DNA from: Polaromonas sp. CG_9.7
GTDB lineage: Bacteria > Pseudomonadota > Gammaproteobacteria > Burkholderiales > Burkholderiaceae_C
Reading direction: 5' to 3'
DNA: 64,000 bases
NCBI RefSeq assembly: GCF_015752205.1
Contig: NZ_JADOVG010000019.1
Location: forward strand, 1-64,000
Shown one piece after another: positions 1 to 64,000 of this stretch (position 1 is the first letter of the stretch; every line of letters begins with the position of its first letter). The notes beneath the pieces were generated by a model. The model ran no database searches. It was given only the letters and a program-made list of their open reading frames with translations, and had not been told where the DNA came from. The position numbers and the translations under genes were made by a program.

Positions 1-371
1 AGCAAAAATTTCATAATGCGAGTGCGCTGAGTGAAAAATCAACCCACCCGGGCAGGGTGTTGCGTTTACCCGCAGAGTATTTCAGCAGCCTGTTATGGAA
101 ATAGCCATGCTTTTCGCCTTCATCTTGCTCAGCGGCATCGTCATCGAGGCAGCCCTCGCCCCGCCGCTGGCGCAGCGGCTGGCGGGCTGCAGTGCCAGGA
201 ATGGAAGTTCAAGATTGTGGTCATGGATGGCAAGACCCTTGACAAGGTGCTGGCCAACCGCCTTGCCAGTGCGCCCCTGGAGTCAACGCTTGACATCGTG
301 GCGGCTTGAGGCGATGGCGTGGTGTTGACCCGGGTCATGGCAGGCATGTATTTTTTTTCACCGCTTTTTTC
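1..371. other. Window start, no gene recognised
   Basis: Several short overlapping open frames exist here, including one from 95 with a hydrophobic start (MEIAMLFAFILLSG) and one ending at 309, but none continues into a recognisable protein. The hydrophobic start followed by loss of character could be a frame-broken small membrane protein. I cannot support a gene. Confidence 0.3.
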
Positions 372-668
372 GTGAATCAAGCGAACGGCTGCGGCTTTAT
401 AGGCCGCCGGTGGCGCGGCGAAACCGCACTGGCGGTGCTGTACTGGCACGACATTGTGGTCGTCGGCAGCATCATCAACCTGCTGACCGGCTTTGCCGCG
501 CTGATGCTGGCAGCGCAGGGCGTTCACCTGGCAATTGCGGCGGCGGTGCATTTCGCCCCGCTGCCTTACAACGCTTTTTTGGTCGTGTCCTTGTGGCGCA
601 CCCCCCGATGCAGCCGGGCCATGGCCTGGACTTCTGCACTGTGGCTGGTCGTCATGACGGTGGTTTAA
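372..668 (+). CDS. Small hypothetical membrane protein
   Basis: This encodes a 98-residue protein if the GTG at 372 is used; the open frame extends upstream to a TTG at 306. Two or three hydrophobic stretches are visible (around HDIVVVGSIINLLTGFAAL, then a second after LHLAIAAAVHF-like residues, and the C-terminal ALWLVVMTVV), so it is probably an inner-membrane protein. No catalytic motif or named family is recognised. It converges on waaA, whose stop lies 45 bases downstream. The start is uncertain because no strong ribosome binding site precedes either candidate. Confidence 0.5.
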   Translation: MNQANGCGFIGRRWRGETALAVLYWHDIVVVGSIINLLTGFAALMLAAQGVHLAIAAAVHFAPLPYNAFLVVSLWRTPRCSRAMAWTSALWLVVMTVV

Positions 669-712
669 GGCAGGCGCTGCCATGCGCCCGGTGGGCTGGT
701 TTTTTTATCTGT

Positions 713-2059
713 TCACCCTGGCTGCAGGTATTCGCGCAACGCCTGCACCGTCCGCGCTGTCGCCCCCCGGTTCCTGGCAGAAAAGGCCAATCCGGCTGCG
801 ACCGCTTTCGCCAGCGCAGCCGGATCCTCAGCCAGCCCCAGGCCGGCCTGCACGCCTTCAGCCATGTCGGCCACGCGCAGCGCAGCGCCTTCGGCCTCGG
901 CGAGTTCGGCTGCTTCGGTGAAATTGAAGGTGTGCGGCCCCATCACGACCGGGCAGCCGCAGGCGGCGGCTTCGATCAGGTTCTGCCCGCCCAGCGGCGC
1001 AAAGCTGCCGCCCAGCAGGGCCGCGTCGGCCAGGCCGTAGTACAGCGCCATTTCGCCCAGCGAGTCGCCAAGCCAGACATCGGCGTTCATTGCCTCGGCG
1101 CTGTCGGCCGGGCTGCCGGTCCATTGCGAGCGGCGCGACACGCGCAGGCCGTGCAGCGCTGCCAGCGCGGCCACGTCGTCAAACCGCTGGGGATGGCGTG
1201 GCACGACCAGGGTCTTGAATCTGCAGTCCAACGGAATTGCTACTGAATTCATAGCTACCTGCGCTTGTGGGATATGCGCAAACGCCTTTATTTGCTTGAA
1301 AAACTCGTCTTCCTCGCCTTCACGCGAGCTGGCGAACATCAGCACCGGCTGCGCCAGCGACTGGCGCCAGGCCCGCCCTTTTTCCAGCTGGGCGGCGTCT
1401 GGCGTCGCGTCGAACTTCAGATTGCCGAACACGCCGGCGACCGGCGCGCCCAGCTGGTGAAAACGCCCGGCGTCGCCTTCGGTTTGCGCGTACACGGCCG
1501 ACAGCGCACCATAGGCGGGCAGCGACAAGGCCGACAAACGCAGCGCCTGCTTCAGCGACTTGGCCGACAGCCGGCCATTGACCAGCACCAGCGGCATGCC
1601 GCGTTGTTTGGATCCGGCCACGGTGTTGGGCCAGATTTCGGTTTCCATCAGCAGGCCCAGGCGCGGCTTGAAGTGGCTGAAAAAACGCGCCACCGCAGCC
1701 GGGCTGTCCCACGGCTGCCAGACCTGCACGTCGCCGGGCTGGCCTATGGATTTAAGCAGCGCCCGCCCCTCCTCGCGGCCGGTGGCGGTGCCATGCGTCA
1801 GCAGCAGCCGCAGCGCCGGATACTGCTTGTGCAGCGCCTTGAGCAGCATGGCGGCGGTGCGGGTTTCGCCCAGCGACACAGCATGCACCCAGACCAGTTC
1901 GGACACGGCTTCAGCCGGCTGGGCATAGTGGCCAAAGCGTTCATCGACCGCTTCAAGGTAGCCGGGCTCCTGCCGACCGCGCCGCGCCAGCTTGCGCCGC
2001 AGCAGCGGCTGGACGAGCGTCGTGAACACCGAATACAGCGCGCGCGCCCATCTGCTCAT
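713..2059 (-). CDS. waaA: 3-deoxy-D-manno-octulosonic acid (Kdo) transferase
   Basis: WaaA transfers Kdo from CMP-Kdo to lipid A precursor at the cytoplasmic face of the inner membrane, founding the LPS inner core. The 448-residue protein starts with a short hydrophobic anchor, then a GT-B fold: an N-terminal domain with WVHAVSLGET (about 57-66) and METEIWPN (about 139-146), and a C-terminal domain with LGGSFAPLGGQNLIEAA (about 350-366), the conserved sugar-nucleotide region. It is slightly longer than the usual 420-430 residues. Residues about 258-274 are encoded by an antisense copy of the dispersed palindromic element (1239-1286), which sits between conserved blocks. Its start overlaps the waaC stop (ATGA-type), so it is translationally coupled in an operon with the phosphomannomutase. 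Confidence 0.95.
   Translation of the reverse strand: MSRWARALYSVFTTLVQPLLRRKLARRGRQEPGYLEAVDERFGHYAQPAEAVSELVWVHAVSLGETRTAAMLLKALHKQYPALRLLLTHGTATGREEGRALLKSIGQPGDVQVWQPWDSPAAVARFFSHFKPRLGLLMETEIWPNTVAGSKQRGMPLVLVNGRLSAKSLKQALRLSALSLPAYGALSAVYAQTEGDAGRFHQLGAPVAGVFGNLKFDATPDAAQLEKGRAWRQSLAQPVLMFASSREGEEDEFFKQIKAFAHIPQAQVAMNSVAIPLDCRFKTLVVPRHPQRFDDVAALAALHGLRVSRRSQWTGSPADSAEAMNADVWLGDSLGEMALYYGLADAALLGGSFAPLGGQNLIEAAACGCPVVMGPHTFNFTEAAELAEAEGAALRVADMAEGVQAGLGLAEDPAALAKAVAAGLAFSARNRGATARTVQALREYLQPG
1239..1286 (+). repeat. Dispersed palindromic element, copy 1 (inside waaA)
   Basis: The core GCTACTGAATTCATAGC is followed by 9 bases and then a tail ending GCGCAAACGCC. It lies antisense within waaA and keeps the frame open (residues about 258-274). 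Confidence 0.75.
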
Positions 2060-3177
2060 GCGCCGTCGGCCCCGCGCATGGACGATTCCAGGGATTCGGA
2101 CGCCTGGCCGGGTACGCCCTGCACGGTTGCCAGGCAGCCCAGCCAGGCCTGCCAGACCGCGTCCACGCTGGGCTGGGGCGCGGCGTAAACGCTGACCTGT
2201 CGGGCGCTGGCCGCGTCAGGCCCCGTACGCCAGGCGGTGTCAAAGTTGTAGAGCTGCACATGCGGCAGGTCGAGCGCCACGGCGATGTGGCTGACGCCGC
2301 TGTCCACGCCAATGACGCCGGCGCACTGGGCCAGTTCGTGCGTCAGCGCGTCAAGCGCCAGCAGCGGCCAGACGACCGCCTGGCCAGGCGCGCCATCATT
2401 CAACGACCGGGCAATCGCCTGGCTTTTAAGCTTTTCTTTTTCATTGCCATGGGGCAGCGCAATCTGATAACCGGCGGCATTCAGGCGCTGGCCCAGTGCC
2501 GTCCAGTGGCCCAGCGGCCACTCCTTGTCGGCACGCGATGTGCCATGCACGAAAGCCACCCTGTTTGCTACTTTTTCAGTAGCCAAATGGTCAAGTCCTG
2601 TTTGCGCAAGAGGCCTTTTTAGTCCGTAGTCCGGGCGGGGCGTAAGGCAATAGCCCAGCGCCCGGGCCACCAGCTCGCGCGAGCGCTGCACGGCGTGGAT
2701 GTGCGGCTGGATGTGTATCGCCACGTCGGCCACCCAGCGCGTCGGGGCTTCATAGCCGGAACCATCGGTCTGGTTGGCCAGCGCGAAACGCTTGCCGCCA
2801 GGCGCCAGCCGCGCCAGCCGCGCCACAAGAGCAGATTTGGTCAGGCCCTGCAGGTCAATGACCGCGTCGTAGCCTGTCTGGCGCAGGTCGGCCTTGAAGG
2901 CGTTCCACTGCTGGCGCGTGACGGCGGACAGCGGCGACTTGCGCCAGCGCCGGATTTCGCACGGAATGACGCGCCGCACGCCGGGGTGCAGCGCCAGCAC
3001 AGGCGCAAACGATTTTTCAACCACCCAGTCGATGTGCGCGCCCGGCAGGGCCGCGAGAATGTCCTGCACCACCGGCAGGGCATGCACCACATCGCCGAGA
3101 GAAGACAGCTTGACAAGAAGGATTCGAACCCCCACGCTCCCCGCGCCCTGTATTGCGCTGTGCACTTCTTTGTTCAA
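2056..3177 (-). CDS. waaC: Lipopolysaccharide heptosyltransferase I
   Basis: WaaC adds the first L-glycero-D-manno-heptose to Kdo2-lipid A (GT9 family). The diagnostic N-terminus RILLVKLSSLGDVVHALPVV is present, and the C-terminal half has GVDSGVSHIAVALDLPHVQLY, the ADP-heptose binding region. The open frame starts at a TTG (3177) that overlaps the upstream stop. Family members usually begin directly at the RILLVK motif, so the GTG at 3135 is an equally good start (359 residues). A copy of the palindromic element encodes residues about 188-204 (LKRPLAQTGLDHLATEKVAN region), just before the VAFVHGTSRADKEWP block. It is the middle gene of the phosphomannomutase-waaC-waaA operon. Confidence 0.93.
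   Translation of the reverse strand: MNKEVHSAIQGAGSVGVRILLVKLSSLGDVVHALPVVQDILAALPGAHIDWVVEKSFAPVLALHPGVRRVIPCEIRRWRKSPLSAVTRQQWNAFKADLRQTGYDAVIDLQGLTKSALVARLARLAPGGKRFALANQTDGSGYEAPTRWVADVAIHIQPHIHAVQRSRELVARALGYCLTPRPDYGLKRPLAQTGLDHLATEKVANRVAFVHGTSRADKEWPLGHWTALGQRLNAAGYQIALPHGNEKEKLKSQAIARSLNDGAPGQAVVWPLLALDALTHELAQCAGVIGVDSGVSHIAVALDLPHVQLYNFDTAWRTGPDAASARQVSVYAAPQPSVDAVWQAWLGCLATVQGVPGQASESLESSMRGADGA
2567..2615 (+). repeat. Dispersed palindromic element, copy 2 (inside waaC)
   Basis: The core GCTACTTTTTCAGTAGC is perfectly palindromic at its 5-bp arms, and the tail ends TTTGCGCAAGAGGCC. It lies antisense within waaC and is read through without a stop. Confidence 0.7.
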
Positions 3178-4556
3178 TGCGCCGGCGCGGCAAACACCGC
3201 ATCGGGCTTGACGCTGCGCAGCAGCACCAGCATGTCGGCCTGGATGCGGTCAAGCGCCGCCTGCGTCTGCCCCTCGAAGCGCAAGACCAGCACCGGCGTG
3301 GTGTTGGAGGCGCGAATCAGGCCAAAGCCGTCCGGCCAGTCCACGCGCACGCCGTCAATGGTGTTGACCTTGGCGGGCGCGTCGAAATGCGCGGCCTTGA
3401 TGAGCGCGGTCACGGCCGTGTGCTGCTCGCCTTCGGCGCACGGCACGTTCAACTCGGGCGTGCTGAAGCTGGTCGGCAGACTGTTGAGCAGCTCCCCGGC
3501 GTCAAGCGCCTGGCTGACGATTTCCAGCAGCCGGCAGCCGGCGTAGGTGCCGTCGTCGAAACCGTACCAGCGTTCCTTGAAGAAGATGTGGCCGCTCATC
3601 TCGCCGCCAAGCGGGGAATCGACTTCCTTCATCTTGGCCTTGATCAGGGAATGGCCGGTCTTGTACATCAACGGCACGCCGCCGGCCGCTTCAATCTCGG
3701 GCGCCAGGCGCTGCGAGCATTTCACGTCATAGACAATCGTGCCGCCCGGCACGCGGCTCAGCACGTCACGGGCAAACAGCATCATCTGGCGGTCGGGGTA
3801 GATGTTCTGGCCGTCCTTGGTAACGATGCCCAGGCGGTCGCCGTCGCCGTCGAAGGCCAGTCCGAGTTCGGCGTCGCCGGCCTGCAGCGCCTTGATCAGG
3901 TCCTGCAGGTTCTCGGGCTTGCTGGGGTCGGGATGGTGGTTGGGAAAGTTCCCATCGACCTCGCTGAACAGCTCGGTCACTTCGCAGCCGATGGCGCGGA
4001 AAATATCGGGCGCCGTCGCGCCGGCAATGCCGTTGCCGCAATCGACGACGATCTTCATCGGCCGCGCCAGCTTGATGTCGGACACGATGCGCGCCTGGTA
4101 AGCCTGCGTCACGTCCTCGGTACGCCGCGTGCCGCCGTCCTTGAGCGACCAGGTTTCTCCGTCCATCATGGCGCGGATTGCCTGGATATCGTCGCCGTAG
4201 ATGGCGCGACCGGCCATGACCATCTTGAAGCCGTTGTAGTCCTTGGGGTTGTGGCTGCCGGTGACCTGGATGCCGGAGTTGCACAGCGTGTTGGCGGCGA
4301 AGTACAGCATCGGCGTGGTTACCATGCCGACATCGATCACTTCGATGCCGACCGCCTGCAGGCCGCGCATCAGCGCGGCGCTGAGCGACGGGCCGCTGAG
4401 CCGGCCGTCGCGGCCCACGGCTACTTTGGACTCGCCCTGCGCCAGCGCGATGCTGCCAAAAGCCTTGCCGATGCCCTCGGCAACGTCCTCGGTCACCGTG
4501 GCGGGCACGACGCCCCGGATGTCATAGGCCTTGAAAATCGAAGCGGCTACTTGCAT
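3174..4556 (-). CDS. algC: Phosphomannomutase/phosphoglucomutase
   Basis: This alpha-D-phosphohexomutase interconverts hexose 1- and 6-phosphates and supplies sugar nucleotides for LPS and exopolysaccharide, and glucose-1-P for glycogen. The 460-residue length matches the AlgC/PMM-PGM type. Visible sites are the phosphoserine loop TGSHNP (99-104, Ser101), the metal loop DGDGDR (236-241), and the sugar-specificity loop GEMSGH (about 328-333). It begins the leftward operon, with waaC overlapping its stop codon, and it adjoins the glycogen genes, which fits a role at the glucose-1-P branch point. The symbol follows Pseudomonas usage; manB or pgm would also be applied. Confidence 0.92.
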   Translation of the reverse strand: MQVAASIFKAYDIRGVVPATVTEDVAEGIGKAFGSIALAQGESKVAVGRDGRLSGPSLSAALMRGLQAVGIEVIDVGMVTTPMLYFAANTLCNSGIQVTGSHNPKDYNGFKMVMAGRAIYGDDIQAIRAMMDGETWSLKDGGTRRTEDVTQAYQARIVSDIKLARPMKIVVDCGNGIAGATAPDIFRAIGCEVTELFSEVDGNFPNHHPDPSKPENLQDLIKALQAGDAELGLAFDGDGDRLGIVTKDGQNIYPDRQMMLFARDVLSRVPGGTIVYDVKCSQRLAPEIEAAGGVPLMYKTGHSLIKAKMKEVDSPLGGEMSGHIFFKERWYGFDDGTYAGCRLLEIVSQALDAGELLNSLPTSFSTPELNVPCAEGEQHTAVTALIKAAHFDAPAKVNTIDGVRVDWPDGFGLIRASNTTPVLVLRFEGQTQAALDRIQADMLVLLRSVKPDAVFAAPAH

Positions 4557-4613
4557 GGTGGGGTTCTTTTTAAAATGTTGTTGAGGGCGATGGCGCTACA
4601 GGGCCGGAGTACA

Positions 4614-4640
4614 GAAAAAGGAAAAGGAAAAGGAAAAACA
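4614..4640. repeat. Short purine-rich tandem repeat
   Basis: About three and a half copies of the hexamer GGAAAA lie in the 172-base gap between glgA and the phosphomannomutase gene, the presumed leader of the latter. It could change length by slippage. Confidence 0.5.
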
Positions 4641-4728
4641 ATACCGGGAAATTTTATACAGCGGCTGGCGCCACAAGTAAACCGCAGGCGGCGGGCCAAA
4701 CGGACGCTACGCACGTTACAGGCCTTAT

Positions 4729-6213
4729 TTATACACGCGCCCCGGTGGCAGACGCTGCCAGTGTGCCTTGGTACAGCGCCATGTACTGCGCGGCGGCGGT
4801 TTCCCATGAAAAATTCTGCGCCATGCCGCGCCGCATCATCTGGCGCCACAGCGCAGGCTGGCCGTAAGCAGCGACCGCCTGCTGCAGCGCCTGCGCCAGG
4901 GCAACGGGCGTGGCCGGGCCGAAACTGAAACCGGTGGCCAGGCCGCTTTGCAGCGTGTCCTGCGTGGCGCCGACCACGGTGTCGGCCAGGCCGCCGACCT
5001 GCCGCACCACCGGCACCGTGCCATAGCGCAGCGCGTAAAGCTGGGTCAGGCCGCAAGGCTCGAAGCGGGACGGCACGAGCATGGCGTCAGCACCCGCCAT
5101 CATGCAGTGCGCCAGCGCCTCGTCATACACCAGCCGCACGGCCACTCGCCCCGGATGCATGGCCGCCGCTTGGGCAAAGGCCGCTTCCAGCGCCGGGTCG
5201 CCATTGCCTTCGACGGCCAGCTGGGGGCCGCCCACCGCCGGAAAATCGAGCAGCGCGGGCAAGGCGTCGAGCAGCAAATCCAGCCCCTTTTGCGATGTCA
5301 GCCGGCTGACGACGGCAAACAGCGGCGCGCTGGCATCAACGTTCAAGCCCAGTTCCTGCTGCAGGGCCGCCTTACACAGCGCCTTGCCTTGAAGCTTGTT
5401 GGGTGAATACGGCGCGGCGGTCAACGGGTCGGTGGCCGGGTTCCAGACGTTGCCATCAACACCGTTCAGGATACCGGACACGTCCGCGCCACGGGCGCGA
5501 ATCACGCCGTCCAGGCCGCAGCCAAAGGCATCGGTGGCGATTTCCTGTGCATAGGTCGGGCTGACCGTGGTGATGTGGCGGGCATATTTCAGCCCGGCTT
5601 TCATGAAGGACAGCTGGCCATGGAATTCGAGCCCGACCGGCACCATCAGGCGCGACGGCAGGCCCAGCAGGTGAAAGTCGCGTTCGTCAAACAGGCCCTG
5701 ATAAGCCAGGTTGTGAACCGTGAAGACCGTGGCTGCCCGGGTGGCCGGGTGGCAGGCAACATAGGCGCAAGCCATGGCGGCATGCCAGTCGTGGGCGTGC
5801 AGCACATCGGGCGTCCAGCCGGGGTCCAGCTCGCCGGCAGCCAGGTGCGCCGCCACCCAGCCAAGCAGGCCAAAGCGCTGCAGGTTGTCAGGCCACTCAG
5901 TGCCGTCAGGTGCCAGGTAGGGGTTGCCCGGCCGCTGGTACAGGTAGGGCGCGTCAATCACATAGGCGGCAACGCCGTTGTGCGCGAGCCGGCCCAGTCG
6001 CAACGTGACGCGACCGGCGCCGAAAATCGCCCCCAGTTCGCACACCACCTGCTGGCCTTTGACGCCTTTCAGAATGTCGGGCAGGCCCGGCAGCACCAGC
6101 CGGACATCGGCTCCGACAGCGATCAGGGCTTCAGGCAGCGCGCCGACCACATCGGCCAGGCCACCGGTCTTGACCAGCGGAAAAATTTCGGCAGCAGCAT
6201 GCAGGACCTTCAT
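4729..6213 (-). CDS. glgA: Glycogen synthase (ADP-glucose)
   Basis: GlgA extends alpha-1,4-glucan chains using ADP-glucose made by GlgC. The 494-residue GT5 protein has the ADP-glucose binding [13 protein letters not shown] at residues about 16-28 and the C-terminal signature [20 protein letters not shown] at about 376-395, with the catalytic acidic and phosphate-contacting residues. Its ATG overlaps the glgC stop (ATGA), so the two are translationally coupled. It is the last gene of the leftward glg arm; 172 bases separate it from the phosphomannomutase. Confidence 0.96.
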
Positions 6214-7478
6214 GCGCCGATCTTCTCCAGCATGTTCCGGGTGACCAGCGTGATGCCGTTCGGGCTGCGGTGAAAGCGCTGGCTGTCGAGTTCGGCGTCT
6301 TCGCCGATCACCATGCCATCGGGAATGGTGCAGCCCCGGTCCACCACCACGCGGTTCAGGCTGGCGCCCCGCCCGACCTGAACGCCAGGCAAGAGCACAG
6401 CCCAGTTCACCTGGGCATGGGAATGCACGCGCACGCTGGAAAACAGCACCGAGCGGAACACATAGCCCGACACGATGCAGCCGCCGGACACGGTTGACTC
6501 AATCGCCATGCCGCGCCGGTCTTCCTGGTTATGCACGAACTTGGCCGGCGGCAATTGCGCCTGGTATGTCCAGATCGGCCAGTGCTGGTCGTACAGGTTG
6601 AGGTCCGGGTCGGTCGCCGTCAGGTCGATATTGGCCTCCCAATAGGCGTCGATGGTGCCGACATCGCGCCAGTAGGGCTCGGCCACATCGCTGGAAGGCA
6701 CACAACTCAGCGCAAACGGGTGCGCTGCCACTTCACCGTTTTTCACGGCGCGCGGAATAATGTCCTTGCCAAAGTCGTGCGTTGAGTCGGGGTCATTGAT
6801 GTCACGCGCCAGTTCCTTGTAGAGGTACTCGGCGTTGAAGATATAGATGCCCATGCTGGCCAGCGCCATGTCGGGACGGCCCGGCATGGACGGCGGGTCG
6901 GCCGGTTTTTCAAGGAAGTCGGTCACCATGCTGTTTTCATCCACCGCCATCACGCCAAAAGCGGTGGCCTCCATGCGCGGCACGGCAATGCAGCCCACGG
7001 TGCAGTCGCGGCCCTTGGCCACATGGTCGGCCAGCATCAGCGCGTAGTTCATCTTGTAGATATGGTCGCCGGCCAGCACCACGATGTAGTCGGCGCCGTA
7101 GCTCTCCAGAATGTCATGGTTCTGGTACACGGCGTCGGCCGTTCCCCGGTACCAGCTTTCGTCGCCGCTGCGCTGCTGGGCCGGCAGCAGATCGACGAAC
7201 TCGTTCATCTCGGTTTTCAAAAAGGCCCAACCGCGTTGCAAATGACGCAAGAGGCTGTGCGACTTGTATTGGGTAATAACGCCAATGCGCCGTATGCCCG
7301 AATTGAGGCAATTTGACAGCGCAAAGTCGACGATTCGGAACTTGCCGCCGAAATACACCGCCGGTTTGGCCCGGCTGTCGGTCAGGTTCATCAGCCGGCT
7401 GCCGCGGCCGCCAGCGAGCACCAGGGCAACCGCGCGTTTTGGCAAATCAAGGCTTTGGGCAAGTTCGTTAGGTTTCAT
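6210..7478 (-). CDS. glgC: Glucose-1-phosphate adenylyltransferase
   Basis: GlgC makes ADP-glucose from ATP and glucose-1-P, the committed and allosterically regulated step of bacterial glycogen synthesis. The start chosen is the ATG at 7478 (MKPNELAQS), giving 422 residues, the normal family length; the frame runs open 21 codons further upstream. The nucleotide-binding stretch [16 protein letters not shown] and the [19 protein letters not shown] block are near the N-terminus, and the C-terminal left-handed beta-helix contains [19 protein letters not shown]. It is divergently transcribed from glgP and coupled to glgA. Confidence 0.96.
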
Positions 7479-7737
7479 TGTTTCCAGCGGTGGGAGTGAT
7501 GAAGGGCGCCACCATCTTAATACCGCAAACCGCGCAGGCAAGGGCTTTGCGGGGCATAAAACAGGGAATCAAGCGCCAAATGTACCGTCTGTCAACAGCC
7601 ACTGACAGTGTGGCTATCGCCCGTTTCAAAGTCGGTCCTGCAGTCTTTTTCACATGCGAGAATCAACAAAAAACTGGCAGATGGCGCGCTCCTTGCTGAT
7701 AGTCGCCCCGGTCTGCCGCACCTGAAAGATCAACGCC
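7479..7737. promoter_or_regulatory. Divergent control region glgC / glgP
   Basis: These 259 bases separate the synthesis arm (glgC-glgA) from the degradation and branching arm (glgP-glgB-glgX). Both sets must be started from here, so opposing storage and mobilisation functions share one regulatory region. No operator can be named from the sequence. Confidence 0.6.
7567..7595 (-). promoter_or_regulatory. Possible sigma-70-like promoter for glgC
   Basis: On the minus strand a perfect TTGACA (7590-7595) is followed, 17 bases later, by TTGATT (7567-7572), a weak -10. The spacing is right for a housekeeping promoter about 90 bases upstream of glgC. The -10 is poor, so this is only a candidate. 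Confidence 0.3.
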
Positions 7738-10170
<2,433 letters not shown>

Positions 10171-10204
10171 GCGCGCTTATTGACCGCACCCGAGGACACG
10201 TGCC

Positions 10205-12394
10205 ATGCTGAAGCCCGAAGATGTCGAACTGATTTGCAGCGCCCGCCACGGCGACCCGTTCTCGGTACTGGGGCCGCATGCGGACGACGGCGGCGTGTCG
10301 GTCCGCGCTTTTTTGCCAGGCGCCCGGCGGGTGGAAGTGCTCGATGCCGATTCGGGCCACCCGGTCGGCACACTGGAGCGGCACCACCCCGACGGATTTT
10401 TTGAAGGCCTGCTGGCGCTGCCGGCCCCGGAGGCTTACTGCCTGCAGGTGCAGTGGGACAACTACCAGACCGCCGTGCTGGAAGACCCGTACCGATTCGG
10501 GCCGGTGCTCGGCGAAATGGACGTGTGGCTGCTCAGCGAAGGCACGCACCTTCGGCCCTATGAAATCCTGGGCGCCAACCCGTGCAGCCGGGACGGCGTG
10601 GACGGCACCAGTTTTGCCGTGTGGGCGCCCAATGCCGCCCGCGTCAGCGTGGTGGGCGACTTCAACCTCTGGGACGGTCGGCGCCACCCGATGCGGCTGC
10701 GGCGCGAGTGCGGCGTCTGGGAAATCTTCCTGCCCGGCGTAACAACAGGCGCGCGCTACAAGTTCGAAATTCTCGCAGCCGATGGCCAGGTGCTGCCAGC
10801 CCGCGCCGACCCGTATGCGCGCCAGGGCGAACTGCGGCCCGCCACCGCCAGCATCGTGGCCGGCATGCCCGCCCGCCAGCCGGCATCCAGTGCGCGCCAG
10901 CAAGCCAATTCGCTGGAGGCACCCCTGAGCATTTATGAAGTCCACCTCGGTTCCTGGCGGCGCATCGACGACCCGGCAAGTGGCTTGCCGCGCTGGCTGA
11001 CCTGGGACGAACTGGCGGCGCAACTCGTCCCTTACGCAGCAGACATGGGTTTTACCCACCTGGAGCTGATGCCTGTCAGCGAGCATCCGTTTGACGGCTC
11101 CTGGGGCTACCAGCCCGTCGGCCTGTACGCGCCGACCGCGCGGTTTGGCGATGCCGACGGACTGGTGCGCTTCATTGCCTGCTGCCATGCGGCGGGCATT
11201 GGCGTGCTGCTCGACTGGGTGCCGGCGCACTTTCCGACCGATGCGCATGGCCTGGGCAATTTTGACGGCACGCCGCTGTATGAATACGCCGACCCGCGCG
11301 AAGGCTTCCACAACGACTGGAACACGCTGATCTACAACCTGGGCCGCACCGAAGTGCGCAACTTCCTGATTGGCAATGCGCTGTACTGGCTGGAGCGTTT
11401 TGGCATTGACGGCCTGCGTGTCGATGCGGTGGCGTCGATGCTCTACCGAGACTACAGCCGAAAAGCGGGCGAATGGATTCCCAACATACACGGTGGCCGC
11501 GAAAACCTGGAAACCATCGCCTTTCTGAAACGCATGAACGAAGTGATTGGCACCGAGCGGCCGCAAGCCGTCACCATGGCCGAAGAATCGACCTCGTTTC
11601 CAGGCGTGTCGCGTCCCACCTCTGAGGGCGGGCTGGGCTTTCACTACAAATGGAACATGGGCTGGATGCACGACACGCTGCAGTACATGGCGCGCGACCC
11701 GGTGCATCGCCAGCACCATCAGGGCGAAATGACCTTCGGCCTGAGCTACGCCTTCAGCGAAAACTTCGTGCTGCCCATTTCGCATGACGAAGTGGTGCAT
11801 GGCAAAGGCTCGCTGCTGGACAAGATGCCCGGCGACGACTGGCAGCAATTCGCCAACCTGCGCGCCTACCTGGGCTTCATGTTCGGCCACCCCGGCAAGA
11901 AGCTGCTGTTCATGGGCTGCGAGTTTGCGCAGGTGCGCGAATGGAACCACGACCAGAGCCTGGACTGGCACCTTCTGGACAAGCCGCAACATGCCGGCGT
12001 GCAGCGGCTGGTGCGCGACCTGAACCAGCTTTATACAACCACCCCGGCGCTGCATGCGCTGGACTTCACACCCGCTGGTTTTGAATGGATAGACCACCAG
12101 GATGCCGCGCATTCGGTGCTCAGCTTCATCCGGCGCAGCAACAACCCAGGGACTTTCAACGTGGTGATCTGCAATTTCACACCGGCCGTGCAAACGTCCT
12201 ACCGCATTGGCGTGCCGCAGCCCGGCGACTACCGAGAGCGGCTCAATACCGACTCGGCGCACTACGGCGGCAGCAACGCTGGCACGCCGCTGGGCATGGC
12301 CAGCACCGAGCCGGTCGGCTGGCACGGCCACACGCAGTCCATCGTGCTGACGCTGCCGCCGCTGGCAACGGTTTTTCTGGAGTGGACGGCATGA
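10205..12394 (+). CDS. glgB: 1,4-alpha-glucan branching enzyme
   Basis: GlgB creates alpha-1,6 branches in glycogen. The 729-residue GH13 protein has an N-terminal N1 domain plus CBM48, then the catalytic barrel: [10 protein letters not shown] (region I), [15 protein letters not shown] with the nucleophile Asp, [16 protein letters not shown] with the acid Glu, and [14 protein letters not shown] with the transition-state Asp. All four regions are intact and the length is the standard for the long form with the N1 domain. The stop overlaps the glgX start (ATGA), indicating coupled translation. Confidence 0.97.
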
Positions 12395-14511
12395 GGACGA
12401 CGGACCCACTTCTGATCGGAAAACCCTGGCCACTGGGCGCCAGCTGGGACGGCCAGGGCGTGAATTTTGCCGTTTTTTCAGCCCATGCTTCAGCCATCGA
12501 GCTGTGCCTGTTCGACGATGCCGGAACGCTGCAGACGCGCTGCGAATGCCTGCCTGGCCACACGGACGATATCTGGCACGGCTACCTGCCGAACGCCGCA
12601 CCCGGCCTGATTTATGGCCTGCGGGCACAAGGCGACTGGCAGCCCGAGCACGGCCACTTTTTCAATCCAAACAAGCTGCTGCTCGACCCCTATGCCCGCG
12701 AAGTCGTCGGCACCTTCGAGTGGCGCGACGAAAACTTTCCCTATGTCCACCCGAGTCCGCCGGACACACCACCGGAACAACCGCCCGAGATGGACAGCCG
12801 CGACAACGCCGCCGGTGCGCTGAAGGCGCGGGTGGTGCAAGTGGACAGTTTCGACTGGTCAGGCGACCAGCCGCCGGGTGTGCCGCTGCGGGACACGGTG
12901 CTCTACGAAGCCCACGTCAAGGGTTTTTCCAAACGCAACCCGGCGGTGCCCGAAGCGCTGCGCGGCAGTTATGCCGGCCTGGCCGATCCGGCGTCGCTGG
13001 CGCACCTCAAGCGCCTGGGCATCACCAGCGTCAGCCTGCTGCCGGTGCATTACGCGCTGGACGAAGAGCGGCTGGCCGGCATGGGCCTGAGCAATTACTG
13101 GGGTTACAACACGCTGGCCTTCTTTGCGCCCAGCGTGCGGCTGGCGTCGCAGCAGGACGGCGTCAACCCGCGCGATGAATTCCGGACCATGGTCAAGGCG
13201 CTGCATGCCGAGGGCCTGGAAGTCATTCTGGACGTGGTCTACAACCACACCGCCGAGGCCGACGGCGGCGGCCCGTCCATCAGCTTTCGCGGCCTGGACA
13301 ATGCCAGCTACTACCGCCTCAGCCCGGAGCCGCCGGTCGGCTTCGAGAACCACAGCGGCTGCGGCAACACGCTGGACATCCGCCAGCCGAGGGTATTGCA
13401 ACTGGTGATGGACAGCCTGCGCTACTGGGTCAGCGAGATGCATGTCGATGGTTTTCGCTTCGACCTGGCACCGGTGCTGGGCCGGGGCAGCGAAGGCTTC
13501 GAGCGCGAAGGCGCATTTTTCACCGCCGTGGCGCAAGACCCGGTGCTGTCGCGCGTCAAGATGATCGCCGAGCCATGGGACATCGGCCCGGGCGGCTACC
13601 AGGTCGGCGGTTTTGCCAAAGGCTGGCTGGAGTGGAACGACCATTTCCGCGACGGCATGCGCAGCTTCTGGCTGCAGTCCGGCGAGCATGCCACCTCGCT
13701 CGGCGACTTCGCCCGGCGGCTGTGCGGCTCGGCGGATCTGTACCAGGGCAGCGGACGGCCCCCGGCCACCTCGGTGAACTACCTGGTGTCGCACGACGGT
13801 TTCACCCTGGCGGATCTGGTCAGCCACAACGAGCGCCACAACGAGGCCAACGGCGAGGACAACCGCGATGGCCACGGCAACAACCTGAGCAACAACTGCG
13901 GCGCCGAAGGCCCGACCGACGATGCGCCCATCAACGAGTTGCGCGGCCGCATGCGGCGCGCCCTGCTGGCCACCACGCTGCTGGCCCAGGGCACGCCCAT
14001 GCTCTGCGCCGGCGACGAACTCGGCCACAGCCAGCACGGCAACAACAACCCGTATTGCCAGGACAACGAGATCACCTGGATCGACTGGACAAAAGCCGAC
14101 GACACGCTGATCAACTTCACCGCCTGGGTGCTGTCGCTGCGCCGCCAGTTGCTGCCCTTGGGCAACCACTGGTACAGCGGACTGAGCGACACGCTCGGCC
14201 TGCACGACCTGCACTGGTTGAACAGCAGCGGCGAGGGCTTGCAAGACCAGGATTGGGGCGACAACAGCCAGCGCGTGCTCGGCTGCCTGATCGGCCAGCC
14301 GGGCAAGGCAGTCGCCCCGCTGCTGCTGCTGGTCAACCCGGAGGCCGAAGACCACGAGTTCCTGCTGCCAGCCGGCGTCTGGCAGGCGGTGCTGGACACG
14401 GCCGATCCAAGCGGCGTGACCCGCTGGCAGGGCCAGGGCGAGGCGCCCTTGAAGGTGGCGGCGAACAGCCTGATGCTGTTGGTTGTCGCGGGCACCGAAG
14501 TGCAGTTCTAG
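12391..14511 (+). CDS. glgX: Glycogen debranching enzyme
   Basis: GlgX hydrolyses alpha-1,6 linkages of the short limit branches left by GlgP. It starts at the ATG 12391 ([16 protein letters not shown]), overlapping the glgB stop, and is 706 residues. An N-terminal CBM48 is followed by the GH13 barrel with [25 protein letters not shown] (nucleophile), [17 protein letters not shown] (acid/base) and [19 protein letters not shown]. It completes the phosphorylase-branching-debranching unit; malQ lies about 350 bases downstream beyond two repeats. Confidence 0.95.
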
Positions 14512-14574
14512 AAAAAATTTCCTTTCACTTTCACCATGACGAACAGGCAATCCGCAGACTGGATGCCTTTTTTT

Positions 14575-14622
14575 GCTATTTAATTCATAGCTGCTTACGC
14601 ATACTCTGAAAGCGCAATGACA
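14575..14622 (+). repeat. Dispersed palindromic element, copy 3 (glgX-malQ gap)
   Basis: The core GCTATTTAATTCATAGC is followed by TGCTTACGCA and a tail containing AAAGCGCAATGACA. This copy is intergenic. Confidence 0.75.
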
Positions 14623-14628
14623 TCAGCC

Positions 14629-14756
14629 TTTGTCATCCTGGCCCCGGATCAAGCCCGGGGTTTCAGCACCCGGGAACCATGACTTCTCCCCAGCGGGGTC
14701 ATGGATTTCGGATTCCCGGATCAAGTCCGGGACAGGCTCTGTCCGCAATGACAAAA
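14629..14756. repeat. 128-bp repeat-like element with inverted ends and nested hairpins
   Basis: It is bounded by inverted TTTGTCAT (14629-14636) and ATGACAAA (14748-14755). Inside are two variants of a GATCAAGnCCGGG box (14647-14660 and 14718-14731), a CCATGAC/GTCATGG inverted pair (14678-14704) and a central CCCCAGCGGGG. This resembles intergenic REP- or MITE-like sequences of proteobacteria. It carries no gene. Confidence 0.6.
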
Positions 14757-14858
14757 GAGATGACGGAGAGCTTCGAGAAAGCTGAGCAGTTACTTTGAAA
14801 GCTACTTCCTGGCCACGGCGAACGACAAAAGCCTTCTGCATTTTTGAATGGACAACCC

Positions 14859-16358
14859 ATGACCTTTCCCCGTTCCAGCGGCGTGTTGCTCCACCCCACA
14901 TCCCTGCCCGGCCCACATGGCTGCGGCGACCTGGGACCGGGCGCTTATCACTTTGTTGACTGGCTGGTCACGGCCAGGCAAAGGCTCTGGCAAATTTTGC
15001 CACTGGGCGGCATCGGTCCCGGCAACTCGCCTTACATGAGCAGTTCGGCCTTTGCCGGCAACCTGCTGCTGATCGACCTGGCCGAGCTGCGCCAGCATGG
15101 CTGGCTGATTGATGCCGACCTGCAGCCGGACGCCGCATTCAGCGAAGCCCGCGTTGACTTTGGCGCCGTCGTGCCGTGGCGCATGGCGCGGCTGCAAAAA
15201 GCCGCCGCCCGCTTTGCGCAACACATCAGCGCAGCCGACCAGGCGGACTTCGCCGATTTTTGCCTGCACCACGCCGGCTGGCTGGAAGACTACGCGCTGT
15301 TCATGACGCTGGATGAACTCCACAACGGGCGCGACTGGAGCGACTGGCCGGCGCCGCTTGCCCAGCGCGCGCCGCAGGCCCTGCAGGAAGCCAGCAGCGC
15401 GCATGCCGAACGCATTGCCTTCTGGAAATTCAGCCAGTGGTGCTTTTACCGGCAATGGAAAAAACTGCGCGCCCATGCCAACGAGCGCGGCGTGAAGATC
15501 GTCGGCGACGCACCCATCTTCATCGCCTACCAGAGCGCCGAAGTCTGGGCGCGCCAGGAATTGTTCGAGCTGGATGCCGACGGCCGCGCCACCGTCATCG
15601 CCGGCGTGCCACCGGACTATTTCAGCATCACCGGCCAGCGCTGGGGCAACCCGCTGTACCGCTGGAGCGCCCATGCGGCCGAAGGCTACGCCTGGTGGAC
15701 AGAACGCGTACGGCGCATTTTCGAGCTGGTGGACATCGTGCGCATTGACCATTTCCGGGGCTTTGCCGGCTATTGGGAAATCCCGGCCAGCGAGCCCAAC
15801 GCCATCCGCGGACGCTGGCTGCCCGGCCCCGGTGCGGCGCTGTTCCATGCCATCGAAGCAGCACTGGGCGAATTGCCCATCATTGCCGAAGACCTGGGGC
15901 AAATCACCCCCGACGTGGACGCCTTGCGGCATGAATTCAGCCTGCCCGGCATGCGGATTTTGCAGTTTGCGTTCAGCGAAGACGGCGACAACACCAATGC
16001 CTACCTGCCGCACAACTACGACAGCAACACCGTGGTCTACACCGGCACGCACGACAACAATACCACGCAGGGCTGGTGGGCCGAGGCCTCGCCCGCGATG
16101 CGCCAGCAGGTGCTGGACTACCTGGGCACCGGTGACGGCCACGACATCCACTGGCAATTGATCCGCGCTGCCAGCGCCAGCGTGGCCGACACGGCGATCC
16201 ACCCGATGCAGGACGTGCTGGGCCTGGGCAGCGACCACCGCATGAACCTGCCGGGCCAGGGCGAAAGCCATTGGGAATGGCGTTTCAGCTGGGCACAAGT
16301 GCAGCCTGCGCACGCCGAACAACTGGCCCGGTTTGGCAGCCTCTACCGGCGCGAGTGA
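14859..16358 (+). CDS. malQ: 4-alpha-glucanotransferase (amylomaltase)
   Basis: MalQ disproportionates maltodextrins, recycling short glucans released by GlgX and GlgP. The start chosen is the ATG at 14859 (MTFPRSSGVLLHPTSLPG), giving 499 residues, the usual short MalQ/GH77 length; a TTG five codons upstream is in frame. Conserved sites are SPYMSSSAFAGN, VRIDHFRGFAGYWEIP (nucleophile Asp), LPIIAEDLG (acid Glu) and VYTGTHDNNTTQGWW (Asp). It lies in the same direction as glgPBX and is functionally part of the block, but it is separated by repeats and may have its own promoter. Confidence 0.96.
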   Translation: MTFPRSSGVLLHPTSLPGPHGCGDLGPGAYHFVDWLVTARQRLWQILPLGGIGPGNSPYMSSSAFAGNLLLIDLAELRQHGWLIDADLQPDAAFSEARVDFGAVVPWRMARLQKAAARFAQHISAADQADFADFCLHHAGWLEDYALFMTLDELHNGRDWSDWPAPLAQRAPQALQEASSAHAERIAFWKFSQWCFYRQWKKLRAHANERGVKIVGDAPIFIAYQSAEVWARQELFELDADGRATVIAGVPPDYFSITGQRWGNPLYRWSAHAAEGYAWWTERVRRIFELVDIVRIDHFRGFAGYWEIPASEPNAIRGRWLPGPGAALFHAIEAALGELPIIAEDLGQITPDVDALRHEFSLPGMRILQFAFSEDGDNTNAYLPHNYDSNTVVYTGTHDNNTTQGWWAEASPAMRQQVLDYLGTGDGHDIHWQLIRAASASVADTAIHPMQDVLGLGSDHRMNLPGQGESHWEWRFSWAQVQPAHAEQLARFGSLYRRE

Positions 16359-16441
16359 CGGGCGGGCCAATCGGTCAAGCCGCAATTTAACAAGTCCGGA
16401 AACGGCCAGTCAGCCTGCCGCATGCGCCGTATCATTGCCGC

Positions 16442-17968
16442 ATGACGACGAAAAATTCCCTGCTGGCCGACGACGATTGCTATATCGCGCTGAAGGCGAG
16501 GGACGCGCGTTTCGACGGCCGCTTCTTCACCGGCGTGCTATCCACCGGCATCTACTGCCGGCCGGTGTGCAGCGTCAAGACACCGCTGCGCCAGAACTGC
16601 CGCTTTTTCAGCCATGCGGCGCAGGCCGAAAGCGCCGGTTTCCGGCCCTGCCTTCGCTGCCGGCCCGAACTGGCGCCGCATTCGGTGGCTTGGTCGATCC
16701 AGGATGCGTCTTACATCCTGGCGCATCAGGCGGCCCGGCTGTTAGATGAGCCCGACAGCTGGACCGATGAAGCCGTCTCCGTTGAAAAGCTGGCCGCGCG
16801 TCTGGGCGTGAGCAGCCGCCATGTGCGGCGCATCTTCGAGGCGCAGTTCGGCGTGTCGCCGTTGCAGTATTTGCAAACCCGGCGCCTGCTGACAGCTAAG
16901 CAGTTGCTGGCCGATACCGACATGCCCGTGACGCAGGTGGCGCTGGCCAGCGGCTTTGCCAGCGTGCGCCGTTTCAACGCCGCGTTCATGCAGCACTACC
17001 GGCTCAACCCAAGCGAGATGCGCCGGCAGCAAGAGAGCCCACAGCATGAAGGCATCACCGTTCGCCTGGGTTACCGCCCGCCTTACGACGTGGCCTCCAT
17101 GCTGAAGTTTATTGAAACACACCGCATAAACGCTATCGAATTCATAGCTACTGACAACCACCAGACAAGCACAGGAAGGACATTAGCCATCGAATCTAGC
17201 GGAAAAACACATGCGGGCTGGCTGCTCGCCCGTTTTGACGAGCCGCACAACCAGCTGGTCTTGCAGGTGAGCGATTCGCTGCGCGAGGTGCTGCCGCTGG
17301 TGATTCGCCGGGTCCGCGCGCTGTTTGACCTGGACGCCGACCCGGCCGCCATCAACAGCGTGCTGCACACCAGCTTTCCGGAGGGCGACGGGCTGCGGGT
17401 TCCCGGCGCGCTCGATGGCTACGAGCTGGCCGTGCGGGCGGTGCTGGGCCAGCAGATCACCGTCGCGGCGGCGCGAACGCTGGCGCAGCGGCTGGTGGAC
17501 CGATTCGGCGAGCCGATTGAAACGCCGTGGCCGCAGCTGACCCGGCTGTTTCCCGCGCCCGCCGTACTGGCCGTTGCCAGCAGTGATGCGCTCGGACAAT
17601 TGGGCATCGTCAGGCAGCGCCAGGCGGCCATTAACGGCATTGCGCAGGGGGTCGCCGAAAAGCGGCTGCATCTGCATGGTGGCGCCGATGTCAACGCAAC
17701 AATCGCCCAACTCAAGGCGCTGCCCGGCATTGGCGACTGGACGGCGCAATACATCGCCATGCGCGCCCTGTGCTGGCCCGATGCGTTTCCGGCCGGCGAC
17801 GTGGCGCTGCATAAAATGCTCGGTGTGCAGACACTCAAGTCGCCGGCCCGGGAAGCTGAAAAGGCATCGCTGGCGTGGAAACCGTGGCGCAGCTACGCCG
17901 TCATACGCGCCTGGAGCGGCTTGCTGGCCGCCGCGCCAGACAAGCTGCCTTCATTGGAAATACCATGA
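16442..17968 (+). CDS. alkA: Ada-type regulator / AlkA DNA-3-methyladenine glycosylase II fusion
   Basis: This is a single 508-residue protein with three parts. The N-terminus is an Ada zinc domain that accepts methyl groups from phosphotriesters; the metal cysteines are seen in TGIYCRPVCSVKTP and FRPCLRCRPELAP (about 34-80). An AraC-type helix-turn-helix follows (about 105-195, VEKLAARLGVSSRHVRRIFE). The AlkA half has an N-terminal AlkA domain and a HhH-GPD glycosylase with LKALPGIGDWTAQYIAMRAL and the catalytic Asp in FPAGDVALHK. The methylguanine methyltransferase domain is absent and is supplied by the next gene, ogt. Residues about 231-246 derive from a copy of the palindromic element, at the start of the AlkA half. 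Confidence 0.93.
   Translation: MTTKNSLLADDDCYIALKARDARFDGRFFTGVLSTGIYCRPVCSVKTPLRQNCRFFSHAAQAESAGFRPCLRCRPELAPHSVAWSIQDASYILAHQAARLLDEPDSWTDEAVSVEKLAARLGVSSRHVRRIFEAQFGVSPLQYLQTRRLLTAKQLLADTDMPVTQVALASGFASVRRFNAAFMQHYRLNPSEMRRQQESPQHEGITVRLGYRPPYDVASMLKFIETHRINAIEFIATDNHQTSTGRTLAIESSGKTHAGWLLARFDEPHNQLVLQVSDSLREVLPLVIRRVRALFDLDADPAAINSVLHTSFPEGDGLRVPGALDGYELAVRAVLGQQITVAAARTLAQRLVDRFGEPIETPWPQLTRLFPAPAVLAVASSDALGQLGIVRQRQAAINGIAQGVAEKRLHLHGGADVNATIAQLKALPGIGDWTAQYIAMRALCWPDAFPAGDVALHKMLGVQTLKSPAREAEKASLAWKPWRSYAVIRAWSGLLAAAPDKLPSLEIP
17132..17179 (+). repeat. Dispersed palindromic element, copy 4 (inside alkA)
   Basis: The core is GCTATCGAATTCATAGC. The 12-mer CACCAGACAAGC follows the ATAGCT arm after 9 bases, exactly as in copy 10. 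It is sense with alkA. Confidence 0.75.
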
Positions 17969-17970
17969 AT

Positions 17971-18017
17971 GCTATTAAAAAAATAGCTTAAAACGCATAC
18001 TCAGCGGGCGAAAAGCC
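17971..18017 (+). repeat. Dispersed palindromic element, copy 5 (alkA-ogt gap)
   Basis: The core GCTATTAAAAAAATAGC starts two bases after the alkA stop; the tail reads AGCGGGCGAAAAGCC. As a hairpin directly after the stop it might also act in transcript 3'-end formation. Confidence 0.7.
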
Positions 18018-18094
18018 TGTAAAAACCATAAATTTTTGCAGTTATCCTGCCCATCCGCGCGAAAGCCAACAAGCCACACGCTAAAGAGAGCATC

Positions 18095-18619
18095 ATGAAA
18101 TTTGACCCCTCCCCTGTTCAAACCACCGTTGCCAGCCCGCTCGGGCCTGTCGTCATCGCCGCCACCGGCAAAGGGCTGGCCGGGCTGTGGTTTGCGGAAA
18201 ACCAGCGCTTTCTGCCGCCTGAACTCACAGGCCCGACGGCTTGGCAAGATGACGCCAGCCATCCGGTTTTGCAGCAGGCCCGCCAGCAACTCGGCGAATA
18301 TTTCTCCGGCCAGCGCAACCAGTTTGACCTGCCGCTGGACCTGGGCTGTGGCACGGCGTTCCAGCAATCGGTGTGGCAGGCGCTGCTCGATATTCCCCAG
18401 GGCGAGGTCACCAGTTACGCAGAAATCAGCCGGCGCATCGGCAAACCGGCGGCGGTGCGGGCCGTGGGTGGCGCCATCGGGCGCAACCCCATCAGCATCA
18501 TCGTGCCCTGCCACCGGGTGACGGGCAGCAGCGGCGCACTGACCGGCTACGCCGGCGGGCTGGACCGCAAGACCGCCCTGCTCCGGCTTGAAGGCGCATT
18601 GGCCGAGAGCCTTCTTTGA
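18095..18619 (+). CDS. ogt: Methylated-DNA--protein-cysteine methyltransferase
   Basis: This suicide enzyme removes methyl groups from O6-methylguanine. The 174-residue protein has the acceptor cysteine in SIIVPCHRVTG and the preceding ARG/HTH region (GEVTSYAEISRRIGKP, AVRAVGGAIGRNP). It follows the Ada-AlkA fusion and supplies the Ogt activity that fusion lacks, so the pair covers base excision and direct reversal of alkylation damage. The next gene's first possible start overlaps its stop. Confidence 0.96.
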   Translation: MKFDPSPVQTTVASPLGPVVIAATGKGLAGLWFAENQRFLPPELTGPTAWQDDASHPVLQQARQQLGEYFSGQRNQFDLPLDLGCGTAFQQSVWQALLDIPQGEVTSYAEISRRIGKPAAVRAVGGAIGRNPISIIVPCHRVTGSSGALTGYAGGLDRKTALLRLEGALAESLL

Positions 18620-19566
18620 ACGCGCGGTCGCCCGCGATGGGGGCTGCCAACTGTGTTGCGGCAGCCAGCCCCAAAAGCTGGACCACTGACTTCGTGCTGC
18701 TGGCGGCTATCTGGGGCTCGTCATTTTTGTTCATGCGGATGGGTGCGGTCGAGTTTGGACCGCTGCCAACCGCCGCTGTGCGGGTGACGATTGCGGCGCT
18801 GTTTTTGCTGCCGCTGGTGTGGCTGCGTGGCTTGCTGCCCGTGCTGCAGAAGAACTGGAAACGGGTTTTTTTCATCGGCATCATCAATTCGGGTATTCCG
18901 TTTGCCTGCTTTTCGTTTGCGCTGCTGTCCATCAGCACCGGACTGGCCTCGATCCTGAATGCCACCGTGCCGATGTTTGGCGCGCTGATTGCCTGGCTCT
19001 GGCTCAAGGACAAACCTACCGCCTGGCGCTTCGCGGGGCTGTTCATCGGCTTTTCCGGCGTCGCGCTGCTGGCGGGGGACCAGGCCAGCTTCAAGCCGAA
19101 CGCTTCGGGCGTGGCGCCATTCTGGGCCGTGCTGGCGTGCCTGCTCGCTTGTGTTTGCTACGGCATTTCGGCCAGCTACACCAAACGTTATCTTTCCGGT
19201 TTGCCGCCACTGGTGACGGCCGCCGGCAGCCAGATCGGTGCCACATTGGGCTTGTCCCTGCCGGCCTGGTGGCTGTGGCCGGCGCGCATGCCGGGTGCGT
19301 CGGCCTGGCTGGCGCTGCTGGCCGTCGGCGTGGTCTGCACCGGCATCGCCTACATCCTGTTTTTCAGGCTGATTGAAAACGCCGGTCCGGCGCGCGCGCT
19401 GTCGGTGACGTTTGTGGTGCCGGTGTTTGCGGTGTTCTACGGCGTGCTGTTTCTGGGCGAGTCAATCACGCCGTGGATGCTGGGCTGCGCTGCGGTCATT
19501 GTTTGCGGCACGGCACTGTCCACCGGACTGCTTCGGCCAGGACGCCGGCGCGCCATGCTGCCCTGA
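18616..19566 (+). CDS. EamA/DMT-family transporter
   Basis: The 316-residue integral membrane protein has about ten hydrophobic helices arranged as two EamA repeats (roughly 28-165 and 180-305), the architecture of drug/metabolite transporters that export amino acids or other small metabolites. The substrate cannot be read from the sequence. The frame opens with TTG 18616 overlapping the ogt stop; an internal ATG at 18637 (MGAANCVAAAS) is a plausible alternative. It converges with the DUF1345 gene: the two stops are separated by a single base. Confidence 0.88.
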   Translation: MNARSPAMGAANCVAAASPKSWTTDFVLLAAIWGSSFLFMRMGAVEFGPLPTAAVRVTIAALFLLPLVWLRGLLPVLQKNWKRVFFIGIINSGIPFACFSFALLSISTGLASILNATVPMFGALIAWLWLKDKPTAWRFAGLFIGFSGVALLAGDQASFKPNASGVAPFWAVLACLLACVCYGISASYTKRYLSGLPPLVTAAGSQIGATLGLSLPAWWLWPARMPGASAWLALLAVGVVCTGIAYILFFRLIENAGPARALSVTFVVPVFAVFYGVLFLGESITPWMLGCAAVIVCGTALSTGLLRPGRRRAMLP

Positions 19567-19567
19567 G

Positions 19568-20227
19568 TTATTGCAACACGCCGGCCACCACGTTGATGCT
19601 GAGCGCCAGCACCAGCATGTTGAAGCCGAACGACAGCACACTGTGCACCAGCGTGAGCCGGCGCATCTCTCGCGAGGTGACCTGCACGTCAGAGACCTGC
19701 GACGTCATGCCGACCACGTGGGCGTAGTACAGAAAGTCAAAATAGTCCGGGTCCTGCCCGCCCGGAAACGCCAGGCCCGGTCCATCGGGCTCTTTCAGCT
19801 TTTCTTCCTGGTAATAACGATGGGCATAGCGAAACGCAAAAATCGTCTGGATAAACAGCCAGGACGTGATCAGCGCGACCACTGACAGCGCGAGATGAAG
19901 CGCACGCGTTGTTCCGGAGAATGCTTTGCCCTGCTGCATCATGACCACGATGGCGGCCACGCAAGCCATCGTGGCCAGCAGCATCAGCAAAAACAGCACC
20001 ACGCTGGGTTCGTCCTGCGCCTGCGCGCGCTCGCGGGTTTTTTGGGCGTCGAAGCGCTCGCACAGCCACCAGGCCAGCGCCAGGTACACCGCCACGCCGA
20101 CGCTCCAGCCCAGCAGTCCGCGAAACTGCCAGACCAGCGGCAGCGGCAGGCCAGCGCTTGCCAGGCCCGCAAGCAGGCCATACAACAGCCGCTGCGGCCC
20201 GGTGGTTTCGGAAAGAGAATGACGCAT
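19568..20227 (-). CDS. DUF1345 family inner-membrane protein
   Basis: The protein is 219 residues from the ATG at 20227 (MRHSLSETTGPQRLL). Five or so hydrophobic segments, an acidic connector and the motif DPDYFDFLYYAHVVGMTSQVSDV near residue 165 match DUF1345. The family has no assigned function that I know of. The motif's resemblance to a pore-like FDFLYYA segment next to a potassium channel gene is suggestive only. It is transcribed toward the DMT transporter and divergently from the channel gene. Confidence 0.8.
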   Translation of the reverse strand: MRHSLSETTGPQRLLYGLLAGLASAGLPLPLVWQFRGLLGWSVGVAVYLALAWWLCERFDAQKTRERAQAQDEPSVVLFLLMLLATMACVAAIVVMMQQGKAFSGTTRALHLALSVVALITSWLFIQTIFAFRYAHRYYQEEKLKEPDGPGLAFPGGQDPDYFDFLYYAHVVGMTSQVSDVQVTSREMRRLTLVHSVLSFGFNMLVLALSINVVAGVLQ

Positions 20228-20308
20228 GGCGCCATTGTGCAGCCCGGCGGGTGCGGACAATAATCGATATTTCTATTCGCCTTCCCATTCGCCATAACCA
20301 GACCGCCC

Positions 20309-20731
20309 ATGTCGTTCAAGAAGCACCCCAGAAAAGTCCATATCGCCCGACAGGGAGTTTTTTATTCGCTGGTCCTGTGCGCAGTGATCCTGCTGTTGGG
20401 CGGCTTTGGCTTCTGGATGCTTGACCCCGGTGTGCACACCATGGCCGAAGGTTTGTGGCTGGCGTTCACCACGGCAGCCACGGTGGGTTATGGCGATGTA
20501 GTGCCCAGCACGCATGCGTCGCGCATGTTCGCCGTCATCGTGGTGCTGCTGGGGCTGGCAGTGCTGTCACTGGCCACCGCCTCGCTGGCGGCCATCTTCG
20601 TGGAGAAGGATGTCGAGGAAGGCGAAGAACTTCACATTGAGCACCAGCTGATGCACGAGATCAGGCAACTGCGCGAGGAAGTGCAGTCGCTGCGCCTTGA
20701 CATCCAGCGCGAAAAATCCGGCCGGTCCTGA
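20309..20731 (+). CDS. Two-helix potassium channel (ion_trans_2)
   Basis: This 140-residue protein has two transmembrane helices flanking a pore loop with the selectivity filter TVGYGD (about 58-63), the KcsA-like minimal K+ channel plan. The C-terminus is a charged, coiled-coil-like tail (EEGEELHIEHQLMHEIRQLR) likely to help tetramer assembly, and no RCK/TrkA-N regulatory domain is attached. It is divergent from the DUF1345 gene with about 80 bases between starts. Confidence 0.9.
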   Translation: MSFKKHPRKVHIARQGVFYSLVLCAVILLLGGFGFWMLDPGVHTMAEGLWLAFTTAATVGYGDVVPSTHASRMFAVIVVLLGLAVLSLATASLAAIFVEKDVEEGEELHIEHQLMHEIRQLREEVQSLRLDIQREKSGRS

Positions 20732-20813
20732 TGGAATCAAGCCGACAGCCCGCGAAATTAGCGATTTTCCTCAGTCCCATGCCACCCCGATGGGCGATTC
20801 AACCGATTGAACA

Positions 20814-23555
20814 ATGGACGCCCTGAACGCTCCCGACACGCTGGACAACGTGCATCACCTCGACAGCCTGCACAAGCTGGCGCCGAAGCTGACGCCCCGT
20901 GGCCACCTGCTGGCCACGCCGCAGGACGATGCGCCGCCACTGGCGCCGCACGTCAGCCAGGAACTGCAGGAGGCTTTTGCGCTGGGCAGCGGGCATGGAC
21001 TGCTGCTGCTGGGAACAAAGCATGTCGGCCAAGCCCTGCCGCCAGCCTGGGCCTGGTGGCGCGCCGTGGCAACGCTTTATGTCACCGCCCTGTGCGCCGT
21101 GCCCGAGGACGGCAAGATCGAACTTTCCATGCCCGAGTCCGCAGAATTTGACGCGCTGATCGCCGACCTGCCGCCCATGACAGGGGCCGAGTATGTGACA
21201 GCCCAAGGGCTGGCGGTGTTGTGGAAAGCAATGGATGGCGCCCTGAAGCTGGAACTGGCAGCGGCCGGGTTGCCGCTGCAGGCCTTTCTGAAATCGCGCC
21301 ATCCGGCCTGGAACCTGGTCGGCCGCGTGCATTTCAACCTGGCGGAAAACCGCAAGGATCCGGACGCGCCGTTCGCCTTTCTGGCTACCTACACCGCGCG
21401 CCTGTCGGCACATGGAACGGCGCAGCACCAGCCCCTGTCGCAAGCGCTGGCAGAATTTTCTGACAGCAAGAGCCGGGCGCAACTGCTGTCGCTGCTGCTG
21501 CCGGTGAAGCGTGCGGCCGAACACTGTGGCTGGCTGCGCGAAATGGTCGAGACCGGCGACATCTACCACCCGCTGCGCTGGACCGCGCTGGATGCCTTTC
21601 GTTTCCTGTCCGACCTTGCGAAACTGGAAGCCGCCGGCATCATCGTGCGAACGCCGAAGGTCTGGAAAGCCGGCAAACCGTTGCGCCCGGTGGTCAAGGT
21701 CAGTGTCGGCACGCGAGCGCCATCGCTGCTGGGCCAGAATGCGCTGCTGGACTTCAGCATGCATGTCTGCCTTGACGGCGAAAACCTGAACGACACTGAA
21801 ATTGAGGCGCTGCTCCAGCGCGGAGATGGCCTGCAGTTCATTCGTGGTCGCTGGGTCGAAGTCGATCGCAAGGCCATCGGCCGCCTGCTGGAGCGCTTTA
21901 AAGCGATTGAAGCCGCCGCCGAGAACGGCCTGTCCTTTGCCCCGGCCATGCGGCTGCTGGCCGGCGCTTCGCTTGACGAAAGCGGCGAGCCGCTGGACGC
22001 CGACTGGTCCGAACTGGCCGCCGGCCCGTGGCTGGCCGACACCCTGGCCGGGCTGCGCAAGCCCGAGGGCCTGGCGCAAATCGATCCGGGGCCGGAGCTC
22101 AAGACCACATTGCGGCCCTATCAGCAGGCCGGCGTGCGCTGGCTGTACCTGCTGACCCGGCTCGGACTGGGCGCTTGCCTGGCCGACGACATGGGACTGG
22201 GCAAGACGATTCAGGTGCTCGCGCTGCTGCTGGTGCTCAAGCGCGAAGGCAGCGCCAGCGCCACCGCTTCTGCCCACCAGCCCAGTCTGCTGGTGGCACC
22301 GGCCTCGCTGCTGGCCAACTGGGCAGCCGAAGCCGGGCGCTTCGCCCCGAACCTGCGCGTGCTGGTGGCCCATCCGTCAGCCATGCCACCCGCCGATTTC
22401 AAGGCGCTGGATGCAGCGCGGCTGGCCGGTGCAGACCTGGTCATCACCAGCTACGGCTCACTGCTGCGCCAGCCGCTGCTGCAGGGTTTTGACTGGCGGC
22501 TGTTCGTGATCGATGAAGCGCAGGCGATCAAGAACCCGGGCACCCGGCAGACGCGGCAGGTCAAAAAAATCAAGGCGCAGTCGCGTATCGCCCTGACAGG
22601 AACGCCGGTGGAAAACCGCCTGTCCGACCTGTGGTCGATTTTTGACTTCACCCACCCCGGCCTGCTGGGCACGGACAAGGTGTTTGCCAAGTTCACCAAG
22701 CGGCTGGCCGCCGCCGAACATTTCGGCCCCTTGCGCGCGCTGGTGCAGCCGTACATCCTGCGCCGCCTGAAAACAGACAAGCAGGTGATCAGCGACCTGC
22801 CCGACAAGACCGAAGTCAAGGCCTGGTGCCTGCTGAGTCCGCTGCAGGCGGCGCTCTACCAGCAGTCGGTGCAAGACCTGGCCAATGCGCTCGAAGACGC
22901 CGAAGGCATTGGCCGCAAGGGTGTCGTGCTGTCCTTCTTGATGCGCTTCAAGCAGATCTGCAATCACCCTTCGCAATGGCTGGGCGACGGCGCCTGGAAA
23001 GCGCCCGACAGCGGCAAGTTCGCCCGATTGAAAGAACTCGCCGAGGTGATTGCCGCCAAACAGGAAAAAGTGCTGGTTTTTACCCAGTTCCGCGAAACCA
23101 CCGAGCCGCTGGCGGCGTTTCTTGGCAGCATTTTTGGCCGCGAAGGCCTGGTGCTGCATGGCGCTACGCCGGTGGCCAAACGCCGCGAACTGGTCAGGCG
23201 CTTTCAGGAAGACGAGCAGACGCCGTTTTTCGTGCTGTCGCTCAAGGCCGGCGGTGCAGGCCTGAACCTGACGGCAGCGTCGCATGTGATTCACTTTGAC
23301 CGCTGGTGGAATCCGGCTGTCGAAAACCAGGCCACCGACCGCGCCTTTCGCATCGGCCAGCAGCGCAACGTGCTGGTGCACAAGTTTGTGTGCCAGGGCA
23401 CGGTGGAAGACCGCATCGACCAGTTGATTGAATCCAAGCAGCAACTGGTTCGAGATGTGCTGGAGGGCGGCGCTGAACTGTTGCTGACGGAGATGAGCGA
23501 CCGCGAACTGCTGGACTTGGTCAAGCTGGATATTCACGCTGCCAAAGAAAACTGA
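20814..23555 (+). CDS. SNF2-family DEAD/DEAH ATPase
   Basis: The 913-residue protein is a SWI2/SNF2-type DNA translocase. The N-terminal ~430 residues are a bacterial accessory region; the ATPase core follows with the Walker A ADDMGLGKTIQ, the DEAQ box in VIDEAQAIKNP, LTGTPVENRLSDLWSIFDF, and the C-terminal helicase motifs VLVFTQFRETTEPLAAFL, LKAGGAGLNLTAA and ATDRAFRIGQ. Such proteins remodel or strip DNA-bound proteins. A SWIM zinc-finger protein starts 18 bases downstream; the two are commonly partnered in bacteria and probably act together. Confidence 0.93.
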   Translation: MDALNAPDTLDNVHHLDSLHKLAPKLTPRGHLLATPQDDAPPLAPHVSQELQEAFALGSGHGLLLLGTKHVGQALPPAWAWWRAVATLYVTALCAVPEDGKIELSMPESAEFDALIADLPPMTGAEYVTAQGLAVLWKAMDGALKLELAAAGLPLQAFLKSRHPAWNLVGRVHFNLAENRKDPDAPFAFLATYTARLSAHGTAQHQPLSQALAEFSDSKSRAQLLSLLLPVKRAAEHCGWLREMVETGDIYHPLRWTALDAFRFLSDLAKLEAAGIIVRTPKVWKAGKPLRPVVKVSVGTRAPSLLGQNALLDFSMHVCLDGENLNDTEIEALLQRGDGLQFIRGRWVEVDRKAIGRLLERFKAIEAAAENGLSFAPAMRLLAGASLDESGEPLDADWSELAAGPWLADTLAGLRKPEGLAQIDPGPELKTTLRPYQQAGVRWLYLLTRLGLGACLADDMGLGKTIQVLALLLVLKREGSASATASAHQPSLLVAPASLLANWAAEAGRFAPNLRVLVAHPSAMPPADFKALDAARLAGADLVITSYGSLLRQPLLQGFDWRLFVIDEAQAIKNPGTRQTRQVKKIKAQSRIALTGTPVENRLSDLWSIFDFTHPGLLGTDKVFAKFTKRLAAAEHFGPLRALVQPYILRRLKTDKQVISDLPDKTEVKAWCLLSPLQAALYQQSVQDLANALEDAEGIGRKGVVLSFLMRFKQICNHPSQWLGDGAWKAPDSGKFARLKELAEVIAAKQEKVLVFTQFRETTEPLAAFLGSIFGREGLVLHGATPVAKRRELVRRFQEDEQTPFFVLSLKAGGAGLNLTAASHVIHFDRWWNPAVENQATDRAFRIGQQRNVLVHKFVCQGTVEDRIDQLIESKQQLVRDVLEGGAELLLTEMSDRELLDLVKLDIHAAKEN

Positions 23556-23573
23556 AGTCAGGAAGGAGAAATA

Positions 23574-24446
23574 ATGCGTGACGACAACTACGGGTGGCCC
23601 GCTTATGTATCGGTCGCCGAACGGCGGGTAAAAGCCGAGAAAGCTGCTGGCAAGGCGAAAAAAGCCGGCGCTGTCTTGACGCCGATCATGCCTTTTCGTG
23701 GCGTCCTCGCCAAGACTTTCTGGAGCAAGGCCTGGTGCGACAACCTGGCCAACTACAGCGATTACACCAACCGCCTGCAGCGCGGCAGCAGCTATGTGCG
23801 CAACGGTTCGGTGATTGACCTGCAGGTCACGCCCGCCGAGGCACGCGCGCAGGTGATGGGTTCGAGCCTTTACAAAGTGTCTGTCAGCGTGACGGCCGTG
23901 CCTGAAAAGCAGTGGAAAACCATCTGCACCGATTGTTCGGGTTCGATTGATTCACTGGTCGAGTTGCTGCAAGGCAAGCTGTCAGGTGCGGTGATGGAGC
24001 GCATCTGCAAACCAGGAACCGGACTTTTCCCCTCACCCGAAGAGATCACATTTGACTGCGACTGTCCGGATTACGCATTCATGTGCAAACATGTCGCTGC
24101 CGTGCTGTACGGTATAGCGACCCGGTTGGACCAACAACCCGAGATGCTTTTCAGCCTGCGCCGGGTCGATACCAAGGACCTGGTCCAGCAAGCAGAGGGG
24201 GGACTAAGGCCTTCAGCCAAGCGCATGGCGCCGGGCAAGGTGCTTGACGACGCGCTGCTGGGGAATGTGTTTGGTATCGAAATGGCAGAGCCGGCGCTGC
24301 CAGCCAAGCCTGCAATGCTCAAGGCAGCGGCAAAAAAATCGGCAAAAGTAACAGCCAAGTCTGTTACGAAGCAGGGAAAGTCAACGGCGAGCACACCAAA
24401 AGCAAAGCGAGCGCCACCCGTGAAAACAAAGAAGGCAAACGACTGA
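23574..24446 (+). CDS. SWIM zinc-finger protein
   Basis: This 290-residue protein is preceded by a strong AGGAAGGAG ribosome site. It carries a SWIM motif (CxCx(n)CxH) at about 162-180: FDCDCPDYAFMCKHVAAVLY. The C-terminus from about residue 240 is a low-complexity Lys/Ala/Thr/Pro tail (AAAKKSAKVTAKSVTK), resembling histone H1-like bacterial DNA-binding tails. Placement directly behind the SNF2 ATPase suggests it provides DNA or protein targeting for that motor. This is inferred from context. Confidence 0.88.
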   Translation: MRDDNYGWPAYVSVAERRVKAEKAAGKAKKAGAVLTPIMPFRGVLAKTFWSKAWCDNLANYSDYTNRLQRGSSYVRNGSVIDLQVTPAEARAQVMGSSLYKVSVSVTAVPEKQWKTICTDCSGSIDSLVELLQGKLSGAVMERICKPGTGLFPSPEEITFDCDCPDYAFMCKHVAAVLYGIATRLDQQPEMLFSLRRVDTKDLVQQAEGGLRPSAKRMAPGKVLDDALLGNVFGIEMAEPALPAKPAMLKAAAKKSAKVTAKSVTKQGKSTASTPKAKRAPPVKTKKAND

Positions 24447-24453
24447 CTTTCGC

Positions 24454-25308
24454 TTAAGGGCGAAGGTCCTCGACCTTGGCCGCCTCCTGGATAACGTGGA
24501 TTTCGCGCTGCGGAAAGGGGATCGAGCAGCCGCCCTGCTCCAGTTTTTCCTTGCAGCGCTGGATGAGGTCGAGCTTGGTGCCCCACCAGTCGGTACGTGA
24601 GGTCCAGACACGGAACAGGATGTTGACCGAATTGTCGCCCAGGCTGTCGACCTTGATCAGCGGGGCCGGGTCCTGCAGGATGCGTGACTCCTCTCGCGCT
24701 ATCTGATTCAGGATGGCCAGCGCAGTGTCAATGTTGTCGCCATAGGCAATGCCGTAGGACTCGTCAATGCGGCGGATGTCTTTGTCCGTGACCGACAGAT
24801 TGACGATGGTTTGGCCCCAGATTTTCGAGTTTGGAATAAAAACAATAGGGCCGTCCGGCAGATGCGCCTTGCAGATAAAGAATCCTGGCGCGTCAATGAT
24901 ATAAACCTTGCCGTCAAGCTGGACAGCATCGCCAATATTGAACGGACGAAAAAACAAAATCATGACGCCTGCAGCCACATTGCTCAGCGTTCCCTGCAAG
25001 GCCAGCCCGATGGCCAGGCCGGCCGCACCCAGCAGGGCAATCAGGCTGGTGGTCTCGACGCCGAAGCGGTTCAATACGGCAATCAGCGTAAAAATAAGCA
25101 CCGCGACGCGGACAATTTTTCCCGGCAACTGGTGAAAAACCGGATCTATCTTGTCTATTTTTTTGACGGCACCGTTGACCATGCGGCTGAGCCAGCCTGC
25201 CACGATGTAACCCGCAATCAACGTGGCAATCGCCCCCAGCACGTTCATTCCGTACGTCAACAAATAGTTTGTCAGGCGTTCAAGGTTGTTTGTAAATTGG
25301 TCGGGCAT
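24454..25308 (-). CDS. mscS: Small-conductance mechanosensitive channel (MscS family)
   Basis: The start at ATG 25308 (MPDQFTNN) gives 284 residues, the size of E. coli MscS; an in-frame TTG lies 7 codons upstream. Three transmembrane helices are followed by the pore-lining, Gly/Ala-rich TM3 (IALLGAAGLAIGLALQGTLS) and the beta domain (RPFNIGDAVQLDG, FIPNSKIWGQTIVNLS). It opens under membrane tension to release solutes on hypo-osmotic shock. It is convergent with the SWIM gene. Its upstream side faces the displaced tRNA terminator and island boundary. Confidence 0.94.
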   Translation of the reverse strand: MPDQFTNNLERLTNYLLTYGMNVLGAIATLIAGYIVAGWLSRMVNGAVKKIDKIDPVFHQLPGKIVRVAVLIFTLIAVLNRFGVETTSLIALLGAAGLAIGLALQGTLSNVAAGVMILFFRPFNIGDAVQLDGKVYIIDAPGFFICKAHLPDGPIVFIPNSKIWGQTIVNLSVTDKDIRRIDESYGIAYGDNIDTALAILNQIAREESRILQDPAPLIKVDSLGDNSVNILFRVWTSRTDWWGTKLDLIQRCKEKLEQGGCSIPFPQREIHVIQEAAKVEDLRP

Positions 25309-25454
25309 GGGTGTTTTTTGTACTTTCAAAAAGAATCATGGCTCGAGATTGCTTGTGCAAGAGGCCAGCGAAAGCCCGGCATCAATAAATACCGGGTGAC
25401 AGGGAGGTGGTTGCCAATTGAGCCCTGTGGTAAGGGCCAGTTCCAATTTTTGGA

Positions 25455-25497
25455 TAAAAAAAAGGGTTGCCGCTATTTTCATGGTGGCAAACCCTTG
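25455..25497 (-). terminator. Displaced terminator of tRNA-Asp
   Basis: On the minus strand AAGGGTTTGCC and GGCAACCCTT form a stem, followed by a run of eight T. It sits directly downstream of the 13-bp tRNA-Asp 3'-end copy at 25503-25515, exactly where a terminator of the intact tRNA gene would be. This implies the island was inserted between gene end and terminator. Confidence 0.7.
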
Positions 25498-25502
25498 GAT
25501 GC

Positions 25503-25515
25503 TGGCGGAGCGGAC
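25503..25515 (+). other. Putative far attachment site (copy of tRNA-Asp 3' end)
   Basis: TGGCGGAGCGGAC is identical to the last 13 bases of tRNA-Asp (31231-31243), in the same orientation. An integrase gene fragment lies beside the tRNA end, and a terminator lies beside this end, as expected for the two junctions of an element integrated at a tRNA 3' end. Confidence 0.7.
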
Positions 25516-25762
25516 TGGAGATTGGAGATTGGTCAATCTCTATGCAAACCAAGTGTTCATACGGCTTTGCGGTCGATTCACACTGCAAGGCCATTCTTCA
25601 AGAATGGCTCATTCCAATGGGCAAGCGAGCCGCTACTGTAGCGCGGATTCAAGTTTCTGTTTGAAATTCGTACCCGTGACCACGCAGCCTCAGAAATGGG
25701 TGTTGATGGGCGTTTTATTGGGCCTGTACGACCATTTGTGGGCATGCGCCGGATACCGCCAA

Positions 25763-25803
25763 AAATGGGTGTGAATGGGTGTGAATGGGTGTGAATGGGT
25801 GTT
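25763..25803. repeat. 10-bp tandem repeat
   Basis: Four consecutive copies of the unit GTGAATGGGT (first one partial), preceded about 60 bases earlier by a related ATGGGTGTTGATGGG. It lies in the gene-free left part of the island. The rest of 25516-25863 holds no gene that I recognise. Confidence 0.6.
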
Positions 25804-25863
25804 CATCATCCAACGCGCAGGAAACGCTGTTGATTTTGGTGCCGGCTACCGCACCGACGGTAG

Positions 25864-26466
25864 TCTCCCTTCGCCCACAGCAATAGCTTAGCCCTTCCCG
25901 AGGGAGGCCTGGTTTCGCCCAAAGAGTTCTTACACTTAGGTTCATGGGCTGCGGTCGATCAGGTTTTTTCGCGGCTGGCCAAGGAGGAAAAAGGTGCCAA
26001 GGGTAGTCCGTAGTGCTTATATCGCCCCCACCTCCAACCGTTTTGGCACGCGCTCTACCGCCCTGGAAAAAGTGGTTGAGGCCCTTGCAAGCCAAAGCGG
26101 CAATATCGTTGCGCCACATGGCGCCAATGCGGCGAACGCACTGGGCCTGAACCAGCAGTTCCCGATCTGTGAGGTCTACCTGACCTCAGGGCGCACCCGC
26201 AAATTCACACTCGGTTGCTCCAAAATCATGGTCAAGCATGCCCCCCGATTGACGCTTGCTTTGGACATGGATCAGGCCTGTGTCGCAGTTCGTGCCTTGG
26301 CAAGGCTGGGGCCTATGCATGACAGCAAAACGCTAGCCGTACTGCACCGTTGTCTTAAGCCAATTGAATGGAAAGCCCTGGAATCCACCCATGCTGTCCT
26401 GCCAATCATGGATGGCGCGCCATCGGCGAGGAAGCTCATCGTGTCTGGGCCATCACCGTACCCTGA
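25864..26466 (+). pseudogene. AbiEi-type (DUF6088) antitoxin, frameshifted remnant
   Basis: Three frames together rebuild a type IV toxin-antitoxin antitoxin of the AbiEi/DUF6088 kind. Frame A (about 25864-25990) reads LVSPKEFLHLGSWAAVDQVF then SRLAKEEK, the winged-helix start. Frame B, open from GTG 25994, reads VVRSAYIAPTSNRFG, then SGNIVAPHGANAANALGL and VYLTSGRTRKFTLG. Near 26405-26430 the frame shifts again to RAIGEEAHRVWAITVP and a stop at 26466. At least two indels are needed, so it is not functional as a whole; a product from 25994 would lack the DNA-binding start. No AbiEii toxin follows. This rests on family recognition by eye. Confidence 0.7.
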
Positions 26467-26825
26467 TCACACTTCAATGACTTGTCCATCTGTTGTGACA
26501 ACGTCGCAATCTTGGTCGCAATCGCTTCGCGTGCGGGCCAGGCGCCATGACCGGCCAAGTCTACGTTCTTGGCACGGGCCCCTGATGCGTATCCTCTTGC
26601 GAACCTGTCAGATGCGCTCATCAAGCAGCTGATGGATCCGAGTCGTGTGCTGTGCGGCGCGTTTTCTGCGCTGGAGCGTCAGAGCTCCCACAAGCAGATA
26701 GACCATACAAAGAAATCCCTCATAAAACCCGATCCCGCGTGGAATAAAGCAAGCCGAGCACCTCGCAAAGCCAGACAACCCGCTTGGACTGAGACTTGCG
26801 ATGGTGGTAAATGGACAGCACCTTT
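26467..26825. other. Gene-free stretch in island
   Basis: The cognate nucleotidyltransferase toxin would be expected here but no such motif is found on either strand. A 62-codon minus-strand frame (26436-26624) and an 86-codon plus-strand frame (26569-26829) look like random or decayed sequence. Confidence 0.35.
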
Positions 26826-29378
<2,553 letters not shown>

Positions 29379-29648
29379 TCAGCCGCCAGCGGAAAGCCTG
29401 CCCGTGAGGGCCAGCATTTCATCTTTCCCGTTGTTGTCGCGGATAGGCCGCAGTCGGTAGTCTTCAACACTTCCCGTGCTGGTGTTTTTAATACCGCTGT
29501 CATAGGATGCCGGCACCGCCGGACCCACCACTCGAACAGCCCACCATCCATACCCATGGGGAGAGGGTGAGGGGAGGATATCCACCAGCCTTCCCACATT
29601 TGTTCCTTTAATGATGTAAGCCAGATCACCGATTTTGCAGCGAAGCAT
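29379..29648 (-). CDS. Small hypothetical protein
   Basis: The 89-residue product from ATG 29648 (MLRCKIGDLAYIIKGTNVGR) has an excellent AAGGAGAAGG ribosome site seven or so bases upstream. The N-terminal pattern (CKIGDLAYI, NVGRLVDI, WWAVRVVGP) suggests a small beta-barrel of the kind found in uncharacterised proteins of phages and islands. No function is known to me. It lies in the island, leftward like katG, and about 310 bases upstream of it. Confidence 0.65.
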   Translation of the reverse strand: MLRCKIGDLAYIIKGTNVGRLVDILPSPSPHGYGWWAVRVVGPAVPASYDSGIKNTSTGSVEDYRLRPIRDNNGKDEMLALTGRLSAGG

Positions 29649-29904
29649 GGTCCTTCTCCTTGTTAAAAGTTTTATTGGAAGGCGCATGTTCCGTAAAGAG
29701 CGCCATGTCATCTGTCCCTTTAATGCCCCGGATAAGCATTGAGACATGTCTTCGGCCAAGCTCCGAACCACATTGGCAACATTCCAATATGCTTATTTTC
29801 AATAAGAAATTCCGGTTACCCATCACTGAAAACCCTAGTGCTTGATTGAGGAAGAATTTCCGCCTCAATTTGGATCTTCCCTGGTTTTTCAGTGGAGAAC
29901 CATC

Positions 29905-30975
29905 ATGCCCCGGGTTTTGTCTGCTTTGCCCTGCACCCCCGAGCAACGCGAGATGTTGACCTCTCTGGCCCGAGGCAAAAAGATTGAAGCGCGCCTGAAA
30001 GAACGAGCTCGCATTGTGTTGCTAGGCATTGACGGAGTCGGGGTTGAAGATACGGCAAAGCAAATGAAACTCAATAAAGACACTTTGTCTCCGTGGCACT
30101 GTGGTTTTTTTGACCGCTGGCGTGGCGGGCCTGCAGGGCCGGCCTAGCTGGGGAGCGCCGCGCATGCACGACCCGGAACTGCGCAAGCGTATCCTGGCCC
30201 CACTCGAACTGGTGCCCTCATGAGGATTTGGCCACTGGGACGGCTGCCTGCTGGCGAGCACGTTGGGGATGGCCATGTGGCATGTCTGGGAAACTCTGCG
30301 TGCCGAAGGCATCGGTCTGTCGCGCAGGCGTTCTTGGTGTGTCAACCAATATCCCGACTTTTCCGCCAAGGCGGCAGATGTGATGGGACTTTATCTGTCT
30401 GCACCGGAAAACGCCATCATCTTCAGTGTGGATGAGAAGCCTTCAATCCAGACTATCACACGTCCTGCGGGCTTTTTTCCAGCTGGTAACAAGGTGGTTC
30501 AAGGTGACAAGGGCACCAATAAGTGCAACCGCACTATCACCCTCTTTGCGGCTTTGGAAGTCGCGACTGGCAAGGTGATTGGCCGGGCGAACAAAAAGAA
30601 GACGCGCAAAGTTTTTATGAGCTTCATGGATTGAGGTCGTGGCCTCTACAGTTACGAACTAGGCTCCTGCACGTCGAATTGGACAACTTGTTGACCTACA
30701 AGAAGTGCGATGAATTGGCTGGCCCGGCACCCGAGCGAGAAATTTCACTACATCCCGACTTCGGCAAGTTAGCTCAACCAGGTCGAAAGCTGGCTTGCCC
30801 TACTCATCCGCAAGTCCCTCAAGAGAGCCAGCTTCGCCAGTGATTTTGGGTTGGTGGCGCACATTAGCGCCTGCCTCAAGGGCTACAACCAGAACCCAGT
30901 AGCCTTCGTATGGAAGAAGCGCGAGGCGCGAGGTACGAGGCGCCCGGCTTCGCAATACCGTAGGGAACTTCGCTA
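29905..30975 (+). pseudogene. IS630-family transposase, decayed
   Basis: Conserved pieces appear in order but in different frames. From 29905 comes the N-terminal helix-turn-helix part (TPEQREMLTSLARG, EARLKERARIVLL); a shift near 30105 leads to FLTAGVAGLQGRPSWGAPR; an in-frame TGA near 30220 is followed by LASTLGMAMWHVWETLRAEG, then the DDE start FSVDEKPSIQ and ITLFAALEVATGK. Beyond a stop at 30634 the catalytic end is recognisable (HYIPTSASWLNQ-like, then ESWLALLIRKS and YNQNPVAFVWKK) with further shifts. It is clearly inactive. Terminal inverted repeats were not identified. Confidence 0.8.
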
Positions 30976-30976
30976 A

Positions 30977-31138
30977 TTAAAGACCAGCACGAACCAATGC
31001 TTAGAGCTGATCCCGGGTTTTGAGCGACATTTTGATCTCGGGCCGTTCACTCCATCGCGGGGGCAGGGATCTGGAAATAACGACATGGAAATAATAAATA
31101 CCGTGGCGAAAGCGACGGATGTCGGCAGGAATACGCAT
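30977..31138 (-). pseudogene. Phage-type integrase, N-terminal fragment
   Basis: From ATG 31138 the minus strand reads RRFRHGIYYFHVV, then PEIKMSLKTRDQL and a TAA, followed in frame by ALVRAGL and another stop. The pattern of a short beta-hairpin (YYFxVV...EIKxSLKTRD) is the start of tyrosine recombinases with the DUF6538-type SAM-like N-terminus. The rest, including the R-H-R-Y catalytic domain, is gone; IS630 remnant sequence begins at the break. It is adjacent to the tRNA-Asp end, where integrase genes of tRNA-targeting islands normally lie. Confidence 0.6.
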
Positions 31139-31190
31139 TGTGGTGGTCCTTGAATGGTCCACTGCAATGGCCTCACCTCGAAAGCAGCCT

Positions 31191-31226
31191 AAAAGACAAA
31201 AGGCCCGATTACTCGAGCCTTTTGAA
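31191..31226 (-). terminator. Terminator now serving tRNA-Asp copy 1
   Basis: Minus strand: AAAGGC and GCCTTT arms around a 12-base loop, followed by TTGTCTTTT. It lies just downstream of the tRNA-Asp 3' end, on the island side of the junction, so it was probably brought in with the island. Confidence 0.6.
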
Positions 31227-31230
31227 GGTT

Positions 31231-31307
31231 TGGCGGAGCGGACGGGACTCGAACCCGCGACCCCCGGCGTGACAGGCCGGTATTCTAACCAACTGAACTA
31301 CCACTCC
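31231..31307 (-). tRNA. tRNA-Asp (GTC), copy 1
   Basis: 77 bases including encoded CCA. The acceptor stem GGAGTGG/CCGCTCC has one T:G pair, the anticodon loop is CTGTCAC (GTC), and the TpsiC arm is GCGGGTTCGAGTCCCGT. Its 3' end is the attachment site of the island. Confidence 0.97.
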
Positions 31308-31386
31308 TGGTAGAAAAGCGTTTGCTCTTGCGAGCCAAGTGCTTAACAACTTGTGCTTGTTCTCTTTGCCTTACGACAAGGAAATT

Positions 31387-31462
31387 TGGCGACCCTACGG
31401 GGATTCGAACCCCGGTACCTACCGTGAAAGGGTAGTGTCCTAGGCCTCTAGACGATGGGGTC
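31387..31462 (-). tRNA. tRNA-Glu (TTC), copy 1
   Basis: 76 bases with encoded CCA. The acceptor stem begins GACCCCA, the anticodon loop is CTTTCAC (TTC), and the T arm is CGGGGTTCGAATCCCCG. It is read leftward just before tRNA-Asp. Confidence 0.97.
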
Positions 31463-31547
31463 TTAACCTGGTGACTTCCGGCGCAGGCTTTTCAAGGCCT
31501 GCAAAAATCTCGACAATCTTTTAAATCACAAAACGGATTTAAGAGGA

Positions 31548-31580
31548 AAGCCCTCGTAATTCATAGAATTGCAAGGGCTT
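31548..31580 (-). terminator. Terminator-like hairpin after tRNA-Asp copy 2
   Basis: AAGCCCT and AGGGCTT arms lie just downstream of the second tRNA-Asp; the minus strand continues TTTCCTCTT. The following T-run is short. Confidence 0.5.
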
Positions 31581-31585
31581 CAATC

Positions 31586-31662
31586 TGGCGGAGCGGACGG
31601 GACTCGAACCCGCGACCCCCGGCGTGACAGGCCGGTATTCTAACCAACTGAACTACCACTCC
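31586..31662 (-). tRNA. tRNA-Asp (GTC), copy 2
   Basis: Identical over its 77 bases to the tRNA-Asp at 31231-31307; anticodon GTC, encoded CCA. Confidence 0.97.
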
Positions 31663-31741
31663 TGGTAGAAAAGCGTTTGCTCTTGCGAGCCAAGTGCTTA
31701 ACAACTTGTGCTTCTTCTCTTTGCCTTGCGGCAAGGAAATT

Positions 31742-31817
31742 TGGCGACCCTACGGGGATTCGAACCCCGGTACCTACCGTGAAAGGGTAGTGTCCTAGGC
31801 CTCTAGACGATGGGGTC
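31742..31817 (-). tRNA. tRNA-Glu (TTC), copy 2
   Basis: Identical to the copy at 31387-31462; anticodon TTC, encoded CCA. Confidence 0.97.
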
Positions 31818-31885
31818 TTAACCTGGTGACTTCCGGCGCAGGCTTTTTAAGGCTTGCAAAAAAACTTCAAAAATTCTCAGACAGT

Positions 31886-31961
<76 letters not shown>

Positions 31962-32032
31962 TTAGTCACCAATTTCTCAGTAACCTGTCGAGCCTCAAAT
32001 TATATCGACAAAAATCAGGCTTTTAAAAAATT

Positions 32033-33427
32033 TCAAACTAAATTCAATTTGGCGATGACTTTTTCTCGAACCATGAGTTCGACAACTGCATCAAGTGATG
32101 GTGTTTGCGGCGTTCCCAAAAGCAGGACGCGCACGGGCATGGCCAGTTGCGGCATTTTCAGGCCGGTGTCCAGCAGCACCTGCTTGATGACTGCGGCAAC
32201 CGCCGCCTTGTTCCATTCGCAAACCGCCAACGCATCGGACAGCTTGGCCAGCGCAGGCCGCACGGCGTCGGTGACATGCTTGCCGACGTCTTCGGCGCTC
32301 GCCTGCCCGCCGGTGATGAGCAGTTTGAGCCACGCGGCCAGTTCGACCAGCGTGCTGCATCGGTCCTTGAACAGCGCGCAGCCGCGCGCCAGCCATACTG
32401 CATCCAGACCCGTTACACCGTCAAGCGCCAGGAAAGGCGCTACCAGCCCCGCCAGTGTTTCATCGGCCATGGCCTTGAGGTGCTGGGCATTGACCCAGCG
32501 CAGCTTGGCCTCGTCGAACTGCGCGGCGCTCTTGCCAAGGTGGTCGAGGCTGAACCACTGCAAAAATTGCTCACGGCTGAAAATCTCGTCGTCGCCATGG
32601 CTCCAGCCCAGGCGCGCCAGGTAGTTCACCATCGCGTCTGGCAAATAACCCTCGGCGGCATATTGCGTCACCGGCTTGGCGCCGCTGCGCTTGCTCATCT
32701 TCTCGCCCTGCTCGTTCAACACGGTCGGCAGATGGGCATAAACCGGCACGTCCCGGCCAAGTGCGCGCAAGATGTTGATCTGGCGCGGCGTGTTGTTGAC
32801 ATGGTCGTCGCCGCGAATCACATGGGTGATGGCCATATCCATGTCATCGACGACGACGCAGAAGTTGTAGGTCGGCGTTCCGTCGGGCCGGGCAATCACC
32901 AGGTCGTCGAGTTCGTCATTGCTGATTTCGATGCGGCCCTTGACCTTGTCGTCCCAGACCACCGCGCCGCCCTGCGGATTCTTGAAGCGCAACACGGGCT
33001 GCACGCCTTCGGGAATGGACGGCAGCGTCTTGCCAGGCTCGGGCCGCCAGGTGCCGTCGTAGCGGGGTTTTTCTTTCGCCGCCATTTGTGCTTCGCGCAG
33101 CGCGTCCAGCTCGCCCATGCTCATGTAGCACGGGTAGACATGGCCTGCAACCACCATCTCGGCCAGCACCGCCTTGTAGCGGTCCATGCGCTGCATCTGG
33201 TAAAACGGGCCTTCGTCGTAGTCCAGGCCCAGCCAGCGCATGCCTTCGATGATCACATCGACAGCCGCCTGGCTGGAACGCTCCACGTCGGTGTCTTCAA
33301 TGCGCAGGATGAAATCGCCACCGGTGGCACGGGCGAAGGCCCACGGGTACAGGGCTGAGCGGATGTTGCCCAGGTGGATGAAGCCGGTGGGCGAAGGGGC
33401 GAAGCGGGTTCTTGTTTTGGATGTCAT
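32033..33427 (-). CDS. gltX: Glutamyl-tRNA synthetase
   Basis: This class I synthetase charges tRNA-Glu, two copies of which lie directly downstream. The 464-residue protein has the HIGH-type motif [16 protein letters not shown] near residue 11 and the KMSKR loop [13 protein letters not shown] near 241-253. Length and motifs fit the discriminating or near-canonical GltX of betaproteobacteria. It is leftward; its start overlaps the metZ stop by four bases, and the Ala-Glu-Asp tRNA cluster follows it. Confidence 0.97.
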
Positions 33428-34638
33428 GCCAGAGTGTCCAGGCCGCGCGAGAGGTCGGCTTTCAGGTCGTCAATGTATTCAAGTCCCGCCGCAAAGCGGA
33501 TCAGGCTTTGCTTGATGCCGGCGGCCTGGCGCTGCGCTTCGGTGAGCCGGCCATGGGAGGTGGTGCCGGGGTGGGTGATGATGGACTTGGTGTCGCCCAG
33601 GTTGGTGGCAATGCTCACCACCTGCGTGCTGTTGATGACGTGAAAAGCATTGGCGCGCGCCGTTTCCGGGTCGCCGCCGCGCACGTCAAAGGACAGCACC
33701 GCGCCGCCCAGCCCACCCTGCTGGCGCATGGCCAGTTCGTGCTGGGGGTGCGAAACCAGGCCCGGGTAATGTACGCGCGTCACCGCCGGGTGCGTTTCCA
33801 GCCATTGCGCCATCGCCAGCGCCGTGGCACTTTGCGCCTGCATGCGGATGCGCAGCGTTTCCATGCCTTTCAGCACAACCCACGCATTGAACGGCGCCAG
33901 CACCATGCCGGCGGTGCGCACGATCGGGCCAAACACATCGACGATCAGCTTCGACGGTCCGCAGATCGCACCCGCCATGACGCGGCCCTGGCCGTCAAGG
34001 TACTTGGTGCCCGAATGGATGATCAGGTCGGCGCCCATTTCGGCGGGCCGCTGCAGCGCGGGCGAGCAAAAGCAGTTGTCCACCGCCAGCAACGCGCCAC
34101 CCGCATGCGCCACGTCGGCCAGCGCCCGGATGTCGCAGACTTCGGTCAGCGGATTGGTCGGGGTTTCGGCAAACAGCAGTTTGGTGTTCGGGCGCATGGC
34201 TGCCTGCCATTGCCCAATGTCGGTCTGCGAGACAAACGTGGTTTCAACGCCGAACTTGGCGAATTCCTTGCCGAACAGGTTCAGCGTCGAGCCGAACACC
34301 GACTGCGAACACACCACATGGTCCCCGGCCCGGAGCAGCCCCATGCCCATCATCAAAATGGCACCCATGCCGCTGGATGCGGCAATGGCCGCTTCGGTGC
34401 CTTCCAGCGCGGCCAGCCGCTGCTCAAAGGCAGCCACGGTTGGATTCGACGTGCGGGCGTAGGTAAAGCCTTCCTCGGTGCCGGCAAAGCGGCGTGCCGA
34501 GGTTTCAGCATCGGGCTGCACAAAGCCGCTGGTCAGGTACAGCGCTTCGGAATTCTCGCCATACTGGCTGCGTTCGACGCCGACACGCACGGCCAGCGTG
34601 TCAGGGTGCAGGTTTTCGGGCAGTGGTCGTTGGGTCAT
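33424..34638 (-). CDS. metZ: O-succinylhomoserine sulfhydrylase
   Basis: MetZ makes homocysteine from O-succinylhomoserine and sulfide with pyridoxal phosphate, the direct sulfhydrylation route to methionine. The ATG at 34638 ([20 protein letters not shown]) is preceded by AGGAAG in the purF end, giving 404 residues. Motifs are [21 protein letters not shown], the phosphate-binding SGMGAIL, and the Schiff-base lysine in [13 protein letters not shown]. It lies one base after the purF stop; purF-metZ adjacency is characteristic of beta- and gammaproteobacteria using this pathway. Confidence 0.95.
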
Positions 34639-34639
34639 T

Positions 34640-36169
34640 TCAAGCTTCCTGCGGATTGGGCAGCGCCAGACGCGAGACATCGACGTCGCCGTCTTCGCCA
34701 ATTTTTTCGGCGGTGTCGCCGCGCCCCGCATTCATAGCGGCAATGGTCTCGGCTGTCACGTCGCCGGTGACGTACACGCCGTCGAAGCAGGACGCATCAA
34801 AGCCGTCGAGTTCCGGATTCAACGAGCAGATGGCGCGCTTCATGCCTTCGACATCCTGGTAAATCAGGGCGTCGCAGCCAATCACCTGGCGGATTTCCTC
34901 GATGGTGCGGTCATGTGCGACCAGCTCGCCCGGCGTCGGCATGTCGATGCCATAGACGTTCGGGAAACGCACCGGCGGCGCGGCGCTGGCCAGGTACACC
35001 TTGCGCGCGCCGGCATCGCGTGCCATCTGCACGATTTCACGGCTGGTGGTGCCGCGAACGATGGAGTCATCGACCAGCAGCACGTTGCGGCCCTTGAATT
35101 CGCTGGCGATCACGTTGAGCTTCTGGCGCACCGATTTCTTGCGAACGCCCTGCCCCGGCATGATGAAGGTGCGGCCGACGTAGCGGTTCTTGACGAACCC
35201 TTCGCGGTAGGGAATGCCCAGAAGGTGCGCAAGTTGCGTGGCACTGGGGCGGCTGGACTCGGGAATCGGGATGATCACGTCGATCTCGTTCGGCGGCACT
35301 GTGGAAATCACACGCTTGGCCAGCGTCTCGCCCAGATTCAGGCGCGCCTGATAAACCGAAATGCCGTCAAGCACCGAGTCCGGGCGCGCCAAATACACAA
35401 ACTCGAAAATGCACGGCTTGAGTTGCGAATTTTCGGCGCACTGTTCGGCATGCACCTTGCCGTCCAGGTCCACGTACACGGCTTCGCCGGGCGCAATGTC
35501 GCGCTCGAACTGGTGCGCGGTACCTTCCAGCGCCACCGATTCGCTGGCCACCATGACGGTCTTGCCGTCTTCGTTCTGGCCATGACCGATGCACAGCGGG
35601 CGAATGCCGAACGGGTCGCGAAATGCCAGCAGGCCATGGCCGGCAATCAGCGCCACCACCGCATACGAGCCCTTGATGCGCTTGTGCACACCGCGCACGG
35701 CGGCAAATACGTCGGCCGGCGTCAGCGGCAGGCCACGGGTGGTTTTTTCCAGCTCATGCGCCAGCACATTGAGCAGTACTTCGGAGTCGCTGTCGGTGTT
35801 GATGTGGCGGTGGTCGGTGTTGAACAGCTCGGCCTTGAGCTCGGCTGCGTTGGTCAGGTTGCCGTTGTGCGACAAGACCAGGCCAAACGGCGCATTCACA
35901 TAAAAGGGCTGCGCTTCGTCTTCGCTGAAGGCATTGCCCGCCGTTGGATAGCGCACCTGGCCCAGCCCCACATTGCCTGGCAGCGCCCGCATGTTGCGGG
36001 TACGGAACACGTCCCTTACCATGCCCTTGGCCTTGTGCATGTAGAACTTGCGTCCCTGCTGGGTGACGATGCCGGCGGCATCCTGGCCCCGGTGCTGCAG
36101 CAGCAACAGTCCGTCGTAGATCAGCTGATTGACCGGCGCCTTGCTGACGATTCCAACTATTCCGCACAT
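34640..36169 (-). CDS. purF: Amidophosphoribosyltransferase
   Basis: PurF catalyses the first step of purine synthesis, glutamine plus PRPP to phosphoribosylamine. The 509-residue protein begins MCGIVGIVS, so the nucleophile Cys is exposed by removal of Met alone, as in the E. coli type without propeptide or Fe-S cysteines. The PRPP loop is NVLLVDDSIVRGTTSREIV (about 362-380). It lies between cvpA (54 bases upstream) and metZ, the standard cvpA-purF arrangement. Confidence 0.97.
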   Translation of the reverse strand: MCGIVGIVSKAPVNQLIYDGLLLLQHRGQDAAGIVTQQGRKFYMHKAKGMVRDVFRTRNMRALPGNVGLGQVRYPTAGNAFSEDEAQPFYVNAPFGLVLSHNGNLTNAAELKAELFNTDHRHINTDSDSEVLLNVLAHELEKTTRGLPLTPADVFAAVRGVHKRIKGSYAVVALIAGHGLLAFRDPFGIRPLCIGHGQNEDGKTVMVASESVALEGTAHQFERDIAPGEAVYVDLDGKVHAEQCAENSQLKPCIFEFVYLARPDSVLDGISVYQARLNLGETLAKRVISTVPPNEIDVIIPIPESSRPSATQLAHLLGIPYREGFVKNRYVGRTFIMPGQGVRKKSVRQKLNVIASEFKGRNVLLVDDSIVRGTTSREIVQMARDAGARKVYLASAAPPVRFPNVYGIDMPTPGELVAHDRTIEEIRQVIGCDALIYQDVEGMKRAICSLNPELDGFDASCFDGVYVTGDVTAETIAAMNAGRGDTAEKIGEDGDVDVSRLALPNPQEA

Positions 36170-36222
36170 GGTTTTTTACTCATGGTGTGTCGATTTCTCA
36201 ACGTAAAGACAAAACAAAAAAA

Positions 36223-36708
36223 TCAACCCAGATACCTGGCAAACGGCTCCGGCAACAATGGCTTCAGGCTGACAAGAGTCGCCGTCAGCGTTTGCGCGCC
36301 GATGGACTCCTGCCACCAGTCGCTCGACTTGAGCGCCGTCATGTCGATGACAACAGTGGCGGCCAGCAGCAAAATCATGCCGCGCAGGATGCCGAACGCC
36401 GCACCCAGCGTGCGGTCCACAGGCCGCAAGCCGATGGCGTCCACCAGCCGCTTCAACAAGGCGGCCAGCAAACCGGCGGCAAACAGCGCGGCGATGAACA
36501 CCAGCACGAAAGCCGCTGCATAACGCACCGGCTCGGTGACCGACTGCCAGGGAAGCAGCAGAGCCACCTGCGGCGCAAACCATTGCGCCACATAAAACGA
36601 AGCGGCCCAGCCCAGCACCGACAACACTTCATAAACCAGGCCGCGCCAGGCGCCCAGCAACAGTGAAAAAAACAAAACCCCTGCCAAAATCCAGTCAAGC
36701 GGCATCAC
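36223..36708 (-). CDS. cvpA: CvpA family membrane protein
   Basis: The 161-residue inner-membrane protein has four hydrophobic helices, beginning DWILAGVLFFSLLLGAWRG. CvpA is named for colicin V production in E. coli, and more recent work links it to envelope stress tolerance; its molecular role is unsettled. The second of two adjacent ATGs may be the true start. It is placed immediately upstream of purF in the classic order and 16 bases after the SPOR gene stop. Confidence 0.93.
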   Translation of the reverse strand: MMPLDWILAGVLFFSLLLGAWRGLVYEVLSVLGWAASFYVAQWFAPQVALLLPWQSVTEPVRYAAAFVLVFIAALFAAGLLAALLKRLVDAIGLRPVDRTLGAAFGILRGMILLLAATVVIDMTALKSSDWWQESIGAQTLTATLVSLKPLLPEPFARYLG

Positions 36709-36724
36709 AGTGCGGCCCGCTAGA

Positions 36725-37642
36725 CTAGAAACTCAGGACGGCAACCGGCAAATCAAGCGCCCTGATCTTGTTCACCGCCTTTTCAGCCTCCGCCTTGTTG
36801 GCAAACGGCCCGACGCGAACGCGGACACGCTTGCCCTCCTTGGTGTCGACCACTTGGGTGTAGGTGTTGAGGCCGGCTTTTTCCAGCTTGCGGCGTGTTT
36901 CCTCGGCCTTGGCGGCATCGGCAAAAGCACCCACCTGCACCACCATGCGGCCCTTGGTTTCGGCGGCAGCGGCCTTGTTTTCTTCGACAGTCGCCGGCTT
37001 GGTCGGTGCTTCCACCTTGGGGGGTTGTACAGCAGGCCTGGCGTTGAGCAACGCCAACGCCCGCGCGCCGTCATTGCTCAAAGGAGCCGGCTTGGCAGGC
37101 ACAGGTTCGGGCTTGACCGCTGGCTGGGCTTCCACTTTTTCGACGGGCTTGGGTTCAGGTTTGGGTTCAGGGCGTGACCTGACCTCCGGCCTGGCTTCAA
37201 CTATTGCCTCCTGCCGGGGTTCTGGCTTCACTTCTTTTTTAATAGCTGGAGAAGCAGGCTCGGCAAGCGGTACAGCCGGTTCTGATGGATAAATTTCTTC
37301 GGTAGGTGACAAGCTCGTGGCCGCCGTCACCGTTTGCGCTGCAGACGAAGTCGTCTTGGCTGGAGCCGGCGCGGTGGCCACTGCAGGCGCAGGCACGGGA
37401 ACCACCAGCGGCTTGACGTTATTTTTCCCTGGAATTTCAATCGGAATATCGACAGCCACCGGACGTGGCTGGGTTTCAAACAGCATTGGAAAGCCGATAA
37501 CGCCCAGCAGTACCAGCACCGATGCACCGATCAGCCGGTGCTTGGCACGCTTGCGCAGCACTTCGACGCTAAGCGCCTGGGTGGCTGAACCGACAGGAGG
37601 GGTTGGACTGGTGTCGCCCCGACGGAACTTGAAAAACGCCAT
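36725..37642 (-). CDS. SPOR-domain protein (DedD-like)
   Basis: This 305-residue bitopic protein has a short cytoplasmic N-terminus, one membrane helix (ASVLVLLGVIGFPMLF, about 41-56), a long Pro/Ala/Glu/Lys-rich periplasmic linker (about 85-220), and a C-terminal SPOR domain (about 225-305; MVVQVGAFADAAKAEETRRK and RVRVGPFANKAEAEKAVNKI). SPOR domains bind denuded septal peptidoglycan, so it is likely a cell-division protein. The linker repeats short KPEP/RPEP units. It sits between folC and cvpA as in many betaproteobacteria. Confidence 0.93.
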   Translation of the reverse strand: MAFFKFRRGDTSPTPPVGSATQALSVEVLRKRAKHRLIGASVLVLLGVIGFPMLFETQPRPVAVDIPIEIPGKNNVKPLVVPVPAPAVATAPAPAKTTSSAAQTVTAATSLSPTEEIYPSEPAVPLAEPASPAIKKEVKPEPRQEAIVEARPEVRSRPEPKPEPKPVEKVEAQPAVKPEPVPAKPAPLSNDGARALALLNARPAVQPPKVEAPTKPATVEENKAAAAETKGRMVVQVGAFADAAKAEETRRKLEKAGLNTYTQVVDTKEGKRVRVRVGPFANKAEAEKAVNKIRALDLPVAVLSF

Positions 37643-37711
37643 GGTGTGTTGAGAGTCCGTTGAAGGCCAGGTAGGGGTTGCAAACCGTTTGCGGTTCTGA
37701 CGCAGGCGGCT

Positions 37712-37740
37712 GAGCCGGTTAAGCCGGTTAAGCCGGTTTA
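37712..37740. repeat. 9-bp tandem repeat
   Basis: Three copies of AAGCCGGTT (first one TGAGCCGGTT) in the 105-base gap between the folC stop and the SPOR gene. Confidence 0.6.
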
Positions 37741-37747
37741 TTCGGCC

Positions 37748-39058
37748 TCAGGCCGACAAATGCGGCGCCGAAAGTCGCGGCACGCCGTTCTTTAGGATTC
37801 CGCCCACGGTGTAAAACGAGCCAAAAACCACAATTCTATCAGTCGGGTTTGCCGCCTTGACAACTGCTTGCAATGCCAAATCAGGGCTTTTGTAAGCAGC
37901 GGCTGTCACGTCCGGCCGGGTGTTGCCGGCCTGCCAGGCAAGGCGCAGCGCTTCGCCTGAGGCAGCCCGCGGCGTCGGCAGGTCGGTAAAATACCATTTA
38001 TCGATAAGCGGGCTGATGCGCGCCAGCATGGGGCCGACGTCCTTGTCGGCCATGGCGCCAAATACGGCATGCGTGCACGGATAAAACCCCATGGCGTCGA
38101 GGTTTTCGGTCAGCGCGGCCACCGAATGCGGGTTGTGCGCCACGTCGAGCACCAGCGTCGGCTGGCCGGGAATGATCTGGAATCTTCCCGGCAATTCGAC
38201 CAGCGACAGGCCATTGCGTACCGACTGCGCGGTGACCGGCAGACGGTCGCGCAAGGCGGTCAGCGCCGCCAGCACACCCGAGGCATTGACCAGCTGGTTG
38301 GCACCGCGCAGCGCTGGATAAGCCATACCGGCATAGCGGCGGCCGCGTCCGGCCCAGCTCCACTGGAGCTTGTCGCCGGAAAAATTGAAGTCGTGGCCAA
38401 AGCGCCATAAATCGGCGCCCAGGGCGGCAGCATGGTCGAGCACGCTTTGCGGCGGCACCGGGTCGCTGACAACGACCGGCCGGCCGGCGCGCATGATGCC
38501 GGCTTTCTCGAAGCCGATGGCTTCCCGCGTCGATCCGAGCAATTCCATGTGGTCCAGGTCGATGCTGGTGATGACGGCGCAGTCGGCGTCCAGGATGTTG
38601 ACGGCGTCGAGCCGGCCGCCCAGGCCCACTTCCAGGATCACCACGTCGAGCTTCGCATTGGCCAGCAGCTGCAGGATGGCCAGGGTGGTGAATTCAAAGT
38701 AGGTCAGCGATATTTCATTGCCATTTTGGCATCTTGCGCTTTCCACAAAAGCGAAGTTAGCTATTAAATCAGTAGCACTGACGATGTCGCCCCGCACCCG
38801 GCAACGCTCCTCGAAATGCACCAGATGCGGTGAGTTGTAGACGCCGGTCTTGTAGCCTGCCTCCATGAGGATGGCTTCCAGCATGGCGCAGGTCGAGCCC
38901 TTGCCGTTGGTACCCGCCACGGTGATGACCGGGCAGTCAAACTTCAGCCCCATGCGTTCTGCCACGGTCCGGACGCGGTCCAGGCCCATGTCGATGCTTG
39001 TGGGGTGCAGGCGCTCGCAATGCGCCAGCCAGTCGTCCAAAGTGGTGAGATTTTGCAT
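37748..39058 (-). CDS. folC: Dihydrofolate synthase/folylpolyglutamate synthase
   Basis: FolC adds glutamate to dihydropteroate and extends folate polyglutamate tails. It is a Mur-ligase fold protein with P-loop VITVAGTNGKGSTCAMLEAI near residues 44-63 and the second-domain ATP and Glu site LDVAHNPHS. The start is ambiguous: ATG 39058 (MQNLTTLDDWL, 436 residues) fits the family, with another ATG at 39070. Residues about 95-110 (ATDLIANFAFVESARC) derive from a palindromic element between conserved blocks. The accD gene usually upstream is absent here; proline iminopeptidase precedes it instead. Confidence 0.93.
   Translation of the reverse strand: MQNLTTLDDWLAHCERLHPTSIDMGLDRVRTVAERMGLKFDCPVITVAGTNGKGSTCAMLEAILMEAGYKTGVYNSPHLVHFEERCRVRGDIVSATDLIANFAFVESARCQNGNEISLTYFEFTTLAILQLLANAKLDVVILEVGLGGRLDAVNILDADCAVITSIDLDHMELLGSTREAIGFEKAGIMRAGRPVVVSDPVPPQSVLDHAAALGADLWRFGHDFNFSGDKLQWSWAGRGRRYAGMAYPALRGANQLVNASGVLAALTALRDRLPVTAQSVRNGLSLVELPGRFQIIPGQPTLVLDVAHNPHSVAALTENLDAMGFYPCTHAVFGAMADKDVGPMLARISPLIDKWYFTDLPTPRAASGEALRLAWQAGNTRPDVTAAAYKSPDLALQAVVKAANPTDRIVVFGSFYTVGGILKNGVPRLSAPHLSA
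38728..38776 (-). repeat. Dispersed palindromic element, copy 6 (inside folC)
   Basis: The core is GCTACTGATTTAATAGC and the tail ends AAGCGCAAGATGCC. It is sense with folC and in the same codon phase as copies 4, 9 and 10. Confidence 0.75.
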
Positions 39059-39107
39059 AGAGATTTGCATTGTCGCGCAAGGCGCAAGACCCGTGTCCGG
39101 AAGTGCT

Positions 39108-40220
<1,113 letters not shown>

Positions 40221-40253
40221 CTACTTCCTTATAAAAAACCTGAAAATGACAAA

Positions 40254-40598
40254 ATGACCATTCTCTACGGCATTCCAAACTGCGACACCGTCAAAAAGGC
40301 CCGCACCTGGCTTGCGGAACACGGCCAGGACCACAGCTTTCATGACTTCAAAAATCAGGGCGTTCCCCCGGATCAACTGACGCGGTGGGTAAACGCTGCT
40401 GGCTGGGAAAAGCTGCTCAACCGCAAGGGCACGACCTGGCGCAAGCTTGACGCGGCGACGCAGGCCACCGTGGTCGATGCGGCCAGCGCCCAGGCCGTAA
40501 TGCGCGCCAACCCGAGCGTGATCAAGCGGCCGGTGATGGACTGGGGTCCAGACATCACGGTCGGCTTTGATGCAGCCGACTGGTCCGGGCGGGTTTGA
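40254..40598 (+). CDS. ArsC/Spx-family reductase-like protein
   Basis: This 114-residue thioredoxin-fold protein starts MTILYGIPNCDTVKKARTWL. The single Cys in NCDTVKK is in the ArsC/Spx position, and KRPVMDWG corresponds to the conserved RP[VIL] arm. The group includes YffB-type proteins that use glutathione, and their physiological substrates are mostly unknown; it need not act on arsenate. It is transcribed divergently from pip. Confidence 0.88.
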   Translation: MTILYGIPNCDTVKKARTWLAEHGQDHSFHDFKNQGVPPDQLTRWVNAAGWEKLLNRKGTTWRKLDAATQATVVDAASAQAVMRANPSVIKRPVMDWGPDITVGFDAADWSGRV

Positions 40599-40762
40599 GC
40601 CGGTCGGGTCTCGCTCGATGGTCACCAGCTTTACAGAACAGCGACCGAACTTTGTGCCTTGAAACAGGTCATATTCATTAAAATCGGAGTTTCTGGAAAA
40701 TTGAAAACACAGCAGTTTCACAACGCGCGCGCGATTGGCAAGTTGGACAAAGAGGCCTGGCT

Positions 40763-41503
40763 ATGAAAAACATCTTCATCAAAACCTGCATGGGTTCAGT
40801 GGTGGCGACAGCCGCACTGGCGTCGGCGCCCGCATCGGCCATGGACATTTTGGCGCGAGTGATTTCCAGCACCCCGGTGGTCCAGCAAGTGGCCGTGCCG
40901 CGCCAGGTGTGCAACAACGAGGCCGTCTTGGTACAGCGACCCACTTCTGGTGCGGGCGCGCTGATGGGCGCCATCGCTGGCGGCGCGGCGGGCAATGCCA
41001 TCGGCAACGGCGGCGGCCGGGCAGCGGCCACCATGATCGGCCTGGTGGGTGGCGCCCTCCTCGGTGACCGCATTGAGGGCCCGAACAACCAATTGCAAAA
41101 CGTGCAGCAGTGCAGCACGCAGACGTTTTATGAGAACCGCGCCAGTTACTTCAACGTGGTGTACGAATACCAGGGCACGCAATACACCGCGCAAATGCCC
41201 AACGATCCGGGCTTGCATGTGCGGCTGAATGTCACGCCGGTCGGCGCCATTGAAGCCGCACCGCAACCTTTCCAGTCGCCGCAGCCAAGCTATTCCCCGC
41301 CGGTGCAGGTGCAGCAGGTTTACGTGCAACCTCAGCCGGTTTATGTGCAGCCGGTGGTCACCGCGCCGGTGTATTACTCTGGCTACCCGGCCTATTACGC
41401 CCCCCGTCCCTACTACGCGCCGTATTACCCGCCCATCGGCCTGTCGCTCAACTTTGGCTACAGCCGTGGCTTTGGCGGCGGGCATCGAGGCCACTGGCGC
41501 TGA
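40763..41503 (+). CDS. Glycine-zipper 2TM outer-membrane-like protein
   Basis: The 246-residue protein has a signal peptide (cleavage near ASA|MD, residue 27). A glycine zipper (GALMGAIAGGAAGNAIGNGG, about 75-94, then GLVGGALLGDRIEG) is of the type in Rickettsia 17-kDa antigen and SlyB-like envelope proteins. The C-terminal third is rich in Pro, Tyr, Gln and Val (VYVQPQPVYVQPVV) and ends Gly/His-rich. The role is unknown, probably structural in the envelope. A good terminator follows. Confidence 0.85.
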   Translation: MKNIFIKTCMGSVVATAALASAPASAMDILARVISSTPVVQQVAVPRQVCNNEAVLVQRPTSGAGALMGAIAGGAAGNAIGNGGGRAAATMIGLVGGALLGDRIEGPNNQLQNVQQCSTQTFYENRASYFNVVYEYQGTQYTAQMPNDPGLHVRLNVTPVGAIEAAPQPFQSPQPSYSPPVQVQQVYVQPQPVYVQPVVTAPVYYSGYPAYYAPRPYYAPYYPPIGLSLNFGYSRGFGGGHRGHWR

Positions 41504-41521
41504 ATCCTTCATACTGAAAAC

Positions 41522-41556
41522 AAAAAGGGACGCTCCAGTGAGCGTCCCTTTTTGTT
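41522..41556 (+). terminator. Rho-independent terminator
   Basis: AAAAAGGGACGCT and AGCGTCCCTTTTT form a 13-bp stem around a short loop, ending in a T-run, 19 bases after the glycine-zipper gene. Confidence 0.9.
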
Positions 41557-41600
41557 ATTTTCCACCCTGCGTTGCAGGCCCTGAGCCGGCCAGGTTTCAC

Positions 41601-42386
41601 CTATTCAGGCGTTTTGATCAATGCGCCCTTGAAGAGGACAGGACCGGTAGGCCCTGATCCGGGCGACACACCGCCCTTTGGCTCCAGCGTGATCGCCAAG
41701 ACCGGCGACTGGCGGATGTCGCTGTTGGCAGCGGTCAATTTCATCACCGCGTCGCCGCTCATCACACCCAGGGACTTGGGTGCCGCACCCGGGGGCAAGG
41801 CCCACAGTTCAAGTGACTTGTCAGCCTGTTCGCGGAAATCACCCACCCGCTTGAGCATCAATTTCTGGGTTTTGGGGTCAAACGTCACCAGAATCGAGGC
41901 ATTCGCCTTGTCGTCTGCCAGCACGGCGACGTATTCAATGGCCGAGGTGGCTGAAAGTTTGGCGCTGAGTTCCTGCACCTGACCGTTCAACTGCTTGGTG
42001 AAATTCACGCCAGTCACCACGGCCAACAGGGTCGCAAAGGCACCGGCTGCGGTAGCGCCGCGCCACAAGCCCAGACTGGACCACCAGCCGCCTCCGGCAG
42101 TCGCGGACACGGCAGGGGCACTTCGGGCCGCCTGCATGGTCTGGGCTTGTTTTTCTGCCTGGATAAAGTTTTCAATCCGTTTCCAGACCACTTGGCTGGG
42201 CGCCACTTCGGGCTGCAGTTCCACGACCGACACCAAACGGCTTTGCCAGATCAGCGCAGCCGCCCGCAGGGTTGCGTTGTCCCGTGCCAGGGTTTCAAAA
42301 CGGCGCCGCGCACCGCCGCGCAAAGTGCCCAGCGCATAGCTGGCGGCCAATTGTTCCATCAGGGATGGGTTTTTATGAATATTCAT
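41601..42386 (-). CDS. Anti-sigma factor (RskA family)
   Basis: The 261-residue protein has a cytoplasmic zinc-free anti-sigma N-terminus (about 1-95; LAASYALGTLRGGARRRFETLAR), one membrane helix (about 112-128, AAGAFATLLAVVTGVNF) and a periplasmic RskA C-terminal domain (ELWALPPGAAPKSLGVMSG). It is expected to hold the ECF sigma factor encoded upstream at the membrane until an envelope signal triggers proteolysis. The usual tight overlap with the sigma gene is broken by a 234-base repeat-filled gap. Confidence 0.9.
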   Translation of the reverse strand: MNIHKNPSLMEQLAASYALGTLRGGARRRFETLARDNATLRAAALIWQSRLVSVVELQPEVAPSQVVWKRIENFIQAEKQAQTMQAARSAPAVSATAGGGWWSSLGLWRGATAAGAFATLLAVVTGVNFTKQLNGQVQELSAKLSATSAIEYVAVLADDKANASILVTFDPKTQKLMLKRVGDFREQADKSLELWALPPGAAPKSLGVMSGDAVMKLTAANSDIRQSPVLAITLEPKGGVSPGSGPTGPVLFKGALIKTPE

Positions 42387-42455
42387 GAAACTGTTTCAAA
42401 AAATGAAGGCGCCCAACCGGCAGCCAAAGGCGCTTTAAACCAGTCAGGTCCGCAG

Positions 42456-42614
42456 AACTGGCTATGCCAGGCCGCAGGCGCAGCGAACCACACGCAGTGG
42501 GGAGCGTGGGGGTACGCCCACTCCAGCAGGGGCCGCGGAACTGGCTTTGCCAGGCCGCAGGCGCAGCGGCCCCCTCGGGGGGCAGCGAACCACACGCAGT
42601 GGGGAGCGTGGGGG
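42456..42614. repeat. GC-rich direct repeats between sigma and anti-sigma genes
   Basis: Two units are each present twice: a 29-mer starting AACTGGCTnTGCCAGG (42456 and 42539) and a 32-mer starting CAGCGAACCACACGCAGTGG (42481 and 42583), with a CCCCCTCGGGGGG hairpin between. This looks like a REP-type intergenic repeat of Comamonadaceae. Confidence 0.7.
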
Positions 42615-42620
42615 CAACAT

Positions 42621-43196
42621 TCATGCAAACCTTCCCATGCAGCCGCGCAATTGCTCCAGCCCCCGGCGAATCCAGGTTTTCACCGTTCCCAGCGGCAGCT
42701 TGAGCTGCTCGGCCAATTCGCTATGGCTCAAGTCGCGCAGGTAAGCCAGGCTGACCACTTCACGCTGCTTGTTCTCCAGCTGCCCCAGGCACTGGTGCAA
42801 GGCCCAGGCCTGCTCGCTGGCCTGGGTGGTGTCCATCGGGTTAGGCGAATCGCCAGCCACCGTGTCTGAAATCACATCGTCCAGTTCCTGCATCCGGTCG
42901 GCCCGGTCGGAGGCCCGGCGGCGCAGAAAGTCCAGCCCCCGGCTGCGCACCAGCAAGCCCATCCAGGCCATGGGGGGCGACAGCGACGCCTTGTAGGTTC
43001 CCGCGATCTTCCAGATGTTCAGGAAGGCCTCCTGCAACACGTCTTCGGCCCATTCGCGGTTCGTCACCACGCGAACGGCCACGCCATAGAGCTTGGAAGA
43101 GGTCAGGGCATACAACTCTTTGAGCGCCGACTCATCGGCGAGTGCCACACGGTCAAGGAGTGCTATCAATTGGGTATCCGGGCTTTCTGGTTTCAT
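42621..43196 (-). CDS. ECF-type RNA polymerase sigma factor
   Basis: The 191-residue protein starts at ATG 43196 (MKPESPDTQLIALLDRVAL). Sigma region 2 (LYGVAVRVVTNREWAEDVLQEAFLNIWK) and region 4 (REVVSLAYLRDLSHSELAEQ, then LGTVKTWIRRGLEQLRGC) are clear. It is SigK/SigW-like and partners the RskA-type anti-sigma factor downstream. Target promoters are unknown, but autoregulation is common in such pairs. Confidence 0.92.
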   Translation of the reverse strand: MKPESPDTQLIALLDRVALADESALKELYALTSSKLYGVAVRVVTNREWAEDVLQEAFLNIWKIAGTYKASLSPPMAWMGLLVRSRGLDFLRRRASDRADRMQELDDVISDTVAGDSPNPMDTTQASEQAWALHQCLGQLENKQREVVSLAYLRDLSHSELAEQLKLPLGTVKTWIRRGLEQLRGCMGRFA

Positions 43197-43339
43197 GAAC
43201 GGCATTGTCCACACTATTCATACGCCGCCGAGAGGCCATTGGATTCACGTGGTGTCGGACCCGTCTGCGGGCTGACCTAAAATCCGGGCCTGATCCGCCC
43301 GCCTGCCCTGCGCAGCGTTTACACCCGCACCACATCTTC

Positions 43340-45027
<1,688 letters not shown>

Positions 45028-45037
45028 CGGTTTTTTT

Positions 45038-45087
45038 AGCAGGTGGCGCTTGTAGGACGGGCGCTGTTTGCTATTGAATTTGTAGTG
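45038..45087 (-). repeat. Dispersed palindromic element, copy 8 (downstream of argG)
   Basis: Minus strand: an imperfect core ACTACAAATTCAATAGC, then a tail with AACAGCGCC and TACAAGCGCC at the positions seen in the other copies. Confidence 0.6.
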
Positions 45088-45142
45088 ATATTGGTGCCTC
45101 CTGGAACCACTTCTTCTGCTGTTCAGTGAAGAGAAATCACTT

Positions 45143-45513
45143 TCAAGCTGTCCTGATTTCATTCGGCAATTCAGGATGGCGATCAAGCAGCCTGGGCAAT
45201 TTGACCAAGGCCAGCGGTGGCTTGGTATTGCCGTTTTCGCAGCGTAAAAAGCGTTCACGGCTTCGCCAAAAATATCAGGTGCCTGACGTTGATTCAGGTC
45301 CAGATTCTGGCGCACGTTGACGATATAGGCGCGATCGACATAGGCGGCATTGGCCTGGCGTTGAAACAGCCCCATCAACTCGCTCTGACGAGTGCAAAGT
45401 TTCCGGTACAGGATCACCTCGCCGCAGGCACGGAAAAACCCACCGGCGACTGCTGGAATAGGGGTGGTTTCGCACTTTTGGACATGGGCGTGTCGCAGGT
45501 CCACCAGTTTCAT
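45143..45513 (-). pseudogene. MqsA-type antitoxin, frameshifted remnant
   Basis: From ATG 45513 one frame reads ETTPIPAVAGGFFRACGEVI and VRQNLDLNQRQAPDIFGEAV (NAF). After a small indel near 45235 the next frame gives CENGNTKPPLALVKL, then LLDRHPELPNEIRTA and a stop at 45143. This is the MqsA/YgiT plan: a zinc-binding N-terminus followed by an Xre helix-turn-helix. The leading CPxC pair is missing. Upstream sequence (45514-45707) may hold toxin debris, but I cannot identify MqsR in it. Confidence 0.72.
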
Positions 45514-45707
45514 GTGCAAAATTAATTTCCAGCCGTGGTTGCTTGTTATTCCACGGTGGGCAGCAATACCGGATTTCTCGGCAAATGACCTCATGGTTTG
45601 TACGGGGTAAATATTGTCTTGTAGGCGACATAAGGCCAAAAGCACTGACCTTTAAGCTGTCATCCGGAGTAAAAAAGCCGCAAATGCGGTGATAACCGGA
45701 AACACCC

Positions 45708-47150
45708 ATGAAAAATTATTCTTGTATGCGCCCGTTCAAACCTTTAGCAGTTGCGCTGGCCCTGGCTTCGCTTGCTGCGTGTGGCGGGGGAGACAACGTA
45801 CAGGTACCGGAAGAGCTTCGAGCTCAGGATTCGCGCATGTTCACGCCTGCGGCTGAAGCGACGTTTGCTGCGCTTGTCAACACCACGGTGGAGACTGACC
45901 GCTGGACCGGCGTGCTCAAGGGCGCGGCCTACCGTATTGAAGTTCCCAAGACAGGCTGGAACGGCAAGCTGGTCATGTGGGCGCATGGCTATCGGGGAAC
46001 CGGACCGAGCCTGACGGTGGACACACCGATCATGCGGCGTTATCTGCTTGAAAAAGGCTATGCCTGGGCAGCGTCGAGTTATTCAAAAAACTACTACGAC
46101 GTTCGTGCCGGCGTTGAAGACACCAACGCACTGGCACTGAATTTTTCTTCCATAGCGTCTGCCAACAACCGCGTGCTTGCCGCGCCGACCAAGATATTTA
46201 TCACCGGCATCTCGATGGGCGGGCATATCACGGCTGCGGCGATCGACGCCGAAGCGCAGGCAACTGCCATCAACAAGGTGAAGTATGCCGGCGCTGTGCC
46301 AATGTGCGGCGTGCTCGGCGATACCGAACTGTTCAACTATTTTGCGGGCTACCAGGTGGTTGCCCAGCAGTTGGCAGGCGTTCCGATCACCAGCTTTCCG
46401 GTCGCCAACTTTGAATCCCTCACGCCCACCATCCGGGCCGCACTGTGGAGCAGCTACCCGACCCAGACCAATGCCCAGGGTGACAAGCTGAAAAATGTGA
46501 TGATGAACCTGAGCGGCGGGGCACGGCCGTTTTATGCCGAGGGCTGGTCCAATGCCAGCAACCAGAACAACATCTGGGCCTCGCTCGGGGGAGACGGAAC
46601 CATCAACGGCATCCTGACGCAAAACGTCCTGGACACGACTGCGTTTACCTACAAGATCGATGCTTCAAGCACGGCCACCACCGCCGCAGACAATGCGTTC
46701 AACGCCAGTATCTTCAAGATCAAGCCCACGGCTGAGGCCAACCGGCTGCGGCGCGACGGCTTGCGCTGGATTCCGGCAACGAGTGCCGACTTCAATGTGC
46801 CGGTGGTGACGCTGCACACGCTGGGCGACCTGTTCGTACCGTTCAAGATGGAGCAAATATTCAACGAGCGCGCCAAAGCCAAAGGCAGCGACAAATGGCT
46901 TGTACAGCGCGCCATCCGGGATGTCGGCCACTGCGCGTTCACTGCAGCCGAGGCCACTTCTGCGTTTGATGCAATGGTGCTGTGGGAAGCTGGCGGTCCC
47001 AAACCGGCTGGCGACGACGTGGTGACCGCTGCCACCGTGGCAGCCCCAACCTACGGCTGTACTTTCACCAACAACACACCCAGCACTGAAGACTACACCC
47101 CGCCAGCAGTACGGGCAGGCTTTCAAGCCAATTACCCGAAATGCCAGTAA
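45708..47150 (+). CDS. Secreted lipoprotein, alpha/beta hydrolase
   Basis: The 480-residue protein has a lipobox (SLAACGGG, Cys at about 25 from the first Met), so it is a lipoprotein exported by Sec. A hydrolase fold follows: MWAHGYRGTGPS (oxyanion region), the nucleophile elbow GISMGGH (about residues 166-172), Asp in TLHTLGDLFVPF, and His in RDVGHCAFTAAE. Two or more cysteines near the C-terminus could form disulfides. The substrate is unknown; esterases or polyester depolymerases are possible. A 15-bp-stem hairpin follows the stop. Confidence 0.82.
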   Translation: MKNYSCMRPFKPLAVALALASLAACGGGDNVQVPEELRAQDSRMFTPAAEATFAALVNTTVETDRWTGVLKGAAYRIEVPKTGWNGKLVMWAHGYRGTGPSLTVDTPIMRRYLLEKGYAWAASSYSKNYYDVRAGVEDTNALALNFSSIASANNRVLAAPTKIFITGISMGGHITAAAIDAEAQATAINKVKYAGAVPMCGVLGDTELFNYFAGYQVVAQQLAGVPITSFPVANFESLTPTIRAALWSSYPTQTNAQGDKLKNVMMNLSGGARPFYAEGWSNASNQNNIWASLGGDGTINGILTQNVLDTTAFTYKIDASSTATTAADNAFNASIFKIKPTAEANRLRRDGLRWIPATSADFNVPVVTLHTLGDLFVPFKMEQIFNERAKAKGSDKWLVQRAIRDVGHCAFTAAEATSAFDAMVLWEAGGPKPAGDDVVTAATVAAPTYGCTFTNNTPSTEDYTPPAVRAGFQANYPKCQ

Positions 47151-47178
47151 GCAGCGGGCGCTAGACCGGTCATTTGAA

Positions 47179-47216
47179 TTCCCCTGCAGCAAGTCGTCAG
47201 GCTTGCTGCAGGGGAA
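47179..47216 (+). terminator. Strong hairpin after hydrolase gene
   Basis: A perfect 15-bp stem (TTCCCCTGCAGCAAG with its complement) and an 8-base loop, 28 bases after the stop. No U-run follows, so termination would be atypical; protection of the mRNA end is another possibility. Confidence 0.7.
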
Positions 47217-47254
47217 AGTCTGGTTACGAATAAAGGCAACTGCAGCTGCGCGTT

Positions 47255-47764
47255 ACTTGCACCACCACGGATTCAGGTTCCAGCCGCTGGCTAAAGCGCT
47301 CATACACACTGGTCTGGATCGCCTTGGCCAGCGTGATCACCTACCCCACCGGTCACCCGGTTGGCATTGCCGCCCCAGTTGACCAGCACCAGCGCCTGCT
47401 TGTCATACACGCTGGCATTTCCACGGTGTTGCCTTTCCAGCCGCTGGCGGCAATCAGCCAGCCCGCTGCAGGCTTGACCGAGCCATCGGCCAGGCGGCAC
47501 TGAACAATCCTGGGCTCGCGCTGAATGATGTCTTCGCACTGCTCGGCCAACACCGGCTACCAGGCCTGGGCAGCGCAAACGGCACCCGGATGATCAGCGC
47601 CTTGTCGGCCAGGCCGAAACCCTGGGCGCCAGAACTGCGGGCAGTGCTGTAGTGCTTGCACACCGGGTCGCGGTAGCCAAATGCGTACTGCGCCGCATTG
47701 AGCGTGAAGGACTGGCCGGTCGTCAGGTCAATGGCGCCCAGCAAGTCGAAGCGGTCCTGCCACC
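47255..47764 (-). pseudogene. murB fragment (3' half, internally deleted)
   Basis: It matches the intact murB (49865-50932) in the same orientation: shared blocks include AGCGCTCnTACACnCTGGTC, the NWGG/NRGG-type VLVNWGGNAN, and GCCAAATGCG near the other end. About 180 bases are missing around 47555, and several frameshifts are present (for example AGCGTGATCACCTACC). It ends abruptly where argG-like sequence begins. It is non-functional. Confidence 0.85.
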
Positions 47765-47906
47765 CGACCCCATAGGCCAGCTGACCGTGCGCAACCTGGA
47801 CATCGTGGACACGCGCGCCAAGCTGGGCATTTACGCCAAGAGCGGCGTGCTGTCGCATGGCACGGACGGGAATTTGCTGAAGTTGTCAGGCGACAAGAAC
47901 GCGTGA
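47765..47906 (+). pseudogene. argG 3'-end fragment
   Basis: The frame [20 protein letters not shown] and [20 protein letters not shown] matches the last ~47 residues of ArgG ([40 protein letters not shown]), down to the stop. It is joined directly to the murB fragment, a junction explained by an old tandem duplication. Confidence 0.9.
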
Positions 47907-48073
47907 TCAACAGCAGTTGATCAGGCCAGCTTCCGGGTTTGTTGGGTCACACGCCGCGTGCCAGAAATTCGGCTGGCAGTGGCCCACCAGACCGTAAAAT
48001 TTTTTGCGCGGCCCCGGAGCCCGGCAACACACAGATCCCAGGCCCCGCACAGCCAAGTCCGCTGTAGATCCGG

Positions 48074-49654
48074 TTACGCCATGCGCAACAAAGGTGCATG
48101 GGCCGGCGCGGACTCCAGCCTGAACTCGCCAACGGCCGACTGCAGTTGCCTGGCCTCTTCGATCAACGTCTCTGCGGTGCCGGTGGCCTGCTCCACCATC
48201 ACGGCGTTTTGCTGGGTGGCCTTGTCCATCTGCAGCATGGCCTGGTTCACATGCTCAATGCCCATGCTTTGCTCTACAGAGGCGGTCGAGATTTGTTCCA
48301 GCAAACTGCTCACACGTTTGACGGCCTGCACGATGTCCTGCATGGTTCGACCCGCGTCCACAACCAGTTGCGAGCCCTTGTCGACATGCGTCACCGAGTC
48401 CCCGATCAGCGTCTTGATTTCCCTGGCGGCTTGCGCGCTGCGCTGGGCAAGGCTGCGGACTTCTCCGGCCACCACGGCAAAGCCTCGTCCCTGCTCGCCT
48501 GCACGCGCGGCTTCGACAGCGGCATTCAGCGCCAGGATATTGGTCTGGAAGGCAATGCCCTCGATCACCCCAATGATGTCCACGATCTTTTTTGAACTGT
48601 TGCTGATCAAGGCCATGGTCTGGACGACCTGCGCCACCACCTTGCCGCCATGCTCGGCAATGTCGGAAGCGCCGCTCGCCAAACCGCTGGCGGATCGTGC
48701 ATGCGCGGCATTCAGCTTGACCGTGGAGGTCAGCTCTTCCATGCTTGAAACGGTCTCCTCCAGCGAGGCGGCCTGGCCTGCCGTGCGCTGCGACAGTTCC
48801 GCATTGGCCTGCGCAATCTCCTGCGACACGGCACCGATCGAATCTGTCGAGCGCTTGATGCGGGTGACCAGGTCGGTCAGCATGTCTTCCATGCCGCCCA
48901 GGATCGTCAGCAATCGGCCAAAGTCCCCGCCACGCTGGCTGTCGAATTCCTGGCTGAGATCGCCAGAAGCGACCGTTTCTGCAATATGAATGGCCTCATT
49001 CAGCGCGTCCGCAATGGAGCGCCCCAGCCGGTAAACCATGGTGCTGCCGATCAAAAGCGCGACCAGACCCAGCCCAAACATCCAGTAAAGCGCTGAACCG
49101 ATGTCTCGTTCAGCCGTTTCGCCATGGGCTTGGACAGACCGGGCCTGCAAGATGCCCAGCGCTTGAGCCTCCTGCTGAAGTCGCTTCAGCGCGGGCAAGG
49201 CCTCACCGACCAGGGAAAGGGAGGCGCCTTCGCGGTCGCCGCTTTCCAGCTGCTTGGCCACCTTGCCAAAAGCCGCAGCATGCACAACACGCGCGCTTTC
49301 CAGGCTTGCCAGCAGGGCCTTTTCTTCGTCGGTGGACGCCTGTTGCGCCAAGGTGTCAAGCGCAGAGGCCATGGATTGCCGGCTGGCTTCAATCTGCTGA
49401 GAAATGGCGTCAGTCTGCGCCTTGCCTGCCGCAAAAAACAACGCCATGCCGCTTCGTCCACTGGCCAGGGCCGCCGTTTCGACAGCTGCTGCCGCTTGGG
49501 CTTTCACCCAGTCGGAGCCGACAATTTGCCGGTTAAGCGCTGTGGCACCGGCCAGGCATGTAACCCCCACCACGATCAGGCAAGCCATCAGGAACAGCAT
49601 GGCGCCGAACCCGATGCCCAGACGGGTACGGACGTTAAGATTTTCAAACTTCAT
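48074..49654 (-). CDS. Methyl-accepting chemotaxis protein
   Basis: The 526-residue receptor has a first membrane helix (about 13-35), a periplasmic four-helix-like sensor domain of about 150 residues (class of Tar-like 4HB MCPs), a second helix (about 190-212), HAMP, and a long cytoplasmic coiled coil. The signalling tip [21 protein letters not shown] and [19 protein letters not shown]-type stretch ([17 protein letters not shown]) bind CheA and CheW. No C-terminal NWETF-like pentapeptide is seen. The ligand is unknown. It is an isolated chemoreceptor between the argG fragment and murB. Confidence 0.95.
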
Positions 49655-49864
49655 TTTTTTTATCTCCTGCCAGCACTTTTCGTCTCAAGACGCGGGAGTT
49701 TCCCAGCATCCGAACCATACCAAGGGCAGAACAAATTGATATGCGTGAAGTGGACCGCAAAAAGCGCACTTTTTTGCGAATTGAATAGTCGCAGTTTCTT
49801 CGCCGGTGAGCAGCGGCCTGAAGCGTTCCATCAATGCCAGCGCGGCCGGCGCGTCACATCCGGT

Positions 49865-50932
49865 TCACACCACCACCGGCTCCGGCTCGAGCAGAATGCC
49901 AAAGCGCTCGTAGACGCTGGTCTGAATCGCCTTGGCCAGCGTCATCACCTCCCCACCGGTCACCGGGTTGGCGTTGCCTCCCCGGTTGATCAGCACCAGC
50001 GCCTGCTTCTCGTACACACCGGCATTGCCAATGGACTTGCCTTTCCAGCCGCAGGCGTCAATCAGCCAGCCGGCGGCGAGCTTGACAGAACCATCGGCCA
50101 GTTGGTAATGCACGATTTTCGGATCCCGCTGGATGATGTCTTCACATTGTTCGGGCGACACCGTCGGATTCTTGAAGAAGCTGCCGGCGTTGCCAATGAC
50201 TTTCCAGTCAGGCAGCTTGGCGCGGCGAATCTCACAAACCCACTCATAAATTTGTAGCGCATCAGGCACGTCCACATTGCGCTGGAGCCTCTTTTTCTCT
50301 ATATCTGCATAGCCGAGCACGGGTTTCCAGGCTTTCGGCAGCAAAAAGCGCACACGGGTGATCAGCGCCTTGTTTTTCAATCCCAGGGCTTGCGCACCCG
50401 ACGCTTCGCCGGGCTTGCTGGCGTGCTTGAAGACCGAATCGCGGTAGCCAAATGCGCATTGCGCAGCGTTCAGGGTGAAGCTCTGGCCGGTTGTCAGATC
50501 GACGGCATCAAGCGAGTCGAAGCGGTCTTGCAACTCGACACCATAAGCGCCGATGTTCTGCACCGGCGAGGCACCGACGGTGCCGGGAATCAGCGCCAGG
50601 TTTTCCAGGCCGGGAAAGCCGTTTTGCAGCGTCCAGGTGACCAGTTCGTGCCAGTCTTCGCCGGCGCCGGCCTCAATGATCCAGGCCTTGGGCGTTTCAC
50701 GGGCCAGGCGCTTGCCCATGATCTCGACTTTGAGCACCAATGGCTTGACGTCGCCGGTCAGCACGATGTTGCTGCCGCCACCCAGTACGAATTTGGGAGC
50801 AGCCTGCAAGGCCGGGTCTTGCAGCACGGCTTGAATGTCGGCTTCGCTGCCCAGGCGAACAAGATGAAGCGCCTTGGCGACGATGCCGAAGGTGTTGCAA
50901 GACTGGAGGGGAATGTTTTTCTCGACTAACAT
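49865..50932 (-). CDS. murB: UDP-N-acetylenolpyruvoylglucosamine reductase
   Basis: MurB reduces UDP-GlcNAc-enolpyruvate to UDP-MurNAc with NADPH and FAD, an essential peptidoglycan step. The 355-residue type I protein has the FAD loop [14 protein letters not shown] (about 48-61), [20 protein letters not shown] with GAYGVEL, and the catalytic Ser in [11 protein letters not shown] decayed partial copy lies at 47255-47764. It is divergent from yajQ, with 53 bases between starts. Confidence 0.97.
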
Positions 50933-50985
50933 TCCGGGATTGTCTCACCCATGCGGCACCTCTTTTTTTCCAGGAAATCCACACC

Positions 50986-51477
50986 ATGCCTTCATTCGAC
51001 ACTGTTCTTGAAACCGACCTGGTCAAGGTCAAAAATTCCGTTGAAAACACCGCCAAGGAAATCGGCACCCGGTTTGACTTCAAGGGCACGGCGGCCTCGG
51101 TCGAGCTGAAGGAAAAAGACAAGGAAATCATCCTGATCGGCGATGGCGATTTCCAGATCGAGCAGATCCACGACATCTTGCGCAACAAGCTGACCAAGTC
51201 CGGCGTCGACGTACGCTTCCTGGACATCGGCAAGGTCGAAAAAATCGGCGGCGACAAGGTCAAGCAGGTCACCAAAGTGCGCGACGGCATCGAGACTGAA
51301 GAGGCCAAGAAAATCCAGCAGCTCATCAAGGGCAACAAGATGAAGGTGCAGGCGGCAATTCAGGAAGGCAAGGTGCGCATCACCGGTGCCAAGCGCGACG
51401 ACCTGCAGGCGGCCATGGCCCTGATTCGCGCCGAGATCAAGGACTTGCCGCTGAGTTTTGACAACTTTCGGGATTAA
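50986..51477 (+). CDS. yajQ: YajQ family cyclic-di-GMP binding protein
   Basis: The 163-residue protein matches the family end to end ([40 protein letters not shown], and C-terminal [11 protein letters not shown]). YajQ-like proteins bind c-di-GMP and modulate transcription factors in Xanthomonas and Pseudomonas; nucleic-acid binding has also been reported. It is monocistronic here and converges with the pilin operon, 36 bases from the pilE stop. Confidence 0.95.
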
Positions 51478-51513
51478 ATCTCCGGACAGTTGCATGGCCC
51501 CGGGGCAAACGCA

Positions 51514-51996
51514 TCACTTCCAGCAGGTGTCGCGCAAAGCTTCAGTGCCCACGACACCGCTCACCAGAACGCCACGCACGCCGGTCGAGGTCAGCGTGAA
51601 GGTACCGCAAATGTCCCTGGCCATGACGCCGTCGGCAACGGGCTCCATGTGAAGGGTAAAACCCACGGGACTCGTCAATGGCGCAGCGCCCATGGGGATG
51701 ACAAGATCATAAATTTTGGTGCTGTCAGAAGGTGACTGCTTCAGGCTTGCCGGAACCTGGTTGATCACGTCGTTGCCAGCCCGATCCTTCGAGAAACTGT
51801 CGTTGGCCGCATAAAAGCGCTGCATGAACTGCGCTGCCTGGACCAATTGGCCTCTGGCGTCAGCCCGTCTCGCCCGGGCAACGTAGCTTGCGTAGGAAGG
51901 CAGGGCAATCGCGGCCAGCACGGCGACGATGGCGGCGGTGATCATGAGTTCAATCAACGTGAAGCCACGGACCCGGGAAAAGGATTTGGAGGTCAT
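51514..51996 (-). CDS. pilE: Type IV pilin-like protein PilE
   Basis: The 160-residue prepilin starts at ATG 51996 (MTSKSFSRVRGFTLIELM); the prepilin peptidase cleaves G|FTLIEL at residue 12, with Glu5 of the mature protein present. A hydrophobic helix follows, then an alphabeta-loop and C-terminal paired cysteines (ARDICGTF, LRDTCWK) forming a D-region. It is the last gene of the leftward minor pilin operon. A truncated relative of its first ~92 codons lies at 53384-53683. Confidence 0.92.
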   Translation of the reverse strand: MTSKSFSRVRGFTLIELMITAAIVAVLAAIALPSYASYVARARRADARGQLVQAAQFMQRFYAANDSFSKDRAGNDVINQVPASLKQSPSDSTKIYDLVIPMGAAPLTSPVGFTLHMEPVADGVMARDICGTFTLTSTGVRGVLVSGVVGTEALRDTCWK

Positions 51997-52027
51997 TTGG
52001 TTTTTTCCTGTAGCGGCTTTGTTCAGG

Positions 52028-53266
52028 CTAGTGCATGAAAATCTGGCGCCATTCACGGGATTTGATGCCTGGAACTGAAACTGGGGGGGTGACGACAACG
52101 ACATCGTCGGCACATTGGGAGCTGTTTTCAGAGACGCCAACAACGGCACCCGCGCCAATCACTTTGGCCCCGGCCTTCACGACGGTCACTGCTCCGGCCA
52201 CCTGAGCCATGGCTCCGATGGTGATGGCACCGGCGGTTTTACTTGTGACATTGCCCGAGACCTTGGCGCGAGCGCCGACGGTAATAGCGCCTGCCAATCC
52301 ACTGCACAGCGAGCCGGTCACATTGCTGTCGGCACCCACGGTGATGGCACCGGTGTTTGCGGCAATGCCGCCTGCACTTGAACCCGCCCCGATGGTGACG
52401 GCACCGGCGCCAGTGATGATCGAGCCGCTGATGCTTCCTCCGGCACTGACCGTCACAGCGCCCGCCAGGCTGGTGTCCAGGCTATTGATTTTTCCGCCCA
52501 CGTTTCCTGCAATCGTGATGGCCCCTACCTGGGTCACCACACTGCCTGTCACTGTGCTGCCCGCACCCGTGGTCACAGCCCCTACAACCGTAGAGATATT
52601 GCCGTTAACCACTGCGTCGGCTCCAATGGTGACAACGCCCGCAGTAGTGGATATGTTGCCGTTGACCACTGTGTTAGCCCCGAGGGTAATGGCACCCGCC
52701 ATGGTGGCAGTGATCGACCCTGTGACAGTACTGCCTAATCCCACGTTGATAGCGGCATTGTCGGTCTTGATCGTGCCGGTAACGCTGCTGCGTGCGCCGA
52801 TGGTGATGACACCAGCGGTACTGCTCAGGTTGGCCTTCACCACGGTGTCGGCGCCCAGGGTTGTCAACCCATTGACCGCCAGGTTCAAGCTGGATGAGCC
52901 AGTTGCGTTGATGCGGCTGGAAGCGCCAGCCGTAAGCGCACCAATGACCGTGATGGTGGTGGGCGATGAAATGCTGAGCGTGTCGCCTGCATTCAGCGTG
53001 AGCGACACGCAGGTGAAGCTGCCGTTGCCACCGGTACAGCCCGAAGGCAGGTTACCGCCCTGAAAGGTATAGTCCGCCGCCTGTGCAGGCAGCCCGACCA
53101 GCAGCAGCAAAGGCAGCGCCAACACCGGCAGCCATGAACGCACTTGGGCGATCCTGAACGAGCGGTCCTTGAACCCTCCGGTGAATCGCTGCAAACCAGC
53201 GTCGCAATCTGCCGCCAACCCCTCGCGCGCTGTGAGGAACTCAAAAGCCTTCAAGTGCTTGATCAT
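52028..53266 (-). CDS. Secreted beta-helix repeat protein A
   Basis: The 412-residue protein from ATG 53266 (MIKHLKAFEFLTAREGL) has an AGGAAG site. An unusually long N-region (~35 residues) precedes a hydrophobic core and cleavage site (VLALPLLLLVGLPAQAADYT). The body is about 15 imperfect repeats of 17-20 residues such as GAITIGAGSTVTGSVVTQVG, predicting a right-handed beta-helix similar in style to bactofilins. The C-terminus (SREWRQIFMH) is conserved with paralogue B (53709-54899). It occupies the slot between pilX and pilE where PilY1 is usual. Function unknown; a pilus- or surface-associated role is inferred from position. Confidence 0.8.
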   Translation of the reverse strand: MIKHLKAFEFLTAREGLAADCDAGLQRFTGGFKDRSFRIAQVRSWLPVLALPLLLLVGLPAQAADYTFQGGNLPSGCTGGNGSFTCVSLTLNAGDTLSISSPTTITVIGALTAGASSRINATGSSSLNLAVNGLTTLGADTVVKANLSSTAGVITIGARSSVTGTIKTDNAAINVGLGSTVTGSITATMAGAITLGANTVVNGNISTTAGVVTIGADAVVNGNISTVVGAVTTGAGSTVTGSVVTQVGAITIAGNVGGKINSLDTSLAGAVTVSAGGSISGSIITGAGAVTIGAGSSAGGIAANTGAITVGADSNVTGSLCSGLAGAITVGARAKVSGNVTSKTAGAITIGAMAQVAGAVTVVKAGAKVIGAGAVVGVSENSSQCADDVVVVTPPVSVPGIKSREWRQIFMH

Positions 53267-53344
53267 GATGGAACTTCCTGTCTGCCCTTGATTGCAAGTG
53301 ACGATGGAGGGCATGCCGGCACTGCGTGAATATCAGTCATGCAG

Positions 53345-53412
53345 CATTTTTTGTGGCTATTGAATTTCAATGTGCGACTGCAGTCAGACCTCGCGGCCCA
53401 CCGGACGACTGT
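53345..53412 (-). pseudogene. pilX 3'-end fragment
   Basis: The sequence GGCTATTGAATTTCAAT through CCGGACGACTG repeats the end of pilX (54983-55040) with a few changes, reading RPVGREV against RPAGSEV. It is fused to the pilE fragment at about 53412. Confidence 0.75.
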
Positions 53413-53683
53413 CCGAGGGTGACTGCTTCAGGCTTGCCGGAACCTGGTTGATTACGTCGTTTCCAGCGCGATCCTTCGAGAAACTGTCATTGGCCGCATA
53501 AAAGCGCTGCATGAACTGCGCTGCATGAACCAGTTGGCCTCTGGCATCGGCCCGCCTCGCCCGGGCAACATAGCTTGCGTAGGAAGGCAGGGCAATCGCG
53601 GCCAGCACGGCGACGAAGGGGACGGTGACCATGAGTTCAATCAACGTGAAGCCGGAGACCCGGGGAGAGGATTTGGAGGTCAC
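53384..53683 (-). pseudogene. Truncated pilE copy fused to pilX tail
   Basis: The 99-codon frame starts MTSKSSPRVSGFTLIELM and follows PilE almost exactly to QSPSDS (residue ~92), then continues RPVGREV, which is pilX sequence. A prepilin signal is intact but the C-terminal D-region and cysteines are lost. It could still be translated; a functional pilin is unlikely. It lies between the two beta-helix genes. Confidence 0.85.
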
Positions 53684-53708
53684 TCGATTTTTTCCTGTAG
53701 CGGCTTAG

Positions 53709-54899
53709 TTAAGGCTTGCGCATGTAAATCTGGCGCCATTCGCGGGATTGGATGCTTGGATCTGGGACTGGGGGCGTGACGACAACATCGTCGGCACATT
53801 GAGAGCTGTTTTCAGATACGCCAACAACCGCACCATCAAAGATAAGTTTGACCCCGTGCTTTACAACGGTTACTGCCCCGGCCACCTGAGCATTGGCCCC
53901 AATGGTGACGACACCGATATTTTTGCTCGTGACATTACCAGAGACTGTGGTGCGGTTCCCTACAGTAATGGCACCTGCCGTGCCACTGCACAGCGAGCCG
54001 CTCACGTTACTGTCAGGGCCTACCAGGATGGCACCGCCGTTCGTGGCGATGCCGCCTGTACTCGAACCAACCCCCACCGTGACGCTACCGGCGGCAGTAA
54101 CAATGGAGCCGCTGATGCTTGAGTTGCTCCCCACCAGCACGGCACCGACGCCAGTCACAACGGAACCGTTGATGACTCCGCCGTCATTGACCGTCACGGC
54201 GCCTGCCAGGCTGCTGCCCAGGCTGTTAATCTTTCCGTCTACCTCCCCCCCAATCATGATGACGCCTGCCTGGGTGACAATATCGCCTTTCACCAAGCTG
54301 CCTGGGGATGTGGTCACGGCTCCCGCAGTCGTGGTGATTGACCCTGTGATGGTGCTGCCTTTCTCCACATTGATGGCACCAATGCTGGTCTCGATCGTGC
54401 CGGTGAAGCTGCTGTCTTCCCCGAGGGTGATCGCACCAAGCGGGCTGCTCAGGTCTGCCTTGACTAGTGTGCCCTTGCCCAAGGTCGTTACCCCAATAAC
54501 CACCAGAGTCAGGTTGGATGAGCCCGTTGCGTTGATGCGGCTGGAAGCGCTTGTCGTGAGCGCGCCAAGCACCATGATGGTGACGGGCGATGAAATGCTG
54601 ATCGTGTCGCCTTCTCCAAGCGTGAGCGTCCGGCAGGTGAAGCTGCTGGGCTTGAAAAGCTGCGCAGTGCAACTTGAAGGCAATTTACCGTCCGGAAAGG
54701 TGTAATTCGCTGCCTGTGCAGGCAGCCCGGCCAGCAACAACAAAGGCAGCGCCAACACCGACATCCATGAACGCACTCGGGCAACCCTGAGCCAGCAATC
54801 CTTGAACCGTCCTGTGGATCGCTGTAAACCAGCGCCGAAATGTCCCGCCAAGTCCTCGTGGGCCGTGAGGGACTCAAAAGCCTTCAAGTGCTTGATCAT
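53709..54899 (-). CDS. Secreted beta-helix repeat protein B
   Basis: The 396-residue paralogue of the protein at 52028-53266 has the same start (MIKHLKAFESLTAHEDL), long N-region, signal core (VLALPLLLLAGLPAQAANYT), repeat body (ITLGEDSSFTGTIETSIGAI style) and tail (SREWRQIYMRKP). Two shared features are LCSG...AGAITVG near residue 320 and GVSENSSQCADDVVV before the tail, whose cysteines could pair. Divergence between A and B is spread along the length. It follows pilX directly in the operon. Confidence 0.8.
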   Translation of the reverse strand: MIKHLKAFESLTAHEDLAGHFGAGLQRSTGRFKDCWLRVARVRSWMSVLALPLLLLAGLPAQAANYTFPDGKLPSSCTAQLFKPSSFTCRTLTLGEGDTISISSPVTIMVLGALTTSASSRINATGSSNLTLVVIGVTTLGKGTLVKADLSSPLGAITLGEDSSFTGTIETSIGAINVEKGSTITGSITTTAGAVTTSPGSLVKGDIVTQAGVIMIGGEVDGKINSLGSSLAGAVTVNDGGVINGSVVTGVGAVLVGSNSSISGSIVTAAGSVTVGVGSSTGGIATNGGAILVGPDSNVSGSLCSGTAGAITVGNRTTVSGNVTSKNIGVVTIGANAQVAGAVTVVKHGVKLIFDGAVVGVSENSSQCADDVVVTPPVPDPSIQSREWRQIYMRKP

Positions 54900-54987
54900 G
54901 ATGAACTTCCTGTCTGCCCTTAATGGCAAGTAACGATGTGGGTATGCCGGCACTGCGTGAATATCAGTCATGCAGCATTTATTTTGG

Positions 54988-55602
54988 CTATTGAATTTCA
55001 ATATGTGACTGCAGCCAGACCTCGCTGCCCGCCGGACGACTGCGCGCGGCATCGGCTTTCGCCACTTCAGGGCCAAATCCGCGTGCAGTGACGACATAAA
55101 AAGTCGATGTGCCTGTCGTCACGGCAGCCTGTTTCTCGACCATGCATTCAGGGGGACGCTGGTAGGTGTCATAGGTCATGCCAGGCGGGTTGACTGACGC
55201 CAGTAACAAGGGATAGGCCGTGCTCGCACTGCTGTCCCAGCCGGTCTCGTGCGACATGTCCTTCCACTTTGGCGGGTCCTGGGCCGCCAGGATATTCACA
55301 TTCGCAAAAGTGGTGGTGTAGGCAGTTCCGCCCTTAAGCATCAAAACCGAAGCCTCGCAATGCCGCAAGGCTATGTCAGCGGCCTGGGTGGCCAGCTCGG
55401 TGGTTCGCACGTTGCCCGCGACGCTTTCCGATGAACCGGCATTTCGCACGCTGCTCACGGCCAGCAGCGACATCAGCACCAGCAGGATCAGGGCAATGAC
55501 CAGCACCACGCCTTCCTGGCGCCGTGGGAATCCAGACGTTGGAGCATGCCTTTTTTTCGCTGTACGGCAAGCATTCGCACTGAAAAAGCGCGTGCCAGTC
55601 AT
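54988..55602 (-). CDS. pilX: Type IV pilus assembly protein PilX
   Basis: The 204-residue protein starts at ATG 55602, overlapping the pilW stop. After a basic N-terminus come RQEGVVLVIALILLVLMSLL (the PilX N-terminal membrane segment, without the usual GFTLIE site) and SSVRNAGSSESVAGN, the conserved PilX block. With PilV, PilW and FimT it primes pilus assembly as a minor pilin. The last ~23 codons are duplicated at 53345-53412. Confidence 0.9.
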   Translation of the reverse strand: MTGTRFFSANACRTAKKRHAPTSGFPRRQEGVVLVIALILLVLMSLLAVSSVRNAGSSESVAGNVRTTELATQAADIALRHCEASVLMLKGGTAYTTTFANVNILAAQDPPKWKDMSHETGWDSSASTAYPLLLASVNPPGMTYDTYQRPPECMVEKQAAVTTGTSTFYVVTARGFGPEVAKADAARSRPAGSEVWLQSHIEIQ

Positions 55603-56627
55603 GATGGAGACCGCCGGTTCCTCAAGACCACTGTGGCGAAGTAAGCGCGCCGCAACCGAAGGTCTGGCGGGTTGGTTTCGAGCGTCCCGTCGCACTTCAG
55701 GTAGCGTGCCGACGCGGCGTCGGACACAACCGCTGTTTCGCTGCGTGCCAGGATGCAAATTCGAACCGTGACGACCTTGGCCCAGCGCTCGGCGTCATTG
55801 GCCAATGCGGCCATGTTGACCTGGGTCACCACTTCATGAGCCGTCAAGTAGCCGGCCATCACAGCCGACGCCACATCAGCGGCGGCCGTCGAAGCCTTTA
55901 CTGCGCCGTAACTGAGCTGAATATCCTCGATGTTCTCGACCAGCGGTTTTGGCGTGCTGGCGCTGCCGTCGTCATTGAGACCGCTGCCCTTGCAGTACAG
56001 GCTGGGCACTTGGGCGGTGGAAACATCCACATAAAACCGGTTGACTGCCACGGCGTAGGAAAAGTCCTTGGGAACCGTAACCCCAGGCGCCGGGAGCGTC
56101 GCAACGATCGTGCTCAATCTGCTTCCAAGGCAGTCGCTTGGAAGGTCGCCCAAGGCCGTGGGAATGGTGTTGAAGCGATCCGCTTCATAACTGACCGCAA
56201 GGGAATCGGGCTCGGCAACCTGGTCGTCACAGACCAAGTTGTCAAGACGTTCAGGCCCTGACCCTGCGGTAGGCTTGAACTTTCCGTCACAGCCACGAAG
56301 GATGAAATTGCTCATGGTGTAGGCACCGGTTGGATAGCTGGTGGCGCCATAAACAGGGTTGCGGCGACTGGCATCATTGATGCGGTCTGATTGATTGGGG
56401 TTGCTTCCTGCCATGCGCAATTGCTGGGTCAAAATGCTCAGCGCCGCCTGCGCGTCTTCATTCATGCGGCCTTGCGCTTCGGCCATCCGGCTGGTTCCCG
56501 AAGCCGCCAGATAGACCGAAAAGGACGCCGCGGCAATCACCAGGCCGATGGCCATGGCAAGCATCAGCTCGATCAGCGAAAAGCCCTTGCGGTAACGCGA
56601 GGCGTGTAGATGGCGATGGCTTTTCAT
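55599..56627 (-). CDS. pilW: Type IV pilus minor pilin PilW
   Basis: This 342-residue prepilin-like protein has cleavage at KG|FSLIELMLAMAIGLVIAAA. PilW is a large minor pilin with a globular domain containing several cysteines (CDGKFKP, LVCDDQV, LYCKGSG). Its start lies at the pilV stop (ATGA-type overlap) and its stop overlaps pilX, so the operon is tightly coupled. Confidence 0.93.
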   Translation of the reverse strand: MKSHRHLHASRYRKGFSLIELMLAMAIGLVIAAASFSVYLAASGTSRMAEAQGRMNEDAQAALSILTQQLRMAGSNPNQSDRINDASRRNPVYGATSYPTGAYTMSNFILRGCDGKFKPTAGSGPERLDNLVCDDQVAEPDSLAVSYEADRFNTIPTALGDLPSDCLGSRLSTIVATLPAPGVTVPKDFSYAVAVNRFYVDVSTAQVPSLYCKGSGLNDDGSASTPKPLVENIEDIQLSYGAVKASTAAADVASAVMAGYLTAHEVVTQVNMAALANDAERWAKVVTVRICILARSETAVVSDAASARYLKCDGTLETNPPDLRLRRAYFATVVLRNRRSPS

Positions 56628-57181
56628 AGCTTGAAGCTCACATACAGACAGCGCGGCTTGGGCTGGGTATAAATCTTCGTGGCCTCGGCCGGACAGTTGT
56701 CCCAGGATGAGGTGTCAAGATTTTCATGCGTGGAAGCGTCCTGCCAGACGATCCACAAATTGCCATGCGAGTCTTTATTGCACGGTGTGGTGTCGCCGCA
56801 CGTGACAAGCAGGTCGCCGGCAGGCAGCGCATTGCGGACTGCTTGCCGGGTGGCGGCGTCGTCCATGGCAGCCAAAGTGGCTTCGTTGCAGTTGGGGTAT
56901 TGGCAGTCTATGGACTCGATTTTTTCGAACGACCAGGCTGTTTCATGCAGGGGCGTTTTATAACGGTCAAATGCACCCGGGTTGGCGCGCATGCGGTCGA
57001 TATGACTGCTTGCCAAGTTGACGGCGGCCGAACGATAACCCGACAGCTTGGGCATTTGCACCGAAAAAGACAGCATGGCCCCAAGTGCCAGCATGCCAAA
57101 CGACAGCAGCAGCATGGCGACCAACACCTCGATTAGCAAAGCTCCGCCTTGACGCTGGCGGCGACAACGGACGGGCTTCAT
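56624..57181 (-). CDS. pilV: Type IV pilus modification protein PilV
   Basis: The 185-residue minor pilin has start MKPVRCRRQRQGG and a class III signal variant GG|ALLIEVLVAMLLLSFGML with Glu5 retained. The DRMRANPGAFDRY motif after the helix is characteristic of PilV. The start overlaps the fimT stop by four bases. Confidence 0.93.
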   Translation of the reverse strand: MKPVRCRRQRQGGALLIEVLVAMLLLSFGMLALGAMLSFSVQMPKLSGYRSAAVNLASSHIDRMRANPGAFDRYKTPLHETAWSFEKIESIDCQYPNCNEATLAAMDDAATRQAVRNALPAGDLLVTCGDTTPCNKDSHGNLWIVWQDASTHENLDTSSWDNCPAEATKIYTQPKPRCLYVSFKL

Positions 57182-57822
57182 CCGCTGTCGGCGCCGCAAG
57201 ACGCCGCCCCGTTGCCGGCAATCCGGGCGCGCCCGCCGGGGTTGACACACAAGACACGCTGCACATCAGGGGCATAGGCGCTGCCGCCAAACTGCAGCGA
57301 CGTGGCCGAAGCCACATTGAAAAGGCGTCCGGTGGCCGTGAAGCGAAAGATACTTGATGCGTCGCCGCCGTTTTCGGTGATGGAGTCCATCTTGGCAATG
57401 GGCGACTGTATGCGCAGCAGGTCGCCAGCGTCAATGACACCGTCATTGTTGGCGTCAAGGTAAACAATCCAGCCACTGATCCACCCATGTCCACCCGGCC
57501 CGGAAGTGGTGTCGCACACGGGATGAACGGCCTCGGGTGCATCGCTTCGGCACATCACGACGCCACCACCACGCCGCGTAGCCTCACTGCGCGCATAGCG
57601 CAGGTCGGCCATGAACGTGTTGACGTTGCTGGACATCGTGTTCGACTGGACCAGCCGGGTGAACGAGGGAACCGCCAGCGTAGTGAGGACGGCGACGATA
57701 GCCAGGACCACCATCAACTCCAGCAGGGTAAAGCCCCGGGATACCTGACCGGCTTGGGTCGACGACTGTGCGCCTAGGCGTTTATGTCGTGGAATCCGGG
57801 GTCTGAGTGGGCTGGCATTCAA
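57178..57822 (-). CDS. fimT: GspH/FimT family pseudopilin
   Basis: The 214-residue protein has a 29-residue leader, then RG|FTLLELMVVLAIVAVLTTLA and the GspH/FimT block TFMADLRYARSEATRRGGGV. It is the first gene of the operon fimT-pilV-pilW-pilX. A long AT-rich region precedes it, presumably the operon promoter. Confidence 0.92.
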   Translation of the reverse strand: MNASPLRPRIPRHKRLGAQSSTQAGQVSRGFTLLELMVVLAIVAVLTTLAVPSFTRLVQSNTMSSNVNTFMADLRYARSEATRRGGGVVMCRSDAPEAVHPVCDTTSGPGGHGWISGWIVYLDANNDGVIDAGDLLRIQSPIAKMDSITENGGDASSIFRFTATGRLFNVASATSLQFGGSAYAPDVQRVLCVNPGGRARIAGNGAASCGADSG

Positions 57823-58094
57823 TGTGATCCTTTGTTGACAACGGCTGGAAATGCCTTATCGGATCGTTGCCAGTCCTTAAAGCCTTTTCATACGCGCGGC
57901 ATCAGCAGCGGCGACACATAAAGTTAATTTTTTTACCTTACGTATTAACTCATAAAAATGAGTAAATTTTGATAATTTTGAATAAATATGTTTTATTTGT
58001 AAAAAATATATTTATTTGAGCATTAATGATTTTTATCAAATCAGAACATCTAAAAGCGTTGAAATCGATGATGCTGAATTTATTCAAATTTCCG
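57823..58094. promoter_or_regulatory. AT-rich region upstream of the minor pilin operon
   Basis: These 272 bases, conspicuously AT-rich from about 57920 to 58090 against a GC-rich background, separate the plsY stop from fimT. They probably carry the pil operon promoter, and H-NS-like silencing is plausible. No specific sites are assigned. Confidence 0.5.
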
Positions 58095-58733
58095 CTATTT
58101 TTCTGAGCGCTTAGAGGCTCCCAGCCGCGACTCAGTTCCCTTTATCAGCTTGCTGATGTTTTGCTTGTGGCGATACACCAGCAGCGCCCCAATTCCTACC
58201 AGCGCCAGCACGATGGTGGTGTCGACATTCCAGGCAGCCCGGTCGCCCAGAAGGTAGAAAAATGGCGCAAATACGGCGGCGGCGATGGAGGCCAGCGACA
58301 CATAGCGCGAGAAAAACACCACGATGGCAAAAGTGGCCAACGTGGCTAAACCCAGCACCCAGTTGACGCCCAGCAGAATGCCGGCCGCCGTGGCCACGCC
58401 CTTGCCGCCCTTGAACTGGAAAAACACCGGGTACAAATGGCCGATGAACGCCGCCAGCGCCACCGCCGCCACGGTACCGTCGCCCAGACCGTAATCGGCG
58501 CCGAACCACTTGACCAGCATCACCGGCAGCCAGCCTTTCATGCCGTCGAGCAGCAGCGTGGCCACCGCCGCCGCCTTGTTGCCCGAACGCAGCACGTTGG
58601 TCGCACCGGGGTTTTTGCTGCCATAGCTGCGCGGGTCATTCAGGCCGGACAGGCGGCTGACGATGACGGCAAACGACAGCGAGCCGAGCAGATAGGCCAG
58701 TACCGTCGCACCGATAAAGTAGGCGTGGTTCAA
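58095..58733 (-). CDS. plsY: Glycerol-3-phosphate acyltransferase PlsY
   Basis: PlsY acylates glycerol-3-phosphate from acyl-phosphate at the inner membrane, the first step of phospholipid synthesis. The 212-residue polytopic protein shows the three conserved loops: SYGSKNPGATNVLRSGNK, GHLYPVFFQFKGGKGVATAAG and the C-terminal RHKQNISKLIKGTE. It is in line with ybaK (21-base gap), so the two are likely co-transcribed. Confidence 0.96.
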   Translation of the reverse strand: MNHAYFIGATVLAYLLGSLSFAVIVSRLSGLNDPRSYGSKNPGATNVLRSGNKAAAVATLLLDGMKGWLPVMLVKWFGADYGLGDGTVAAVALAAFIGHLYPVFFQFKGGKGVATAAGILLGVNWVLGLATLATFAIVVFFSRYVSLASIAAAVFAPFFYLLGDRAAWNVDTTIVLALVGIGALLVYRHKQNISKLIKGTESRLGASKRSEK

Positions 58734-58754
58734 AGTCAGGTCTCCTTGTATTTG

Positions 58755-59246
58755 TTATTCAGCCAGTGCGCATTGCACCGGTTTGGCACCGAGCAGCGTG
58801 ACGCAGACTTGTGGATCGATGCGCACCAGATAGCCGCGCCGCCCGCCGTTGATGGCGATTTCAGGCAGCCCCAGAATGCTTTCCTCGATGTAAATCGGCA
58901 TGGTTTTGCGTGTACCGAAAGGCGAGGTGCCGCCCACCAGGTAGCCGCTGTGGCGATTGGCGACTTCGGGCTTGCAGGGTTCGACCGACTTGGCACCGAT
59001 CTGGCGTGCCAGGGTCTTGGTCGAGACCTTGCGGTTGCCGTGCATCAGCACCAGCAGGGGCTTGGCGTCCTGGTCCTGCATGACCAGTGTCTTGACCACA
59101 GTGAATGGGTCAAACCCCAGCACCTGCGCGCTGTGCTGCGCACCGCCATGCGCCAGGTATTCGTAGGGATGCTCGGTGAACGCCACATTGCTGGCTTTGA
59201 GCCATTGCGTGGCCGGTGTCTCGCAGACGTGGTCTTTTTTAGCCAT
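58755..59246 (-). CDS. ybaK: Cys-tRNA(Pro)/aminoacyl-tRNA deacylase YbaK
   Basis: This 163-residue trans-editing protein hydrolyses misacylated Cys-tRNA(Pro). Family motifs are AFTEHPYEYL, KTLVMQDQDAKPLLVLMHG, the catalytic-region lysine and GGTSPFGTRKTMPIYIEES. The length is normal. It lies between plsY and the aldo/keto reductase, all leftward. Confidence 0.93.
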   Translation of the reverse strand: MAKKDHVCETPATQWLKASNVAFTEHPYEYLAHGGAQHSAQVLGFDPFTVVKTLVMQDQDAKPLLVLMHGNRKVSTKTLARQIGAKSVEPCKPEVANRHSGYLVGGTSPFGTRKTMPIYIEESILGLPEIAINGGRRGYLVRIDPQVCVTLLGAKPVQCALAE

Positions 59247-59282
59247 GATTTGTCTAAGCAGCAGTCAGAACAGACACGGTGT

Positions 59283-60344
59283 TTACAGTGCCGGGTCCCG
59301 TATTTCCCAGCGAATCCGGTCGATTTCCGCCAGCACTTCGGCACTCAGCGTCGTGCCGTGCGCATCCAGGTCCTCATCAAGCTGCGCCACCGAGGTTACC
59401 CCGATGATGGTGCTGGCCACCTGCCACTTGGTGTAGCAAAACGCCAGCGCCAGTTGCGTGGGGCTCAGGCCGTTGTCACGCGCCAATTGGTTGTAGCGGC
59501 GCGCCGCGGCCAGCGATTCGGGACGGCCCCAGCGTTGCTTGCGCACCGATTCATACCGGGCGATGCGGGCGTTTGGCGGCGCATTGGCGCCCTCGGTTCC
59601 GGACGTGTCGTACTTGCCGGTCAACAGGCCGAAAGCCAGCGGCGAATACGCCAGCAGCGACACGCCAAGGCGGTGCATGGTTTCGTCCAGACCATTTTCC
59701 ACGGTGCGGTTGACCAGACAATACGGGTTTTGCACCGTGGCCACGCGCGGCAGATTGTGCTGCTCGGCCAGGCGGACAAACTCGTGCACGCCGTAAGGCG
59801 ATTCGTTCGACAGGCCAATATGGCGCACCTTGCCTTGCGCCACCAACCGGCCCAGCGCATCAAGCTGTTCATGCAGCGTGGTCGCGCTGCGTTCCTGGGC
59901 CGGTTGGTAATACGGCACACCAAGGCCCGGCACATGGCGCTCGGGCCAGTGGATCTGGTAAAGGTCGATCACATCGGTCTGCAAGCGCTTCAAACTGGCA
60001 TGGCAGGACGCGGTGATGTCATCGGCCGTCATGCCCTTGCCTTCGCGAATCCAGGGCATGTTGCGCGAAGGTCCGGCAACCTTGGTGGCCAGCACCAGTT
60101 GCCGGCGCACGCCCGGATGCCGGGCCAGCCAGTTGCCAATGATGGTTTCGGTGGCGCCAAAGGTTTCAGCGCGCGCCGGCACCGCATACATTTCAGCGGT
60201 GTCCAGGAAATTGATGCCGCGCGCCAATGAACGGTCCAAAATAGTGTGGGACGTGGCTTCATCGACCTGTTCGCCAAACGTCATGGTTCCCAGGCAGACC
60301 GGTGAGACCTGCAAATCGCTTGCGCCGAGTTGAACTTTATTCAT
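59283..60344 (-). CDS. Aldo/keto reductase (Tas-like)
   Basis: This 353-residue NADPH-dependent TIM-barrel reductase starts MNKVQLGASDLQVSPVCLGTM. Catalytic elements are Asp and Tyr in INFLDTAEMYAVP, Lys in VLATKVAGPSRN, and His in DLYQIHWPER; the C-terminus holds the cofactor site IIGVTSVAQLDEDL. It is closest to the Tas/YajO type. The substrate is not predictable. Confidence 0.92.
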   Translation of the reverse strand: MNKVQLGASDLQVSPVCLGTMTFGEQVDEATSHTILDRSLARGINFLDTAEMYAVPARAETFGATETIIGNWLARHPGVRRQLVLATKVAGPSRNMPWIREGKGMTADDITASCHASLKRLQTDVIDLYQIHWPERHVPGLGVPYYQPAQERSATTLHEQLDALGRLVAQGKVRHIGLSNESPYGVHEFVRLAEQHNLPRVATVQNPYCLVNRTVENGLDETMHRLGVSLLAYSPLAFGLLTGKYDTSGTEGANAPPNARIARYESVRKQRWGRPESLAAARRYNQLARDNGLSPTQLALAFCYTKWQVASTIIGVTSVAQLDEDLDAHGTTLSAEVLAEIDRIRWEIRDPAL

Positions 60345-60561
60345 GAAAAAGATGGGTTGGAGTAAACGGTTTGAAAAAGCAGGCAGCCTTTGCGGTAATA
60401 GCCGAAAAGTGCTAGTTTAAATGCAGTAAAAGTGGCTTCAACGCACCTGCACCTGGGCATTTGTCTGACATTTTCATACACTTGAAACGTCTAGCATTGA
60501 TCTTCTGACGTTTCGATGCGCTGTTCTAATCAGGCAACATTCATTTTTTGAGGAGTCCTTC

Positions 60562-61224
60562 ATGAGAAAAGCATTTACCACCACCGTTACCTGTGCAGCC
60601 CTGTCCCTGGCGGTCTTGTCAGGTTGCGCAAACATGAGTGAAACCCAGCGTGGCACCGCACAGGGTGCGGGTATCGGCGCCGGCCTGGGCGCATTGCTGG
60701 GCGCGGCCACGGGCGGCTCCAGGGGTGCGGTGCAGGGCGCCGCGCTGGGCGGCGCAGTCGGCGCGGGTGGCGGCTACATCTGGTCCAAGAAAATGCAGGA
60801 CCAGAAAGTCGCCATGGAACGCGCGACAGCCGGCACCGGCATTGGCGTGAGCCAGACGCAGGACAACCGACTGAAGCTGGACATTCCAAGCGACGTGTCG
60901 TTTGACGTGGGCCGCTCGGCCATCAAGTCCAACTTTGCCCCGGTGCTGACAAATTTTGCGACCAGCCTGAACCAGAACCAGATCACCACGGTGTCCATCA
61001 TCGGCCACACCGACAGCACCGGTTCTGACGCCATCAACAACCCGCTGTCGTTTGACCGCGCCAACGCAGCGCGTGACTACCTGGTGGGCCGTGGCGTGGC
61101 CGCACAGCGTATTGCCACCGATGGCCGTGGTTCGCGTGAAGCCATTGCCGACAACAGCAGCGAGCAGGGCCGCGCCCGGAACCGTCGCGTCGAGATCTAC
61201 GTGGCCGAGCCGGCTCAACGTTAA
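60562..61224 (+). CDS. OmpA-family lipoprotein
   Basis: The 220-residue protein is preceded by TTGAGGAGTCC. A signal peptide with lipobox VLSGC (Cys at about 21) leads to a glycine zipper (GAGIGAGLGALLGAATGGS, then QGAALGGAVGAGGGY) and a C-terminal OmpA domain (IIGHTDSTGSDAINNPLSFD, then NAARDYLVGRGV and RNRRVEIYV) that binds peptidoglycan diaminopimelate. It resembles E. coli YiaD. A terminator follows. Confidence 0.94.
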   Translation: MRKAFTTTVTCAALSLAVLSGCANMSETQRGTAQGAGIGAGLGALLGAATGGSRGAVQGAALGGAVGAGGGYIWSKKMQDQKVAMERATAGTGIGVSQTQDNRLKLDIPSDVSFDVGRSAIKSNFAPVLTNFATSLNQNQITTVSIIGHTDSTGSDAINNPLSFDRANAARDYLVGRGVAAQRIATDGRGSREAIADNSSEQGRARNRRVEIYVAEPAQR

Positions 61225-61245
61225 TCCCCGGCTGGCGGGTTGACT

Positions 61246-61275
61246 CAAAAAAAAGCGCCTCAGGGCGCTTTTTTC
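61246..61275 (+). terminator. Rho-independent terminator
   Basis: AAAAAAAAGCGCC, a short loop, and GGCGCTTTTTT; stem plus T-run 22 bases after the OmpA gene. The A-run makes it usable on the minus strand too, for the converging synthetase. Confidence 0.9.
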
Positions 61276-61297
61276 ACGTCTGGAAATGGCAGGCCGC

Positions 61298-63178
61298 TCA
61301 AGTCTTTTTGAAGCGCGCTTCCTCTTGCAAGCGCAGCACGCGGCGCTGCACCTTGCCGGTGGTGGTCATTGGCAGCGCGTCGATGAATTCGATTTCCTTC
61401 GGGTATTCATAGGGCGCCAGCATGTTTTTGACATGGGCCTGCAGTTCCGCCACCAATTTTTGATCAAATTCGGCAATGGCGCCCGCTGCATCTGCCCGAG
61501 CAGCTATTGAATCAGGAGCAAGAACGACGTAGGCCTTGACCACCGCACCGCGCTCGCTGTCGGGCTTGGGCACCACGGCGGCGTTGGCCACGGCTGGATG
61601 CTTGACCAGACAGTTCTCAATTTCGCCGGGGCCGATGCGGTAGCCGGCGGCCTTGAACACATCGTCGGCCCGGCCTTCGTACCAAAGGTAGCCGTCGGCG
61701 TCAACCCGCGCCAGATCGCCGGTGCGGCACCAGTCACCGGTGAACTTGGCGCGCGTGGCGGCTTCGTTCTTCCAGTAACCCAGGAAAAAGATCGGGTCCG
61801 CATCGCCGTGGATGTCAAAGCGGTTGACCGCCACATCGCCCGGCACGCCGACCGGGCACTCCTGGCCGTCGTCGTCTATCACCTTGACCTGATGGCCCGG
61901 ATAGGCCTTGCCCATGCTGCCCGGCCGGGCCGGCCAGCCGGCGCGCCCGCCCAGCGCCGCCAACACGGGAAACAATTTTGCCGACTGGCTGCGCTGAAGC
62001 GGCACGAAGCCCTGTGTCGGCAGCACATTCAGCGAACCGGCCGCGTCATGGCAGTTGCCGACCACGTAATTGATCTCGGTCTGGCCGAACATCTCGTTGA
62101 CCGTCACGCCAAGTTGCTCGCGGCAGTAGTCAAACACCGCGTCACCCACCGCTTCGCCGGCGCTCATCAGGCCTTGCAAGCGCAGCGTGAACTGCTCGCG
62201 CGGTCGCGCAAAGGCCTTCATCATGGCTTTCAGCGCGGTTGGAAACAAAAAACTGTGCGTCACACCATGTTCGGCCATCAGGCTGAAGGCAAGTTCAGGG
62301 CTGAAGCGGCCGTTGAACGCCACAATCGGCCGGCCGAAATACAGCGTCGGCAGCAGTGCATCCATCAGCCCGCCGGTCCAGGCCCAGTCGGCCGGGCTCC
62401 AGAACACCGCATCAGATGCTTGATTGCCAATGCCGTCAAAGCCAAACCCGTTCTGGCTGCAAACGAAACCGGGCAGGTTGCCAATCAGAGCCCGGTGCGC
62501 CAGCAGCGCGCCCTTGGGCTGGCCGGTCGTGCCGCTGGTGTAGATGAGGATGGCGGCGTCGTCAGCGCGGGTGTGGACTGCGGTGAATTCGCCCTGCTGC
62601 GCTTGCAGGCTCGGCGCGTAGTCCACATCGCCCTGCCCCGCCGCGCCACCGGCAGCCATCAGCGTGCGCAGCGACGGGCATTCGGCCCGGATGGCCTTCA
62701 TGCTGTCAATCGAGGTTTCATCGCAAATCGCCAGCACCGCCGCGCTGTCCTGCAGCCGGAAGGCCAGCGCTTCAGGCCCGAACAGCATCGACAGCGGCAT
62801 CGCGACGGCGCCAAGCTGGAACACGGCCATATAGGCCACGGCCGTCTCGAAGCGCTGCGGCATCACGATGGCAACACGGTCGCCACGCTGCACGCCCAGC
62901 GCGGCCAGCCCATGGCTGAGCGCATCGGCCGCCTGCTTCAGCTCGAAATAAGTATGAAAAACGGCTTTTGCGCTTGTCTGGTGAGCAAGCACAGCTATTC
63001 TTTGCGTAGCATCTGGCGGGGCGTTTTCAACCCGCGCCCATCGGCTGCAACAGACCTCGGCGATGTTGAAGAATTCATCCACCTGCCAGCGAAAGCCGCC
63101 GTGCAGTTGCGCATAGTGGTCGGGCAGGTCCTGCGCCGGTTGGTGTCCGGGCATGTCGCTGTCTTGACTGATGTTCAA
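61298..63178 (-). CDS. AMP-forming acyl-CoA synthetase (acetyl/medium-chain type)
   Basis: The 626-residue ANL-superfamily ligase activates a carboxylic acid through acyl-AMP to acyl-CoA. The P-loop-like AILIYTSGTTGQPKGALL lies at about 213-230, NEMFGQTEINYVVGNC is the A5 motif, WYEGRADDVFKAAGYRIGP the hinge, and the C-terminal lysine is in TTTGKVQRRVL. It resembles acetyl-CoA synthetase-like or medium-chain enzymes; substrate unproven. Two palindromic elements lie inside it, at residues about 57-72 and 554-569, so it is longer than relatives at those points. It is divergent from the hydrolase gene. Confidence 0.9.
   Translation of the reverse strand: MNISQDSDMPGHQPAQDLPDHYAQLHGGFRWQVDEFFNIAEVCCSRWARVENAPPDATQRIAVLAHQTSAKAVFHTYFELKQAADALSHGLAALGVQRGDRVAIVMPQRFETAVAYMAVFQLGAVAMPLSMLFGPEALAFRLQDSAAVLAICDETSIDSMKAIRAECPSLRTLMAAGGAAGQGDVDYAPSLQAQQGEFTAVHTRADDAAILIYTSGTTGQPKGALLAHRALIGNLPGFVCSQNGFGFDGIGNQASDAVFWSPADWAWTGGLMDALLPTLYFGRPIVAFNGRFSPELAFSLMAEHGVTHSFLFPTALKAMMKAFARPREQFTLRLQGLMSAGEAVGDAVFDYCREQLGVTVNEMFGQTEINYVVGNCHDAAGSLNVLPTQGFVPLQRSQSAKLFPVLAALGGRAGWPARPGSMGKAYPGHQVKVIDDDGQECPVGVPGDVAVNRFDIHGDADPIFFLGYWKNEAATRAKFTGDWCRTGDLARVDADGYLWYEGRADDVFKAAGYRIGPGEIENCLVKHPAVANAAVVPKPDSERGAVVKAYVVLAPDSIAARADAAGAIAEFDQKLVAELQAHVKNMLAPYEYPKEIEFIDALPMTTTGKVQRRVLRLQEEARFKKT
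61472..61519 (-). repeat. Dispersed palindromic element, copy 9 (3' part of acyl-CoA synthetase)
   Basis: The core GCTCCTGATTCAATAGCT is slightly degenerate; the tail contains GCGGGCGCC. It is sense and in frame (residues about 554-569, APDSIAARADAAGAIA). Confidence 0.55.
62963..63010 (-). repeat. Dispersed palindromic element, copy 10 (5' part of acyl-CoA synthetase)
   Basis: The core is GCTACGCAAAGAATAGC; the tail has CACCAGACAAGC and GCAAAAGCC at the standard offset. It is sense and in frame (ATQRIAVLAHQTSAKA). Confidence 0.75.
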
Positions 63179-63205
63179 AGCGTGTCTCCTTATGATGTGC
63201 CTCCA

Positions 63206-64000
63206 ATGTACAAAGAAAACCGACTATTTCGCAGCGAGTTTGTCCCTATGCGCGGACTCGACCACCATGTGCTGACGTGGAGCCGCGGGCAAGCCCCGGC
63301 GCTACCGCCGCTGTTTTTAGTGCATGGCTGGATGGACGTGGCGGCGTCCTACCAGTTCATGGTCGATGCCTTCTCCAATACTTTTGCGGCTGGCCGCACC
63401 ATCATCGCGCCCGACTGGCGCGGCTTTGGCCTGACCGGCCTCTCCCCTTCCGGCTGGCAGGCCGACAGCTACTGGTTTGCCGACTACCTGGCCGACCTGG
63501 ACGGTTTGCTCGACCATTACGCGCCCGGCCAGGCGGTGGACCTGGTGGGCCACAGCATGGGCGGCAATGTGGCCATGCTGTATGCCGGCGTACGGCCGGA
63601 GCGTATTCGCCGGCTGGTCAACCTGGAAGGATTCGGCCTGCCGGCCAGCCGGCCCAGCCAGGCGGCCGGGCGGCTGGCGCAATGGATGGACGGGGTTAAA
63701 AGCGTGCAGCGCGGCGAACTGGCGCTGAAAAGCTATGACGATGTCGGCGGCGTCGCGCAGCGCCTGATGAAGACCAACCCCCGGCTGACCCAGGACAAGG
63801 CACTGTGGCTCGCCAGCCACTGGGCACGGCCCGATGCATCGGGCCAATGGCGGATTCTGGGCAATCCGGCGCACAAGGTGCCGAGCGCACAGCTCTACCG
63901 GGTCGATGAAGCGCAGGAGATCTACCAGCGCATCAGCGCGCCGGTGCTGGCGGTCGAGGCGTCAAGTGACTCGATGGCACAGTGGTGGAAGGGCAAGTAT
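63206..64000 (+). CDS. Alpha/beta hydrolase, cut by window end
   Basis: The frame from ATG 63206 (or ATG 63248, MRGLDHHVLTWSRG) is still open at the last base, giving at least 265 residues. Motifs are LFLVHGWMDVAASYQF (oxyanion), IIAPDWRGFGLTG and the nucleophile elbow VGHSMGGNVAM (Ser near residue 117). Charge-relay Asp and His would lie at or beyond the cut. Substrate unknown. It is divergent from the acyl-CoA synthetase with under 70 bases between starts. Confidence 0.9.
   Translation, partial: MYKENRLFRSEFVPMRGLDHHVLTWSRGQAPALPPLFLVHGWMDVAASYQFMVDAFSNTFAAGRTIIAPDWRGFGLTGLSPSGWQADSYWFADYLADLDGLLDHYAPGQAVDLVGHSMGGNVAMLYAGVRPERIRRLVNLEGFGLPASRPSQAAGRLAQWMDGVKSVQRGELALKSYDDVGGVAQRLMKTNPRLTQDKALWLASHWARPDASGQWRILGNPAHKVPSAQLYRVDEAQEIYQRISAPVLAVEASSDSMAQWWKGKY

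Follow-up and report, generated by a model that had tools for sequence, protein, structure and literature searches.

The 64-kb stretch of Polaromonas sp. CG_9.7 DNA analyzed here (the window) contains a short motif that recurs both within genes and between them. This raises the question whether the motif was inserted into the genes or arose in them by base changes, and what keeps it at its sites.

Repeat unit and copies in the window

The motif is present at all ten positions where a repeat had been claimed by the first-pass annotation, and the window total, defined by profile matches at E ≤ 0.01, is 12, the additions being at 37235 (+) and, weakly, at 50250 (+). The claimed length of about 50 bp had to be corrected: we set the conserved unit at approximately 70 bp, since most genome matches cover model positions 3 to 70–72 of 74. 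The alignment of 36 copies is gap-free and has a rigid 70-bp layout, with conservation in blocks spread over about 70 positions rather than in one short core of 9–12 bp. GCGC arms are followed by a T-rich tail, and the consensus ends carry short AT-rich segments only. The information content is 58 bits over 70 columns for the profile-selected set, and the GC content of individual copies ranges from 20 to 61% (mean 42%). The periodogram of base composition along the motif has no 10.5-bp peak, ruling out helically phased A/T tracts. The core GCTAY-N7-ATAGCT is exact in seven of the ten first-listed window copies (expectation 0.02 per window), with two mismatches each at 2567 and 45086, and one at 61519.

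According to a simple gene finder, eight of the 12 window copies, not six as initially proposed, fall in genes. The copy at 1235..1303 (+, 53.6 bits) is antisense to waaA (713–2059, −; PF04413), at residues 253–275, and the copy at 2563..2630 (+, 34.6 bits) is antisense to waaC (PF01075), at residues 183–205. Sense copies are found in the gene of the Ada/AlkA fusion (17128..17196, +, 25.3 bits; residues 229–252; covered by the gap test and the comparison with congeners) and in folC (38712..38778, −, 40.1 bits; covered by the gap test and the codon view). The acyl-CoA synthetase gene has a C-terminal copy (61454..61521, −, 35.9 bits) and an N-terminal one (62945..63014, −, 38.8 bits), both covered by the gap test. 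The two additional copies lie in ORF 36725–37642 (−) (37235..37295, +, 26.5 bits) and in ORF 49865–50932 (−), which we take to be murB-like, from a motif (50250..50305, +, 15.4 bits, E = 0.008). One intergenic copy, with the right part of the motif unmatched, is 60 bp past a gene with CBM_48/alpha-amylase domains (14571..14620, +, 40.1 bits), and another separates divergent genes (40168..40235, +, 36.7 bits). A further copy is at the 3′ end of argG, assigned by Pfam (45023..45088, −, 29.5 bits), and one lies directly at the Ada/AlkA stop codon (17967..18036, +, 34.1 bits), its place and orientation being common to four congeners (loci L145, L151, L155, L159).

In the genome, the motif is a dispersed DNA repeat with hundreds of chromosomal copies, both intragenic and intergenic. 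It is strongly over-represented: the core has 306 matches on either strand, counted by strand so that sites matching both strands count twice, vs. five for the reversed-pattern control. A 464-kb genome sample contains 69 motif copies, approximately one per 6.7 kb. Distinct core sites in this sample number 29 perfect (0.2 expected), 49 with a single mismatch (21 expected, thus 28 above chance), and 384 with two mismatches (374 expected).

Copies within genes

Thirty of the 69 copies are intragenic, 15 in the sense and 15 in the antisense orientation, and 39 are outside genes although the sample is 82% coding, i.e., noncoding DNA is preferred. Two earlier suggestions, that the dispersed repeat is tolerated within genes and that it shares one codon phase there, hold in this wider sample: the phase GCN NNN NNN NNN RTA GCN is observed in 22 of 25 anchorable intragenic copies, in both orientations, five further ones being not anchorable (binomial p = 1.6e-4, assuming that two stop-free frames are equally likely).

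The first-pass annotation had also proposed in-frame insertion into proteins in the style of Rickettsia palindromic elements, to be recognized on alignment with orthologues. An inserted 70-mer is expected to produce a 23-residue gap, and none of the 11 gene copies aligned to homologues has it. Compared with distant homologues, the gap within the motif is 0–5 residues for GcvP, PdxJ, and PriA, as well as for AlkA, FolC, and the N-terminal synthetase copy, which were among the cases proposed for alignment; the WaaA copy comes nearest to an insertion, with 8–19 residues of gap in a linker. Several copies fall on conserved residues. The check that the annotation itself had named as refuting thus went against insertion into the proteins. 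Hence, as far as the alignments tell, the gene copies have probably been made by base substitution, not by insertion.

The motif leaves a trace in codon usage. In waaA of ten copy-rich congeners, codons ending in A or T account for 153 of 230 within the motif vs. 853 of 3967 elsewhere. At long-standing shared sites, bases of the motif have been retained despite the codon bias of their surroundings. Column tests of third-base invariance gave no significant difference for waaA (5/23 vs. 46/416, p = 0.17) or waaC (1/21 vs. 36/313, p = 0.49).

Copies between genes and in phages

Intergenic copies in the host and in phages are accompanied by extra DNA, in the clearest cases by a whole unit, which is more than point mutation alone would give. 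At phage gene junctions, the stop-to-start gap is 62–79 bp in the eight rows that have the core (two are identical to each other) vs. 1–12 bp in 13 rows without it; this reading covers 40 rows (25 of 41 loci of one set and all 15 of another, a further set of 17 loci being left out), and 18 of the 40 have neither a core nor a clear spacer under the ORF rule. In the host, motif presence or absence goes with a spacer of 68 bp vs. −4 at one gene pair. At hisF–hisI, the copy-rich congener G555 carries a different repeat in place of the motif. Motif copies are also present in viral contigs. Only two of the 39 copies outside genes lie between divergent genes, where their length would predict 9.1 (p = 0.004); between convergent genes there are 12, a mild excess over the 7.3 expected (p = 0.06).

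The aligned copies have neither a consensus RNA fold nor covariation, ruling out an RNA hairpin family; pairing excess is absent or weak (in the viral set, weak and at one arm). None of the window copies has an Rfam match at the gathering level, the sole match, near the waaA copy, being far below the threshold of its family. The motif is one of DNA rather than of RNA.

Distribution, conservation, and loss

The exact pattern was found in 72 of 299 sampled genomes of the host family, presumably Comamonadaceae, and in none of 243 sampled genomes from other families of the order; these counts, including the zero, are lower bounds, because the strict pattern misses other dialects, and the motif indeed has lineage dialects that differ between genera. 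Within the genus, congener G345 has a single strict copy and yet carries cores at two compared sites. Our search of the open-access literature found no description of the motif among the papers listed.

Of 37 congener copies, 24 map to a window copy, all of them in the identical orientation; for ten, the window contains no matching flank, and three map to places where the window has no copy. Within the genus, the copies are old, have for the most part kept their places, and are not freshly mobile. The initial interpretation is partly supported: the parallel to Rickettsia palindromic elements is not borne out for the gene copies, and the intergenic copies with extra DNA, in host and phages, speak for a unit that can be gained or lost.

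The genus is bimodal, with at least 107 matches in 15 of 21 genomes and at most 15 in the other six. Copy-poor G544 (15 matches) is nested within a rich clade and its waaA copy has decayed; this lineage has lost most of its copies. The waaA copy has also decayed in two otherwise rich genomes, G542 and G545. ComEC is encoded in all 36 genomes with at least ten strict copies (hand count) and in 287 of 299 genomes overall; being near-universal in the family sample, it does not discriminate, and a missing ComEC was rejected as an explanation for low copy numbers. In two single-contig genomes, copies on either strand are intermingled, with a mild skew in G505 (hand count); this mixture led us to reject orientation by replication strand.

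Possible function of the motif

Among known systems, the pattern of copies fits uptake sequences (USS/DUS) best, and we give a genome-wide self-recognition signal of this type a chance a little short of even. Somewhat more tentatively, a signal of this kind, approximately 70 bp long and with genus dialects, may underlie the sequence-specific transformation reported for Comamonadaceae, and may have reshaped hundreds of intragenic and intergenic sites and entered the phages infecting these bacteria. Biased uptake would be the driving force: within the type IV pilus machinery for transformation, a putative DNA receptor at the cell surface would bind the motif and prefer DNA bearing it. More frequent uptake and recombination of such fragments would cause the motif to spread, and biased transformation would then keep it at its sites. 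In genes, the motif would arise and persist mainly via base substitutions in tolerated codons, while between genes it may also come or go with a whole piece of DNA. Transformation is reported to be pilus-dependent and sequence-specific in Verminephrobacter eiseniae and, in Acidovorax temperans, to succeed with same-species DNA only; the accessible part of this account names no signal (PMC4212676). An Acidovorax MAG has three profile matches in 8 kb.

The main rival is a binding site for an abundant chromosomal protein, e.g., a nucleoid-associated protein, gyrase, or a segregation factor, selected for chromosome organization and decaying when the protein is lost or its specificity changes. The rigid gap-free layout, the DNA-level nature of the motif, its mostly fixed positions, the dialects between genera, and the copies in viral contigs all agree with such a site, and a length of 70 bp would be more in keeping with DNA wrapped in a nucleoprotein complex than with recognition by a pilus receptor. 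We nevertheless consider it unlikely, given the lack of a 10.5-bp peak and the mixed strands along the single-contig genomes, as well as the expectation that sister species should not differ in the possession of a conserved architectural protein. A non-autonomous element (MITE-, REP-, or RPE-like) that is old and was once mobile, whose copies are relics and whose codon phase is a survivor effect, would account for the presence or absence of spacer DNA together with the core at phage junctions and at the host gene pair, and for an information content exceeding what site recognition needs. It seems improbable to us, since gene copies lack the 23-residue gaps and, at long-shared sites, the local codon bias has not worn away the motif bases. 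Nor does the Y1 transposase (RAYT) gene track copy number: it is present in 19 of 20 rich genomes (G385 being a rich one without it) and in 17 of 20 zero-copy ones, and, by eye, no motif copy flanks the single such gene of Polaromonas sp. CG_9.7.

A transcription or mRNA feature at gene ends, either a terminator or a 3′ processing/stability element, is in our view very improbable. Although the deficit between divergent genes, the mild excess between convergent ones, and the T-rich tail behind the GCGC arms are in its favor, the intragenic copies, half of them sense, the missing RNA structure and covariation, and the subthreshold Rfam match speak against it.

If the motif is an uptake signal, it would provide a molecular handle on sequence-specific transformation of Comamonadaceae, add one more bacterial family to those with such signals, and imply that signals of this type may reach several times the length of those known. 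Independently of its function, the motif is an example of DNA that leaves its mark on the codons of numerous genes and undergoes decay in certain lineages; comparing copy-rich with copy-poor sister genomes could lead to the gene recognizing it.

Comparison with known systems

Rickettsia palindromic elements are repeats with a palindromic part, located in frame within protein genes, and are insertions visible as alignment gaps; the gene copies of our motif show no such gaps. REP/BIME are short palindromic dispersed repeats, many of them at gene ends. The motif differs from this extragenic, RAYT-associated class in its large intragenic share, and a RAYT-driven REP was rejected because, in 40 genomes, the motif is not associated with Y1_Tnp genes. 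BRE is also a dispersed betaproteobacterial repeat with some copies in coding sequences, found in Comamonadaceae including Polaromonas; in Bordetella it is 75–91 bp long with 69% GC, has at most 29 copies per genome, and is sometimes tandem, according to the part of the description available (PMC3110155). The lower GC content and the hundreds of copies set the motif apart from BRE as described, this being a comparison with the description rather than the letters.

The USS of Pasteurellaceae (H. influenzae) and the DUS of Neisseriaceae have cores of 9–12 bp, making the motif unusually long for an uptake signal; the extended USS is approximately 30 bp. In H. influenzae, perfect USS cores are reported to outnumber singly mismatched ones, while here the singly mismatched cores are more numerous in raw count, and perfect ones hardly exceed their above-chance number. 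The motif's intergenic copies also bring extra DNA, and its density is well below the approximately one per kb given for USS/DUS in the accessible part of PMC1626085. On the other hand, in the same portion of that source USS/DUS resemble the motif in having many copies in both orientations, a noncoding preference along with many intragenic copies, and AT-rich flanking segments; in-gene USS are argued, on the ground applied here to the gene copies, to have arisen by substitution, not insertion (Redfield et al., 2006; PMC1626085), and USS weaken after loss of competence (PMC1626085), which can be likened to the decay in some lineages here. Finally, DUS are reported to have dialects by lineage (PMC3630211), and so does the motif.

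Structure and abundance of the repeat

All ten copies listed in the first-pass annotation are present in the window, where exact GCTAY-N7-ATAGCT cores occur seven times against 0.02 expected from shuffles. In the source genome, the core has 306 matches on either strand, compared with five for the reversed pattern (symmetric sites counted twice). The element length, initially given as ~50 bp, has to be revised: 36 copies align without gaps and matches to a sequence profile (R1) mostly cover positions 3 to 70–72 of 74, and thus the repeat unit is ~70 bp. It opens with an AT-rich segment followed by GCTAY-N7-RTAGC, GC near position 30, and GCGC near positions 43–46; a GGC/GCC-like block and a T-rich block come next, and the last part is A-rich. 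At E ≤ 0.01, the profile identifies 12 copies in the window; a 464-kb sample of the source genome (the window and 20 stretches of 20 kb) yields 72 matches, or 69 once same-site complements are removed, i.e., approximately one per 6.7 kb, from which we estimate ~600 copies per genome. The motif is sharp: counted as distinct sites in this sample, perfect cores number 29 vs. 0.2 expected, singly mismatched cores 49 vs. 21, and doubly mismatched cores 384 vs. 374. The alignment of the 72 matches has neither a consensus fold nor covariation; the motif is one of DNA rather than RNA. The head is common to source-genome and viral copies, and the second half differs, being TGCGC..TGCGCAAAAGGC in the former and AGCGCTT..AAGCGCTGGAGCC in the latter; further forms are seen in two other genera.

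Placement relative to genes

With genes called by a simple purpose-made caller (82% of the 464-kb sample coding), 39 of 69 copies lie between genes or across gene ends (noncoding enrichment, p = 9e-13), and 30 lie inside genes, 15 sense and 15 antisense. Divergent spacers are poor in copies (2 of 39 vs. 9.1 expected by length, p = 0.004). The single preferred codon phase noted earlier for in-gene copies holds in this sample: 22 out of 25 anchorable copies, five more not being anchorable, read GCN NNN NNN NNN RTA GCN. One of the three frames holds an in-frame TAG, and p = 1.6e-4 if the remaining two are equally likely.

Among the fetched loci, copies L108:3004-3072 and L105:9689-9754 overlap the start codon as called, so that the motif encodes the protein N-terminus, and copies L102:2985 and L105:5092 are close to N-termini resembling signal peptides. 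A hand count over the 100 matches listed, out of 131, for contig G505:C1 gives a mild strand skew: the first 2.07 Mb has 40 plus and 19 minus, the rest of the listing 16 plus and 25 minus. The window also carries a five-tRNA cluster (31234–31961, minus strand).

Copies inside genes and conservation of position

In-frame insertion into proteins, proposed previously by analogy with Rickettsia palindromic elements, should add ~23 residues per inserted 70-mer. We compared 11 copies with distant homologues; these are the copies with alignable homologues among those examined rather than a random draw from the 30 in-gene copies called. The excess within the motif does not exceed 19 residues. For the five proteins whose alignment had been suggested, it is 8–19 in WaaA, 5–10 in WaaC (5–7 in most outgroups), 4–8 in AlkA (4–5, or 8 including the next gap), 4 in FolC, and 0–12 in the synthetase (0–1 for the N-copy, 10–12 for the C-copy); for the others, it is 1 in GcvP, 1 in PriA, 0 in PdxJ (a partial copy of ~16 residues), −4 to +7 in MiaA, and 8 in the RlmD-like protein. 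The FolC motif overlaps residues, ..ESAR.., that are shared with the best homologue of solved structure, and folC of the motif-free congener G545 is shorter by four codons only. Judging from these alignments, the gene copies are probably not insertions into proteins. The same gap argument appears in passages of Redfield et al. (2006; PMC1626085), who used it to show that the uptake signals of Haemophilus influenzae did not arise by insertion.

Syntenic stretches of congeners contain 37 copies. Flanking DNA places 24 of them at a window copy, always in the same orientation; for ten, the window lacks the flank, and three map where the window has no copy. In waaA, the motif occupies identical codons in most copy-rich congeners. 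Among ten such congeners, picked because the motif is kept there, same-residue codon pairs are identical in 320 of 447 cases within the motif vs. 6539 of 11521 outside, and A/T-ending codons account for 153 of 230 vs. 853 of 3967. Third bases can persist despite first-base changes (CAA/GAA/CTA, GTA/ATA, AAT/GAT); column-wise third-base invariance within the motif is not significant in waaA (p = 0.17) or waaC (p = 0.49). The waaA copies have decayed in two rich genomes, G542 and G545, and in the copy-poor G544 the residues are still recognizable, with the motif codons gone. Overall, the copies are old and largely fixed in position across the genus.

Copies between genes and in phages

Copies between genes are accompanied by extra DNA in both host and phages. 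Six host gene pairs were compared, two of them uninformative. The spacer at L101:5648 is 68 bp in the source genome (the motif alone), −4 in G544, and 132, with a core, in the congener G555; at L100:14818, motif-bearing spacers are 59 (source genome), 56, 56, and 116 vs. 27 in G544. The hisF–hisI spacer is 79 in the source genome and 84 in G557 (decayed copy) vs. at most 50 in four copy-poor congeners. There, G555 (81; L342) and G345 (145; L337) have a different GC-rich repeat, CGTCGGACGCTCA.TGC.., possibly an element of the Beta-proteobacterial repeat element (BRE) type; a pattern search for it in the source-genome sample and loci L140–L159 gave zero matches. The tatC–htrA spacer is 138 in the source genome, which has a weak copy there; core-bearing spacers elsewhere are 212 and 159, the core-free spacer of G557 is 197, and three poor congeners have 13–50.

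The strict pattern matches 65 stretches of viral contigs, and 49 of 68 matches fall between genes; among the neighboring genes, two resemble genes of named phages, for recombination protein Bet and for cytosine methylase. Two phage gene junctions were compared across 40 relatives. The core is present in eight rows (two identical), with stop-to-start gaps of 62–79 bp, and L253 makes a ninth row with a variant of it. Gaps are 1–12 bp in 13 core-free rows, among which are the close relatives L246, L247, L249, L251, L287, and L289; the other 18 have neither core nor clear spacer. In phage loci L245, L248, L286, L288, and L292, the motif lies in the stop-to-start spacer upstream of locus position 1501, its end merging into a ribosome-binding-like stretch; in the motif-free relatives L246, L247, L249, L251, L287, and L289, the spacer upstream of the same position (L287, of 1081) is 1–10 bp.

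Distribution across genomes

The strict pattern is found in three of 250 genomes of an even order-wide draw, all three among the seven of the source family, and in 72 of 299 genomes (41 of 141 genera) of a family sample, with up to 249 matches per genome; control matches across that sample total four by hand count. Strict counts are lower bounds because the pattern is bound to one dialect: G345 has one strict copy, yet cores at two compared sites. Contrasts occur within genera (184 copies in G498 vs. none in G421; 103 in G434 vs. none in G508). By profile, the source genus is bimodal, with at least 107 matches in 15 of 21 genomes and at most 15 in six, a recorded 150 standing for at least 150. 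In the WaaA tree, G544 is nested in a rich clade (support 98/91), and therefore copies were lost in its lineage; the four further poor genomes that the tree includes branch close to the base of the genus, which is unresolved.

Possible function and comparison with known systems

The most economical reading would be a self-recognition signal maintained by biased DNA uptake; almost as good a fit is a binding site for a chromosomal protein. The mobile or formerly mobile element initially suggested draws support from the extra DNA between genes; against it, the 11 gene copies compared show no excess of insertion length, and sites are mostly fixed. Mobilization by a REP-associated transposase (RAYT) was rejected, with a Y1 gene in 19 of 20 rich vs. 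17 of 20 zero-copy genomes and none in the rich G385; by eye, the motif does not flank the source genome's Y1 copy. Contig G264:C1 has 20 Y1_Tnp matches, several equal-scoring; this IS200/IS605-like burst seems to have no relation to the motif. As for the uptake reading, all 36 genomes with ten or more strict copies have ComEC; this does not discriminate, because ComEC occurs in 287 of 299 genomes of the family sample. In copy-rich G252, ComEC gives three matches, the best of them weaker (1.7e-30), and competence is possibly damaged.

In line with one Acidovorax MAG record, which has three profile matches in 8 kb, we take the sampled family to be Comamonadaceae, which presumably includes Verminephrobacter and Acidovorax. 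The titles, abstract openings, and passages of the open-access literature searched contain no description of the motif. According to passages of Davidson et al. (2014; PMC4212676), transformation of Verminephrobacter eiseniae is type IV pilus-dependent and sequence-specific, and Acidovorax temperans is transformed with same-species DNA only; these passages name no signal sequence for either. BRE (PMC3110155) has another GC content and unit length than this motif, and another number of copies. Uptake signals of H. influenzae are 65% in coding DNA, with no significant orientation bias, and uptake signals have AT-rich flanking segments and subclade dialects, according to the same passages of Redfield et al. 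(PMC1626085). Unlike known uptake signal sequences, the motif has no short core, and its perfect cores are not more numerous than singly mismatched ones (29 vs. 49). By resemblance, it may be grouped with uptake sequences, as a candidate rather than a proven member.
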